Both the position numbers and the translations under genes were made by a program. A model generated the notes under the pieces. It searched no databases and was not told the DNA's origin. It worked only from the letters and a program-made list of their open reading frames with translations. A DNA stretch of 64,000 nt from Albifimbria verrucaria (lineage: Eukaryota; Ascomycota; Sordariomycetes; Hypocreales; Stachybotryaceae), in assembly GCA_020081605.1 (NCBI GenBank), contig JAHREC010000018.1:4836001-4900000 (forward strand), in the 5' to 3' direction. Below are positions 1-64,000 of the stretch, piece after piece. Positions within the stretch are counted from its first letter, which is position 1, and each line of letters begins with the position of its first letter.

Positions 1-486
1 ACACCACCTTCGGTGCCTTCGCTTCCTTTGTCGGAAGCGTGCTTCAACCGAGGAATACCCACTTGCCAGTCTTGCCACCTCTCTGGACCCCATTTAACTC
101 CTCTATTTCTACCAAGCATATTCAGAATGCCGTTATTGCGGTACAGGCGTGGGTCTTTAGCCTCAAGCTCTTTGTACATGCTATCGTACGACGTCTTGTT
201 GAACTGGTAGACGTTGGGCTGGGTAATGGTGGGACCGGGCAGTCGCACCAGGGATCCGGTGCCAAAGGAGATGACTGGATAGTTCGCCTGTGACAGTCGG
301 AGGTGTGCTTCCATGGATCTTGAGTGAATGGCGTGAGCGCGTGGGTCATAAACCATTGGAGATCACGGCGGCATACCTGTTGTTGTTACTCGCACATACT
401 GTGCAAAACTTCAGCTTGAAGCTGCCATCGCCCTCCGCGGCACCATTTTGCGCAGTTCCAGCTGCTGCCCCGTTTGCGGTCTCCAT
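1..486 (-). CDS. SSU72: RNA polymerase II CTD phosphatase Ssu72 (3' end outside window)
   Basis: Ssu72 removes phosphate from Ser5/Ser7 of the RNA polymerase II C-terminal repeat and works in the cleavage/polyadenylation complex in the nucleus. The ATG is at 486-484, exon 1 runs 486-377, a 58-nt intron spans 376-319 and exon 2 runs from 318 off the left edge. The spliced product shows the CX5R phosphatase loop as [15 protein letters not shown], split by the intron at the Arg codon. It is followed by [17 protein letters not shown], an [17 protein letters not shown] stretch and [18 protein letters not shown], all hallmarks of the family. Roughly the first 140 residues are present and the C-terminal third is missing. 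No frame breaks were seen. Identification is secure. Confidence 0.93.
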
Positions 487-2827
487 GACGAGTACTATTA
501 TACTGGAGATGCTAGAAAACTACTCAGAAGAAGACAATTGCGCATCCTCCACGGGCACAATGTAATCACTATAAATGGCTCGAGTCAGCTTTTCCGGCTC
601 AGGCTTCAAAGAATCAAGAGTAAATTGGGTATGTGTGCTTCAATCAGATATTTTTTGCGTATGATATGTTGTTCAGCAATAGAGAGTTCAGACAGCTCCA
701 ATAATAAAGTTCATCAGGAAGGTCGGGCAGGATCGCGTAGTGAGTGGCTTACCTATCATTAAACAACTCTCATTTCCTCAAGCCATGTGGGAGGAGAGAG
801 GTAGTACACAGGTTGGTCCTCAGGACAAAAGCATCCTTCGCGTGATGTGAGGCGGAGGAAGAGAGTTTGATATTAGGACGAGCTTGTGGGAAAAAGCTGG
901 TGCTGCGGGCCCAGCGACGGCGGGTAAATATCGGCTGGGTCAATGTCATCATTGCCCAGCCACCCAGCTGTTCCCACCTCAAGCCATCTGAACCACGGCG
1001 CAATCTGATAGCTCTTAAGCTTTCAGTGCTTCATTATAAACTGAACCGACCGAAGTAACAGCTTTGATTACGGTGTGACACGAAAGCTGATGCCTTGGGG
1101 GCATAGCTCCATGGCACCTCCATTGTTTAACGGAGAGTTGGCTCACCAAGTCTGCAAGGCTACAGGACAGCACCACAATACTCCATTCTAAGAACATAAG
1201 CACAACCCACAGCATCTGCAAAGGTTCGAATGGCTTCAAAATTCGCTTCGAGGCATGTCGGGCGAACACCCCGCGAATGGCTAGGTTCTGATGCATCGAC
1301 ATAGTAAAAAAGCAGCCAAGACCCACCAAATCTCCATCGATACTGTGGCTGCTATCCTACGAGACACGTGTATGTGGCATATAAACGAGGGTAATATCTG
1401 ACCTGCAGAACAGGCTTGGGTGGAAGTGGTGATTTATTGGCGCCGCTGGACAGCTCATCGGGCGACCTGAGACGGCATCGTGTGCCTGCTTGCTTGCCTG
1501 TAGAGCAAGAAGAAGACCATTTGCACCTCGTGCAGATGGACCCACCACGCATCTGCAATGTTTGATGGATTGTGCACGAGCGAGTGCATAAACCTGAAAC
1601 GCGACGCTTGCGCAGCAGCCAATGAGGGCGCGGCCCGGCTCATGGCTCCAGGCTCCCTGATCCAAGTTTAGATTTTTGCAAGTGACGATGGTAGAGGGAT
1701 GAAAGAAGCGCCTTTCACCAACACCCAAATATTGCCAGCACATGATCTAATGTTGCCCCCTTTCGTCAGTCAACATGCTACATCACCGTACTATGTACAG
1801 CACAGTAGGTACTTGGGCCACAACATCCGTAGGCTCCAACGAGATGCAGAAGGCCTCATGATCCGCCTGCCGAGTTTGCCTTGTCAGTGGAATTGGCATA
1901 CAGGCAGACGCCGGGGCTGCCTATCAGCAAAGCCCCTGGGTGTGCGTCTTATTCCAGAATGCAGCTGGCGGCTTGAAAGACGACAGCTGCGCAGGACATG
2001 GAAATGGACTTGGGGTACACTTCTTTGCCCTCACGAGACATTGGTAGGTACTGTACATATGGCCTACCACAGCACTGTAGCAGTCAATAACGTTGTTGTA
2101 TGGCTGAATGCATGACAGACCTCGTGTAAGTGACCTCCTGTGCAGGCGCTAAGAGAGCCCTCGAACTGGCCGATCCTCTGCTGTCGGATCCCTCTGTCTA
2201 CATTGGTGTGTGGGTCTAGGAACCATTTCATCTGCACAAACATCCCAACAGATTGCGCTGGGATGCCAGTCTGAACCTCCAAGTATTGCGGGGCATGAAC
2301 TCATGATGCTAAAGTCGAGACAGGATAAATTGCTTATTTCTTGTTATCCGTCAACGGAGAACTGTGACTTCTACCTCCCCAGTGTTGGTACAGATTAGGC
2401 GGATGGAGGAGAGGTATCGCTTCGGGTATTGCTGGCTTGAGAACAGGTGCTAGCCCCCAGTCCCTCCCTCAGGTACCTCTGCGGTATCAATAAAAGCTTG
2501 GCCCAAGGTAGTACCTGACCCAAGGCATCTGCGGGGCCACTCTGGTGCCCAGGTTTGCCAGACCCCTCCGCCAAGAAGACGACAGTTAGTTAGTTGATCC
2601 AGGACCAGCTCAGGCTTGAAACGTTTAGAAGATTAGTGCAGAGGAACCGCAGATACAGTATCGCAAAACCTTATCCGCGGAAACATTTTCCAAATGCCAG
2701 ATCGGCCCTGGACACGGCCTCGGTTACATTTGTGTTCCAAACATATTTGCTCCCCTTGCAAATACGCGCGGCGCAAACCTCATCTGGAAGTGCGCGGCAA
2801 GTAAGTACCTTAGTACCTACTTACCTA

Positions 2828-2851
2828 GTAGGTACCTACCTACCTACCTGT
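2828..2851. repeat. CTAC/GTACCTAC simple repeat
   Basis: A run of CTAC units with interspersed GGTACCTA words, in a longer stretch (about 2800-2930) unusually rich in GTACCT. No function is evident. Confidence 0.7.
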
Positions 2852-3089
2852 ACTCATCTACCTCAAGACTACTACGGAGTAAGGTACGGGTCCAAGTGAG
2901 GATGTACTACAGGTACCTGACTTAGCTACAGCGCGGTGTGGTGCCAAAAGGCAAGGTAGCGCCCTGGGACCAAACCTGGGCCCAGATGGCAGCCGCTGAG
3001 CTCCAGTGGTCCGTCGAGGCCAGGCCCCAAGTAACGTTCAAGCAGGGCCAGCAGAAGCGCTTACACCCACCTGCTTTCGGCTTTGCCCT

Positions 3090-3118
3090 GCAGCGCAGCG
3101 CAGCGCAGCGCAGCGCAG
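3090..3118. repeat. CAGCG pentanucleotide tandem repeat
   Basis: At least five head-to-tail CAGCG units. It lies in the presumed promoter/leader region of the SH3 gene. A tandem CCTGG array of similar size follows at 3248-3269. Confidence 0.85.
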
Positions 3119-3247
3119 TGCCTTGCAGCGCCTCAATGTATACCTACCTACAGCAGGTAGGCGAAGGTAGGCGAAGCAAGGTACCTGGGGCCTGCGTGCT
3201 CGTGCTAGACTCCGGTGCGACGAACCAACCGTTTTTTTCCTTTCCTA

Positions 3248-3269
3248 GCCTGGCCTGGCCTGGCCTGGC
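3248..3269. repeat. CCTGG pentanucleotide tandem repeat
   Basis: Four head-to-tail CCTGG units in the upstream region of the SH3 gene. Confidence 0.85.
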
Positions 3270-3888
3270 ATTGCCTTACCTCGCCTTGGTCTTTTTACCT
3301 TTAGCTGAACATGGTCACCCCATCTCGTCTCTCCCCATCATCGTCCCGCTTTCTTCTTTAGCCCTCTTTCAAACCCAGGCCCCAAAATAATTGCTTTCGC
3401 CGTCGCCCAGAGCGCCCGTCATCCCATTGCTTCTTTTCTTTACGCTCCTTCGCATCGTGAGGACATACTTCCTTTCCCAGGCCCCTTGCGCTGCTCCATA
3501 CAACATCGCTACACCCGGACACTGACGCTTGGCCGTCTTGTGTTGGCAGGGCGAGGGACTTCATCCCACCCTGCATCGCACCCGGTCCATTCGTCGCTTC
3601 ACGGATGACAACGGCCCTGCTATCTTGCCCATCGTCGACGTCGGCGACGATACTCTGACGCTGTCATTCTTTTGTTCTTGAGCAGTGGGTTGCTTTGCGG
3701 ACCTCCGTGCTTGCTCTTTATTTTTGCAACTCTTCACGATTGCGTCCCTCCCCTCCCCTCCCTCACTCGGCTCACCCTTGTCGGCACCTCTGGTCTCGAA
3801 CGAACCACAACTCCCGCCGTCTCTTAGCTGCGACGCCTCGACCGATTGCGCCGGTCTCCGTGATCCAGGACTCTACAAGCGCTGCACC

Positions 3889-5421
3889 ATGACCGCAGTC
3901 ATGTCGGCAGCGTCGTCCCCGCCACCTCCCCGCCAGCAGCGGACATGTCCGTTTCAACGCCCAGCGGCAGTCGCCGCTGCTTTCCCGGCGGCATCGCGAC
4001 GAAGCGCCCAGCCCCGCCCGATGTCGTATGCCTCCAAGAACAGGCTCTCGCAATACTCAGTCGGCTCCGTGCCCTCGAGATCTCGCCCTCCATCGCATGT
4101 CTTTCCCTTATATCCCTCGAGTCTCCCCTACACTCTTGTGCGGGACTTCGCCTACCCCCAATGCACCCAATGCATTACGGCCCATTGCCCGAGCCATCGC
4201 GACCAGCATCCGGCCTTGGTACACCTGCCAGTGAGCAAAGGAGGCTTTCCGACCCTCCGGCGTCGTGGGAACAGAAGATGCCTTGGGACTCGTGGAGTGT
4301 CGACGGCTTCAACCGTGGGCATGACATTCCTCCCATTCAGTTCGGTGACGGCCCACCATATAGCGAGGATGATGATTTACAGAGTCCCGTTGTCGCGACA
4401 CGCCACCATCGTAAGCACAAATCAACATCTGCGACTATGCAGGGCAGCAGGGTGAGGTCCGCGCGCGAAGGTGAAGGCGATTACACAAACTCGCCCAACT
4501 TCGACAGCGAGCGAGGCTACTACCTGAGTACTAGCGGAGATGGGAGCCAGCGATATTACGTGGGCCATGGAAGCGAGGCCAACGGACCGGGCGGAGAATA
4601 CGTTACATACCCCCGGATCAGGCAGGACACAGCCGCGCATACTATTACGACCAGCAGGCACGAGACGGAAGAGGTGACCATGGCCCCGGGTCGGAAAGCT
4701 CAAGCACCCCTCGTCTCCTGGTTTGCATGACGAGGACCAGTCTCGCTATTCACGAGACTATCAGTTCACCATCACTTCCCCGGACGAAGAATTTCACGGT
4801 AAAGCCGTGGCCTTGTTTGATTTTGAGAGAGAGAACGAAAACGAACTACCTTTGGTCGAAGGTCAAATCATCTGGGTATCATATCGCCACGGCCAGGGTT
4901 GGCTGGTAGCTGAGGACCCGAAGACACAGGAAAGCGGACTCGTGCCAGAAGAATACGTGCGGTTACTGCGTGATATCGAGGGCGGTATGAACAGCTTGAC
5001 TGGCCAACCTGGCGAGGGTTCCGTGTCGCCCACAATTGACGTGGGGACTCCAACGCAAGCAGAGCACGGTAGTCACTTTGGACACACTCCGACACCCAGC
5101 AACTCTACCAATGGGTATCATCAGCCCGTCCTATCCATGTTCTCTACGTCGAGCAAAGATTTGAATCCATACCCCACCGAGCAGCTAGGCATCCAAGCCG
5201 GCCAGGCTCGTCCTCAGGTTGTTCACTACCACGGCCAAAGAGGAGGTAGTCAGACCAACACCCCGACCTTTGCTCAGCACCAGGACGCTGCTTTGTTAAG
5301 GAGAGAAAGCCTAGATACGGGAAGCAGGGCTGAAGGTGATCCAAGCTCACCACGGGCCGGCGATGAATCGAAGCCCATCGCTAGTCAAGACGAGACCACA
5401 CCTGTAGAGCCGAACCGGTGA
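3889..5421 (+). CDS. NBP2: SH3-domain adaptor, Nbp2-like (three 1-base frame breaks)
   Basis: In yeast, Nbp2 is an SH3 adaptor that brings the phosphatase Ptc1 to Pbs2 and so damps the HOG stress pathway. The SH3 domain is clear: GKAVALFDFERENENELPL, then GQIIWVSYRHGQGWLVAED and SGLVPEEYVRLL, encoded at about 4797-4965. The N-terminal half is low complexity (Ser/Pro/Tyr-rich) and the C-terminal tail is Gln/Ser/Pro-rich. The open frame changes three times, each time by one lost base in a C run: 4151-4155, 4609-4613 and about 4717-4718. Allowing one more C at each restores one continuous protein of about 511 residues. No intron is needed. The ATG at 3889 is preferred; the one at 3901 is a possible alternative. 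The breaks are probably assembly errors. Confidence 0.8.
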
Positions 5422-6382
5422 GGATGTATGTCATGAGCACATGCAGCTCACGCAATGCTCAAAATTCTGCAATCACCGACAATCTGAAGAATCGCATAGC
5501 GGCCAGGCCATCAACGACCAGGTGCATGCCGGCTGGAGCGGGACCGGGGTTGAGTTCCCGGCTATCACAACGGTCAGAGGGACTCGCAGTGTCTATGGAT
5601 GAGGTGCCCTGCAATGGAGTACCACAAAGGCACAGGACACACGCCGGTCCTGACTTGACATTAACTGAGGATTGATGGGATGCCAGGCCGGGCAAGTCAT
5701 TGTGTTCGCCGTCGACCCTGGTTTACATGCAATGGGCCTACTAGGCAGAGCCCGCCTAATTGTGCATGATAGATGGGTTGCACGAGTCTAAACGAAGAAA
5801 CGAGACCTCCTTGGTACCCCAGCCTAGGATGATTTAATACGAAAATTGAACTATACTACAGTAGCCGTGTCCAAAAACGTGACGTGCCACTGTGGAATCG
5901 TAGATGAGACAGGGCGGCCCAAAGGTGAGAGAGAGACGTAGGAGATGTCTACCATGATACGAGCGAGTGAGAACGGGAAATCACGAATGATGTAATGCTG
6001 GACTCGGCCACCAGGAAATTGTAAATCCGATGGCCTCCGATATGTCTCCGTAATTCCAGATCCCGGGGAAGTGGGCGGCTATGGCTATGACTTTGGCTAT
6101 AGGAACAGGCGATGGCAGCGAGATGGAGCCCCAGCCGGAGTGTTGTACCGAAGCGCGTCACGTGACTTTTGCGTCATCATTACTCGCACGTCAGTGCCTG
6201 CTTTGCGCTGCTTGAGCCGGGCCGGAGTTATCTTGCAGCTATGGTACGTACTTCGCAATCCATCGTACATAGTAGCTCATACTTCGACTTTTGTCAATTC
6301 CAATCTCCTACAAACCTCGTCACGTAGGATTGACCGGTCAATTACCTCCATTCCCCTCCACAGATCTAGACGAGCATACAAA
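5422..6382. other. Intergenic, 3' of the SH3 gene and promoter of MCR1
   Basis: No supportable gene. The last 150 bases before 6383 are pyrimidine-rich with an AAAATG start context typical of fungal leaders. Confidence 0.6.
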
Positions 6383-7555
6383 ATGTTTGCCCGATCAGCT
6401 TTCCGTGCGGCTCAGCCGCTTAAGATGGTAAGTCTTCGCTCCCCTCCTTCCTCGCGGTCCCGCGCAACCGAGCCTTTTCTTGTCTGCCTCAATTCCGACT
6501 TCCTCTCTTGCTGACGCCTTGTCTCTTGTTCAGCACGCTCGACGCTATGCCACTGAGGCTGGTGCCAAGGGCGGCTCTAGCAAGGCCCTGCCCATTGCTG
6601 TCGGCGTTCTCGCGCTCACTGGTGCTGGTTACTACGGCTTGAGCGGCTCCCCGCCGCGCAGGAGGCCGAGTCCAAGGTCAAGCAGGCCGTCAACGTCCCC
6701 GCCAAGCCTGCCTTTACCGGCGGCGACCAGGGCTGGGTCTCGCTCTAGCTGTCCGACATTGAGCTCGTCAACCACAACACCAAGCGCCTGCGCTTCGAGC
6801 TGCCCGAGCCCGACAACGTCTCCGGTCTGCACGTCGCCAGCGCTGTCCTGACCAAGTACAAGGGCCCCAACGATGAGAAGGCCACTCTGCGCCCATACAC
6901 TCCCATCAGCGACGAGGGTGAGTTCTTGGTCTCTTGAGATACTGCGCTTCTCGCATGTACTCGGTTGCCGACGCGCTGCGATGCTATCTAGATGAGCGCG
7001 GCTACATGGATCTCCTGGTCAAGCGCTACCCCGATGGCCCCATGAGCAACCACCTCCACAACATGGCTGTTGGCCAGCGCCTGGACATCAAGGGCCCTCT
7101 CCCCAAGTACCCTGGGCCGAGAACAAGCACGACCACATCGCCCTTATTGCCGGCGGTACTGGCATTACCCCCATGTACCAGCTCTGCCGCGCCATCTTTA
7201 ACAACCCCAACGACAAGACCAAGGTAACGGTCGTCTACGGCAACGTCAGCGACAAGGACATCCTGCTCAAGTCTGAGCTCGAGCACCTCGAGAACACCTA
7301 CCCCCAGCGCTTCCGTGCCTTCTACGTCCTCGACAACCCCCAAGGAGTGGGTCGGCAACAGCGGCTACATCACCAAGGACCTCCTCAAGACTGTCCTCCC
7401 CGAGCCCAAGAACGAGAACATCAAGGTCTTCGTTTGCGGCCCCTGGCATGATGAAGGCCATCTCCGGCAACAAGGTCAGCCCCAAGGACCAGGGCGACCT
7501 GTCCGGCGCCCTGAAGGACCTCGGCTACTCCAAGGACCAGGTCTACAAGTTCTAA
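6383..7555 (+). CDS. MCR1: NADH-cytochrome b5 reductase, mitochondrial (several C-run losses and one in-frame TAG)
   Basis: Mcr1 is an FAD enzyme that passes electrons from NADH to cytochrome b5 or ascorbyl radical; it sits in the outer membrane and intermembrane space of mitochondria. Exons are 6383-6427, 6534-6917 and 6992-7555. The N-terminus [20 protein letters not shown] is a mitochondrial presequence, followed by a membrane helix near residues 30-50. The flavin motif RPYTPIS is encoded just before intron 2. Then come the NADH-site motifs ([15 protein letters not shown]...MMKA) and the C-terminal YKF. Four C runs have lost bases: one at 6649-6652, one near 7111, and apparently two each at 7336-7341 and 7440-7443. 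With these allowed for, the model closes at about 332 residues. Codon 6746-6748 is TAG where the family has Lys (VSLKLSD). These are probably sequence errors, though real decay cannot be excluded. Confidence 0.88.
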
Positions 7556-8131
7556 ATCCAAGTTCATCTTACAGGAAACGGGCGTTCTTGAGGGAAGGCG
7601 AAACAGCTTCTGTATAGTGTACTCGTAGATGCAAGATAGACCAGTCCGCTAAGCCATGGACATTTATTTGTTAACAAAGCCAATGCAAGACCAATTTAAG
7701 ATACCATTAATTCATGCCAAACAGGCATGGATATGTCTACGCGTTGAGAATTCAAAAGAAGATATAGTTGAGCTACGACTATTTCGAGCATGATTACTAC
7801 TCAGCACGCAAAATGGCCATGGTCTTGCGCAATCGTCTTCCAGCATAGACACATACCCTACATCTCATAATGTTGACAACGGACCATCATTTTGGTAAAA
7901 ATGTGAGGCTTTAGGTATACGAATCCTTATAGCGAGAATATGAGGGTTAGCCGTGGAGATGCTTTGAAAGATCTAGTGATATATTTCTCGTTTCCTATGA
8001 TATTGAACATTGTAGATTGCTCTTGTGACATGTATCCAATTGAAAATGTCCTTATTGGTAAGTATAACCTCGGAGACTGAAGACGAGCCCAGAAACTGCT
8101 TTTCATCCTCATAAAAGGCACATAGTATGGC
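7556..8131. other. Convergent 3' intergenic region
   Basis: AT-rich tail-to-tail spacer between MCR1 (plus) and the M28 protease (minus). It should hold both 3' UTRs and polyadenylation sites; no gene is seen. Confidence 0.65.
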
Positions 8132-10685
8132 TTACGACAGGCTCTTAGTAGCCTTCTTAACACAGTTTTGAATAATGCCTGCCCACTTCAATCCGTTGTT
8201 GAAGTCCTTGGCATCAATGCTCTCGACCAGACCGGGGAAGACAGCTGGGGATGAAAGTCAGCGACAAAAACAAATCATAATCGAATAGGTCAAGGGGTCT
8301 TCCACTTACCACCTGCGTAACCTGTCCAAAGACCAGGCGCGAATACTACGTGCTTGAACCAACTGCGGCCGTCCAAACCACCCTCGAAGAGGAAACTCCT
8401 TTCCAAGTACTTGTACTTGAGGTTGACCTTCAAGATCGTGTAGGTCAGCTTGATCTTACCGATGATGTTCCACCACGGGATACCCTCATCGAGTTCACGT
8501 CTCGCCCAGCCAGCCAGATCATCTAGCTCACCGGCCTTGACATAGAGCTCGCTGAGCGAGTGACGGATGCCCTTGAGGCTAGCCTTGAATGCATCCTCAC
8601 TTCCAGTAACCTCGCCGGAAGTGACACTTGCACGGAGTGCAAATATTTCGTCATCGCTGGTTGGCTCCTCAGTCGCATCCAGCTTCTTCTCAACCTGGTC
8701 GAGGTACTGTCCCAGGGCCTCAGCATACTCGGTTGCGCTGAAAGGAATGATGATACTCTCAGAAAGCTCGGCGACAACGAGACCAAGAATTTGGGACATG
8801 GTCTTGTGATAGGCGAAACCAGGATCACCGAATTCGGTCATCCAGTAGAAGCTGTCGTAGTTGCTGTGGTAGTGGTACACAGCACTCTCGGCATCGGCAG
8901 CGAAACCCATGTCGATACTGGGGATACCAGCAAAGTCCTGGAAAGCAGTGAAATCACTGCCACTGCCCATAGTGCTGATGTAACCATCCCAAACATCACC
9001 AACGGTCTGGCCCTCGACAGTCTGGTTAGGAGACTGCACTTTTCCAACCACTCCACGGATGATGTTGTTCAGAAGAGGCGCCGAGGAAACCTTGAACTTG
9101 GGCCCAGAGCAACCAACATCGACATTTACATAGGCGACATTGGAGCCAGAGAGCCATGGCAGGTACTCTTCAACCCACTCAGTGCTACCAAGGAGTCCGT
9201 ATTCCTCACCATCCCAGCTGGCGAAAACGATGGTACGGAAGGGCTTCCATCCAGCCTCAACGGCCTTTCCAACACTGCGGATAACTTCGTTGATGACAGC
9301 AGAACCACTGTTAGGGTCGCCAGCACCGCCAGCGATCCACGCGTCTCTGTGGTTGCCAACTACAATAACGTCGTGAGGGTTGGTGCCATTGACGATACCG
9401 ATAACATCCCACTGAGGGGTGGTGACGTAGTCCTGCTTGTTATAGAAGTTGAGGACAACGTTTTCCGGAGAGGGTCCGATGTTGTAGTCGACGCCCTTGT
9501 ACTTGAGACCAAGGTTACGGTCCCACCACTTGTTTAGCTTGCTTGCCTGCGGCCCATGGCCGTTCAGAGCCTTGAGGATAGGGATGGCATCCGGGTAAGA
9601 AATGGGGATGGAAGGGATTGAGGGAATGGCATCGTCAACAGGAGCACGGGGGCTCCTGGCTTGGACGGATAGCCAGGCGTGGTACTATGGGTGTTAGACA
9701 AGGGAGGAAAGGGGGAGAAAAACGCTTACGGGTCACCAGGGCGGACGCTCAGAAACTGAACACTTCCTCTCTGCACACTGCTGGGGTTACGAGCAGGACC
9801 CTCGGGGTAGAGCTTGTAGCCGTTCTCCTCGGTGTACTCGCCATCGTCACCAGGGTCGCTGTAGATAACGGTGGCGACCATGCCGAGCTCCTGAGCACGC
9901 TTAACCTTGAGGCCTCGGAAGATGCCGCCGTACTTGGCAATGGCAATCTTGCCCTTGAGCTCAATACCAGCCTCGACGAGATCTTCGAAGTCACGGTAGG
10001 TTCCGTAGTTGACATAGACAAAGGGAGCGGTGACATTGCCGCTAGCCGAGTAGCCATGGAAAGTAGGGATCCTGTCCTCGAGGGATGTAGTGGGGTCATC
10101 TTCCAACACATCTTCTGTCAAAGAGGCGTCGAAAGCGACCTTCCAATCCGAGGACTCGTTGCTAGAGCGCTGGAGAAGGGAGAGGCTGTGATCAACGGGG
10201 TAGTTGGTGTAGATGTCATATGTAGCTATGCTGGACTTGACACCCCACGACTCCCACTTCTTCCTCGTCCACTCAGCCTAGTGAGGAGCAGCGTAAGCCC
10301 GGTATGCTTGGAATAAGTGCAGGGGAGGCAGTACCTGAGAGAAGTTGGTGCCGGCCAGATGAGGTCCGGCAGTATAGTAGCGACTCCACTCCTTGGCCTG
10401 GTCAGCAGACGGGGTATCGAGCAAGATGCGAAGCAGCTCATCGTGGCTGAGATGGTGATGACCGTAGCTAGACAAGGCATGCTGGTTGTAGTGGCCGTGG
10501 TGATGATGGCGGTGGTGAGTGTGAGGCCAGGCAAAGAATGCGTGGTAGACGAAGGAGATGAAGCCGCTGAGAAGTAGACATGTGCTAGCAATGGTGAAGA
10601 AGCGGCGACAAGTGTGATGCGGATACCGCGGGCGGGGAGAGGCAACCCGGACGGTTTGGATCAAGGGCGATGACTCGGAAGCCAT
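8132..10685 (-). CDS. Membrane-anchored M28 peptidase, glutamate carboxypeptidase II / Tre2 type
   Basis: This belongs to the M28B family (PSMA, yeast Tre2/Vps70), type II membrane zinc peptidases or transferrin-receptor-like adaptors. Exons are 10685-10335, 10277-9730, 9684-8310 and 8244-8132, about 795 residues once one lost C is allowed at the five-C run near 9648-9652. In order: a short cytosolic tail, a membrane helix near residues 25-50, a His-rich linker, a PA domain (KGKIAIAKYGGIFRG), the peptidase domain and a C-terminal helical dimerisation domain. The zinc ligands of active family members are all visible: GNHRDAW, GDPNSG, WDGEEYGLLGS, NVDVG and HYHSNYDS. It is therefore predicted to be active. 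An upstream in-frame TTG at 10730 was not used, since the first ATG is at 10685. Confidence 0.88.
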
Positions 10686-13101
10686 CTTCTCAGGGTCGCT
10701 GGGTTTGAGGTCAGCGAGTCGGTTGGCCAATTAGTGAGGGCTGGGTTGAGGGCCAAGCCATGTGAGATGAGGTGTGGTGGTGCATCATAGGAGGTAGGTA
10801 GCAGAGCAGTAGGTTGTTGATCTGACGTCGTCACACGACGGCTCCGACCAATGAATGGGGCGGGACGAAGGTACAGGAGGGTGTCTTACAGCTTGGCCAT
10901 GGTGTGGCAGCCTTGCACTTGTCTGCACAATGGCAAGAAAGTGCACGTTGTTTTCCTCTCGTCTCTTTCGGCGTCCAGCGACGAATTTGCTTGGATGCAC
11001 GAGGTTGTCGAAGGAAGAGCTGCAGGGGATGGTTCGAGTCGAGGGAAAAGATAAGGTAAAGAACGGGAACAGCTACAGTATGGACTACGTAATTGAGCAG
11101 ATGGAGGACGCGATACATGTCCCTGATGGCGCCTTTGGGAACATGCCTTGCCTGTCGCCGCCCAGCAAAGCCCGCTATAGCCTGGTTTGCCCTGCTGGAG
11201 ACCTTACCGAACATTGCTTAGCTATCAGGTACCCGCTACAAACGATCCTCTCCACTCCCACACTCGGCTCCCTGTAGGTATAGCCAGGACGCCGGTTTGC
11301 CGAGCCGCCACTTGCCGTATACCAGGAAGATAGGGACGAAATGGCGGCGAGCAAAAGAACCCAGTCCGACGACAGAAAGATGGTGTTTTGTTTTTCACGG
11401 TGTTTTCTTCTATTCATTATTTCCAAGTACTGAAATGAAACTCCGGCTCATGAACTAGGAATGAAGATAGAAATAAGGATTTGAAAAATAAAATAAAATA
11501 AAAACAAACATATTCGCGGTGGACTGTTCTATGTTCTTGCTGCCATGTTATATTGTATCATGCGTGAATCAAGTGAATGGGAGAATGGACAAAAGCCATG
11601 TTCACGGACCCTAGTTCATATCAAGTTCTTCGCATCATGGGATTCTGTTTGGGGTCACGGTGTGCTTTTAAGTCGTTCGCATCTATCCGCTGCATGCATG
11701 TCTGAGTGCAACCATATCGGCTATAAACCGAGAAAAGTAAGTATATAAAGTCGAAAAAATGGCGGCGGGTAATTAATCCAAGGTGGGTGGGTCTGTAAGT
11801 AGCAGGTGTCGACTCACAACATACAGTAGACATCACAGCCGTTGTCATCCTATTTAGTTCTCCCTGTTGTTGTTGTGACAAGTCCCCGGTAGTTTCAATC
11901 GCTGTCTTACCTGCACGTTTGTAGCATGCATCATATGTCTCACATTGTTTCCTCAGCCACCACCCCTCACGACGCATGCGGCGGCTGGCATTGAGAAAAG
12001 CCTCGCCCGCTGTGTCGGCTCCGGTGTCGGTCATCAACGGTTACTTCGGGCTTTAGTGAAGCAAGGAGAGATGGGCGAAGGGTGTCATGGGACCAAACAG
12101 TTTGTGCAGCCAGGCGCAGCTTAGGACTCTTTCGGCAACTAACACAACGCCTCAAGCTCTTGAAATGGCTGGTGGTGTAGCAAGGTGTGCCCAGCATGGA
12201 ACCACGATAACGTAAAATGCAGCCGGCCCGCCCCGGACCAACTGATTATGCGACACGGCGACCATTGCATATGCTGCAGGCGATGGATGATCCTTTGGAG
12301 GCAGTTGCTGTAGCCCCTCCGTGGAGCTGTGGTGGTGCCACGGTGATCTATAGTGGTGGTGGTAGTGTTGGTGTTGGTGGTGAGCAGCTTGCAGACAAGA
12401 TGCACCGCATCCGCATCCCTGCAGCAGTCCGCGCTCCTAGGTGCATAGGCATGCTTCACAAACCCATCCCCATTCCCTCTGTGGGTGGATATTCGTAGGT
12501 ATAGCCGACTAGGGCGCGCCTTTGAGGGAGGGTGAAGGACACGGCAAGGACGTGCGTGGGGACCGACCGTGTATTACTGTTGTCAGAGTTTAGAACGCAG
12601 GTGACCCTTGTGGATCTCGCTGTAACGTGATGCGGCCCCGCAAATCGAAGCTGCCTGTTGATGTTGCTGCTGCTCGGCGAATAAGTTTATGTGGTTGGTG
12701 CATCTACGGAGGGCCTGCCCAGTCTCTCTAGGTACAGGTACAGGCACGGGTACAGGTACTTGCACCCTGGCGGCTAACACGAGCCTCCACCACCTTATAG
12801 CGCATTAACACGAGCCTAGGGGACGCTGCAGGTTGAGTCATTCCCCACCTTCCAGGCATAATCCTAAGTACTATTACAGTACTGGCTGGCGGTTGCTGAA
12901 CTGGGCTTAATCAAGCAGGCTCTGAACGCCATCGTAATTTTTTGCCGTTCTTCATTTCATCATTTCCTCCGCCACTTCTTCGCTGTTTTTTCCCCAGCAT
13001 CTTTTCTCCCATCTTTCCGTACAGGACAGTGGAATTGTGCCCTTGTCCAGATTAGCAAAATCTCAACATTATCCCGGCACTGTCCTATTTCCTCAGTCAT
13101 C
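10686..13101. other. 2.4-kb divergent promoter region
   Basis: Lies between the starts of the M28 protease (minus) and the MFS gene (plus). It holds an A-rich AAATA run near 11483-11505 and a GGTACA/GGTACG repeat near 12731-12765. The open frames here are short and match nothing I recognise. Confidence 0.55.
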
Positions 13102-15250
13102 ATGGTCAAACAGGGAAAGGCAGCACCCAAGCTGCCAATCCGGCAAATGGTGATCCTCGGTAAGGCTACCCCCGTTCCTCTCATATATCCATGAATACAG
13201 GCCGAATGAGTTTTGTTACCTGTTACAGTCCATCGGCTTGTCTAGAAATGTTGGGTCGTTGCCATTCCAAGTGGAAAGCGTAATCTTGGTTGGTCTTCGA
13301 TGTTGAAAACGCGAACATGGGTTATTGCAGGCACAGCTTCTTACACATCCAGGCAGAGAATACATGACATTCTACCACCATGGGCGACTCCTATAGATTA
13401 TTAGCTCATTCGTTATGTTGTCTGTTCCAGCAACAGCGCTGCCCTCATCCCATTCTCTGGCTAACTTTGTCCCAGCCGTTGCCCGGTTCGCGGAGCCCTT
13501 GGCTTATACATCTGTTTTCCCTTACCTCCCTGAAATGATTCGCAGTTTTGGTATTGAACAGAACGAGGTGGCCAAATGGGCCGGCGTCACTTCAGCCGTC
13601 TTTTCTTTCGCCCAGAGTCTCACTGCCGTGCCGTGGGGCAAGGCTTCTGATTACTATGGCCGAAAACCTACCCTGATCGTCGGGCTTCTGTGTACCATGA
13701 TTTGCTTCGTTATTTGGGGCATGTCTACGAGTTTGACCATGGCCATCATAGTCCGAGCGGTGCAAGGAGGTGGTAATGGAAACGGTATGTTAATATGATG
13801 CTCTTTCAACTTCTATTCCTAACCAAATCTATAGTTGGCATCATCAGGACAATGGTAGCAGAAATGGTCCCTGAAAAGAGTTGCAACCCAGGGCCTTCTC
13901 GCTCATGCCTCTCGTTTGGTCGTTGGGCTCTGTCGTTGGACCTTCTTTCGGTGGTTTCCTTGCTGAACCTGCTGACAAGTTCCTGGTCTATTCGGTAAAA
14001 TCGAGTATTTCAAACGCTTCCCTACGCTCTTCCGAACCTTGTTGCCATGGTTTTCTTCCTCATCTCAGCTTCAAGTGCATTCTTATTCCTCCATGTATGT
14101 TATGACAGGACCTCGCTTAAAATAACCGATAGTGCTGGCGACTAACGTATGGTACAGGAAACCCTACCAAGCAGACGCGGAAAACGCGACCCAGGTATCT
14201 TGGTCGGAAAGCGGCTGGCACGAGCCTTTGGGCGCAGTGCTACCGTCTCTCAACGCCGGCAATCGTTTGTCGACGGAGAGGCCACCGCTCCTTTGATACC
14301 CTCTACAGTCAGGCCAACGCACAAGCAAGCGCATACTGCGCAGTCCTCCCCGGGCTATAAGGAAGTCTTCACCTATCAGACTATCCTCAACTTGGCCTCT
14401 TACTCATTCTTGGCTTTCCATTCTGTTGCATATGACCAAGTTCTCACGGTGCTCTTGAACTACCCTGTAATGGAGCACACCCCTGAGAACACCAAACTGC
14501 CACTCTACTTCAACGGAGGCTTTGGCATGAACTCTGGCGAGATCGGTACAATTTTCGCCATCTATGGTGTTGTCTGCGGACTGGTGCAATTTATCCTCTA
14601 CTCTCCTCTCGTCACCCGTTTCGGTGTCTTGCGGTGCTTTAGGGTTTGCTGTAAGTCTGCCTCACTCATACACGTAAGACTAGTGCGGTGTTCTGACAGT
14701 TCCTACAGCCATTCTTCTTCCTGTCCTTTATATACTTACTCCCTATACGTCGCTATTCCCCACCCATAAGGGCCGCATCATTGCTCTTCTCATCATTATG
14801 TTTACTAAGGCATTTGCCATCATTGTGGCCTTCCCATCCACTACCATCCTTCTCACCAACTCATGCACCTCCCTACGTGTTCTGGGAACTCTGAATGGGT
14901 TTGCGACCATGTTCAGCGGTTTGGGACGAGCTATTGGCCCCGCCTCAGCCGGATTGGCTTTCAGCTGGGGTGCCGATAACAACTATGCCGTTGCGGCATG
15001 GTACTTCCTTGCCATCGTGGCCTTGATTGGCGCCATCCCGGTGTTCATGATTGTTGAAGGAGCAGGCCCGACAGCTTCTGTCGAGAACAGCGACAATGAA
15101 GACAGTGACAGCATCGATGACAGTGGTGTCTTTTTGCCCAATGAATCTGCCGTCGTGGATGATGAAGATGAGCAGAGCAGTCCTGAAGCGCCCCTGCTTA
15201 GCAAGAGACGGGGCAACGGTTACAACACGCTCCAAGAAGGGTCGCGATAG
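13102..15250 (+). CDS. MFS transporter, DHA1/ZIF-like (three 1-base frame breaks)
   Basis: A major facilitator with 12 predicted helices, related to fungal drug:H+ antiporter-type and zinc-induced-facilitator-like carriers; the substrate is unknown. Exons are 13102-13159, 13476-13784, 13835-14094, 14158-14650 and 14709-15250. The MFS signature between helices 2 and 3 is present as GKASDYYGRKPT, and helix 1 reads RFAEPLAYTSVFPYLPEMI, typical of this branch. The long cytosolic loop (about residues 230-290) and the acidic C-terminal tail (SDNEDSDSIDD) are family-like. Exon 3 has three single-base losses (near 13875-13880, 13981-13984 and 14020-14023). With them the phases close at about 554 residues. 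Intron 1 is unusually long at 316 nt for this locus and might hide a small exon. Confidence 0.8.
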
Positions 15251-16282
15251 AGCGCATTCGCAAAGAAAAAGGACATAGAGCATACGGTCTAGGTGGGCAA
15301 TCCACCCTTTCAGTAGTACACGCTTGTCATTCCCCGTCTCGCGTTTGGTTTCTCATATCCAAGGTCTGCTCCTTAGCATTTTACGGCGTTGTACAACTTT
15401 TTCTTGAAAAGGTATAATTGATGATGCGATGTAAACATGGACAATGATTTGCATGCTATCAACATTTTGGATACCCTAATGTCTCGAGTTGATAGTTTGA
15501 GATGATCTTGAGTACATTACGTAGGTAAGCGGTTGGGTCAGAAGCACCACCGCAAGCTACATATACGTTAAATTAATAAACAGATTTGATAATGAACACT
15601 TTTCTTAGAGACCGATACATGTGTCCTGGATTTTAGCATTCTTTGTGAATTTTTCATAATTGGGAGCGTATCTTTTAGTACTTTTTGTTTTGGCTCATTC
15701 GTATGGCAATGATTTGTGGTCGCTTCCTATTTGTTGTCATGTTCGACTATGCATATGCATGGTTCATTACCACAAGTAAGAGACTCGATAGCTTCACAAT
15801 TTTAAACAGGATCAGCACTCACAGAACCGAGCCATACTGTGGCCAAAATGGAAAAGGAGCAGTATATGCCCTACGGTGCTGCTTTTAAGATAAAAATATT
15901 CAATCTCAAATAATAGTAATGCATGCATAATACCAGCTAAACTGAGGCGTAGATACGAATACAACGCCGGCATTGTCCACCAATCCTTACCCATGCTACA
16001 CAAAGCAAAACCCATAATCCAGTCAACCTGCGTTCCCATGTAATGATTTTAGCTTCCGTGAGAGAAAGAGAGAAAAAGAAGAAGATGATAATAATAATAA
16101 TAATAATAAAGAAGTACAACTCCTTCGCCATGCTAGACCATCCTTGCATGATTTTACATGATGTGAATTAAACAAACTCCCCAGACAAGCCCAGTACGTG
16201 TAAAGAAAATAAGGAATGATTTAATAAGAGGCCGTCGAGGCTCTTGCCAGTTCGTCGTAAGTTGGCTTGGTTGTGCGCCTAT
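15251..16282. other. Convergent 3' intergenic region
   Basis: AT-rich spacer between two genes facing tail to tail. It contains a TAA/ATA trinucleotide microsatellite at about 16086-16110. No gene is seen. Confidence 0.6.
16086..16110. repeat. ATA trinucleotide microsatellite
   Basis: About eight ATA/TAA units in the convergent spacer. Confidence 0.85.
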
Positions 16283-17462
16283 TTAGGAAACGTATGAAGG
16301 GCTGCCGGCATACGTGTTGCTCGCCGAGAAGCCCTCACGCTCATACCAGTGCCAATGGTTGTTGTTAGGATATCTAGGTGGAAGCAAGTGGTCCCCGTGT
16401 ACGTGAGGAACCCAGCCTGGCTCTTCTGAATACCGCAGATAGCCCAGTTCGCCGTCGGGAACATCGTCTTCACGAAACCGTTCCAGGTCGGCCTCCATAT
16501 CGCTGAGGCGCAAGTACTCCTTCCCAACCCAGCTATCGATAATCTCGGCGATTTGCCGAAACCCCTCGGTATGACCCCGCAATGGCGAGCCTTGAGTCCG
16601 CAGTTGATGAAGAGGAAGCTGTGGATCATTTCGTGCAGAAACGTCGAAATCAGTAGCCGGCGGTTGTACTTGGTGTCTTTCAATATGGGCGACGATAGAA
16701 CAATGAGCGTCTCATAACCCCTAGACGAGCGCTCCGACGTAGCGCAGTGGTCCCGACGATGTGGCTCTGGTACTGGGAGCTGGCGGGGTGGCTCCAGTCC
16801 CAATCGACCCGCTGCGACAGCTTGTTGGCAAAGAATAATTCATTTGCGGCGTAGAAAATGCTCCGCAAGGCATCGTTGTCGAGAGGAAATTCGGCCGCTC
16901 GAGATTTGGGGTTGATCAACGTCTTGAGGATGCGCTCGTGTTTGGAATCGGGATATCTTCGACGAAAGCTCGCAACATGATGCCTCACGAGATCTGCTGC
17001 GGCGAGATCGCCGAGCATGATCCCTTCTTCGTCAAAGCAGGAGTGCTGTGAGGTATCGGAAGATATGGACAGGCCCGACTGGGTTCTCTCCATGGGGCAG
17101 GCAACATCAGCACTGGTGGGTTCCGGAGTCGGAGAGTGTTCCCGGATGATGAGGAAAGCCGGCTGCTTGGGTTGGATGGGTTCGTTGACTGGAAATGAAA
17201 GAGCGTCGTCATAGTCAAAGTAAGGCTGGGGACTCTCGCCCAAATACTCGAGCCTTGCTCTTTTGGAGAAGTTCCTGAAGTCATGATGGTCGCTCCTCCG
17301 ACTGACTAACCCTCCGCTTTCCACCTTCGAAATAAGGATCTGTAGCGCTTCTTTCAAGCGGGCGCGCTCCGCCGCCAACCCAAAAGGCCATGGAACATGC
17401 TCAGTCCAAGCTTCCTTCGGACAGATTAGAGAGATAAGGAGAGGAAGAGGTGGTAGCGTCAA
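16283..17462 (-). CDS. SprT-like zinc metalloprotease (two G-run losses, 5' end unsure)
   Basis: SprT-like (SprT/Spartan) proteins are zinc proteases; Spartan removes DNA-protein crosslinks. The catalytic HExxH is seen as LLISTFLHEMIHSFLF, preceded by ETLIVLSSPIL and followed by a basic/aromatic C-terminal tail ending in GYLRYSEEPGWVPHV. The upstream 200 residues are low complexity and not conserved. The frame shifts twice on the minus strand: at the G run giving LGGYETL (near 16730) and at the one giving CGGHTEGF (near 16577). Both are explained by one lost base. No ATG opens the N-terminal frame, which runs back to about 17492 without a stop, so the start may lie in an upstream exon or behind another lost base. 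The 5' boundary given is provisional. Confidence 0.72.
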
Positions 17463-19615
17463 GAGCGAACGAAAGACTCGCAGGCCAGTTCAGTGTTTCG
17501 CCGGGGGTCAGCAATCAGCGGGTGGGCGAGCCAATGATGAGCGAGCGCTTAGGAACTGCGAATGAAATACGTAAAAGCCGTCGATGAGAAGAACAAATAA
17601 AGCAAGACGTCAAATGCTGCCAAAGACTAAAGCAAGCAAGCGGAATGTTAAGGATGTGAGGGATAGGAAAAGTTTGAGACGCTCAAGGTCTACAACGGGA
17701 GCATGTAGTCATGGGGTGTCTCGAATTAGTAGCGACTGACTGCCGACAACAAATCATTACAGCACCGCTACGCTGCTTGCTGGGGGAACCATGCATGCAT
17801 CTAAGCCAGCCGTAGCGCGACACGACACGACTATGCTTGGATTGTCGCCTCACTATGCAGCGTACTGTACAATGCTGTAGTAGTTTCCGGGCGGCAGGGG
17901 GCAACAAGTTGGTTCCAGACTTCGAAAGGTCAACAGCCTCCCCTTTTTTGGAGAGAACTTGTTGCCATCTTCTCGTCATTGGAGTAGCGGACTGAACAAT
18001 GGGCACCCACCTTCTCCGCTTTTGCCGTCTCAATTGCTACTGTGTCAGAAGACTCGTGGGACTTGCAAGACCAGGACCGAGTTTGTCCTGGGTTGTGGGA
18101 GGATGACTGGAGTGGTGTGTGCCATGCAAAGCTGTGTGGCCAATCCAGCGGTGTGCAGTATGCAGCAGGGCGGCTGCGCCGGTTCGCTACAAACGCACTG
18201 CACTGCACCTCAATACAAGACAAGACAAGACGTGACCCAGGCAGGCCACCACGGCCCCACCTATGCTGGTCCGCGATGGGGACTTGGTCTTTGAGTGGTC
18301 TGGGCGAGGACATGTACTGCAGATATCGATGAATTGCATACGGCGGCAGAGGCTGATGCAGAGTGTTCCGTGGTGGAATCATGCAAGCCAGTGACTCTGA
18401 ATCAAGTCGACAACGCAAGGAGCGATTTTCCGCCAACCTTCAGGGAGCTGAGCCATAACCATGGCCGATGGAGAGCAAAGGAAACCGGTGTGCAAAAGGT
18501 GTGGTGGCGGCTGCGGGCCATGAAGCGGGAGGCCTGGCGCGCACATTCCAATAGCTGATCCGTGATCGTCACATTCAACGGGAGTGCATGCGATGCACAG
18601 ACGACAGGCCCATGCAACGCTGGAGGAAACAAAGCAAATAGATGGTTCGTAACAAGCCGGGGCCGTGTTGCAGACGGTGGTGAGGACGGTGACGTCTCAC
18701 TGGATTTGATATAAGAACAGGTCCAGGATAGGATGGATGAGCGTCAGACGAGGCGAATAATAAGGCTTAGCACGGGGAGCAAGGCAGTCCAACGGAAAGT
18801 GCAAGGCGCGAGCTTGGTGGGGAAGGTACGGGGCACGGAGTACAGCACACTAATGTTGCGACTTACAGGCAGGCGCATGGCTGGGTGACTGGAGCGCTCC
18901 TGCCCTCGCCTCTAAACTAGGTTACCCTGCGTTCTATCTGCGACGTTTCTGCAGCCAAGATCCAGACTTTGGTGTTATTGCAACCTCTTATTAGCCGAAG
19001 TTGCCATCGTCCCACAGCATTAGGGACGTCGTCTCTGCTGGCTCGTGATGGCCCAATCGGAGGGGCGAGGTAGTTTGACAGGTCAAACTGGGGTGACATT
19101 GCGCCAGGAGGAAGACTTGCTGCATCCAGGTGTATTGATGCTGTGCAACAGGCCCAGACCATCCGTCAGCCAGTCAAGGATATTTGTCTTCACCACCAGC
19201 GCTCATCGCTGCCCACTCCCATTCGTATACTGTCACGGGACATCCACTAAAGGATGTGAAGCTGGCAAGTGAGCTACTGGATCGCCGTCCAATTCCTTCG
19301 CCAAGACGACAGAGGAATCCAGATGCACCAACTGCTAGTTCAAGTCTTTGAGATACCGGTTAATACGCAACTGGGCCCATCTCGCAAATGATCGGCCAAC
19401 GGGTATAATAGCGCGCGAAGTGGCCCATGTTGGTTATCAGAGAGTGGACTATACGTCAGGGAGCCACTTTACCGCGATCACATTGCCCTTGACGATCGTT
19501 GTCCTCACTTCATCTTTCTATTACTATGTGCCAGGGCCACGATCCAAAAAGCCCCACGACCACCTATGTTTCTGCTGAAACCAACACCCACACAAGCCCT
19601 AGACCTGATCCGCTA
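17463..19615. other. 2.1-kb intergenic region
   Basis: Lies upstream of the SprT-like gene and downstream of the F-box gene, both on the minus strand. Many short open frames exist on both strands, none with a recognisable domain. It should contain the SprT-like promoter. No RNA gene was found by eye. Confidence 0.5.
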
Positions 19616-21635
19616 TCATGGTAATTGTGTCCCCATGCCCAAATTTTTCACGAAACGAACCTCTGCTGCCTGATCCTCCAAGGCTCTGCGCATATTGGTA
19701 GAGTATTCATGCCTCTGCTCCTCTTCCTCCGTCATTGATTCCCTCTCAAAGTCCTTATCTGCCCATAATGGCGCAGTCGTGAAGCTCAGAAGACCATGCT
19801 TTTCGCCTGTCCAAAATAGGATGTTATCCGTGTTTGGACGGTCGTGCCCTCGGTCGGACCGCGTGGACAATATCTTGCGAGCCAAGTCATCTGTGCCCGG
19901 CGACGATGCGAATAACGATGACTCGACTGAGTCGCTGTGACCGATTCTGTGCCACCGGCACTCCGTTATCCCGTCCCTCTCAAACCATTTGATGAGTCCC
20001 GAACCGTCCGAGAAGACAATCTTCGTGCCGTGGTTTGCCACCGAGAGAATCGTTGATGATGCCGCGCTCTGCCGATTCTTCAAGGTTGAGTTTTGAAGCA
20101 TGGCACTGCCAAGCGAGTCACCTGCCGAGCTCAGCCCGTATATCTCTAGTGCTCCTTTGCTCTTGTAACCACCACCAGCAATCAACGTTCGACCATCGCT
20201 CGATCTCTTGGCTTGTGCAACTTGATCAGCTGTAAGATCACCCATGCGACGTATCTCGTTATCCATAGTGGAGAAGGGATACGGAAGAGCCGCCAAACTC
20301 TTTATGAGAGCTCCAGAGTAAATCGAACCAACGATGGCGGGGAACTTGCGACGATCATAATGCAAAATGTTGGAGAACCGGCCTGACACATAAACATCAT
20401 TCGAGACAAGACTATGTGAACCTGGCAGCGGAAGGTGCAGGATACTAATGGGCGTAGGCTGGGATAGAGACGCATACGGTGGCAGAGGTGTCGTGTCGAA
20501 GATGGCTTTCAGAACGTTTACCCCATTCCAGTGAGGCTCGTCTACGCGATCTACAACTTCGTGCCTCACCATGGCTCTCGCACGGAAGTCATGCAGATGG
20601 ATGCCAAGCGAAGTGCCAACCGTGAGCGGCACGCCCGGGTGGACGGGAGAAAGTGTCGTGATGGACCACTCAAACGACTCGCGGCTCACCACCTCCAGCC
20701 GACTCAGATCAACCTCGATAAGGTCTACAGGATCTCTTAGTGTCTGTTGTTCATGTAGGGAGGGAACAACTCACGACTCTGCACAGCGAAGAATGCCCTG
20801 TTGCGATGATTGTCCACGCTGACGCACTCCGTAACGCCTGTATCAATTCTCTTAGATCTTCGGGTATTCTCACTACCAGGACCGTCGATGAAAAGGATGC
20901 CTGGCTTGCTCTGGGCAAGGATCCCCCTTGTCTGCCTCGCGAACCATTGACGTCCCACAAACATACGGAGGCGTCGTCCAAGGGCGATACCGCGAGCATG
21001 GTGCCGGTACCATCGTCTCCGTCGTATGGGCTGAAGAGCGCTAAGCCACGTGCCTCAACGGTGGTCTGGGCCCCTCGGTCCTGGATACGTGGGGTTTCGA
21101 ACCAGCTGATGCAAGCCGGACCGTTGCGCTGGATATACTCGTCGTACCATGATATTTGCTCGCCTGGGAATACGGGATCCCAGTTGGCCATGTCCTGTAG
21201 CTCCCGGCGCCGTCCCTGCACCGGTCGGGAAGATTCGACCAGCTCCTCTTCGTCCTGGCCCCGGGAGCCTGCGCCATCATCCGATGTTATTTCCGCTTGC
21301 TTGGGTTGCTGTGAGCTGTGCGTCGAGGTATGGGCTATGGACTGGAGGTGACGCCGCTGCTTCAGCAAGTAGTACCATGCCGAGTCCTCGAAGCAGTGGC
21401 GCTTCCATAGTTCATCGTCGAGACAGAACTCCTGCAGCTTTTTGGAGACAAGCTGTAGCCTAGTAATGTAGTATGGGTCAAGGACTGGGAGAGGCGGCGT
21501 CTTGTCAGCATTGGACGGCCTGCGATACAGACGAGGAGCGAGGAGTGTGGGGAGGGACGGCTAACAGCTAAGGATGTGGAGCACAATTTCATCCGGGAGC
21601 TCGTCCCAGCGCGATGATCTGACTTGACGGGCCAT
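19616..21635 (-). CDS. F-box protein with WD40/beta-propeller-like C-terminus (one frame break, one in-frame TAG)
   Basis: Probably a substrate receptor of an SCF ubiquitin ligase. The N-terminal F-box reads WDELPDEIVLHILSC, followed after a Pro-rich insert by YITRLQLVSKKLQEFCLDDELW. The rest (about 550 residues) has propeller-like features: SVCLWDVNG, GRFSNILHYDRR, GRTLIAGGGY and ILFWTGEKHGLLS. Exons are 21635-20775 and 20733-19616 with a short 41-nt intron (20734-20774). One G is lost in the five-G run near 20923-20927, joining WDVNGSRGRQG to GILAQSKPGILF. Codon 21563-21561 is TAG inside the F-box; Leu would be expected there, and no splice solution removes it. The protein would be about 660 residues. 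Confidence 0.7.
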
Positions 21636-23101
21636 GGCGCATGGTTCCAAGTCGCAGACACGTGGCTGGTGGTCGAGACGGTGAAGCGAATTCGAACGTG
21701 GGCGTGGGAGAGAACAAAGTTGGCGGTTGGGTTGACGGGAGATGGACGCCCTTTATCGGGTCGGCGTGAAAGTCCGATCAAGGCAGCGAGCCAACGATAA
21801 GCGGCACAGCAGCCTGACTGGGGAAAGATGGGACCCAAACCGAGCCAAGACGACAAGTGCAGTACAGCACAGCACAGCACAACGCTGTCTGGGCTACCTG
21901 GCTGGCTACATGCCACCTACATACCGTAAGCCCTCCAGTTCTGTTTCCCCACACCCAACACCGCATTAGTGAATCTGACAGGTTCAAAGTCACCATCTGC
22001 ACGAACCAGGTCGTCTCACCACGACGCTCGGGTTCCTGTACGAGACGACAGCCGGCCCATGGTCCACGGGCTCATGTGCCCCCTACGCCGTCGGCAGATA
22101 GGATTGACCAAGTCGATCTCGCGCTAGACATCCATCTTACTGGGATCTCTTGGCCGCAGCGCCAGATCCAGGGTTTCATGCAATCGAAGACGAGAAGGGC
22201 ATGGTTGCAATTGACGACTGTGTGACGGCACTTGAAGTACAAGGGCCAATCCGTGCCATTTATGGACTCGTCGACATGCCTGGAGCCTTGTTGGTGCGTA
22301 CCGACCGGCGAGGAATTCCTCGTCTCGTGCATCGTCGGGCTCTGAATGGCCAGCCGGCTTCGGTGAAGCGCATCCGGTGCGATTGGGGCTTACCACCAAC
22401 CAGCACTGGATATTGACTGCCACGCATACATTACATTACATTACATTACATTACATTACATTACATTGCATTTTGCTCCTGTTGCGCATTCCGAATGGCT
22501 CCGGCCAGCTTTCCGCGGAACCGCTGCCGCTGCGAGCGTGTCCCTGACGCTGGATGGGGGTGGGCGTGGAGGAGAGTGTTGGCGGTGGCATCAAAGCTGG
22601 ACTCCTTGCGTAGCTGAGAGGGACGATCAAAAGATCCTTGTAGCTTTGCTGATGCTCGTTCAAGGCTTTTGTTGCGTGCGTGCCTGTACAGCTATTGGAA
22701 GGATTATTGACGGTGGTCTGTACGATATCCATCATGCTACAGTAAGGGCAGCTGGCAGCCTTTAGTTGCCATCTGCTCACAGAAGAATCGCTCACGTGTT
22801 GTCAACATTCACGCTCTACATTTCCATAATCTTAACTTCAATTTCTCCACGCGTTGGAAAAACTTCCTTTCCCCTGCTTCAACCCCAAACTTGCTTGCGC
22901 TGTCCTCCTGCCTCTCTCTCTCTGGTGTAGCTCTTTGACCTCTGTCTGCTCGCCATAGGATATACTCTATCGCCACTCCAAAATATCCCTTTCTACCAGA
23001 ACTTCGGTTCGTTGGGCGGATGCGCTCGTATGCATAGGTTGCATTACGCCTCTACCAGTGACCGTCCGTACCTGGTGATTCTCTACCCAGAAAACTTCCC
23101 A
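21636..23101. other. Divergent intergenic region with ATTAC microsatellite
   Basis: Spacer between the F-box gene and the next plus-strand gene. It includes a CAGCA-type run near 21858-21880 and an ATTAC pentanucleotide array at 22428-22468. No gene is supported. Confidence 0.55.
22428..22468. repeat. ATTAC pentanucleotide tandem repeat
   Basis: About eight head-to-tail ATTAC units, nearly perfect; the last one degenerates to ATTGC. Confidence 0.92.
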
Positions 23102-25722
23102 ATGGTTAGTATAGTGAGCATTACTACAATAGATTGATATATTGATCTTCACGGCCAGGACGAAACCTCAAACGACCCGCGTTCCAGCACTCCAATTAGC
23201 CGTGAGCCAGTCGCTCTGAACTACGTCAATGCCTCAACATCCTCGCGATCCAACCCTTTCGCAGCCTCCGAAGATGGAGATGAAATAGAGCTCGAAGACT
23301 TCTCTTATATCCAGCCTCCCACGAGGAATTCTCAGGGTTCTGACTATATCTTACGGACTCCAGGTCCTTGGCGACAGGGAAACGGCGATGTGCAATGTCT
23401 CACAAATACTGTTCAGCGTCCACATTCAGAATATGAGAAAGCTGCCTCGGAGTGGGAAACGGTGCATGATGAGGATGACATTGAATACAAGTCAACCTAT
23501 ACACGAGGAGCTGTGCGACCAACCAAGATGTTCGAGATTGTACTTGGCAACCGTCCGCGTCTCTCACGCCCAGGATTGAATAGAAGGAATACCATTCTCG
23601 GTCCTCCAGACATTTCTCTTCCACAGTTGCCGGATAGAGGCTTGCGTAAAGAGATTGGGAGACAATACTCCTTTGCTTCTTCATCGAGCATCTACAGTGA
23701 TTGTGACCAAGGGTGGATTGAAGAAGAAGTCCTTCTGCGCCTGGGTCTCGATATTCCCATGCACCTTAGCAGTCGGACGCGACCATCAACAGGCGTATTC
23801 GAGCGGTTACGTTGCGGCGAATTGGTCCCGAATTGTTCAAAAACATCTAGCAGTGCCAGCATTGATCGCTTCAAGTACGATGCTGGCGTTTACTCAACCT
23901 TTCTGCATCCGACCGTCGAGCGGAGGGTCAGCCACGGACCGTATCGTCATGAACCCAGTCGTGATTCACAAGATATCCTATCAGAGCCACTGGCACCCGA
24001 ACGGCCTCTCGTTTTAGGCGATTCAGGTCGACAGTACGCCTCTTTCTACAACGCTGCTGCACTTCGATCAGCTTAGAACGTTGACGATGATGTTAAGATC
24101 CCTGTTGTTAGACACAGGGAGCCGGAAAAGAAAAGTACGCGGAATGAACTTCAAGCCACATCTGATGGTATCAGAGCGTTGGCGACCAAAAGTCAACAAG
24201 ACCGCGACACCGAAGGGGACTGGAAAACGGTCACTACGGAGTATGCCAATGATTACGATGAACGACTTGATTCGAATCTCGCCCAGGCGACGGGTTTTAG
24301 TTTTGCGGATAATCCAAAAGCCTGTGAACCAATCCTCCACCAAGCTGATCATATGCCTGCACCAAAGATGATACAGCATCCTTCACAGCCCAAAAGCAAG
24401 GAATCGTACCACATCCGCAACGACAAGCAAACAAACCGTCCACTATTGGTTCCTCGATTCAGAGAGACTGACGCATGCGCGTTTCCTCAGAACTCTTGCC
24501 GGCCGAGCCCATCACAGCGTACTGCAACGGTCTTCCACAATATTGGGAAGCAGTTCCGAAGAGGAGACCGAGACACTCGGGAGAGGTTTGCTATTGAAAT
24601 GGATGTCTTGGGAGGCAGCTATATGAGCCTGGGCTCTGACGGCTCAGACGATCACGTCCTAGCTGCCAGGACAGGAACGATCACCATGACAAATGAAGAA
24701 AAATCAAGAAGTTCTGGTTTGAGATACAATGTGGGACAGATTGATCCCGTGCCTCCAATACCCAGTGTTTACAAGAAACAATCCAGGTCGGAATTTGACA
24801 TGCCTAGGGGTATGAAGTTTCCACACCAGGCGACCAAAAGCGAAGGTATATACGGCGGCCCTCAACTGCCATTTCCTTTGCTCAGCTTGCCTGAGGCAGC
24901 TGTGAAGCAATATCTGCGGAGAACAAGGGGAGAGGAAGATCACACGGATCCTGTTGGCTCGTTCATCTCCAGAGTTGGGACAAGGACCATTAGCACAGTA
25001 TCGTCGTCGAACTGTCCTCAAACACCAAGATCTACGAGGTTCAGGTTTCACGCGGGCGACTCCGATCCAAGCTTTGTGCGACCAGCCCCTGCTTATGTTG
25101 ATGATAGAAAAAGTCAAGTCTCAAATCAACCATCTAGTAAGTGCATCCTGACCTCCTAGACGAAGCAGATACTGATTGGGTTAGTGAGCAATAACAGTAG
25201 CTGCCTACGCCATTCTTCCTCCGTCCTTATGGGGACGATGCAATTGGATGACACATCTCACTTCGACGCCTCGTGGTTCAGCAAAGAGCGACGAACTGCC
25301 CAGCAGGTGCTCAGCCCCAGGTTCTTGAGACTGCGAGGCCTAGCATCCAGCGCTGGTAGGGTCCAGCCGTCAGGAAGCTAAGGACCTTACCTGACCAGAG
25401 TATTTTCTCCCCATCCGAGAATGACCTGATTGAGCTAGCAAGAGAGGACATACTCTTCCGTCGTCGATGTGACGAGTTTGAGAAAAGAAGAGAGAGGGTC
25501 ATCTTCCTCGTCATTGTGATGTTGACTGCACTCTTCCCTTTAATTGGGTTGTTGGCATTGTGGCATAAATTTGACTCGACTATTTCTTGGTACACACATG
25601 GAGAGCTCCATGACCTGACAAGAAGTCAACGGACAATGTTGAAGTGGCAGTTGTTGGTAGAGGTTATCCTTTATCCTGTCATGATTACTGCGCTGGCTGT
25701 ACATTACTCTTTACCTAACTAA
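23102..25722 (+). CDS. Fungal protein of unknown function with two C-terminal membrane helices
   Basis: I do not recognise a named family. The proposed model starts with an exon of only the ATG (23102-23104), then an intron 23105-23158 and long exons 23159-25136 and 25185-25722. The reading starts MDETSNDPRSSTPIS and gives about 839 residues. Most of it is hydrophilic, Ser/Arg-rich and probably disordered. The end has a charged helix (LAREDILFRRRCDEFEKRRE) and two hydrophobic helices (VIFLVIVMLTALFPLIGLL and LLVEVILYPVMITALAV), suggesting a tail-anchored membrane protein. Codon 24074-24076 is an in-frame TAG in mid-gene with coding on both sides. One base is also lost near 25370, before the C-terminal frame. 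The gene is likely real because the whole length keeps one frame, but the start is inferred. Confidence 0.6.
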
Positions 25723-26390
25723 GGCGAGGAGAGTGTGCAGTGCCAGACGACGAGGTTTGAACTAGTCTCAGTGGACCGGATAATCTTGGAATCAGTTTCT
25801 GTAGATAGTGTAGGACGACTGTTCCCATCGAAGTTATGTTTTCTCCGTCTCGAATTTTATGCCTCTGTTAAAGATGCTCACATGCGCTAGCGTTGGGTGA
25901 ATTAACGGCGTGCGTTAGTAGCTTTGGGGTTTGTCACGACTATTTCTAGAGCAACCAGTAACATCCAATGCTTGGTAATCCTCATGCAGCACGTTACATT
26001 TTGCAATGCTAACCCCAAGAGAGGACAGATGGTCAACCAACGCATCTTTAGCCAAATTCCCACCATTTGAACCGCTCGGAAGAATTGCCGAGTGTAGAAG
26101 GTTCAAGAATTGGCTTCTCCTCATCATACCTAGTTGAGTCTCAATGATGTCACTCGTATGGTAACGCACGTATTCACCCCACCTCGATAACACGACGCAG
26201 CATCATACATAAATAAAGGGACACATATAGCGACGCTTCCTTTATAAGAAACTTGAACATACTCAAAGTAGATTTATATTTTGAGCATTATTCAATCAAC
26301 CAAGACATAGTCTTTTTCTGAGTTGTTTCATTGAGACCTCTTTCTTGAGACATAAATCGTGACCAATAGCTTACGTTGCTATTTGCAAAC
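25723..26390. other. Intergenic, promoter of the epimerase-like gene
   Basis: AT-rich, no gene seen. The last 200 bases should be the promoter and leader of the gene starting at 26391. Confidence 0.55.
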
Positions 26391-27597
26391 ATGGCACCAA
26401 AGGTCTTCCTGTACGTGTTTCTTATCAAATGGACTGAGTTGTTACTGACTATTTCTATTCCAGAACTGGTGTTACCGGTACGATAATTGCCAGAATTCAC
26501 GCATTGACTTACCACTAACTTTCTCCAGGTTACATCGGAGGTTCTGCCTTTGACCACATCTACAAGGCTCATCCAGACTGGGAGTATACACTTCTGGTTC
26601 GCAATGAGGACCGAGGAAAGCCAGTCAAGGAAAAGTATCCGGACGTGAAGCTCGTCTACGGTGGCCTGGATGATGCAGAGGTGATTGAAAAGGCAGCTGC
26701 CGAGGCTGATATCGTCGTCCGTAAGTCAAAGCTGTCTCGAGTGGTTTCTTCACAAGCTTACCTAGCCTAGATACTGCCGATTCCTCGGACCACCTGCCGG
26801 CAGCAAAGGCCATTTCTAAGGGTCTGGCAGCTGGTCACACAGCAGAGAAGCCTGGTTACTGGATCCACACATCGGGAACGTCCATTCTTACCTGGTACGA
26901 CGTCGAGAACAAGCGATGGGGCGACGAGCCGCTGGCGGAGCAAAAGTACCATGACATTAATGACATCGACCGTCTTATCAACCTTCCCGACCAAGCCGAC
27001 CACCGAGTGGTGGACAAGGTCGTCCTGGCGTCCAACTCAGACGCAGTCAAGACCGTTATCGTCTGCCCCCAACAATCTATGACACAGGCTCTGGACCGGT
27101 CAACACCCGCAGCATGCAAGTCCCCAACATGGTCAAGGGAACCCTGGAGAAGGGCTTCGCACCCATTGCTGGTGTTGGCAAGACGGAGTGGGACAACGTT
27201 CACATCAATGACTTGAGTGACCTATTTGTCAAATTGGTGGATGCGACGCAGGATGAGGCCAAGAAGAACAACACGGAGATCTTTGGTCCCCATGGATATT
27301 TCTTGGCCGAGCATGGCTTCGCACCGATGGGCGGATGTCGCCCAGTGGATTGCCGAGGAGGCCAGTAGACAAGGCTACCTGCCAGAGGCGTTAACCAAGA
27401 CAGCCAGTCTGAAGGAGGTGACATTCATGGATGGAGCGGCTACGCCATCGTACGGATTGAACTCAAAAGGTGTAGCAGAGCGTGCGAGGAAATATCTTGA
27501 CTGGCAGCCAAAGGGCGCACAGCTAAAGGATACCATCCCGGAGCTAGTCAAGAAGGAGGCCAACGCTCTTGGATTGACACCCCAGGAAAAGAAGTAG
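26391..27597 (+). CDS. NAD(P)-binding epimerase/NmrA-like protein
   Basis: A Rossmann-fold protein of the extended SDR group, common in ascomycetes as nucleoside-diphosphate-sugar-epimerase-like; the substrate is unknown. The N-terminus MAPKVFLTGVTGYIGGSAF carries the GxxGxxG dinucleotide motif, built from three exons: 26391-26410, a 14-nt exon 26464-26477, and 26529-26720. The last exon is 26771-27597. Further marks are VVHTADSSDH, a HTSGT strand and WDNVHINDLSDL. One C is lost in the run at 27066-27070 (V-C-P-P-T-I-Y-D expected). Near 27327-27331 the frame shifts back by one extra or two missing bases, before WADVAQWIAEEA. About 350 residues. No classical YxxxK is evident, so catalysis is uncertain. 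Confidence 0.75.
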
Positions 27598-28744
27598 GGA
27601 AGATTGGAAGCTATGGCATTACATTAGTGCGGTGGATTGGCCCTGTTGAGCGTGAGAGCTACAACGGAAGGACAGCGCAGATATTTCAACGGATAATCAA
27701 CCATGTATTGAACAGCCGACTATTAAAAGTGTAACAAAATTATAATAAAATTATATTAAAGATATAATATCAATGTAATGAAAGATTAGTAAATCATGAA
27801 TATTTCAAGACTTTTTTTTTTTTTTTTTTTTCCAACGAGGGCCCTTGTCCTGACAGCAATCGTAAGGTAGGCGGATCTTTTGTCCTCCCATTGTATGCAT
27901 CTAGGTTAAGCTGATGTTTTAAGCTGGGCCTGGTGGGATCATCCAATGTGAGCGCAGCAAGCGGTAAGCAAAATAGGAAGAGCCAATCATGACCCCTATG
28001 TCTCTTAGTATTCTATACGAAATTCATTGGTGAAAATTTGAATGACACTGAATAATAATGGTGAAAAAAAAATCATGTTGATGTTCTTTGGTGAGTATAT
28101 TCTGTTTTTCAAGAATAACGATTATCATTAAATAATTCTTGTACACCAGGGTTTAATTTCACCAGTGTATTCTCAAGTTTTCGGTTCTGTGATTTTCACC
28201 ATGTCGCTTCTCCTGCACAGTCCCACGTCTTCAATCCCCACTTTCGCCCAACGATAAGATCGACTATCAGAGGCAACCCCCGGTTGACCAGGCGCCGCGG
28301 TCGGTTGAGGCGAAGAGGCAAATGTTAAGCCTTAGTCCACAACAACACGAGTAAGCGGATGAGGTGCTACGGAGTATCCGAAAGCCTAGAGGCGCTGAAG
28401 CAGGGCGGAAAGAAATTTGGTGACAAGCAAGCACGTGGGGAATCGATACCACAAGGGCGAGTAAGAACCTGACAATCCAGGCTTCAACATCCACCACGGC
28501 CTAAAGCGGACTAGCTCTATGGAGTAGACCTCAGACCCCGCCACAGCACGGCAGAAAAAAAAAAAAAGTTCACAAAGAGGACCCCAAATTTTTCACCCAA
28601 GCGGAACTGTTAGGGAAAAAAAATTCGGCTGCGGGAGTGAATATCTTTCAAAGGAACCCCACGTCAAAAATCCTCACCTCCTCCATCCTCCCTCCTCCTC
28701 CCCTCTCTACCAACAACACCACATCCCTTCACACAACTCTCAAA
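27598..28744. other. AT-rich intergenic region upstream of SSB
   Basis: Contains a poly-T run at about 27811-27831 and a poly-A run at about 28557-28567. The left part is presumably 3' UTR of the upstream gene; the right part is the SSB promoter. No gene is seen. Confidence 0.6.
28671..28710 (+). promoter_or_regulatory. Pyrimidine-rich tract before the SSB start
   Basis: A nearly pure C/T stretch of about 40 bases, 35-75 bases before the ATG. Such CT blocks are typical of strongly expressed fungal genes, near the transcription start. The role here is inferred from position. Confidence 0.55.
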
Positions 28745-30130
28745 ATGGCGGACGAAGTGTACGACGGTGCCATTGGCATTGATCTGGGTAAGTCATCATC
28801 ATCATCATCATCATCATCGTCTCTGCATCACAACGCTGCGATGCTTCGCCTGCTGCTCGCCGTCAACATTTTCCCTCAATAGCATTCGTGGATGAGGGCT
28901 GACCTTTGGTGTTTTTTCTCGCACAGGTACTACCTACTCTTGTGTTGCTACCTACGAGGGCAGCAATGTCGAGATCATTGCCAACGAGCAGGGTTCTTTC
29001 ACCACCCCTCTTTCGTCTCCTTCACCGACAAGGAGCGTCTGATCGGTGAGGCCGCTAAGAACAATGCTGCCATGAACCCCCGCAACACCGTCTTCGATGC
29101 CAAGTGAGTCTTGTCTCTTTGGCGGCTGCCTCTCGGCTGCTGCTGCAAATCCATCAGTTCCGTCTGTTAACGCTGCATCCAGGCGTCTGATCGGTCGCCG
29201 CTTCGATGACCCCACCGTCAAGAAGGACATCGAGTCCTGGCCCTTCAAGGTCGTTGACGACAACGGCCAGCCCAAGATCCAGGTTGAGTACCTCGGCGAG
29301 ACCAAGACTTTCTCCGCCCAGGAGATCTCCGCCATGGTCCTCCTCAAGGTACGACTCCCATGAAACGGCCTGTCATGAGCAGCCCGATATGCCACGCACA
29401 AAATCACATTTCACTAACTCCCGCCCACAGATGAAGGAGATTGCCGAGGTCAAGCTTGGCAAGAAGGTTGAGAAGGCTGTCATCACTGTCCCCGCCTACT
29501 TCAACGTATGTATCCCTAACCCGATGCCACAAGATGGCCTTTTCACATCACATACTTACCCCAAAACAGGACAACCAGCGTCAGGCTACCAAGGATGCCG
29601 GTGCCATTTCTGGCCTGAACGTCCTGCGTATCATCAACGAGCCTACTGCTGCCGCCATTGCCTACGGTCTTGGCTCCAACAAGTCTGAGAAGGAGCGTAA
29701 CGTCCTGATCTACGATCTTGGTGGTGGTACTTTCGATGTCTCCCTGCTGAACATCCAGGGTGGTGTCTTCACCGTCAAGGCTACCGCTGGTGACACTCAC
29801 TTGGGTGGTCAGGATTTCGACACCAACCTGCTTGACCACTGCAAGAAGGAGTTCACCCGCAAGAGCAAGAAGGACCTCAGCGGCGATGCCCGTGCTCTCC
29901 GTCGTCTCCGAACTGCTTGCGAGCGTGCCAAGCGTACCCTCTCCAGCGGTGCCCAGGCCACCATTGAGATTGACTCTCTCTTCGATGGTGAGGACTTCAC
30001 CATGACCATCACCCGTGCTCGTTTCGAGGACCTGAACGCCAAGGCCTTCTCCGGCACCCTCGAGCCTGTTGCCCAGGTCCTCAAGGACGCTGCCATCGAG
30101 AAGAGCGCCGTCGACGAGATCGTCCTTGTC

Positions 30131-30166
<36 letters not shown>

Positions 30167-30951
30167 CTGTCTGAGTTCTTCAACGGCAAGAAGCTCGAGA
30201 AGAGCATCAACCCCGATGAGGCCGTTGCCTGGGGTGCCGCCGTCCAGGCCGGTATCCTCTCCGGCAAGGCCACCTCCGCCGAGACCGCCGACCTCCTCCT
30301 CCTCGATGTCGTCCCCCTGTCTCTGGGTGTCGCTATGGAGGGCAACATCTTCGCCCCTGTCGTCCCCGTGGCCAGACCGTCCCCACCATCAAGAAGCGTA
30401 CCTTCACCACTGTTGCCGATAACCAGCAGACCGTCCAGTTCCCTGTCTTCCAGGGTGAGCGTGTCAACTGCGAGGACAACACCTCCCTGGGTGAGTTCAC
30501 TCTTGCTCCCATCCCTCCCATGAGGGCTGGTGAGGCCGTCCTTGAGGTCGTCTTCGAGGTCGACGTCAACGGTATTCTCAAGGTTACCGCCACTGAGAAG
30601 ACCTCTGGCCGCAGCGCCAACATCACCATTGCCAACTCTGTCGGCAAGCTGTCCACTGGCGAGATCGAGAAGATGATCAGCGACGCCGAGGCTTTCAAGA
30701 GCAACGACGAGGCTTTCAGCAAGCGCTTCGAGGCTAAGCAGCAGCTCGAGTCTTACATTGGCCGTGTCGAGGAGATCGTCTCCGACCCTACTCTGTCCCT
30801 GAAGCTGAAGCGTGGCCAGAAGGAGAAGATCGAGAGCACCATCAGCGATGCTATGGCCGCTCTTGAGCTCAACGAGAGCTCCGCTGATGACCTCAAGAAG
30901 CAGGAGCTTGCCCTCAAGCGTCTTGTGACCAAGGCTATGTCCTCCCGATAA
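28745..30951 (+). CDS. SSB1: Ribosome-associated Hsp70 (Ssb type), two C-run losses
   Basis: Ssb is the cytosolic Hsp70 that binds nascent chains at the ribosome with the RAC complex. Exons are 28745-28787, 28927-29103, 29183-29348, 29431-29505 and 29570-30951, giving about 614 residues, the usual Ssb length. The start [31 protein letters not shown] and [14 protein letters not shown] are the Hsp70 signatures; no EEVD or ER-retention tail is present and the protein ends TKAMSSR. Pattern fits Ssb rather than Ssa ([19 protein letters not shown]). One C is missing near 29006 (FTTPSFVSF) and one near 30366-30369 ([12 protein letters not shown]). Because this gene is conserved and essential or nearly so, the losses argue for assembly error. 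Codon use is strongly biased to C-ending codons, as expected for high expression. Confidence 0.96.
28793..28818 (+). repeat. TCA trinucleotide repeat in SSB intron 1
   Basis: About nine TCA units directly after the 5' splice site of intron 1 (28788-28926). Confidence 0.85.
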
Positions 30952-31697
30952 ATTAATTAAAAGGGAGGTTGATGCCTCGTTGTCCTATTTTGGAAGCGAA
31001 GCTGCCTTGGGGTGCGGAAGAATGGGGCTGGGTGCCGGTCAAGGCGCCTGGTAGGATCCCCATTGGCCTAAACAGGCCAGGGAGAGCCGACGGTGCTTTC
31101 TTTCTTTCGACTTGATCTGTGGTAATTGGGATAAAAATATCCAGGCACATAAAAGTTGTCCATTTCCAGTTGATTAGGTTCACCATTGATGCCATGTCGA
31201 AAATCGGGTCTTGATGACGGGATGGATGGATGGGAGGAAAAGGAGAGAGACGCCATGCACTTGGCGCCGCGGCTTGAGTATGACTATCTTTGATTTCCTT
31301 TGTTGTCATGAGAGTGGTTGTCTGGTGGCGGTGGCTGCCACGGAACGACTCAACGGACCTTGAGTTGACGAAAGCATTGAGAACGGACACTGCAGTTACG
31401 AAGCATAGACTCGGTAGCTTGGGAGAAAATGCAACGAATTTGATAAGAATTTACTTAGTTCATTTACCTTGTGAAAAGCGATTGTCAGTGTAATGGTGTT
31501 CTAACGCCAGTGTAAGGACTTTCTAATGCCAGCGTAATAATGGTCTAACCCGGGGCGAAGAAGATTATAATTGTTTTCTACTGGTATTTTAACCTCAGGC
31601 GAAGAATATTGTAATTGTTTTTCGCTGGTATTTTTAACCCAGACTTGTGAATGCATGCTGGTGGTGATTGCCACAGCCAAGCCTAGGCCCCAAGTCA
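30952..31697. other. Convergent spacer between SSB and the NRPS locus
   Basis: The end of the housekeeping region. It holds the SSB 3' UTR and, at 31499-31639, two pairs of imperfect direct repeats. No gene is seen. Confidence 0.6.
31499..31639. repeat. Two nested pairs of imperfect direct repeats
   Basis: First pair: TTCTAACGCCAGTGTAAGGA (31499-31518) and its near copy at 31520-31540. Second pair: about 40 bases at 31555-31594 and 31599-31639, both beginning GCGAAGAA and ending TTTTAACC, with a 44-base period. No coding potential. Confidence 0.8.
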
Positions 31698-34600
31698 TCA
31701 AGCAGCGATGCCCGAAGCTGCCTCTGCCCCCTTCCACAGTCTGGCGCTGCTGCTGTTTCGCGCTGGCGCCAGAGTTGCCAGAGTCCCTTGCACTTGTCCT
31801 CTCTCCAGCTTTGGAAATACAAGAGTTGCACGCCGAGTGCCAATTCCTCGCAAGTACGTGACCAACAAAGGGTTCATCCCAACCTCAGCAACATCCTCTA
31901 TCCACTCCGTGAAAGGTACCGTAGCGAACTCTCTCTTCTCCACCGATTCCATGAACTCCGCAAGTCCGTCAATCGGGACCTGAGTTCCTCCAGAGACATG
32001 TATATAAGAAATCTGGTCCTCTCGCTTCATCCCCTTTGCTAGGCTCTTGGCAATCATTCTCGCGGCTTCTTTCACGTCAATAAAGTCCAAGGATCCCTTC
32101 CAGGTATCTGAAGTAGGGACAGTCCCCGTTAGCTTTGAGAATTTCAGCACATTGCTCATCAAGTCAACCTCAGAGGTACCCTCTCCAGTGATGGTGCTAG
32201 GTCTGTACACAAGCATCGGCAAGTTGAACTGCCTGGAGACATTCTCGAGGTAGACCTCGCACACCCACTTCGTGAAGACGTAGTTGTTACGGAAGTTTGA
32301 AGATGGAGGCCACGGCGCGATGGATTCCAGGCCAAACTCAAGTCGGCCGGAGATTCTGGCCACGGCAGTCGTGGATATGAAGTGAAACGGTAGCCGTCGC
32401 GGCAAGCAAAGCCGGACGAGCTCCTTTGTCGAACCAACGTTGGTCGGGTGAAGAGTGCTATAGCTCTTCATAAATGACACGTCTGCGCCTGAGTGTATCA
32501 CAGCGTCGGCTTCACCGAATATCTTCTGTGCCTCCTCGACTGACAGTCCTAGTCTGGGCGCGCTAAGATCCCCATGACAAAGAGTTACCTTGCTGTGATG
32601 AAACAGACTTGGCTGGTTGTCTCGAGGCTTGCGTATTGCTAGACAGTATACCCTCCGGATAGTCTTGCTATCGAGCAGTTGCTTGAGTAACTCCTGGCCT
32701 AGGAAGCCCGTTGCTCCAGTAAGGATGATGACTTCAGGCGGTGTCCTAGGCGGTGCTTCATGGGAAACATCGTTCTTGGCCGTGTGAGCCAAATCCGATT
32801 CGAGGGTAGTTTCAAGCGTCCAGTCTATTGATGATACCTCCGAATCCTTGGATTGCCGTCCTTGAAGTTGGTTCGTCATCCCGGCCAGCGTCGTCTCTTT
32901 GAACAACTGGTCGAGCGAGACATGGATCCTCAACCGCTCACGGATCTTCGCCTGCAACTTAATGAGGGTCAGTGAGTTGCCGCCAATTTGGAAGAAGCTG
33001 GTCGAGGGACCGATCTCAAGTCCAAGATCCTTATTGATCTGGCCCAGGACTTCACGCCAAATATCACGCAGCTTCAGCATCGCCTCTGTAAGCTTCACAT
33101 CTTTCTGGGATGACTGCGTTCTCTTGGGCAATGGTAATGCCTTGATCGCTTTCCGGTCAACCTTGGAGTGGTTCGAAAGTGGGAACTTGTCCAATGCAAT
33201 CGCCGCCACTGGGATCATATACTGCGGCACATCCAAATTGCTTAGCAATTGCTCTAGGAAGGCTGTAGTGTCCGAGATACCATGATTCGGCGCGAATATC
33301 ACATGCGCTACCAGGACGTCGCCTTCCCGCAGCGTGACTACAGCCTCATTAAGCGCTCCGCCGGCCGCCATTATAATATTACTCTCAATATCACTAAGAT
33401 CAATGCGTAGACCACGGATCTTGACTTGCGAGTCGCCTTCGATACGATTGTGAAATACCATGGCGCCATCTTTGCGTAAGTGCGCAATATCGCCCGTTCT
33501 ATACATGCGTGTCCAGCCTTTCGTGATATCCTCAGGCGTGGCAAAGGGGTTGGACACGAAATGCTTATCTGTGAGCTCAGCATTTTTGAAGTAGCCGAGT
33601 GACACGCCGGCACCACCTATACAGATCTCACCAGGGCATCCAACCGGGACCGGCCTGAGCTCCTCGTCGACAATATAGGTGTCATAGTTGGGCAGGGAGT
33701 AACCACACGGGATACGACCCATGTTCTCCAACTCTTTGTCGCGGTACATAATCTCCATCTTCGTAGAGGAGATTGAGATTTCTGTAGGGCCATAAGAGTT
33801 ATAGAAACGTAAGTTTGGCAGGTTAAGCTTGGCAAATTCTTGAGTAACGGTGGTAGTCAAGCTCTCGCCACCACCAAAGGCGTACCGCCATTCTGACGCA
33901 AGATGAAGCGTATTATCCCCGTATTGCATCCAGAGTAAATATTCAGAGGGCGTTGCCTTAGTATACGTAATAGCCTGTTTATGAATAATTTTAGTAATCT
34001 CAAGGGGTTACCGCGGGCGCTCCATGGAACGATATATACACTGCCACCGTTAGTGAGGCCTGTGTATATCCTACACACCGGAGGTTAGTATATGCATCTT
34101 CATATGGAAAGTCATGGCACTCACTGGTCCAAAGAATGATTAAACGTGAATGCGCTTTGCTGCAGCGTGCGCTCGGCGCCTAATTTCCACATTTTTGTGT
34201 AGCCCTCAATCTCATTCCGTAGACCCGAGTGTTTGAGCACGATACCTTTCGGTTTGCCAGTAGAACCGCTCGTATACATTATAGCAGCAGGTGATGACTC
34301 ATGTGCATGGTTTGGAATGTGACTTGTAGGCTTGGAAGCAACAGTAGTTACATCGATGACATGGACGCCATCGAGACCAAGCTGCGGCACATCGTCCAAG
34401 GTAGTAGCATCGACAAGGATCACTACAGGTTCACAGTCTTTGATAACCGAGGCTAAACGGGGCAGAGGATTTCGAAGGTCCAGAGGTACATAGATTGCAC
34501 CCACTCGCATGATCGCGAGCATGGAACATACCCAATCTGACGCTGCTTGTTGGAAAACAGGTACTCGAGAGCCGCTGCTAGCCCCCTTGCTTGCCAAGGC

Positions 34601-36150
34601 CTCAGCAATTGCTTCGATACGGTTTATCATATCGTTGTAGTTAAGTTTATTGCCAAAACCGTCCATGAGGGCAACCTTGTCTCCATTCTCCCGGGCGATT
34701 TGATCGATCCGGTGAGGAAGCGTGGCGGGCCAGTCAGAGGGCAGGCCAGGGCCGCGACCAACCTGGATAGCCTGAGTACGCTGTTCTTCGCTATAGAGAG
34801 GAGTGTCCCTTAGAGGCATAGTCGGAGCGCTGGTCAGGGTTTCGAGCAAATGGACAAAGGTCTCAGAAAACAACTCCGTTGCAGTCATATCATAGAGACT
34901 CTTCTGAGCTCGCATCATGAGAACCGTATCTACAGAGCTATCCGTGACATCTAATGTGATATCGTATGCGCTCTGGCCGTGGTCGATAGTTTTGATCTCG
35001 AACTGAGTATTGCCAAATGCATGCTTGGTAGGGTAGTCCTGCCGATAGTCAAGGAATGCCTGGAAGAAGGGGCTATACAATGAAGAGCGAGCTACGTTCA
35101 GCTCGGCTAACAGAACATCAAAAGGCACCCGCGAGTTCTCAAGCGCCCTGTAGTGGGTGTTTCGAGCCTCAATCATGGCATCGAAAAAGTTTTGATCCTC
35201 TTGACGATAGAATCTTAGGGGCAACAGGTTGAGGAAAAACCCGATGCTGTCGCGTAAATTGGCCTCAGAGCGACCGGAATCAGCGATACCAATTGTTAAA
35301 TCTTGGGTATCTACGAAGCTGAAGAGCATGACTTTAAAAGCAGCTAGATAAAGGTGGAACGGCGAAGCTCCGTTGGCTCTCGAAAACGATTTGACTCGCG
35401 CTAATAAGGCAGGCTCTAATCGAAACACTACTTGATGTGTATCGTATACCTTCAGCGCCATTCTGGAGCTGATACGAGCCATAGGCAGCAAGGGTAAAAC
35501 GGATGGTGGATTGCTACCAGGGAATATTTTACGCCAGTAGTTGAGCTGTTGATCCATAGCTCCACTCTCCAAAGCCTGGCGTTGAGACATAGAGAACTCT
35601 GTGTACTGACGTGGAGGCGCTCCGAGTGATTGACCTTCATAAGCCTTCTCTAGGTCGACAAGGAAGACCTGCCAGCTAAGGGCATCCATAACGATGTGAT
35701 GGTAAGTTACGAGGAGGAAATGAATCGACGGCGAGAGCGTCAGGAGAACTAGTCTTAGCAGACCACCGCTCTCTATATCAAATTCGTGTGATTTTATCTT
35801 GGCGTACTCGACCTCAACGTCTTCTTCGCATTGGATGTCCTTGCGCTCAATGCGCAATGGAGAACCGGGCATAACATTCTGGGTGGCCTCGCCTCTCGCG
35901 GTTGGATCTGCTCGGAAAAAGGTTCGCAATGACTCGTGTCTAGAACAGACAAGATGTGTAGCTCTTATAAGATCTCTTATACGAAGATCTCCTTCGATAC
36001 GGTAGTAAGTGGCGACATTGTGTGTGTTTTGGTCGGCGAGAAGTTGTAGAAGAAACCAATATCGAGATTGCCCAAGGGAAATAGGGACGCTCTTCAGGAT
36101 CCTTTGGGGTTGCCGGACTGGGAGGAGTGGTTTTCGCTAGGCTGACCCAT
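31698..36150 (-). CDS. Single-module nonribosomal peptide synthetase, C-A-T-R
   Basis: One condensation, adenylation, thiolation and terminal reductase domain, about 1466 residues. Exons are 36150-34125 and 34070-31698; one C is lost in each (36106-36109 and the run just after the intron, encoding [10 protein letters not shown]). C domain (about residues 25-440): [10 protein letters not shown] and the active-site [12 protein letters not shown] domain (about 490-1000): [48 protein letters not shown] and KVDRKA. T domain (about 1050): [14 protein letters not shown] with the carrier Ser. R domain (about 1130-1450): [22 protein letters not shown] and NNYVFTKW, giving the SDR-type Tyr and Lys. Release is thus predicted to be NADPH reduction to aldehyde or alcohol. 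A C domain without an upstream carrier suggests acylation by a partner or free acyl donor. The product is unknown. Confidence 0.88.
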
Positions 36151-36196
36151 TTCGAAGCAATGGATAAGAATAAAGTCAAGTGAATAGGGCGGTTGA

Positions 36197-36268
36197 GACT
36201 GAAATGACCAGGTTGGCCCAGACTGAAATGACTATATCGGCCAAGACTGGAACGACTATAAGTTGGAT
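36197..36268. repeat. Three copies of a 24-base direct repeat
   Basis: Units begin at 36197, 36221 and 36245 with GACTGAAATGAC, GACTGAAATGAC and GACTGGAACGAC, exactly 24 bases apart, each followed by a more variable half. On the minus strand this would read as an eight-residue repeat (HFSLGQPG, HFSLNRPI), but no coding gene is supported there. Confidence 0.75.
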
Positions 36269-36420
36269 ACAAGGAACTTTTCATGAGGTCGAACCTTCTA
36301 CCACATTGACTTGACACACATCAATATTGGCCTTGCTGGTTAACGTTACATGCCTATGTCGGGGACCTCTTACGGCCGTACGCTGCCACTCGGCCCGGTG
36401 TGTCAACATCGCCTAGGTGT

Positions 36421-36430
36421 CGGTGGCCGA
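36421..36430. promoter_or_regulatory. CGGTGGCCGA motif copy 1
   Basis: Candidate Zn2Cys6 site (CGG-N3-CCG) in the NRPS/oxygenase promoter. The same 10-mer recurs at 36627, 40542 and 40555. Confidence 0.4.
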
Positions 36431-36626
36431 CTATGCAGCTTGGACAAGCATGAGAGCGGGAAATGTCTGTTCAGCACAGCGTACAATAGAGCGCGTGACA
36501 ACCAGAGCCAGACACGTAATTGGAGCCGTCATGTACCTGTGAGTGGTCGGATGACTTTCGGCCTTTTGCCGCATCCTCCGGCTGGAAAAACGGCCCCCAC
36601 GGCCCCACGGCCCCACAGTCGCGGAT

Positions 36627-36636
36627 CGGTGGCCGA
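36627..36636. promoter_or_regulatory. CGGTGGCCGA motif copy 2
   Basis: Second copy, 230 bases upstream of the oxygenase start. A reversed half, CCACCG, follows at 36640-36645. Confidence 0.4.
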
Positions 36637-36863
36637 AGACCACCGAATCCTACAAACAACCAAACACATGATCTCGAACGATGGTGGACAATGTTTGCAT
36701 GCAGGAGACTAGACATTACGTATTCAGGTAGCGAAGTACTGTGTCTTTTAGAGAGTTTAAAACCCCTTGTAACCATAGCATAGTACTGCCCACTTTCAGG
36801 AGTATTTTATGCTGCGTATCCTGGTTTGTTATTTTGCAGCAGCCTATCACAAACACTTAGTTT

Positions 36864-37898
36864 ATGACAAGTACTATCGGTATGTCTGATAAGGTTGCTC
36901 AATTCCCACTGATTGATATCAGTGGGTATCTCAACCCAACTTCGCCTGAAGACAAGGCCCAAGTCATTGCGCAGGTTCGAGACGCGTTCAAAACAGTCGG
37001 ATTCTTCCAGTGTACAGGTCATGGCGTTCCCGTAAGTCTGCAGCGTGCTATGTTCAAAAGCCTCGATCGATTCTTCACGCAGAGCAGAGAACAGAAAATG
37101 GAGATATCTATTTTCAAAAGCCGCTGCCGCCGAGGATACGAAGCTTCTGGCGCCTACAGCCGGGATGGTAAAGCAATGCCAGATGCAAAAGAGGTAATTA
37201 TCAGGACATACATCAACTTGACTCAAAGCTAATGGTTAGAAAAGTCCTACTACTTCTGCGAAGATGATCCTGAAGTCGAGATGGGTGGAATCTATGGGCC
37301 AAATCAATGGCCTTCTCTTCCGGAAGACGAATTTCGTAAGCCTGTCTGGGAGTATTACCAAAAGACAGCTGCTATGGGAAAGCTACTTTGGGAGATCTTG
37401 ATCCAAGGCCTCGATCGCTCCTCTAGTACAATGGAGCGTTTTTCCAAACGCCCCTTGATAGGTATGGGCCTCCAGTGTTATCCCTCTCCAGAGGATACTG
37501 CAGAGGGACAGTTCGGGCTTGGCGCCCACAATGACTGGGGTGGTATTATGGTCTTACTCCCAGAACCAGGCAAGGATGCCCTCGAGGTTTGGCTGGAAAA
37601 CGAGAAAGAGTGGGTAGGCGTCCCTGCCGTAGAGGATAGGTTCGTGATTAACTGCGGAGATATGCTTGCGGGATGGTCTGGGGACGTGTACAAGGCTGTG
37701 CATCATCGCGTAGTCAACAAAGCTCCAGTAAGGAGGTACTCGGCGGTTACAGCCTGGCACGGCGATATCTTTGCCACAAATCCGTTTGAGGAATACGGGG
37801 CGACCAAAGAGACTGTCGGTCATCTCTTTATCAAGCGTTTCCAGGACCAAATGAAGCCTAGCAAGGAACTGTTGACGGCTATTGGAATAGAGGCCTAG
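36864..37898 (+). CDS. 2-oxoglutarate/Fe(II) oxygenase, isopenicillin-N-synthase family
   Basis: A DIOX_N plus 2OG-FeII_Oxy protein of about 327 residues. These enzymes hydroxylate, desaturate or cyclise small molecules; the position next to the NRPS suggests tailoring of its product. The N-terminal domain shows FPLIDISGYL and AFKTVGFFQCTGHGVP. The iron ligands are visible as GAHNDWG (His, Asp) and AVHHRVV (His), and the 2-oxoglutarate-binding Arg-x-Ser as RRYSAV. Exon 1 is 36864-37193. With a 3' splice at 37244 the second exon, 37245-37898, is in frame. The better-looking TAG acceptor at 37239 would need one lost A in the next A run. Divergent from the NRPS across a shared 713-base promoter. 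Confidence 0.85.
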
Positions 37899-38464
37899 AA
37901 AATGGTTGAAGACTTTCAGATAGTTAGACGCATCAACCTGTTGACTATACTGATCGTGATCGAGCCCTTTGCTCTGACGTTAATCCGACTATTCGTACAA
38001 GAATGCCAAGCCCGTATTCAACCTTAATATATACCAGAGGTCCACCAAGACCTTACCAATGTAGTGCCCCTGCCACCATGTAAGCTCTTAGCACTTTTGG
38101 CCAGAGGACGCCTAGCAGCATCGACTGTCTCCAGTTGACGTATGTTCCCGATGGGTTCTGGGCGGAAGTCTGGCTCGGCGAGCTGGATAACGAAAACTGC
38201 TCGCCGATCGGACGTTATAAGGTTACTACCAATATGATGAAGATCTTTGGCGGTGAGTAGAAGGTGGAGGCTTATCATATCTTGGAGTTGGGTTCTTTTG
38301 GTAAAATGTAATCAAGCTAAATTTAATGCATTGAAATGTCACTTGGAAACAACAGGTAGCATAGTCGTTAATGAATTCATGTTGCGAAGCAATAGCTCCA
38401 TGCTATGATAATGATCCAATAATTGGCACTGAGAGTGACCGCATAACCGAGATGCTATATCAAC
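37899..38464. other. Convergent spacer
   Basis: AT-rich spacer between the oxygenase and the reductase tail to tail. A minus-strand open frame at 38024-38278 matches nothing I know and is not called. Confidence 0.55.
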
Positions 38465-39584
38465 TTATGACGATGCCGCAGCCTTGGCCTTAGCTGCAGC
38501 CGCAGCTTGCCGCTTAACTTGGTCGAGCAGCTCATCTGCCTTCGACCTCGGCAGGCTGGGCAACGACTCAGCTCCAATGACCGACTCCATGTTGGACACG
38601 ACAGCCTCTTCTAACGTCTTGAAGCCCTTCTGCCCCATTTTCTGGAGCAATTCAACCGCCCTCTTGTTGTCTACCTCTCCGTTGTCCTGAGGCTCGTCCC
38701 AAGACGGGAGAATGGATTTCCTGTCGGGATAGCGCCTTTAATGATTGCAATGATATCGTTCCACGAGTATGGGCCCGCAAAGGCAAGGATACGCTCGTTC
38801 TGGACTTCTTCGAGGGTGAGCGCCGCGAGGTGGAGCAGAGCGTCGTCCTCGACATCGACATACCACATGGCCGGCATCATCATAGCGCCAAAAGGTATGC
38901 CCTCACACACGTACTTAATCAAGCTGGAACTGCTGCCAAAGCCAAGGTGCTCAACGGCAGGCACAGTACCGAAGTTGACGTTGGCAACGACAATGTTGAA
39001 GACAAAAGAAGGCTTATGCTCCTTAACCCATTGTAATGCCACCTTCTCAGCCGTCATCTTCGCCACGCCGTAGATGTCAATTGTGCGCTCCTGGATCCGG
39101 TCCATGTCCTTTGCCGGGTCAAACGGCTTCTTGATCGCCTCCGCAGCGGCTTCGTTCCACGAATCCGGGGTGAGCTTGTACGCCTGACCAGGGACATGCT
39201 TCATGCATGCTCCCCGTGTCGATGTCGTGACTATGCGCTTCACGCTAGGCTCCTTGGTCGCCGCATTAAAGATGTTGAGGATGCTCTTGGCTGCCTCATC
39301 AATGATGGCTGGGTTCACAGTCAAGCTAACGTTGGCGGCGATGTGCGCGACGCCGTCGACGCCCTTGATGGCTTCGTCGAAGGCGCCGTCTGCGTTCATG
39401 TCCGGCACCTCGGCGAGGCTAAAGTTGGGACCAAAGTAGGAGAGCAGGCCCTGGTGCTTGGCGACAGAGCGGACCGTGCCACGGACGGAGTAGCCTCGTT
39501 CAAGGAAGACCTTGACGGCGGCGCTGGCGACAAAGCCATTGGCGCCTGTGACAAGGATAAGGCCTTTGGGGGTACTACGGGCAT
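38465..39584 (-). CDS. NAD(P)-dependent reductase, dihydroflavonol-reductase/Gre2-like (two C-run losses)
   Basis: An extended SDR of about 373 residues that should reduce a carbonyl with NADPH, plausibly an aldehyde or ketone of the neighbouring NRPS pathway. After one C is allowed in the run near 39567-39571, the start reads MPVVPP then KGLILVTGANGFVASAAVK, the nucleotide motif. Other marks are GVDGVAHIAANVSL, KRIVTTSTRGA and the catalytic YGVAK (IYGVAKMTAEKVALQW), then GIPFGAMMMPAMWYVDVED. A second C is lost near 38726, before RKSILPSWDEPQDNGEVDNKR. The C-terminus is a helical Lys/Ala-rich tail. It is not divergent with the NRPS genes but is only 0.6 kb from the oxygenase. Confidence 0.82.
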
Positions 39585-40541
39585 GGTGATGTCGATAGGA
39601 TGTAAGTCAATGGAAGGTTTTGTGAGATTCAGTTAGGGAGGGAGATGAAGGGCAAGACGGGAGAGTCGAAGAGCAACAAGGTCGCCATTATAAACCAGCA
39701 AACTGCACCCGGCCTAGCTGATGCGCATACTCCGTACATGTTGATCAATCTTGTGGGCCAACTGCAATGCGGCGGGACACAGCGGGATGTGTCAAAGGAT
39801 GCCTCGGGCTTCCGCATGATACGTTGCGAGAGCAGCGAGGAGGGCCTCGACGGGGCAGTGGCATTCAAGACTAGTTGGATCACGGTTGCAGCAGGTTTCG
39901 ACGGGTAGCGAGGTCATCTGTTGTCACGTGGTAGAGAGGCCTTGCTCACACAGCCACTTTACTTGAGGTTCTGTCGACAACAAAACAAAGTCATTTTTGC
40001 TTATAGATGGCATTACTTGTTGTTCAGTTTCCGCATAGTTAGTGGCCATGTCTTTGCTGACGCACGGACACGGGGCATCGGAAATGGGTCCGATATGTTG
40101 TGCGACCTTCTCCAACAGTGATCTGCCCAGATGGAGGAGTTCTGTAAATGAGGCATGCTCCAATGGATACATCAAAGAATTCTTTGCGTGCCACTCGCAA
40201 CTCGTACCTAGAGAACAATGAAACCATGAACTCGGGTTAGAGAAAATATTGTACAACGACTGCAGCAGCACCTAAAGTTGAAACTTCAAGCGCCAGATAC
40301 CAGTAAACATTCAATTAATTCCAACTTAAGACTATAACAACACCAAAGGTGAATATGTTCCTGAACACTATTTTATTGAAATTTTTTACTTCCAGTAAAC
40401 CCGTGGTTCGACCTCAATGCTTTACTGTCCATACTGGCTGGCGGTTATAATCGTGCGCGGCATAGGCATAGCCTCATTGCAATAGCCTTTTGACCTGGTG
40501 ATGTGCAGCGCTTGTTTCTAGCCCTTCTCTCGGGCCGAAAT

Positions 40542-40564
40542 CGGTGGCCGAGCTCGGTGGCCGA
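40542..40564. promoter_or_regulatory. Double CGGTGGCCGA motif
   Basis: Two head-to-tail copies, 40542-40551 and 40555-40564, three bases apart, about 0.95 kb upstream of the reductase start. Same word as in the NRPS/oxygenase promoter. Confidence 0.4.
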
Positions 40565-41139
40565 TGTCTCCTAGGATAAACCTGGCTCTCCTGCAGATTT
40601 ATACAGCTGGAGTTACACAGGCGATGATACTTTCTATCCAAGGCCGGCCAGAGTGTGCGTATAAGTCCGGGTAGGCTTAGGCAGGGCACGTGACCACATT
40701 ATCATCAGTGTATTCACAACACAGATTCCTTTCCTCTTCACATCTCTGGGCTCCTCAAGCTCCCTCAAACGGTGTTGTACCAACTGGAGCAAGTGGTGTT
40801 GGTTCGCCGTGTTTGGCTTACCTAGCAACGGACTTGACATCTCTCCGAGACTGGTATTAATCTACCTTGAGGAGCAACTCGTTGGCTTATAATGTGGACT
40901 GTGGACAATGAGGATATAAATTACTCCGCCGTAATGAGGCTCAAAGTTAGACTTGTGGAATTGCTAGCGGCAGGGCAAACAACGGTGATATAGTCGAACC
41001 ATATGTCAACACGACCTTGGACTGGTCATGTGGTCTGCCCACTCCAACTGTAACTGGCACATAAACTAATGTCAGGGTTACTTAGTTGCCGGATGAAAGT
41101 ATGATGACCTGTCGAGTTCTGTTCAAGGCTCAATATTTA

Positions 41140-41460
41140 CCAGAATCCCTTGTTCAGGACGAGCGCACGAATCACTCCAATACCCCTTCCATTCTTTATA
41201 TCTTCGCTCATAGTGGACTCGTCCACATTACCCACTGAACCGATCTACCACTTTGGTAGCCCGAGAAGCCGGTTAGGCCATGCTAACGATGCGACAACTT
41301 TATGTGTTGGCGGCTCAATAGAGGCAACAGCTACAGAAGCAACCGAAAGAATTGAAGAGCTAGTCTCTTGGAGGGCCGTTAACGTCATCTCTTTCAGCCC
41401 AGGTGAAATAGAAGCTATGTACTTCTACGGGAAGCCTCCAACCTTGATACTATAGCCTTG
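41140..41460 (+). mobile_element. Decayed LINE-type reverse transcriptase fragment
   Basis: The plus-strand reading from about 41150 resembles the palm region of fungal LINE (Tad-like) reverse transcriptases. PIPLPFFISSLI fits the SPILFxxFIxxL stretch. LGHANDATTLCVGGSIEATA fits GYADDxxxLxxGxS, with HAND in place of YADD. WRAVNVISFSPGEIEAMYF fits WGxxxxISFxPxKTExMxF. The catalytic YADD is lost and no flanking domains are intact, so this is a dead remnant. Further readings to 41900 may belong to it but are too weak to claim. The assignment is by eye and moderate. Confidence 0.5.
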
Positions 41461-42280
41461 ACTCCTAGGACTCACAGTCTGCAGAGCTGTGCTGTTCGTA
41501 CGTCTCATTTGGACCTTATGGATACATAGGGGTCAGGCGAGCTTGCGTCTCGGTCGAATAGTAGAGACTTGTCGTTTGCCATTCGAGCTAGTGGCTACAC
41601 AAGCCCCCTTTCTGGTGGTAATGAAGGTGATAAATATCACTGGGATCCCTAACGCATCAACCCGAATGACATGCAACGAGCTCGTGGAGAGTGCAAACTA
41701 ACTGTAATCATTATAGTGATGCCGAAACCAAAGCGAGTCTTGCGACCCTTCTCTTCCGACTAGTATATGATCTAGGTATCCAGGGTCAACCGCTAACTGC
41801 CAATGATGGCTCAAGTCCATGGGCTTCTTACGCATGGTCTCTCCATTCATGGAGACACTCTATTGATCGAGGACAATTAAGCCGTCCAAGCATGCTCCGA
41901 GTCTAATTTACAGTATCCGTGTTTGCGGAATACTGTGCTACGACCCACGCTTTTTGAATGCTTTCCCACAAGCTGAAGGGAAATCCTCGCCATTCACAGG
42001 TACATTAGGAGTTAGCAGGGACGCCAGCGTTCGTCCCTGCACATCCGCCTAAACGCACTGAGCTTCAGTGTCCACATCGCCAGCAGCCAACCTAGTATCC
42101 TCCGTCTTACGATAACCTACTTGTGGGGAACTTGGCGTTACCCGACTTCCTCTGCGTATCTCTCATAAACTTGAGCTGCAGAATAATCAATCTGAGAACT
42201 TAGGGCTTGATCTCACACCCTGTCCCTTTCTGTGTCACCCTCTAACACGCCCAACTCTTCAACCTTTAAGCTGTATAACC

Positions 42281-43092
42281 ATGTCTCTTGAGGGCAAGGT
42301 ATTTGCAATCACTGGAGGTGCCAGTGGCATTGGCTTGGCAACCGCCAAGGTTATCGCCGAGCGTGGTGGTACGGCCTGCATTGCGGACATCTCGGTGGAT
42401 GCGCTGGCCGATGCGGAAGCATACTTCAAAGAGCGACAATGCAATTTCCTAGCGACCAAAGTCAACGTTGCCAATCGTCAGGAAGTAGAAAACTGGATTG
42501 ATGAGATTGTCACAAAGTTTGGACGCCTTGATGGAGCGGCCAATGTTGCTGGGGTCATTGGAAAAGATCACGGAGTAAAAGCGGTTGCAGAGCTTGACGA
42601 TGACGAGTGGAACAAGATCATGGCTGTAAACCTTACTGGCACTATGTTTTGTTTACGGAAGCAACTTGGGTCTATCGTTGATGGAGGATCCATCGTCAAC
42701 GTGTCTTCCATCCACGGTATCACAGGTAAGTCCTTTCCACTCATGGTGTTGATCGAGCCGCATACTAATGATACCAACCAGGAATTGCAAATCATGGCGC
42801 ATATGCAGCAAGTAAGCATGGAGTTATTGGCTTGACAAAAGCAGCAGCCAAGGAGAATGGCCAAAGAGAGGTCAGGGTCAACGCCATTGCGCCCGGCTCG
42901 ATCTATACGCCAATGATGCAAGGCTGGTGGGATTTGAACAAACGACCTGCGGACGCAGAGTTTTCAGACCCTACAGCATTCAGACGGCTTGGGACACCGG
43001 AAGAGGTTGCAAAGCTCATTGTTTTCCTCTTGGGGCCCGACAGCACGTTTATCACTGGTAGTGTGTATTCCATCGATGGCGGATGGCTGTGA
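42281..43092 (+). CDS. Classical SDR, candidate D-galactose 1-dehydrogenase
   Basis: A 251-residue NAD(P)-dependent dehydrogenase. Exons are 42281-42725 and 42782-43092. It has TGGASGIG (residues 10-17), the NVAGV strand, NVSSI with the catalytic Ser, and YAASK (Tyr/Lys near 156-160), and ends ITGSVYSIDGGWL like most classical SDRs. The family alone does not tell the substrate. I infer sugar 1-dehydrogenase activity because the next genes supply galactose and consume galactonolactone, galactonate and 2-keto-3-deoxygalactonate, and because some bacterial galactose dehydrogenases are SDRs. It would oxidise beta-D-galactose to galactonolactone. No signal peptide, so cytosolic. The reading frame has no break. 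Confidence 0.85.
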
Positions 43093-43458
43093 AATGTCTC
43101 TTGGCAGTGCCTCGCCATTAAGCTAGCATCGGATAGCAAGCAAGCTAGATTTATACCCGAGAGGTCGTACGTTATTCTGTGAGAGTACGGTAAGATGTCA
43201 TATAGAACACCTCTGACAGGGGCGCCACTCGATACAATCCCTGGTGGGTACGGGACACAGCAAAACGGGCATTCTACTGTTATACACACAGGCCAGGGAC
43301 AATTGAGGCATCTAAAATTAGAACGTTGAAATGAATGAGAATTTAGAAGAAGCTATGTACTTAAAAACAAGAATGACAAAAGCTGGTGACTTTGCTAGTT
43401 CCACAAATGAATGACTATATAGCAGAAGTACACACCGAGGAAGGCTCATTGCTAAGGG
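43093..43458. other. Convergent spacer
   Basis: Short AT-rich spacer between the SDR and the galactanase; no gene. Confidence 0.6.
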
Positions 43459-44603
43459 TTAATGGTGTCGTTTTGTCTCTGAAGACTTGCGACGGCACTT
43501 GACTGGTTGTCCAAGGTCTTTGAACACAGAGACACTGTCATGTGCTCGACCGTTCTGGTCAAACATCAAGGAGTAATCGCAGGAAGCCCTGAGTCTGTAG
43601 TTGCGCACCCACGCGGGCTCCCAAACATTGAATCCGGAGGCACCTGCAGCTTCCAATGTCTGCGCCATTCGCTGGAAATAGATTTTCTGGCCTTCGATGC
43701 TGAGTGGGATGTCTCTCTGATCCGGCGCAAACGGGTATTCGGGAGTGTTGCACACGGTCGGCCAGCCAGTCTCGACCACCTGGATCTCTTTGTTGCCGTA
43801 CCTTGCACGCATGGACTGGGCCATCTCAATAAAGTTGGAGAACGAAGCAGTGTCTCCCCAGTATGGGTACATGGAGTGCGCATGAACGTCAAAATCATCC
43901 AAGGACAGCCCGTTCTCGAGCACCATGTCATACCACCACTCCGGCACACCTGCCTCACAGCAGATGGTTAGATGAAGTAGCCGTTTGGGCTTTGGTGATA
44001 ATTTTGACGCTAAAACAGCCTTCGAGGCCGATTTAAGGAGGCGCGCCAAGTTCTGGGGTTTTCGTAGCTGCCAACGGGGGCTAGGATGCCGCTGTTGATC
44101 TCATTGCCCAGGGTAACGGTTTCGGGATTCAGCCCGGCCGCAGCAAACGTGTTCAAAGTTTCGAGCGTGTAGTCGTAAACCGTCTTCTCGAGACCATCGA
44201 TATCTGTGGGCCAGCCTGGGGGATTTCTTGTAGTCCGGGGTTTGTCCACCAATTGCTGTAGTGGAGGTTCAGACCAAACATCAGACCGGCACTGGAAAGC
44301 AGCATTAGTGATTAAGTTGTTCCATACTGAGTGTAAGTCTGCATACTTGGCGGCTCTTTGTGCAAGTTCAAGGTTGTACTGGACGCCATAGTCTCCATCT
44401 GTCACCCAAACACGCTGGCGCAGCATGTTGATACCATTTTCGGCCAGTATCTGCTCCAGAGGCTTGACGGTACCATATTGGTCTTTGTAAACGATCCCGG
44501 CCCGCTCTTCGGTGAGGACCGAAGAAATGTCGGCTCCTTTGTACGTCAATGCAAAGGCAATTGACGACGAGAAAGCAATAGTGGCAAGCCAAACACGAAG
44601 CAT
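43459..44603 (-). CDS. Secreted arabinogalactan endo-beta-1,4-galactanase, GH53 (two C-run losses)
   Basis: GH53 enzymes cut the beta-1,4-galactan side chains of pectic rhamnogalacturonan I. Exons are 44603-44347 and 44291-43459. A signal peptide is present (MLRVWLATIAFSSSIAFA), then LTYKGADISSVLTEERAG. The family-typical LNLHYSNWWTNPGLQ follows the intron. The acid/base Glu is in LGNEINSGIL (about residue 148) and the nucleophile in VVETGWP (about 258). C runs have lost one base near 44222 (IPPGWPTDID) and near 44058-44061 (ENPQNLARLL). With these, the model closes at about 363 residues, usual for the family. The gene is transcribed away from the sugar transporter, sharing a 1.36-kb promoter. 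Confidence 0.92.
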
Positions 44604-45170
44604 TTTAAAGACTAGTGGCTATAAGTGAGCCGGCACAGATTGTTGAAGGCGAAGGGATTAACAACTCGACCTCGCTCAACTCTAGAACGTACTGGCATGT
44701 TCAAGTGATTTATAGTGATTGCCAAACATTCATCTCTTGAAGTCCTCTATTTTGTCCTGGCCAAAATTGTTTGTTTCAGATGACCATATCCGACCCCTCC
44801 ATCCCTCAATTTAAATAAATTGGGATGGCAACATGCATGTCAAATCTAAATAGTTCACGGCAAGTAGACCATGTGCCAGATTCTTGTGTGGCAGAGTGTC
44901 GATCAAGTGAATGGTGAAGGGCAGTCAATTTACTCATTGCATCCATCCAGAAGAGGGCCGAAGGAAAAACCATCGTGATCCGTGTGATTTACTTCTACTA
45001 GTATCACAAGTATCGCAGGGTTTGAAAGAGTGAAGTCGTATAGAGTCAACGCTAACTGGCCAGTAGCTCCACACGGGCGTTCGAGCTATCGGAGATGGCC
45101 AACCATCCCGGACGGCCTCAGTCTCGGTCTTGGTACCAATTCCCGCCGAGGTCCTAACCAATCATACGGG

Positions 45171-45181
45171 GACGGATAAGG
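45171..45181 (+). promoter_or_regulatory. ACGGATAA motif, copy in galactanase/transporter promoter
   Basis: GACGGATAAGG. The ACGGATAA core recurs at 48511-48518 (upstream of the beta-galactosidase) and 54521-54528 (dehydratase/aldolase promoter). Confidence 0.4.
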
Positions 45182-45210
45182 ATTGAAAGCCCCTGTCACG
45201 GCGGCGGCCG

Positions 45211-45249
45211 CTTGCCACATCCGCTTACCGCATCCGCTTGCCGCATCCG
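45211..45249. repeat. Three tandem 13-base units CTTGCCGCATCCG
   Basis: Units at 45211-45223, 45224-45236 and 45237-45249, each with at most two differences. Each contributes an ATCCG half that could serve as a regulator half-site. Confidence 0.85.
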
Positions 45250-45270
45250 TCAACCACATGATTGACGGAT
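45245..45270. promoter_or_regulatory. Perfect 9-base inverted repeat ATCCGTCAA/TTGACGGAT
   Basis: Arms at 45245-45253 and 45262-45270 with an 8-base spacer. A related pair, TATCCGTC/GACGGATA, is present at 54503-54527. Confidence 0.5.
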
Positions 45271-45958
45271 AGCAGTTGTTTGTACCAGCTAGCTCAACTC
45301 ATGGAGTGTAATGCACGGAGAGTTGTGTGATTGGTGAGTTGTCTCTATTCTAGCCTGGGCGACTCTCCAGTCCGGGGCCCCAACAACTGACCATCTGGGG
45401 CTCGTCTCCCGTGAACTGGGATCCGGGGTAGCTGCACCATGACAATTTACTGATGATACTCCCGTTTGTTTATGCAACTACACCCTAGGTTGCACCGTTT
45501 GTGGAAATTCCCAGTCGACATCCAGAATAACTTGGGGGCAAAGTAGGATTTCCTGTTTATCAGTCACAAACCGGGGTGGGCATATCATTAGTTAATGGCA
45601 CGCAAGCAGTTCTTCTCCTGGGACGTGGCCATCCCCGCACGTTGCTCCATGGAGAGAGGCCATGGCACCCCGGACTAGATGTTGGACCTGGTAGTTGTCT
45701 TGAACCTTCTCCCTTGACTATTGTATCTTTATAATCTGGAGAGGCTTGTGCGTTCCCTTGGTTTCCGCATATATATCTGGGTGTCAGACAAGCAGAGTCT
45801 GGGAAAGGGAGATCTTTCCAATCGTGACTGGCTCCAGAACACCTACAGCAATCTTCCTCCAACTCGAAACATTGTGGCCGCAGCGTCTTGTAAAAGCAAC
45901 GCAGGACTTCCAACAGATTTCGTCAAAGCCCCGAGGCACACCAGGCCAAGTTTACATC

Positions 45959-47778
45959 ATGGCGGGTGGTGCACTCCTGTCCAAGGCACGGCAGACGTGT
46001 CGAGGATTGAAGCCCCGTGACCTTGAAAGCATACCTCATTGCGCCTTTGCTGCGTTTGGGGGTGTCTTTTTCGGTTACGATATCGGCTGGATGGGTGGCG
46101 TCTTGGGTATGCCGTACTTCATTTCCATGTATACGGGAATGGAGTATGACTGGGAAACCCACAAGTCAGTCGATAGCACGAAGCCCTTCGCTCTTGGCGC
46201 CTACGAAACCTCTTTGATGACCTCAATTCTCTCCTTGGGTACCTTCCTCGGTGCGCTCGTTGCAGGCGATGTTGCCGATTTCATCGGCCGTCGGCCAACT
46301 ATCATGTGGGGATGTGCCATCTTCTGTGCTGGATGCGTTCTCCAAGTTGCCAGCACAAACCAGTTGGCGTTGATGACCATAGGCCGACTGATTGCTGGTG
46401 GCGGCGTTGGTTTCAACTCGGCCGTGGTTATCTTGTACATGTCAGAGATTGCACCTCGCAAGATTCGTGGTGCGCTGGTGGCAGGATATCAGTTCTGCAT
46501 GTAAGTGTTGTTTCAAGCAGCCCGATTATCAGGCCTTTACTGATTCTTCGCTTTCAAAGCACTATCGGTCTTCTTCTGGCAAACTGCGTAGTGTATGCTA
46601 CCCAGAAGAGAAACGATACTGGATCTTACCGGATTCCCATCGGTATTCAGTTCTTGTGGGCAATCATTCTTGGCGTAGGGTTGTCCTTCCTTCGTAAGTC
46701 CACGGCCCTCTTTCGCTTGTTCAGTTTGAATGTACTTAAACTCCAATACAGCTGAGTCTCCGCGGTTCTTTGTCATGAAAGGTAACACTGAAGCAGCTGC
46801 CTCCGCGTTGTCGTCCATCCGCGGGCAGCCGAGCGATTCTGATTACATCAAGGACGAGTTGGCTGAGATTGTGGCCAATCATGAATACGAGTCCACAATT
46901 ATCCAGCAACAAACCTACCTCGACTCATGGACTTCGTGCTTCAAGGGCTCCGTTTCCCAGGCAAGCTCGAATCTGCGTCGAACTATCCTAGGATTCTGCG
47001 TCCAGGTGAGACCAAGTTACCTCATATAATGTCTAGTAAATTCTAATAGCCATGACAGATGTTCGCGCAAGCCTCGGGCCAAAACTTCATTTTCTACTAT
47101 GGAGTCATTTATTTTCAGCGAATGGAGACTATCGAAAACCCATTTCTTACGTCTTTGATCACGACCTTGGTCAATGTCTGCTCAACGCCGATTGCGTTCT
47201 GGACAATCGAGAAGTTCGGACGTCGCCCTTTACTTATCTACGGAGCAGCCAGCATGGTGGTTACACAGTTCATCGTTGGTATCCTAGGTGTCACTGCAGG
47301 AAAACCAGAATCCAATAACCAAGCTGCCATACAAGCAAGCATTGCTTTTATTTGCATCAACATCTTCTTCTTTGCCACAACCTGGGGGCCAGCTGCTTGG
47401 GTTGTGGTCGGAGAGATCTTCCCGCTGCCTATCCGATCCCGAGGTGTAGGAATCTCGACAGCTTCTTGTTGGCTCTGGAACTGCATCATTGCGACCGTGA
47501 CACCGTACTTGGTGGGCGCAGAAGCTAAGAGCGCCGACCTTGGGCCCAAGGTCTTTTTCATCTGGGGTTCCTTCTGCTGCTGCAGTGCCACATTTGCTTA
47601 CTTCTTTGTCCCCGAGACCAAGGGGTTAAGCTTGGAGCAGGTTGATCGCATGCTAGAAGAAGTTAGTCCACGTAAAAGTGCTGGTTGGGTTCCATCTACA
47701 ACATTCGCTGCCGAGATGGGAGTCACAGAGAAGCCACTGGCAGTTCATGACGAGGTATCTGTTGAAAGGGTGGACTAA
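45959..47778 (+). CDS. MFS sugar transporter (SP family)
   Basis: A 549-residue, 12-helix sugar porter, probably importing galactose or galacto-oligosaccharides released outside. Exons are 45959-46500, 46560-46693, 46752-47005 and 47059-47778, all in phase with no breaks. Family marks: FGGVFFGYDIGWMGGVLGM in helix 1, GDVADFIGRRPT, GRLIAGGGVGFNS, PESPRFF after helix 6, WTIEKFGRRPLL and PETKGLSLEQVD near the end. The start is the ATG giving MAGGALLSKARQTCRGLKP; the frame is open further upstream but lacks a fungal-like start. The substrate is inferred from neighbours, since sugar-porter specificity cannot be read from motifs. Confidence 0.9.
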
Positions 47779-49000
47779 TTCTAGGTCATTTCACAATTGG
47801 AGCTGTTTATGGGGCAGCTATAAGAAGAAACATGTGTCAGTGTTGTCAAATGAGACTGGGTTGTAGGGCATTTATGCAAGGCTCTTTTGGGGGTTCGCCG
47901 ATTAGACGGAGGAGCATTATCGAATCCGCTTATAGGACTCAACCCTACTGGATTTCATGTTCTTTTTCTTGACCTTGTGTAATTATCAAGATTGCAACTA
48001 ACTGTTGGCCTCCCAAGTGGACAATCACCGCGCGCGATAGGTTGTACATCTCGCTTGCCACACCATAGCGGATATTCGAAAGATCACATGTGTCTCATAG
48101 ATGAAGCATTGCATTGAAACTGTCTGCGTAGCTAATTATGACTGCCTAACTGATAATACCAAGATGATCTAAATGTACAATACTCGAGTGATAGCCAAGT
48201 TATCAAAATCTCAATGTCTGTTTCACCACACAATCACAAAATGGAAATGCTCGGTTGGAACATTATCTGGGTTTGGACACATTAATGTCGGCAAGTAGCG
48301 TGACAATGAAGAACACTCCCAATGCAACCAATTTGGTGCTCGATATGTTTACATGGCAGCCTCCTGCGGCAAGGAGTAGTGCCTATGGCCTGTGAGGGGC
48401 AAAGGAGTCCCATTGATACAGTCCATACCTGTGTAATCTGAAGCTCCAGCTTGGTCGATCATGCTCATGATTGTCTGACTTCTGAATTCGTATTGGTGTG
48501 ATGCAACGGAACGGATAACTCTGCATTTCCGTAACGGCAAGTCTAGGGTGAGGAGGGGGAGCATCCGACGGCTATACGTGATGATCCTGCCGTCCCTTCA
48601 CCGGCCTACTTCATTCAATGCGTGGAGACAATGCTAGTGATTGTGCTTGTACCTAAAAATGATATCCTGGGGTAATAAAGTAAGTGATGTTGCATCCGTT
48701 GCAGGATCACGATGCGGAGAAGCCGGGGTTGCTGTGGGGAGAGACGCGGAGAGGTCCTATCCAGCCTTCATGTACACGATGATCCAAAATTTTCGTCAGT
48801 CCATGACTGAGAGTACTGAGGGAAAAGGGTATGCGATTCTTCTGGGCATTTCTTGGTCGAAGATCATCAGTAATGGGTAGCTGTCGGTTATGCTTGTCAT
48901 AAAAACCGAGTTATTTATAAGCCAGCCGGTTGCCGAGACACTTGCCAACTCTAAGGACATCTCCTGCGTCAGCTTAACATTAATTGTGTGGACAGCTATA
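47779..49000. other. Intergenic, promoter of the beta-galactosidase gene
   Basis: Between two plus-strand genes. No supportable gene. ACGGATAA is present at 48511-48518, about 490 bases before the start of the GH35 gene. Confidence 0.55.
48511..48518 (+). promoter_or_regulatory. ACGGATAA motif upstream of GH35 gene
   Basis: Exact match to the core shared with the galactanase/transporter and dehydratase/aldolase promoters. Confidence 0.35.
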
Positions 49001-52000
49001 ATGAAGCTGACTCAGACGCTTGGTAACCTGTTGTCTTGTGCCACCATAATCACCACGGCACTTGCGCAGGAGGATTGGCCCCTTCACGACAATGGACTGA
49101 ATAAGGTCGTCCAATGGTGAGATGGCCATATCCAACCCTTGCTGCTCAATCCTGCTAACGAAACTCCTAGGGACCATTACAGTGTGCAGATCAACGGCCA
49201 GAGGGTGTTTCTCTGGACTGGAGAGGTAATGGGAGTCCCAACACCAAAACATGAGATGAGACTAACCGTCACAGCTACATCTTTGGCGGATCCCGGTTCC
49301 AGAGCTTTGGGCCGACATTTTGCAGAAGATCAAGGCAGCAGGGTAAGCAAGTGCTCGGATCTAGTATGTCTCATGTCCTGCTGACTGGATTTTGGTGCAG
49401 TTTCAACGGCATAGGGCTCTACGAACACTGGGGTAGGGCTAGATTTGTCGCTTCTGCTCCTGGATATGACTGCTAACATACGACAATAGGCTGGCATGCA
49501 CCCAACAATGAAACCCTAGACTTCAACTCCGGGGCACATGACTTTGCCAAAATTTTCGACATTGCAAAAGAACTTGGTCTCTACATCATATACCGGCCAG
49601 GTCCCTACAGTAATGCTGAGGCAAATGGCGGTGGGTTCCCAGGATGGCTTACGACTGGCGAGTATGGCCCCTTCGTGATGATGACCCCAGATACACTGCT
49701 GCGTGGACACGATACTCTGGAGCTGTAGCCGAGTATGTCAAACCGCACCTCATCACTAATGGTGGACCTGTGATCTTCTGGCAACTGGAAAACGAGTACG
49801 GAGTGCAATTCCTTAACCCAGACCTGCGTACGCCAAACCAAAGCGCAATCAATTACATGGAGTTACTAGACAAGAATCATCGTGGCTGGGATATCGATGT
49901 TCCATTCACTGCCAACAACCCCAACATGTGGTCACGGTCTTGGTCCAAGGACTTTTCTGACGTTGGCGGCGAGGCTGATGTCTATGGCCTTGATCACTAC
50001 CCTGCCTGCTGGACGTGCAACTTGAATCAATGCCTTGCAGTGAATGGCGCGGTCGAGCCATATACCGTTTTCGACTACTACACCCATTTTATGGAAGTGT
50101 CCCGGACTCAGCCTTCGTTCCTCATGGAGTTTCAGGGCGGTTCATTCAACCCTTGGGACGGCCCAGCTGGAGGCTGCGGCGAGAACATGGGACCTGATTG
50201 GGTTAACTTGTTCTTCCGCCACAATCTGGCTCAAAAGGTGACAGCGGTGAATATTTACATGCTGTATGGCGGCACAAACTGGGGAAATATTGGCTTCCCT
50301 GAGGTCGGCACGAGTTACGACTACAGTTCCCCGATTCACGAGAGCAGGCTTATTGGAGACAAGTACTCGGAGACAAAGCTCTTTGGCCTCTTCATGCGTG
50401 TTGCACGAGACTTTGCAAAGGTTGAACGCGTGGGCAACAGCACCGACTATTCCACGGATTCAGCAATCTACGCTACCGAGTTGAGGAACCCTGACACAAA
50501 CGGCGCTTTCTACGTCACCCGTCACGAATACTCCCCATCCACTGAGCATACCAAGTTTCGCCTACATGTCTCGACCAGTATCGGCAAGTTGACGGTGCCC
50601 AAATTCGGCTCGATTACTCTGAACGGTATTCAGTCAAAGACAGTGGTCACCGACTTTGCTATTGGCTCATCCGGCAAAAAGCTCATCTATTCCACTGCGG
50701 AAATTCTAACAATTTCCGACTTATCGGATCGCCAAATTATCGTCTTCTGGGCCCCTGAAGGCGAGACTGGTGAGTTCCTGTTGAAGGGTGCCGGCAAGGT
50801 CAATGTTGCCAAAGGCTGCGGGCTGGCTTCCAAGGTCAGTGGAGAGGATGGTCTAACCGTCGCATTCACCGTACACAAAAAGCCCTTGGTCTTGGACTTT
50901 GACAACGGCGTGCAAGCTGTGATTGTGGATAGAGACACCGCATACCGATTCTGGGCACCAACTCTGGACAACAGTCCATTGGCATGGGAGAATACCACAG
51001 GTAAGGTTCATCGCCCTGAAGATCATGCTGTAAACTGACGGCGGGCCTCTATAGTTCTTGTACGCGGTCCATATCTTGTCCGTGGTTCAAAGATTGAGGA
51101 TGACACCATTCATATTAACGGCGACTGGTTGGAGGAAACCGAAATCGAGATCTGGGCTCGCCAAGGAGTTGACAAGGCAACATTTAACGGAGCTGAACTC
51201 GATGTGAAACAAACTAAGTATGGTACACTGATTGCCTCTCTTGCGCCAGCACAAGCTTCCATTGAGAGCGTTCAGACTTCCCTGCCTCCTTTGACGGAAT
51301 GGAAGGTGGCCAACGGATTGCCCGAGATAGCTGCGGACTATGATGATTCCAAATGGGCTGGTAAGTTGAGCTATCGCCTTTACCTCCAAAGAATAGCGAT
51401 GATAACTGAGGCTTTTAGATGCCGACCATATGACCACATCCCATCCTGTTCCACCTGACACATTTCCTGTACTATTTGCGGACGAATATGGATACCAAGC
51501 TGGGAATCTTCTTTGGCGCGGCCGCTTCAATGCAACAGATGGGGACGTCCCGACTTCAGTCTACCTACGCGTCATTGGTGGACTTGCGAGTGGATTCTCT
51601 GCCTACCTCAACGGCAAGTTCTTGGGTGCTTGGCAGGGCAGCATGTTGAACAAGACAGGAGAACTGTCTGCCAACTTCCCCAATGGCACGGTGAAGACGA
51701 ACGCAGAAAATGTGCTATTTGTGATTCAGGACACTATGGGCAAGGAACAACGCGAGGCAGCACTGGATCCTCGTGGTATTTTGACCGCAACGCTGACCAC
51801 CGTATCTGGTTCTGAGGCTGATTTCTCATCCTGGAAAGTGGCTGGAAATGCTGGCGGCAATCACCTGTTGGATCCTGTCCGAGGAACATACAACGAAGGT
51901 GGTCTTCACGCGGAACGGCTGGGCTGGCACTTGCCTGGGTTCGACGACAGTGAATGGGAGTCAGCTTTGCCAGGCGACGGCTTCAAAGGGGCCACGGCAC

Positions 52001-52417
52001 GTTTCTATCGTACCGTTGTGCCGTTGGATCTACCTCGCAACCACGACATTAGTCTAGCCTTCGAACTGCGTCCTCCTCATCGAGCTAAGCTTCGTGCCCA
52101 GCTCTATGTCAATGGGTATCAGTATGGAAAGATCATTCCATTCATTGGGAATGAAATTCAATTTCCCGGTGAGTCTCCTTTACTGTCTCTTTTATGCCTT
52201 TCGGCCAAGCGTGCTAATTAGTGGCTAAGTGATTCCTGGAATCCTCGACTACCATGGAGACAATACCATCGGTCTGAGTGTGTGGGCCTTGGACGAAGCT
52301 GGCGGTGCCGTGGAAGTGAGCTGGAAGGTGCTTGGAGTACATCAATCATCCTATGATCTCTCGTTTGACAGCAAGTACTTGAGGTCCGATTGGACAGACC
52401 GTAGCGAATATGCCTGA
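49001..52417 (+). CDS. Secreted beta-galactosidase, GH35 (one C-run loss)
   Basis: Releases galactose from beta-galactosides, including the oligosaccharides produced by GH53. Eight exons: 49001-49116, 49171-49225, 49275-49342, 49401-49432, 49490-51000, 51055-51360, 51419-52168 and 52230-52417. They give about 1008 residues, the size of fungal LacA-type enzymes. A signal peptide ([13 protein letters not shown]) is followed by [19 protein letters not shown]. The acid/base Glu is in WQLENEYG (about residue 193) and the nucleophile in LMEFQGG (about 302). The C-terminal half holds the beta-sandwich domains ([32 protein letters not shown]). One C is missing in the run at 49669-49672 ([13 protein letters not shown]). 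Family and size are clear. Confidence 0.94.
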
Positions 52418-52818
52418 AAAGGAATTGGGCCGGCATTGACGAGGGCCGCTTCTTAAATTCTTTAGTACGCGATACTAGTTTAAAATACATGGTGCTTCTA
52501 CCCAACTCACGAGATATGCATCCAAGCAGATGTAGATTATGTCCTCCTTTGAAATGGACGCATCGAATGAGACTTAAGGACAGAAATATCGTGATAACAC
52601 GCTACAATACATTAACAAAGTAGTGTGTTATCTTCATTTTAGCACCATGACCTTTGAAAAGAATATCTTAACGGTAATGTAGATGTAGCTACTGCCCTTA
52701 ACACTCTGTGGAATGGTATAGAAAGAACAAGGGCTGAACCCAAGGACACTCAAGCCTTATTATACCCTCAAACATACAAACCACTTAATTCTATAGAAAT
52801 AATGTAACTCTGGATTAT
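52418..52818. other. Convergent spacer
   Basis: AT-rich spacer between the GH35 gene and the dehydratase; no gene. Confidence 0.6.
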
Positions 52819-54127
52819 CTACCATTCTCTAATCTCACCACAAGGGCCCCTGAATTCTGGTGTCACCCAAGCCTCGGACCCGGCGGATAGCTTCCTCACC
52901 TGCGCCTCGTCTATCTCAATGCCTAGGCCAGGTCCAGAAAGCAGCTCTATATGTCCATCTTTCACATTCCAGACTTGAGGGTTGTGGATATATGAAGTTA
53001 TATCTTGTCCTGTATTGTTGTAGTGCATCCCAAGACTCATTTCCTGGATTGCGAAATTCGGCGTCGCGGCATCAACCTGAACGTTGGCGGCCAATGCAAT
53101 TGGGCCCAGAGGACAATGAGGAGCCAACGCGACATCATATAATTCACACAATGCGGCAATCCGTTTCATTTCTGAGATGCCGCCCACGTGGCAGATATCT
53201 GGCTGTAGAACATCGACGCAGCCGGCTTCCAAAAGGGCCGGACATCCCAACGGCTGTAGAGACGCTCGCCAAGAGCAATCGGAACGTCTGTCAGCTGAGA
53301 CATCTGCTTTATAGCATCGATATTCTCTGACAAAAGAGGCTCTTCAAAGAAAAATGGTTCGAGTGGCTCAAGGGCCTTTGCCAGCTGCTTTGCCATGGGC
53401 TTGTGCACCCGCCCGTGAAAGTCGATTGCAACATCCAAACCGACCGCTTTCACAAGCTTTAAACGGTCCACAACTTCATTAACGATTGATGGGGAATCAA
53501 GCCAGCACGTGTCTGCGGTTCCGTTCATCTTTACAGTATGGAAGCCCTGCTCCTTCCGGGCCCGTCTGGAATGGTGCAGTGTCAGTATTTGAAAGCTGGA
53601 CGTCCCGACATGGTAGAATAACGTACGCTTGTTCCTCGACCTCGCTAGGCCTATCTCCACCTATCCAAGAGTACACACGGATTTTGTTTCTCAGCTTTCC
53701 GCCCAGGAGTTGATAGATGGGAACACCCAGTTTTCTAGCTGCACGGGTCATTAGCATGGGCTGTCCTTGGGAGAACCGTCGTCTGGCGCACCTTTCAAAT
53801 CCCACAGGGCAATATCAATCCCGGACAAGGCACTCATAAAAACAGGGCCTCCACGATAGAAACTTGTCCGCCATGACATTTGCCAGATGTTTTCGATGTC
53901 ACTAGGGTCTGATCAGTATGTTGGAGGTACAGTACGATGGCGGAATGGTTACTCTGCGTCAAGCCCGCAATATCTCTTAAACCACGCATCCAGACATCCT
54001 TCTACAGCATTTGTGTGGCCCTCTAGGGATGCCTCGCCCCATCCAACATGGCCATCTTCATCTGTTATTTTGACAAGCAGCCAGCGAGGGGCACCCGAAA
54101 ATACTCCATTGTTGCTATTTTCCCCAT
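52819..54127 (-). CDS. D-galactonate dehydratase, DgoD-like enolase superfamily (two C-run losses)
   Basis: Removes water from D-galactonate to give 2-keto-3-deoxy-D-galactonate. Exons are 54127-53953, 53901-53792, 53738-53627 and 53565-52819, about 381 residues, the length of bacterial DgoD (382). It reads like DgoD throughout: [120 protein letters not shown] and [10 protein letters not shown]. These include the metal-binding Asp/Glu residues and the catalytic His positions. One C is lost near 54091-54094 and one near 53237-53240. The sequence is closer to DgoD than to the L-galactonate dehydratases of the fungal galacturonate pathway, judging from these motifs. Divergent from the aldolase gene. 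Confidence 0.93.
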
Positions 54128-54919
54128 TTTAAGTGATTGGTTGGCCAAGAAGATGATGTGAAAAGTCGTATACCCAAGGTATCCCACGGAGGAGGTATAG
54201 TGTCTGGCGGAAGCAAGTGAGCGACACACCTTCGCGCATCAATATTACACGAGAAAAGCTATCAAAGATTAAGAAGCACTCCACGAATGCTGAAGGCGGT
54301 GCAAAGAAAGACCGAGGTGCGCGAGGCCCGGCAACCAACTACAGCTTCTCCAAAAATGCCCCATGATGATGATGATGATGATTGCCTTGTCCTATGCCAC
54401 GCCTTAACAAGCTTACGGAGCATCTGCGAAGCTTCGCTTTGCTTGGCTCTTGTGCATTGCGCAGTGGAGCTTTTCATGAGACGGAGGACGCTAGTACAAG
54501 CATATCCGTCCGTGGTGTTGACGGATAACGGAAAAGCAGGGGTTTAGAATGGAGGCACGGAAGCACCGAGTGTCGCCGTCCCGTCTTGCCCCGCTGCGGA
54601 GTGCCGAACGGGTACACTAAACGAACTTGGTGATTCGGGTTTAGACCAGATTCAAGGGCCCCAGGCCCTGCTGCATGCCGTTGGAACCAGTAACTGACAG
54701 TAGCTGCCAGTTGGACAATGTCCTGAAACGAAGCTTGTAAGCCATTACCGAGTCTTGAAAGTCTTTACCCATGGCATCACGAGATAACAGTCGCAAACAT
54801 GCCGGGGGTTGGGGGTTAGACTAGACTATTAAACCATAGAAGAAGCCGTCTTCAAGGTCATCCTGGTAGCTACGGCCACACTACGGAGTACCAGGGCCTA
54901 TACCAGCGGCACGTCAAAG
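54128..54919. promoter_or_regulatory. Divergent promoter of dehydratase and aldolase
   Basis: A 792-base spacer between two consecutive pathway steps transcribed apart. It contains the inverted pair TATCCGTC (54503-54510) and GACGGATA (54520-54527), and a CGG-N4-CCG (54597-54606). A (GAT)n microsatellite lies near 54364-54381. Confidence 0.6.
54503..54528. promoter_or_regulatory. Inverted pair TATCCGTC/GACGGATA with ACGGATAA
   Basis: Arms at 54503-54510 and 54520-54527 with a 9-base spacer; the right arm continues as ACGGATAA (54521-54528). This is the same half-site seen at 45171 and 45264. Confidence 0.5.
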
Positions 54920-56019
54920 ATGGCCCCAAGCAAGGAGACCCTACCCATACCACCTTTGGGCGTTTTTGTCCCAGTACCCACGTTCTTCAGGCCTGCTACA
55001 GGCTCCGAGTCTGAAGCCGAGGTAGACATTGATGCGCAAGTCAGACACAGCATATTCCTAGCCAACTCGGGAATCACGGGCTTGGTTCTGCTTGGGTCGA
55101 CCGGAGAAGCCATTCATCTCTCAAGCCATGAACGCGCCCGTCTGGTTGCTAGTGTAAAGGAAGGTCTTGAGGAGGCCGGTTTCCCGGATTATCCCATAAT
55201 GGCCGGTGTGCTCACCAACGGTATTGGGGAGACATTAGATTGGTTAAACGACTACGCCCAAGCAGGCGCACAATGGGGCCTTGTACTGACACCTGGTTAC
55301 TTTGGCAAAGCAGTGACCCAGCAGAGCATTGAGGAGTGGTATACTCGTGTCGCTGAGAAGAGTCCTCTGCCAATCGTAATGTACGGCCCCGATCCATTCC
55401 ACATCTCTACCATGTCATTATAACTTCAGATCCCAGTTACAACTATCCGGGGTGACAAACCAGGTTCTTGTCGAACCGGACACTTATGAGAAACTAGCGC
55501 GCAATCCAAAAATTGTTGGATGTAAAATGTAAAGTCCCCATCTCCGAAATTTACCGTCATGCACTAATGGCTATGTCACTCAGGTCTCATGGCGATGTTT
55601 CGTTGCATGTCCAAGTTTCCCTTGATCCGCGAATTGATCACTCCGAATTCCGCGTCTACAGTGGCTTTGGCCAGCAACTTGGACCCATCGTCCTATTCGG
55701 AGCAGCCGGCGTCATCGATGGCCTCGCTTCATTCTACCCCAAGACGGTTGTAAAACTCATGCAACTTTCACAAGAGAGGCCGAACACGACCAGCGAGTGG
55801 GAAGAGATTCGACGACTACAATACGCCGTTAGCCGCGCCGAAGAATACATAGTGAAGACTGGCATAATTGGTATCCGCGAAGGGATCATACGCCTAACAG
55901 GTATTGGAGGTTTGGAGGGAGGGAGACTTCCTCTGAAGGGTAGGGTTCCGGAGGAAACATGGAGCAATCTCCACGATCTCCTGCTGGCAGACATAGAGAA
56001 GTTAGAGAGATCGCTGTGA
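54920..56019 (+). CDS. DapA-family 2-keto-3-deoxy-acid aldolase (one G-run loss)
   Basis: A class I aldolase of the DHDPS/NAL family, about 329 residues, predicted to split 2-keto-3-deoxygalactonate into pyruvate and D-glyceraldehyde. Exons are 54920-55380, 55437-55528 and 55584-56019. It starts with a pyruvate-binding loop typical of the family (LGSTGEAIHLS, residues near 60). The active-site Tyr lies in YNYPGVTNQ, and the Schiff-base Lys is the one in IVGCK, immediately before the third exon (SHGDVSLHVQVS). One G is lost in the run near 55449-55452 within YNYPGV. The family also contains dihydrodipicolinate synthase, N-acetylneuraminate lyase and the fungal L-KDGal aldolase of galacturonate catabolism, so the exact stereochemistry is inferred from the adjacent galactonate dehydratase. 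Confidence 0.85.
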
Positions 56020-56447
56020 TGGGGTTTCTAGAAAACCGTTACCATCACTTCCTAAGTTATCCCAGTACCACCATTGAGTAGGTGCTTGCTCAAGTCACCA
56101 AGATGAAGTCTCGCTTGGAGGTGTTTTATAATGAATGCAAAGGAAACCCGGAAACAGTTGGCTCCATGGTGCCACAAGCCACATGGTTATTGGGGGAGAA
56201 TATGGAGGGAAAGGGTGCGGGGTCCCAGGGTTCCTCCTACTGTAATCATCATCTTACAGTAGACTACAGTACTGTCATTTAATACAGCTTGGGAACGACA
56301 CGCCCCGGGAAAGACCCCCACATTGCCCCGTGATCTACGCACGCATATTTCCCCACCTCTTTGTGTGGACCGATATCGTCTGAACTTCTCTACTATAGAT
56401 TCTGCTTCATTACCCAGGTTTGCTCCGCCATTCCCAAGCCTCTATAT
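56020..56447. other. Intergenic, promoter of the regulator gene
   Basis: Spacer between the aldolase and the transcription factor, both on the plus strand. No gene; no copy of the ACGGATAA word was noticed. Confidence 0.5.
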
Positions 56448-58749
56448 ATGGAGCTGAACCCAACCTTCTCGCATAACTACCAAGTGGAACCCTACACTTC
56501 TGACGCCCTTCCACTCATGCAACAACAAGCATGGGACAGCAATAGGGTACGCGTTTCTCGGGCTTGTGACAGGTGCAAACGGTGGGAACCACACGCATTC
56601 CGTCCGAGGGTGAGACATACTGATCATTCCATATTGAGTTCAGGAGGAAGATCCGCTGCACGGGAACCCAGCCGTGTGCCATATGTCTGCGGGCCAGCGC
56701 GGATTGCCTCTACTCGGCGCCATACACAAGGGAAGACAGCCTCCCATAACCCGCCTCTCCCATCGCCGCTCGCCTAGAGGCGTTTCAAAACAAGCTCCCG
56801 CTTCAAATGGCAACTCTAACCCGGAGGTCCAGCAAGCATCCCAGGTGCCAGCAAACACGGTGCCAACTCGGGATGCCGACGCTCTGGAACCTCCGTCACG
56901 GGCATCGCCGGAACTTAGCCAGATGGATCTAGAAGGTCATTACGTCGGTCCAGCATCTGGAGTCTCATTTCTTCTTCGAATCCAGAAAAAGCTACACCGC
57001 ACAACATCCAACTTCACCTTTGGTGACATTCCATTGCCGGAGTTTGATCCCACATTCTGTGTTATGCTCTCGAAAGAGGACACTTCTGGTCTACTGCGAA
57101 GATATTTTGACTTCACAGTACCCGTTGATCGGTTCCTCCACAGGCCGACATTAGAGAAATGGCTTAACGAATTCCACGACACAATGGGTGCTATGGCAGA
57201 TGACGATAAAGCTCCGGCCCGGAGGGCTGTTTTGTGGATGATCTTTGCCTTGGCTCAGGAGCATATGAGCAACGAATCGGCGGCGACTAATACCAATAAA
57301 AGGTACGGCAGTACGATCCTCTCCTAAGCTATCGTAACAGAAGGTAACATTACTCTAGCACTCGCTACTTTCTTGCAGCAGACTATCAACTCTCCAAGGA
57401 GCGAGGTTCAGTCAGCCTTACTATCGTCCAGGCGCGCCTATGTCAATGTCTTTGGCTTCTCTCAAGGTCCCGGATAAATCACTGCTGGAGCCTCTTTGGA
57501 ACGGCGGCTCGCCTCGCACTGGCAATTGGTCTTCACCGAAATCGGCAGCCTGATTTTGGCAGTGGTATCACAAATGTCGAAATCGAGTGTCGCAAGCGAA
57601 CCTTTTGGAACGCCTACTGCCTTGACAACTATCTTAGTATCGCTCTTGGGCGGCCTAGGATATTCCATGACGAAGATATAGACCAAGAGCTTCCGTCCTG
57701 CCTTGATGATGATTAAATCGAAAAGGGTCCAGCTGCGCAGCACTTTGGTGGTGGTCAATCTTCTATGCTCGCACCCGTCGCCTACTTCAAGTATGTTTCA
57801 TCGCTCTATCATTCCACACTCCTGGCTAAATCAAGGCCCCCATAGGCTCTCCCGGACAGTGAGCATGATACTAAGGGATTTGTACTCCATCCGTCCGCCA
57901 TCCACAGCGGATCGATGTGCCCTTACTGCCAAATACTCGCAGTGTCTCAAGAGCTGGCGAACAGAAATCCCTCGCTTTCTCGATGCAGAGCATATGGACA
58001 CCGCTGTGTTGATGCCAATCTTTCGACGTCAACGGAATGCCTTAAACCTTGCATATTGGCATACCGTTATCCTTCTCAATCGGCATTTCCTCTTGAGTAA
58101 CTTTGCACGCCTACAACAAGACGTCAGGAGTAAGCGAGAGAGTCCGCACAAAGTGCAGATTGAAGAAGGTGTGAAAGAGTGCTTAAAAGCAGCGATGAGT
58201 ATCGTGGATCGTGTGAACGACCTGACGCAGTCTGGACAAATGTTTCAATCTTTTGGGTAACACAATTTGATTCATTCCCTCAGATATCAAGTCCCTTACT
58301 AACCTGAGTAATAATAGTTCACTTGTTATTTTGCCTTTTCCGCGGTGGTTATCCTTCATGTCTATGTCATCCAGCAGGCATCTTCTTCGTCGACTGGGTT
58401 TGATGATTATCTTTCTGCGGCAGCCCGATGTCAGAACCAGATGGCCAGCATCGCCGAACCAGGGTCGCTAACTTCGCGATACTGTCTTGTACTTGAGGAG
58501 TTGCGCCTTGAAGCAATGAGGCTAATCGAGAAGCAGACAATTTTAGAACAGATGGGGCATGAAAACCACGCAATAGCTATAGCTGCAGGGATGCACGGCG
58601 ACACTTCAGCTCTAAATGGCAATGGAGCGACGGCAGCGATGATGGTAAATTACGGTAATGGAGACACTATGGATTTCTACACAAGCCCTGGCAGCTCAGT
58701 AGCAGATATTGCGAGCTGGATAGAGTTTGAGTCGATGGTGAGTAATTAA
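56448..58749 (+). CDS. Zn2Cys6 transcription factor (two base losses, one in-frame TAA)
   Basis: The candidate regulator of the cluster, about 689 residues. Exons are 56448-56581, 56644-57302, 57359-57790, 57846-58256 and 58318-58749. The DNA-binding domain is CDRCKRRKIRC then QPCAICLRASADC, with Cys at 40, 43, 50, 56, 59 and 66 in the C-x2-C-x6-C-x5-C-x2-C-x6-C spacing, split by intron 1. The middle (about 200-520) is a fungal-specific regulatory domain: ARLALAIGLHRNRQ, ECRKRTFWNAYCLDNYLSIALGRPRI and NLAYWHTVILLNRHFLL. One G is lost near 56730 and one T near 58251-58254. Codon 57714-57716 is an in-frame TAA after CLDDD, with coding continuing after it and no splice way around it. Its location among the pathway genes suggests local control. 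Confidence 0.82.
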
Positions 58750-58846
58750 GGACCGATGTTGATCACATTAGACTCATATCAGGCATCTAGGTTGTTCCAG
58801 GCGTCGGAGGCTTTGAAACCGTATTATACCCCTAATAGTCTACTGG

Positions 58847-60746
58847 TCAAACAATAGATGACTCAAGGCCTTCCAAGATGCAAAGGACTCCTTCTGCGCC
58901 TGGGTCTGGAACCTTATTCCACGCCTCTTGCTCAACATACACCGCCCTACCCAGGGAAGCCTTCATGCCCTTTGTGGCCTCAACCCCGGCTCTGGCGGCA
59001 GATACAGCGTCTTTCAATGTAGAACCGGCAGCCAGCGATTTAACAAAGGGCTCCAGTGCATCCATCATAGTTCGGTCTCCTTGTCGGGCTGGGGTAGCTT
59101 CTTGAAGCTTGGCCAACGCTGTAGATGCTACTTGAACCCATGAACTGGCCCCTAAAGTACCAGGCGAGGCAGTTCTGACCGCCGAAGCTAAAGCTGCGAA
59201 GAAGATGCCGTATATGGCACCAGAGGTTCCATCCATGTTGTTCTCAATTACCTCGGCCAAGTTCACCACGGTCCTGAGGGCATCATTGCTGATGTTTGGG
59301 GACTCAATGTATTCAAGGACGGCTTTCGCGCCTCGGGCAAGCGTGACACCACAATCTCCATCACCCACGTAACTGTCATGCTCTGTGATTCGTGGTTCTG
59401 CGCTGATAACATTGTTGCAAGCCGCTGTTACAGCAGCCTTAAAAACGTCTTGGGTCACTAAACCAACTTGTCAGTGCAGCTTGATTGAGTGGGACTAGAG
59501 GTGACGACATACGCAGGACTCCACTGGACGCTTGATCCAATCCGGCAGACTTATTCGGTTCAGTTTGCGACGTTTGCGATTCCTGGGCAAGATCTGGGGT
59601 TTGAATTGTCGTTGAACCTCCCCAGCCGGGTGCATCAGTTGGCGATTTGATGTACTCCAGGATGTCAGGGTTCGCTTTTAGAAGGGTTATGCTGAACCCA
59701 GGGCCATTCAAGCTGGTCATGTATGCTCCTGATACCACAGAGCTGGGTCTGATTTTCCTCTCATCTGTTGAACACAAAAAGCTTTTAGCATGATTTGAAA
59801 CCGCCGTGATCGGCAGTTTGAGGCTTACCTAGCTGCTTGATAATATTTGTCGTAATTCCACTGAACTCAAGGGGTGACAAGCCGCCCAGGTTGTTGACCA
59901 GCAAGACGACATGCTCTGCATCCGAGAAGTCAACGTAACCTCTGTCCTTGTCATTGAAGTCAAGGAGACGGTCAAGCATGGTGTTGATCAGCGCCGGAAG
60001 TGGTGGTCGTGGGCTCAAGACTTGAGAGCCGGGTTCGTTGTGTATGCCCATGCCGAGCTCGACCTGGTCCTCATCGGAGCTTAGCAGTTTTTCTCTGCCA
60101 GGGATATATACATGATCCAGGGAGACGCCTATTGTCACCAGATTCTGCACAATCTCTTTTCCCAACTTGAGCACATCCGCCAGTGTGACTCCTGGTTGAG
60201 AGCTGTAGGCGCCAAGAATCTTGTGAACGAGGACTGTGCCCGCAAGCCCGCGCCTGCCAACCTTGCCGCTTCTCTCGCGCCCAATGGCCACATCATCGCC
60301 GACAACGAGGACCTCCACGGGGATACCCAAGCTTGCCTTGGCTTTCTCTGCCGCCAGGTGGAAATGGAAGACGTCGCCTGTATAGTTCTTGATGATGAGC
60401 AGAACTCCAGCAGGACGTGTGATGCGCTGAATTGCAGCGGTAATCTGAGCCACACTCGGAGACGCAAATATCGAGCCGGAGACTGCGGCTGTCAACATGC
60501 CCTTCCCTACGTAGCCTGCATGGGCCGGTTCATGGCCGGCGCCACCGCCTGACAATAATGCGACATGTTCATTTGGCAGACTCTTGCGCCAGATTGCTGA
60601 TAGAATGTCAATAAGCTATGAAAGATAATAGGTCCATGATACATACTCTTCTTGGACTTATCCAATACGAGGTCTGGCTGCGTCACAACGAGAGATTCCA
60701 AGGCGCCAAGCACCAGGCTTTCTGTTTCGTCATAAAAGGACTTCAT
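58847..60746 (-). CDS. Dihydroxyacetone/glyceraldehyde kinase, DhaK-DhaL fusion
   Basis: Phosphorylates dihydroxyacetone, and in several homologues also D-glyceraldehyde, with ATP. Exons are 60746-60647, 60596-59829, 59764-59513 and 59457-58847, giving 576 residues with no frame break. The DhaK domain (residues 1 to about 330) has SGGGAGHEPAHAGYVG, NYTGDVFHFHLAAEKAK and GMGIHNEPGSQ, where the His that binds the substrate covalently is expected. The DhaL domain (about 375-576) has the ADP-binding DGDCG (YVGDGDCGVTLARGAKAV) and NMDGTSGAIYGIFF. In this cluster it would convert the glyceraldehyde released by the aldolase to glyceraldehyde-3-phosphate and so link to glycolysis. Divergent from the lactonase gene. 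Confidence 0.93.
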
Positions 60747-61310
60747 GATTGGCTTCAATTACGTAGACTGAAGAGAAATAACAATTTAGTCATGAGTAAC
60801 AAAGCGATTATGGCAGATGGGCTTCCTCAAATGAACAGTGACTTGCGATAACGAAACGGTAAGCCCAATCGCAGCAACATGGTCAATCAAATATGTATGT
60901 TGAAACGGCTATCACTCGGCTTCTTCTAAGGAAAAGTGAACTCTCGGGAAAACACGAAACACATTTTCTGAGATGCCTCGTCCTATTCTTTGGGTTCATG
61001 TTCAAAATGCGGGCTAGGATAACTAGAGACATGGGGAGGAGAAACCAAGTATCCATCATTTCCGGATACTGTACGGCTTCGCCTCGAGAACCTTTCCAGC
61101 ACAGTGCGAGCTGTGCCGAATACTCCGACAGTTAAATGATCTAACGGAAAACCACGCGGAAACCCACACAGGAACACGACTCTACGCTTTAATGGATTCA
61201 GTCTCATTTCGAAATATCGCGGAGTTTAAGCCAGCCTCAAAGCATGAGACCGGCTTTTTAGCTAAAGATAGAAGTCCTTTAAACAAGTAGAAGCGAGCCA
61301 ATATTTCGTC
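60747..61310. promoter_or_regulatory. Divergent promoter of kinase and lactonase
   Basis: A 564-base spacer between two cluster genes transcribed apart. A related but not identical word, CCGGATAC, lies near 61062. No exact ACGGATAA was noticed. Confidence 0.5.
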
Positions 61311-62502
61311 ATGTCCATCTCCTCATCCGCCACCCAGGGTTCATTTACACCGAATCATTGTCCTAGAACTCACCAAATACTTATGAATCCTTACAATGAC
61401 AGAATTAGGGATCTGAAGCAATGGGTGGTCGGGGAGCCCTTTCTTAATCTTCATTGCGTTCTAGGAGAAGGTCCGTATTTCGAAAAGGCAAGCAATAGTC
61501 TCCGGTTTGTCGACATCAGGAAGAAACAGTTACACATCGTTTCACTAGACAACGGTAAAGATTATGAAACCATCCAGCTGGATGAATCTATTTCAGTCAC
61601 CGCTGACATCGAGGGAGTGGATCCGACACAAAGAATTCTTGTTGGTCTGAAGTATGGACTGGCTATCTTGGACCGCTCTCGAGGAACGTACGAATATATT
61701 CAATTTTTTGAACATTTGAAGAATGATAGAGTAAGAAGTAATGATGGTGCTGTTGACCCGGCCGGACAATTCTGGCTTGGAACCATGACAGACTTTGGAA
61801 AGGAACCCTTTCGAGCCGAAGGTACAAAAAGGATGGCTCTTACATTCCTATTCATGCGACATATATGCCACGTATTAAATAGATTACTGATTTTTTACAA
61901 CTTATTCCCAGATGTATAGGTGCCCTGTACTGCATCAAACCAGGCACAAGCACAAAGGCTTTGGGTGGACTCACGGTCCCAAATGCACTCGGGTGGTCTC
62001 CTGATGGCAAGACCATGTACTTCACGCACACCATGACACGGCAAGTTCTGGCTTTTGACTATTCCTTTCTAGAAGGAAGTATCTCCAATCAGCGAGTCTT
62101 CTATCAACATGCAGGCCCTGGAGAACCGGATGGCTTCCGTATCGACGTCGAAGGAAACCTATGGCATGCTATATATGGCGAGGACGAGGTGAGTTTACAG
62201 CTCGATATGGCTGCCTCTCAGTTCTTTGCCTTGGACTGGTAGAGCACAGTTGCACGAGATGTTTTCAACTTACATCATTGCAGTTTTGAAAATTTCCCTG
62301 AGGGCAGAATCATTGGAGAAGTCAAGTTACCAACTCGGAACATCACCTGCACGCAGTTTGTTGGGACTGAGCTGTTCATTACATCTGCAGGAGATCCGGA
62401 GGAAGCAATCAGAGCCGAGAATACGGCGGAGGACTGTTCCGTGTCGATGTCGGCATCGAGGGCTTAGAGCCATTCAAGTTCAAAAATGTGAACGAAGCCT
62501 AG
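61311..62502 (+). CDS. SMP-30/gluconolactonase-type sugar lactonase (one base loss)
   Basis: A six-bladed propeller lactonase of about 346 residues, predicted to open D-galactono-lactone to galactonate. Exons are 61311-61821, 61920-62188 and 62243-62502. The family's metal ligands are visible: Glu in VLGEGPYFE, Asn in VPNALGWSPDGKTMYF and Asp in GEPDGFRIDVEGNLW; SNDGAVDPAGQFWLGTM is the usual strand between them. One base (probably A) is lost near 62425, before the last propeller strand (GGLFRVDVGIEG). The ATG at 61383 (MNPYNDRIRDLKQW) is a second possible start and fits homologues better in length; 61311 is the first in-frame ATG. No signal peptide, so cytosolic. Confidence 0.88.
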
Positions 62503-64000
62503 CTACGGAAGAGATTTTGGAGAATCCTGACCTCCTTGGTAGTGTAATGGCGATTTTTCCTATTGGTTACTATACTGAATACTGTTCTTTTGTTGCTAGG
62601 AAGACATTTGAAGATGCATGTGAAATATACGGTTATTGATATTGAATGAATGATAACGGATCGAGACCTCGTGTTTCATGGATTGATAATCCGACGAGGG
62701 AGTGGTACCTATCTTAAGACCATAGGTAAATTAATCATTAGGTGCTCAGGGCTTATACAGACTGTTAGATAGCATAATTGCGGCATCAATTTCTCCCGAG
62801 ACTATAAATATAATCTTAACTCTAAGCCTAGGATGCTGCATGTTCTGGTAGTCAGTATATCAACGGTTACGCTAGGGCCTTTGATATTTTTTAACAATAG
62901 CTCAAACAATTAGTCAGGTGAGCTTGGGCAATACAAACGGCGATGCTTATTAGACGAACCTCGGGATTTATGCTTCGCATATCCGCGTAGTTAGATTCAT
63001 AGGATCCAGTAAAACAACCGGCCGGCTAATTATAAAGACTCCGAAGAGTTATGCCCGAATTCCTAAGTGTTTCAATGACAATCTCTAGCATCTGACGCTA
63101 ATTCGGATCATTCCCGAAGCCTCTTTCACGCTAATTTCGAAGAATTTAGTAGCAAAATCAGCCAGATCAATCTTCTCCAGGAATATACTACCCAGCTAAC
63201 GCAATATCCTAGTCCTAAGGGACCCATAATAGCAACCCTTAAGATTAAACTCTATCTCTGGGACTATATCGATGGATATAATACTACGTTATTCCAAATA
63301 GTCCCATAGGCTCTGCGATAAGGTATTATTACTCGGCAATATACACCCAAAGCCAACAATAGCCACAGGCTCTTGGTAATAATGAGTCATCCTTACTATA
63401 ACTTAGTGTATAATAGATAAGATCGGAAATGACTATTGATATCTACTTAAACGTCTAGTAGGTGACCTCGCCCGATAATCAATAAACGTATCGAGTTATA
63501 TATACTGAACCATATAAACCCGAAGTCTCAAAGAATAACACACTAAGTTACTGTATCTCGGATGAATTATAAAAGGAGCCTTAAAGGCATAGTATATTGC
63601 CTGACCAATCGGGTATCTTACCATGCAGATTGCTGGACGAGCCATGATTAACGGGTCTCATCAGTCATGCGTATAAGCGAATATCATGGTAATCTTTCAG
63701 TCATCGACCCCATAAGGTGGAGCTTTTTGGGAAGCGGATAGTTGCCGCTGTGATGGTTTGTCCACTTTTCAGCGACATTGAGGATGACATGCAGGATGCG
63801 ATTTTTGCGTAGCTTCTCGAGGATCGTAAATCCTAACTACGAGGCAACGAGTCCTTTACCCCTCTGCTATTCAACGGCAAGGGATAAGACCCTGCTCGAT
63901 GTGCCGGTTCCGGCGGACCACATGGTAAAGAATCACGCAATATCATGACTGCGGCAATCGAGCTTGGTCAAGTGTCTGACTAGGTTGCCTTCTTGTAAGA
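62503..64000. other. AT-rich, gene-free end region, probably RIP-decayed repeat
   Basis: TA-dinucleotide-rich with stops in every frame, and no gene signal. A reading near 63139-63290 stays open for about 50 codons and then breaks down, as in decayed elements. This pattern is typical of repeat-induced point mutation in ascomycetes. It marks the right end of the cluster in this window. Confidence 0.5.

What the first reader, a model, noticed from the sequence alone, without database searches (positions are those of the whole stretch)
42281..62502. Fungal gene cluster for a complete non-phosphorylative (De Ley-Doudoroff) galactan-to-pyruvate pathway
Nine adjacent genes cover every step. Outside the cell: GH53 cuts galactan and GH35 frees galactose. 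Import: MFS sugar porter. Inside: SDR oxidises galactose, SMP-30 opens the lactone, the DgoD-like enzyme dehydrates galactonate, the DapA-like aldolase makes pyruvate plus glyceraldehyde, and the DhaK-DhaL kinase phosphorylates the glyceraldehyde. A Zn2Cys6 regulator sits in the middle. Fungi are normally described as using the Leloir and oxido-reductive galactose routes. The De Ley-Doudoroff route is known mainly from bacteria and archaea. I recall reports of such activity in Aspergillus extracts but not a gene cluster for it; I could not check this. Family calls come from visible motifs; the pathway as a whole is inference.
Basis: partly seen in the sequence, partly recalled or inferred. Interest (0 to 1): 0.92.

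Follow-up and report, generated by a model that had tools for sequence, protein, structure and literature searches.

The report
Fungal gene cluster for eating galactan
A fungus carries nine neighbouring genes that together look able to cut the plant polymer galactan into galactose and burn it by an oxidative route known in fungi from enzyme activity and scattered candidate genes, which would give that route a gene cluster and a candidate for its missing aldolase.

Summary
Nine contiguous genes lie at 42281-62502: SDR, GH53, MFS sugar porter, GH35, DgoD-type dehydratase, DHDPS-family aldolase, Zn2Cys6 regulator, DhaK-DhaL kinase, SMP-30. The dehydratase scores 506 bits on NCBIfam's galactonate-dehydratase model (cut-off 311). 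Six genes carry frame breaks; several Hsp70 genes do too, so assembly error is likelier than decay. Linkage is conserved pairwise: aldolase and dehydratase relatives share a contig, judged by its length, in 19 of 27 species (1.6 expected); SDR and dehydratase tags are consecutive in Aspergillus nanangensis. The genome holds a second dehydratase-aldolase-regulator locus. The SDR's nearest assayed relative found (63%) is an L-fucose dehydrogenase with no reported D-galactose activity; the window SDR falls in another clade. The fungal De Ley-Doudoroff route is already in print as activity and scattered candidate genes, its aldolase 'elusive'; seven paper searches showed no cluster. Most likely this is a galactan-utilisation cluster with candidates for that aldolase and for a fungal D-galactose dehydrogenase. 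Substrates of SDR, lactonase and aldolase are untested.

The parts
42281..43092 (+). SDR sugar 1-dehydrogenase (251 aa, one intron); proposed D-galactose dehydrogenase
   Evidence: Intact model; PF13561/PF00106; 80% to a Bionectria ochroleuca SDR, 63% to T. reesei FDH1, an assayed L-fucose dehydrogenase; other side of the tree from FDH1
43459..44603 (-). GH53 endo-beta-1,4-galactanase, N-terminus hydrophobic (secretion signal by eye); 2 frame breaks
   Evidence: PF07745 228 bits; closest solved 1hjs beta-1,4-galactanase 304 bits
45959..47778 (+). MFS sugar porter, intact, 4 exons
   Evidence: PF00083 394 bits
49001..52417 (+). GH35 beta-galactosidase, 8 exons, N-terminus hydrophobic (by eye); 1 frame break
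   Evidence: PF01301, PF10435, PF13363, PF13364; closest solved 1tg7 beta-galactosidase 581 bits
52819..54127 (-). DgoD-type D-galactonate dehydratase; 2 frame breaks
   Evidence: NF010624 506.5 bits, cut-off 311; closest solved 3rr1 putative D-galactonate dehydratase 368 bits
54920..56019 (+). DHDPS-family (DapA-like) aldolase; proposed 2-keto-3-deoxy-D-galactonate aldolase; 1 frame break; divergent from the dehydratase with a shared intergenic region
   Evidence: PF00701; relatives on a contig of the same length as dehydratase relatives in 19 of 27 species
56448..58749 (+). Zn2Cys6 transcription factor; 2 frame breaks and one in-frame TAA
   Evidence: PF00172 and PF04082; paralogue beside dehydratase and aldolase paralogues on contig C8
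58847..60746 (-). DhaK-DhaL single-chain triose kinase (dihydroxyacetone/glyceraldehyde kinase), intact, 4 exons
   Evidence: TIGR02361 665 bits, cut-off 575; PF02733, PF02734; closest solved 26vk
61311..62502 (+). SMP-30/gluconolactonase-family protein, proposed D-galactonolactonase; 3 breaks
   Evidence: PF08450 208 bits; closest solved are luciferin-regenerating enzyme and regucalcin
54128..54919 (.). Shared promoter region of dehydratase and aldolase, with 2 CGGATA sites
   Evidence: CGGATA 9 found against 2.0 expected over six upstream regions (present in 5 of 6); chosen after the fact, five other 6-mers scored higher

Best explanation
A galactan-utilisation gene cluster of an ascomycete. 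Secreted GH53 and GH35 cut beta-1,4-galactan to D-galactose; the MFS porter imports it; the SDR oxidises it at C1 to the lactone; SMP-30 opens the lactone; the DgoD-type enzyme dehydrates D-galactonate to 2-keto-3-deoxy-D-galactonate; the DHDPS-family aldolase splits this into pyruvate and D-glyceraldehyde; the DhaK-DhaL kinase makes D-glyceraldehyde 3-phosphate; the Zn2Cys6 protein is the local regulator. Shown by computation: the families, the D-galactonate-type dehydratase, pairwise linkage among dehydratase, aldolase and SDR relatives in other fungi. Inferred: substrates of SDR, lactonase, aldolase and porter, secretion, regulation, and the route as a whole.
For: Dehydratase 506 bits against NCBIfam galactonate dehydratase (cut-off 311), against 101 for L-rhamnonate dehydratase. 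GH53 and GH35 match solved galactanase and beta-galactosidase over nearly full length. Aldolase and dehydratase relatives on contigs of the same length in 19 of 27 species named in both lists, 1.6 expected; locus tags consecutive in Coniothyrium glycines and two apart in Pestalotiopsis fici. Second locus on C8 with aldolase, dehydratase and regulator paralogues. The kinase fits glyceraldehyde as product (inference). Activities reported in Aspergillus (a review's account).
Against: Nearest assayed SDR found, FDH1 (63%), is active on L-fucose, and of 12 further sugars, D-galactose among them, only D-arabinose and L-galactose are named as active. I saw no fungus other than this one with SDR, dehydratase and aldolase all linked; the links are pairwise, and Clonostachys and Paramyrothecium, best for the dehydratase, are absent by name from the 120 aldolase hits listed of 510. 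SDRs of the other side of the tree also share a contig with a dehydratase in 5 of 19 rows (2.0 expected). Linkage of the remaining six genes elsewhere was not tested. Six genes have frame breaks, at a somewhat higher density than the Hsp70 and Rpb2 genes looked at, and the in-frame stop of the regulator is not explained. In A. niger the putative genes of this route were not induced on galactose in the reference strain.
Confidence: 0.7

Rival explanations
1. Same oxidative route, but the physiological input is another sugar with the D-galacto configuration at C2-C4 (L-arabinose or D-fucose) or free D-galactonate; the galactanase genes serve side chains of arabinogalactan.
For: The families of SDR, lactonase and aldolase do not fix the chain end, and I found no assayed member on the SDR's side of the tree. 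A second locus (C8) with dehydratase, aldolase and regulator but without cluster-type SDR, SMP-30, kinase or MFS shows the core can stand alone; exons beside it read by eye like another MFS transporter (the one piece tested gave no Pfam match).
Against: GH53 and GH35 genes lie inside the cluster; galactonate-dehydratase model score.
Confidence: 0.13
2. An L-fucose or L-galactose type route, with the SDR acting like FDH1.
For: FDH1 of T. reesei is 63% identical to the SDR and is an L-fucose dehydrogenase; the proposed fungal L-fuconate route also uses a dehydratase and an aldolase.
Against: The two SDRs fall on opposite sides of a 98/92 branch, and the residue after the YxxxK tyrosine is Ala in 21 of 24 of the window's side against Asp in 91 of 97 of the other. 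The dehydratase is DgoD-type, whereas the L-fuconate route is proposed to use the L-galactonate dehydratase LGD1. None of the nine genes is an alpha-fucosidase.
Confidence: 0.05
3. The cluster is decaying: the frame breaks are real and several genes are dead.
For: 11 frame breaks and one in-frame stop in 6 of 9 genes; one Hsp70 and two of three Rpb2-type domains in the genome are open.
Against: An Hsp70 gene in the window and others on C8, C10 and C36 show frame changes too; family motifs are kept on both sides of the breaks; breaks lie at short runs of one base where I looked (by eye).
Confidence: 0.06
4. Two unrelated neighbours: a sugar-acid cluster (dehydratase, aldolase, regulator, kinase, lactonase, SDR) beside ordinary galactan hydrolases without shared regulation.
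For: Conserved linkage was shown only for SDR, dehydratase and aldolase; GH53, GH35 and MFS linkage elsewhere was not tested. The genome has another GH53 gene elsewhere (C15:3047039-3047931).
Against: GH53, MFS and GH35 lie between the SDR and the dehydratase, not at one edge; CGGATA sites occur in 5 of 6 upstream regions across both parts (post hoc).
Confidence: 0.06

Closest known systems
[quoted passage not shown] in-silico gene set of the A. niger sugar model, PMC9781776)
   Same: Same five steps: galactose dehydrogenase, 1,4-lactonase, D-galactonate dehydratase, aldolase, DAK.
   Different: There the genes come from orthology and the enzymes of the penultimate step (the aldolase) are 'still elusive'; here the genes are contiguous with galactan hydrolases, a porter and a regulator, and include an aldolase candidate. 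Whether A. niger's genes are clustered could not be looked up (Aguilar-Pontes 2018 not held).
Bacterial De Ley-Doudoroff pathway (DgoD with KDGal kinase and phospho-aldolase)
   Same: DgoD-type dehydratase.
   Different: None of the nine genes is a KDGal kinase or phospho-aldolase by Pfam; a DHDPS-family aldolase and a triose kinase take their place.
T. reesei L-fucose system FUR1/FDH1 (PMC12370193)
   Same: Homologous SDR (63%); dehydrogenase gene co-located with a regulator gene.
   Different: Other side of the SDR tree; D-galactose not named among FDH1's substrates; dehydratase LGD1 and aldolase LGA1 shared with the galacturonate route.
Fungal L-rhamnose cluster (LRA genes and RhaR)
   Same: Clustered non-phosphorylative sugar oxidation with its regulator gene in the cluster (abstract of PMC5674754 in the listing).
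   Different: Other sugar; other dehydratase type (recalled); no polysaccharide hydrolases are named in that abstract.
Fungal D-galacturonate route (gaaA/gaaB/gaaC)
   Same: Dehydratase plus aldolase giving pyruvate and glyceraldehyde; gar-1 and lga-1 have neighbouring locus tags in N. crassa.
   Different: Opposite enantiomer (L-KDGal; L-glyceraldehyde reduced to glycerol). No reference GaaC/LGA1 sequence could be reached, so orthology of the aldolase to GaaC was not tested.

Membership tests
[quoted passage not shown]
   SDR related to an assayed sugar dehydrogenase and linked to dehydratases in other fungi, but that relative is an L-fucose enzyme
Non-phosphorylative De Ley-Doudoroff pathway | Galactonolactonase | tested here: inconclusive
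   SMP-30 family, 208 bits; no NCBIfam match
Non-phosphorylative De Ley-Doudoroff pathway | D-galactonate dehydratase | tested here: met
   NF010624 506.5 bits over cut-off 311; sequence evidence only
Non-phosphorylative De Ley-Doudoroff pathway | Aldolase acting on unphosphorylated D-KDGal | tested here: inconclusive
   DHDPS family, below the cut-off of all 7 NCBIfam models matched; linked to dehydratase in 19 of 27 species
Non-phosphorylative De Ley-Doudoroff pathway | Glyceraldehyde-phosphorylating kinase | tested here: inconclusive
   Single-chain ATP glycerone kinase, 665 bits over 575; activity on glyceraldehyde cannot be told from sequence
Non-phosphorylative De Ley-Doudoroff pathway | Enzyme activities on D-galactose and intermediates, and co-induction | not testable with these tools
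   Needs assays and RNA
DgoD (D-galactonate dehydratase, enolase superfamily) | Over the curated equivalog cut-off and aligned to a solved member over full length | tested here: met
   motifs DFHGR, EEP, GER and APHC aligned to 3rr1 (role of these residues recalled)
Fungal L-fucose dehydrogenase FDH1 | Lies on the FDH1 side of the SDR tree | tested here: not met
   Other side of a branch with support 98/92; the tree is unrooted
L-KDGal aldolase GaaC/LGA1 | Orthology to the assayed enzyme | not tested
   No reference sequence reachable; a source names a 64% relative 'L-threo-3-deoxy-hexylosonate aldolase like protein' (P0061)
GH53 endo-beta-1,4-galactanase | Full-length match to a solved galactanase | tested here: met
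   1hjs, 304 bits, residues 18-344 of 363

The most novel reading that the evidence does not exclude
This is a dedicated galactan-to-pyruvate cluster of filamentous fungi, not seen in the papers searched. Its SDR group (24 rows) is the fungal D-galactose dehydrogenase, sister to the L-fucose dehydrogenases; its DHDPS-family enzyme is the missing fungal D-KDGal aldolase; and its regulator belongs to a Zn2Cys6 family that recurs beside DHDPS-family aldolases (three loci in this genome). The window-type dehydratases of Aspergillus, Fusarium, Clonostachys, Macrophomina and Aaosphaeria group together against species relationships (22 rows, support 92), so the module may have moved between fungal classes.
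Probability: 0.48. Interest if true: 0.75.

Novelty: new variant of a known kind. Interest (0 to 1): 0.63.

Why it matters
The fungal De Ley-Doudoroff route has rested on old extract assays and on orthology guesses, with the aldolase called elusive. A compact cluster gives named candidates for every step, including the dehydrogenase, aldolase and regulator, and makes the route directly testable by a handful of purified enzymes and deletions. It would also explain how some fungi could use galactan without Leloir enzymes, and a single-locus route to pyruvate is of use for engineering fungi on pectin- and galactan-rich waste.

Tried and rejected
Decay of the cluster: considered because of the frame breaks; lowered because several Hsp70 genes show frame changes too. 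Results against this: one Hsp70 (C15:2599961-2601685) is open over positions 28-598, and of three Rpb2-type domains two are open and one is split at what may be an intron. L-fucose route: tested by tree and residues, lowered but not excluded. Orthology of the aldolase to GaaC/LGA1: I looked for an aldo-keto reductase beside the other DHDPS-family genes, because gar-1 and lga-1 are neighbours in N. crassa; of 11 loci searched (9 with DHDPS-family matches, 2 with dehydratase-family matches), only the C8 locus has one. It may be a glyceraldehyde reductase or a galacturonate reductase; the PDB search did not tell which, so the C8 locus could serve another sugar acid. Promoter motif: CGGATA was picked from many k-mers after the fact, five other 6-mers scored higher, and it is only a lead. 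Direct search for the whole cluster in other fungi was impossible: the genome collections are prokaryotic and viral, so linkage was read from contig lengths and locus tags in the protein hit lists (best 120 each, of 510, 7999 and 7985). Equal contig length is indirect: Biscogniauxia marginata and Aspergillus karnatakaensis show the same length (197764) by coincidence. In the tree I labelled six SDRs as linked. Four more (Penicillium lagena, P. fici, Truncatella, Cladobotryum; contigs of 3.9-8.1 Mb), all on the FDH1 side, share a contig with a dehydratase and were not labelled; tags are far apart in P. lagena and P. fici. A. steynii, labelled, has a 3.9-Mb contig too, so its link is as weak as theirs. 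On contigs under 2 Mb the count is 4 on the window's side (C. rosea, A. nanangensis, Macrophomina, Pyrenochaeta with the aldolase) and 1 on the other (Conoideocrella). In one search Conoideocrella's dehydratase was not labelled; it falls in the C8 group. SDR-aldolase contigs were compared by eye only. Structure prediction and fold search were not used. Correction made on re-reading: 'inactive on D-galactose' for FDH1 became 'not named as active', 9 GH35 exons became 8, and the confidence was lowered slightly because the SDR link count had left out the large contigs.
Full report
What is there. The window is C15:4836001-4900000 of a 48.4-Mb genome in 41 contigs; introns, a Zn2Cys6 protein and best hits (dehydratase 86% Paramyrothecium, 85% Clonostachys) point to an ascomycete, probably Hypocreales (inference). 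Spliced models give nine contiguous genes from 42281 to 62502: SDR(+), GH53(-), MFS(+), GH35(+), dehydratase(-), aldolase(+), Zn2Cys6(+), DAK(-), SMP-30(+). Pfam confirms all nine.

Frame breaks. Six of nine genes need 11 changes of frame, and the regulator also holds an in-frame TAA; SDR, MFS and DAK are open. The Hsp70 gene at about 29.5-30.9 kb of the same window changes frame near 30340, and Hsp70 matches on C8, C10 and C36 are split between overlapping frames. Against this, one Hsp70 on C15 is open over nearly the whole profile, as are two of three Rpb2-type domains. I read most breaks as assembly error. The regulator's TAA, which does not change the frame, remains open.

The dehydratase. 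It scores 506.5 bits against NF010624 (galactonate dehydratase, cut-off 311) and falls under the cut-offs of the D-mannonate, L-talarate/galactarate, L-rhamnonate, arabinonate and gluconate/galactonate models. The nearest solved chain is 3rr1, 'Putative D-galactonate dehydratase', aligned from residue 2 to 381.

The other steps. GH53 aligns to solved galactanases (1hjs) and GH35 to solved beta-galactosidases (1tg7). DAK passes TIGR02361, glycerone kinase. The aldolase is DHDPS family but under the cut-offs of all seven NCBIfam models it matches, best solved match 3qfe, 'Putative dihydrodipicolinate synthase family protein'. SMP-30 matches PF08450 and no NCBIfam model. The SDR's solved matches are generic.

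The SDR. Among 120 listed relatives (of 7985) is T. reesei TRIREDRAFT_60517 at 63%. That protein is FDH1, an NAD-dependent L-fucose dehydrogenase; of 12 further sugars tested, D-galactose among them, D-arabinose and L-galactose are named as active (PMC12370193, section 7 read). A tree of the 120 and the window's SDR splits into 24 and 97 rows (98/92). The window's SDR is among the 24, FDH1 among the 97. Of six SDRs labelled as linked to a dehydratase or aldolase, five are among the 24; four further SDRs, all among the 97, share very large contigs with a dehydratase and were not labelled. On contigs under 2 Mb the split is 4 to 1. Three positions differ between the sides at 75% or more; one, 157, directly follows the tyrosine of the YxxxK motif. 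So the SDR is very probably a sugar 1-dehydrogenase, of a branch on which I found no assayed member.

Conservation of the neighbourhood. The tools hold no fungal genomes for direct search. The hit lists give contig lengths and often locus tags. Of 27 species named in both the aldolase and the dehydratase list, 19 have a pair on contigs of the same length; 1.6 would be expected if genes fell anywhere in a 35-Mb genome. Tags are consecutive in Coniothyrium glycines (004605/004606), two apart in Pestalotiopsis fici (08543/08541) and 21 apart in Venturia effusa (003851/003830). For SDR and dehydratase the figure is 4 of 8 species for the window's side of the tree (0.3 expected) and 5 of 19 rows for the other side (2.0 expected); in A. 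nanangensis the tags are consecutive (FE257_001270/001271). Pyrenochaeta has SDR and aldolase on one contig. I saw no other fungus with all three linked, and the closest fungi for the dehydratase do not appear by name among the 120 listed aldolases of 510.

Paralogues in this genome. C8:1337011-1344010 holds an aldolase (63% in the longer matches), an aldo-keto reductase, a dehydratase and a regulator paralogue; no match to the cluster's SDR, SMP-30, DAK or MFS was found there. Beside it lie exons that read by eye as an MFS transporter (the piece tested had no Pfam match) and an Alginate_lyase2 gene. A third dehydratase lies 13 kb past the window end (C15:4913180-4914444), a third close aldolase at C41:4346116-4347152. 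The dehydratase tree puts the window copy in a 22-row group (support 92) with all 4 labelled SDR-linked relatives, and the C8 copy in the 71-row group that holds 13 of 19 aldolase-linked ones (quick tree). The regulator's next paralogue, C13:493835-495783, is again beside a DHDPS-family gene and an MFS gene. DAK has three loci, GH53 two. Matches to galactokinase and GalT families are present, so Leloir is probably kept.

Literature. PMC9781776 (section 17 read in full; [quoted passage not shown] PMC12744346 (passages) reports six putative genes in A. niger, not induced on galactose in the reference strain, five of six up in mutants on sugar beet pulp. A 2024 review (PMC11219438, passages) tells of D-galactonate dehydratase and D-KDGal aldolase in A. 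terreus (Elshafei 1991). PMC8113861 (passages) built the route in M. thermophila with an A. niger dehydratase. No gene cluster for the route was seen in seven searches (listings of up to 25 papers each, and passages of PMC12028159, PMC13158570, PMC3852267, PMC5372324, PMC12997857 and PMC5701360). Aguilar-Pontes 2018 was not held and Motter 2014 was seen only as a reference, so clustering in A. niger may be described there.

How it most likely works. See best explanation. The mechanism is best fixed at the dehydratase and at the hydrolases, and inferred at the dehydrogenase, lactonase, aldolase, porter and regulator.

Noticed in passing
window 31698-36136 (-): Condensation / AMP-binding / PP-binding / NAD_binding_4 multidomain gene, split over two frames, with a 2OG-Fe(II) oxygenase (37233-37898) and an NAD-epimerase-family gene (38671-39606) beside it: looks like a small secondary-metabolite locus next to the galactan cluster.
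   Followed up: partly
window 29435-30951 (+): Hsp70 gene whose frame changes near 30340: a marker that the assembly probably has indel errors.
   Followed up: yes
L033 2008-9010 (C8:1337008-1344010): Second dehydratase-aldolase-regulator locus with an aldo-keto reductase in place of the kinase; which sugar acid it serves is open.
   Followed up: partly
L032 6139-7197 (C8:1331139-1332197): Alginate_lyase2 gene with a repetitive Thr-Asn-Pro-Pro tail some 5 kb from the C8 sugar-acid locus.
   Followed up: no
L043 4469-8568 (C13:491969-496068): DHDPS-family gene beside a paralogue of the cluster's Zn2Cys6 regulator and an MFS gene: possibly a third sugar-acid locus.
   Followed up: partly
L030 3177-4450 (C15, about 13 kb past the window end): Third, more divergent DgoD-type gene (long branch); no aldolase relative found in the 30 kb right of the window.
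   Followed up: partly
window 62503-63500: AT-rich stretch (39% G+C) just right of the cluster with TpA/ApT of 0.9-1.1, about as in 40501-41500 left of it; not tested for genes.
   Followed up: no
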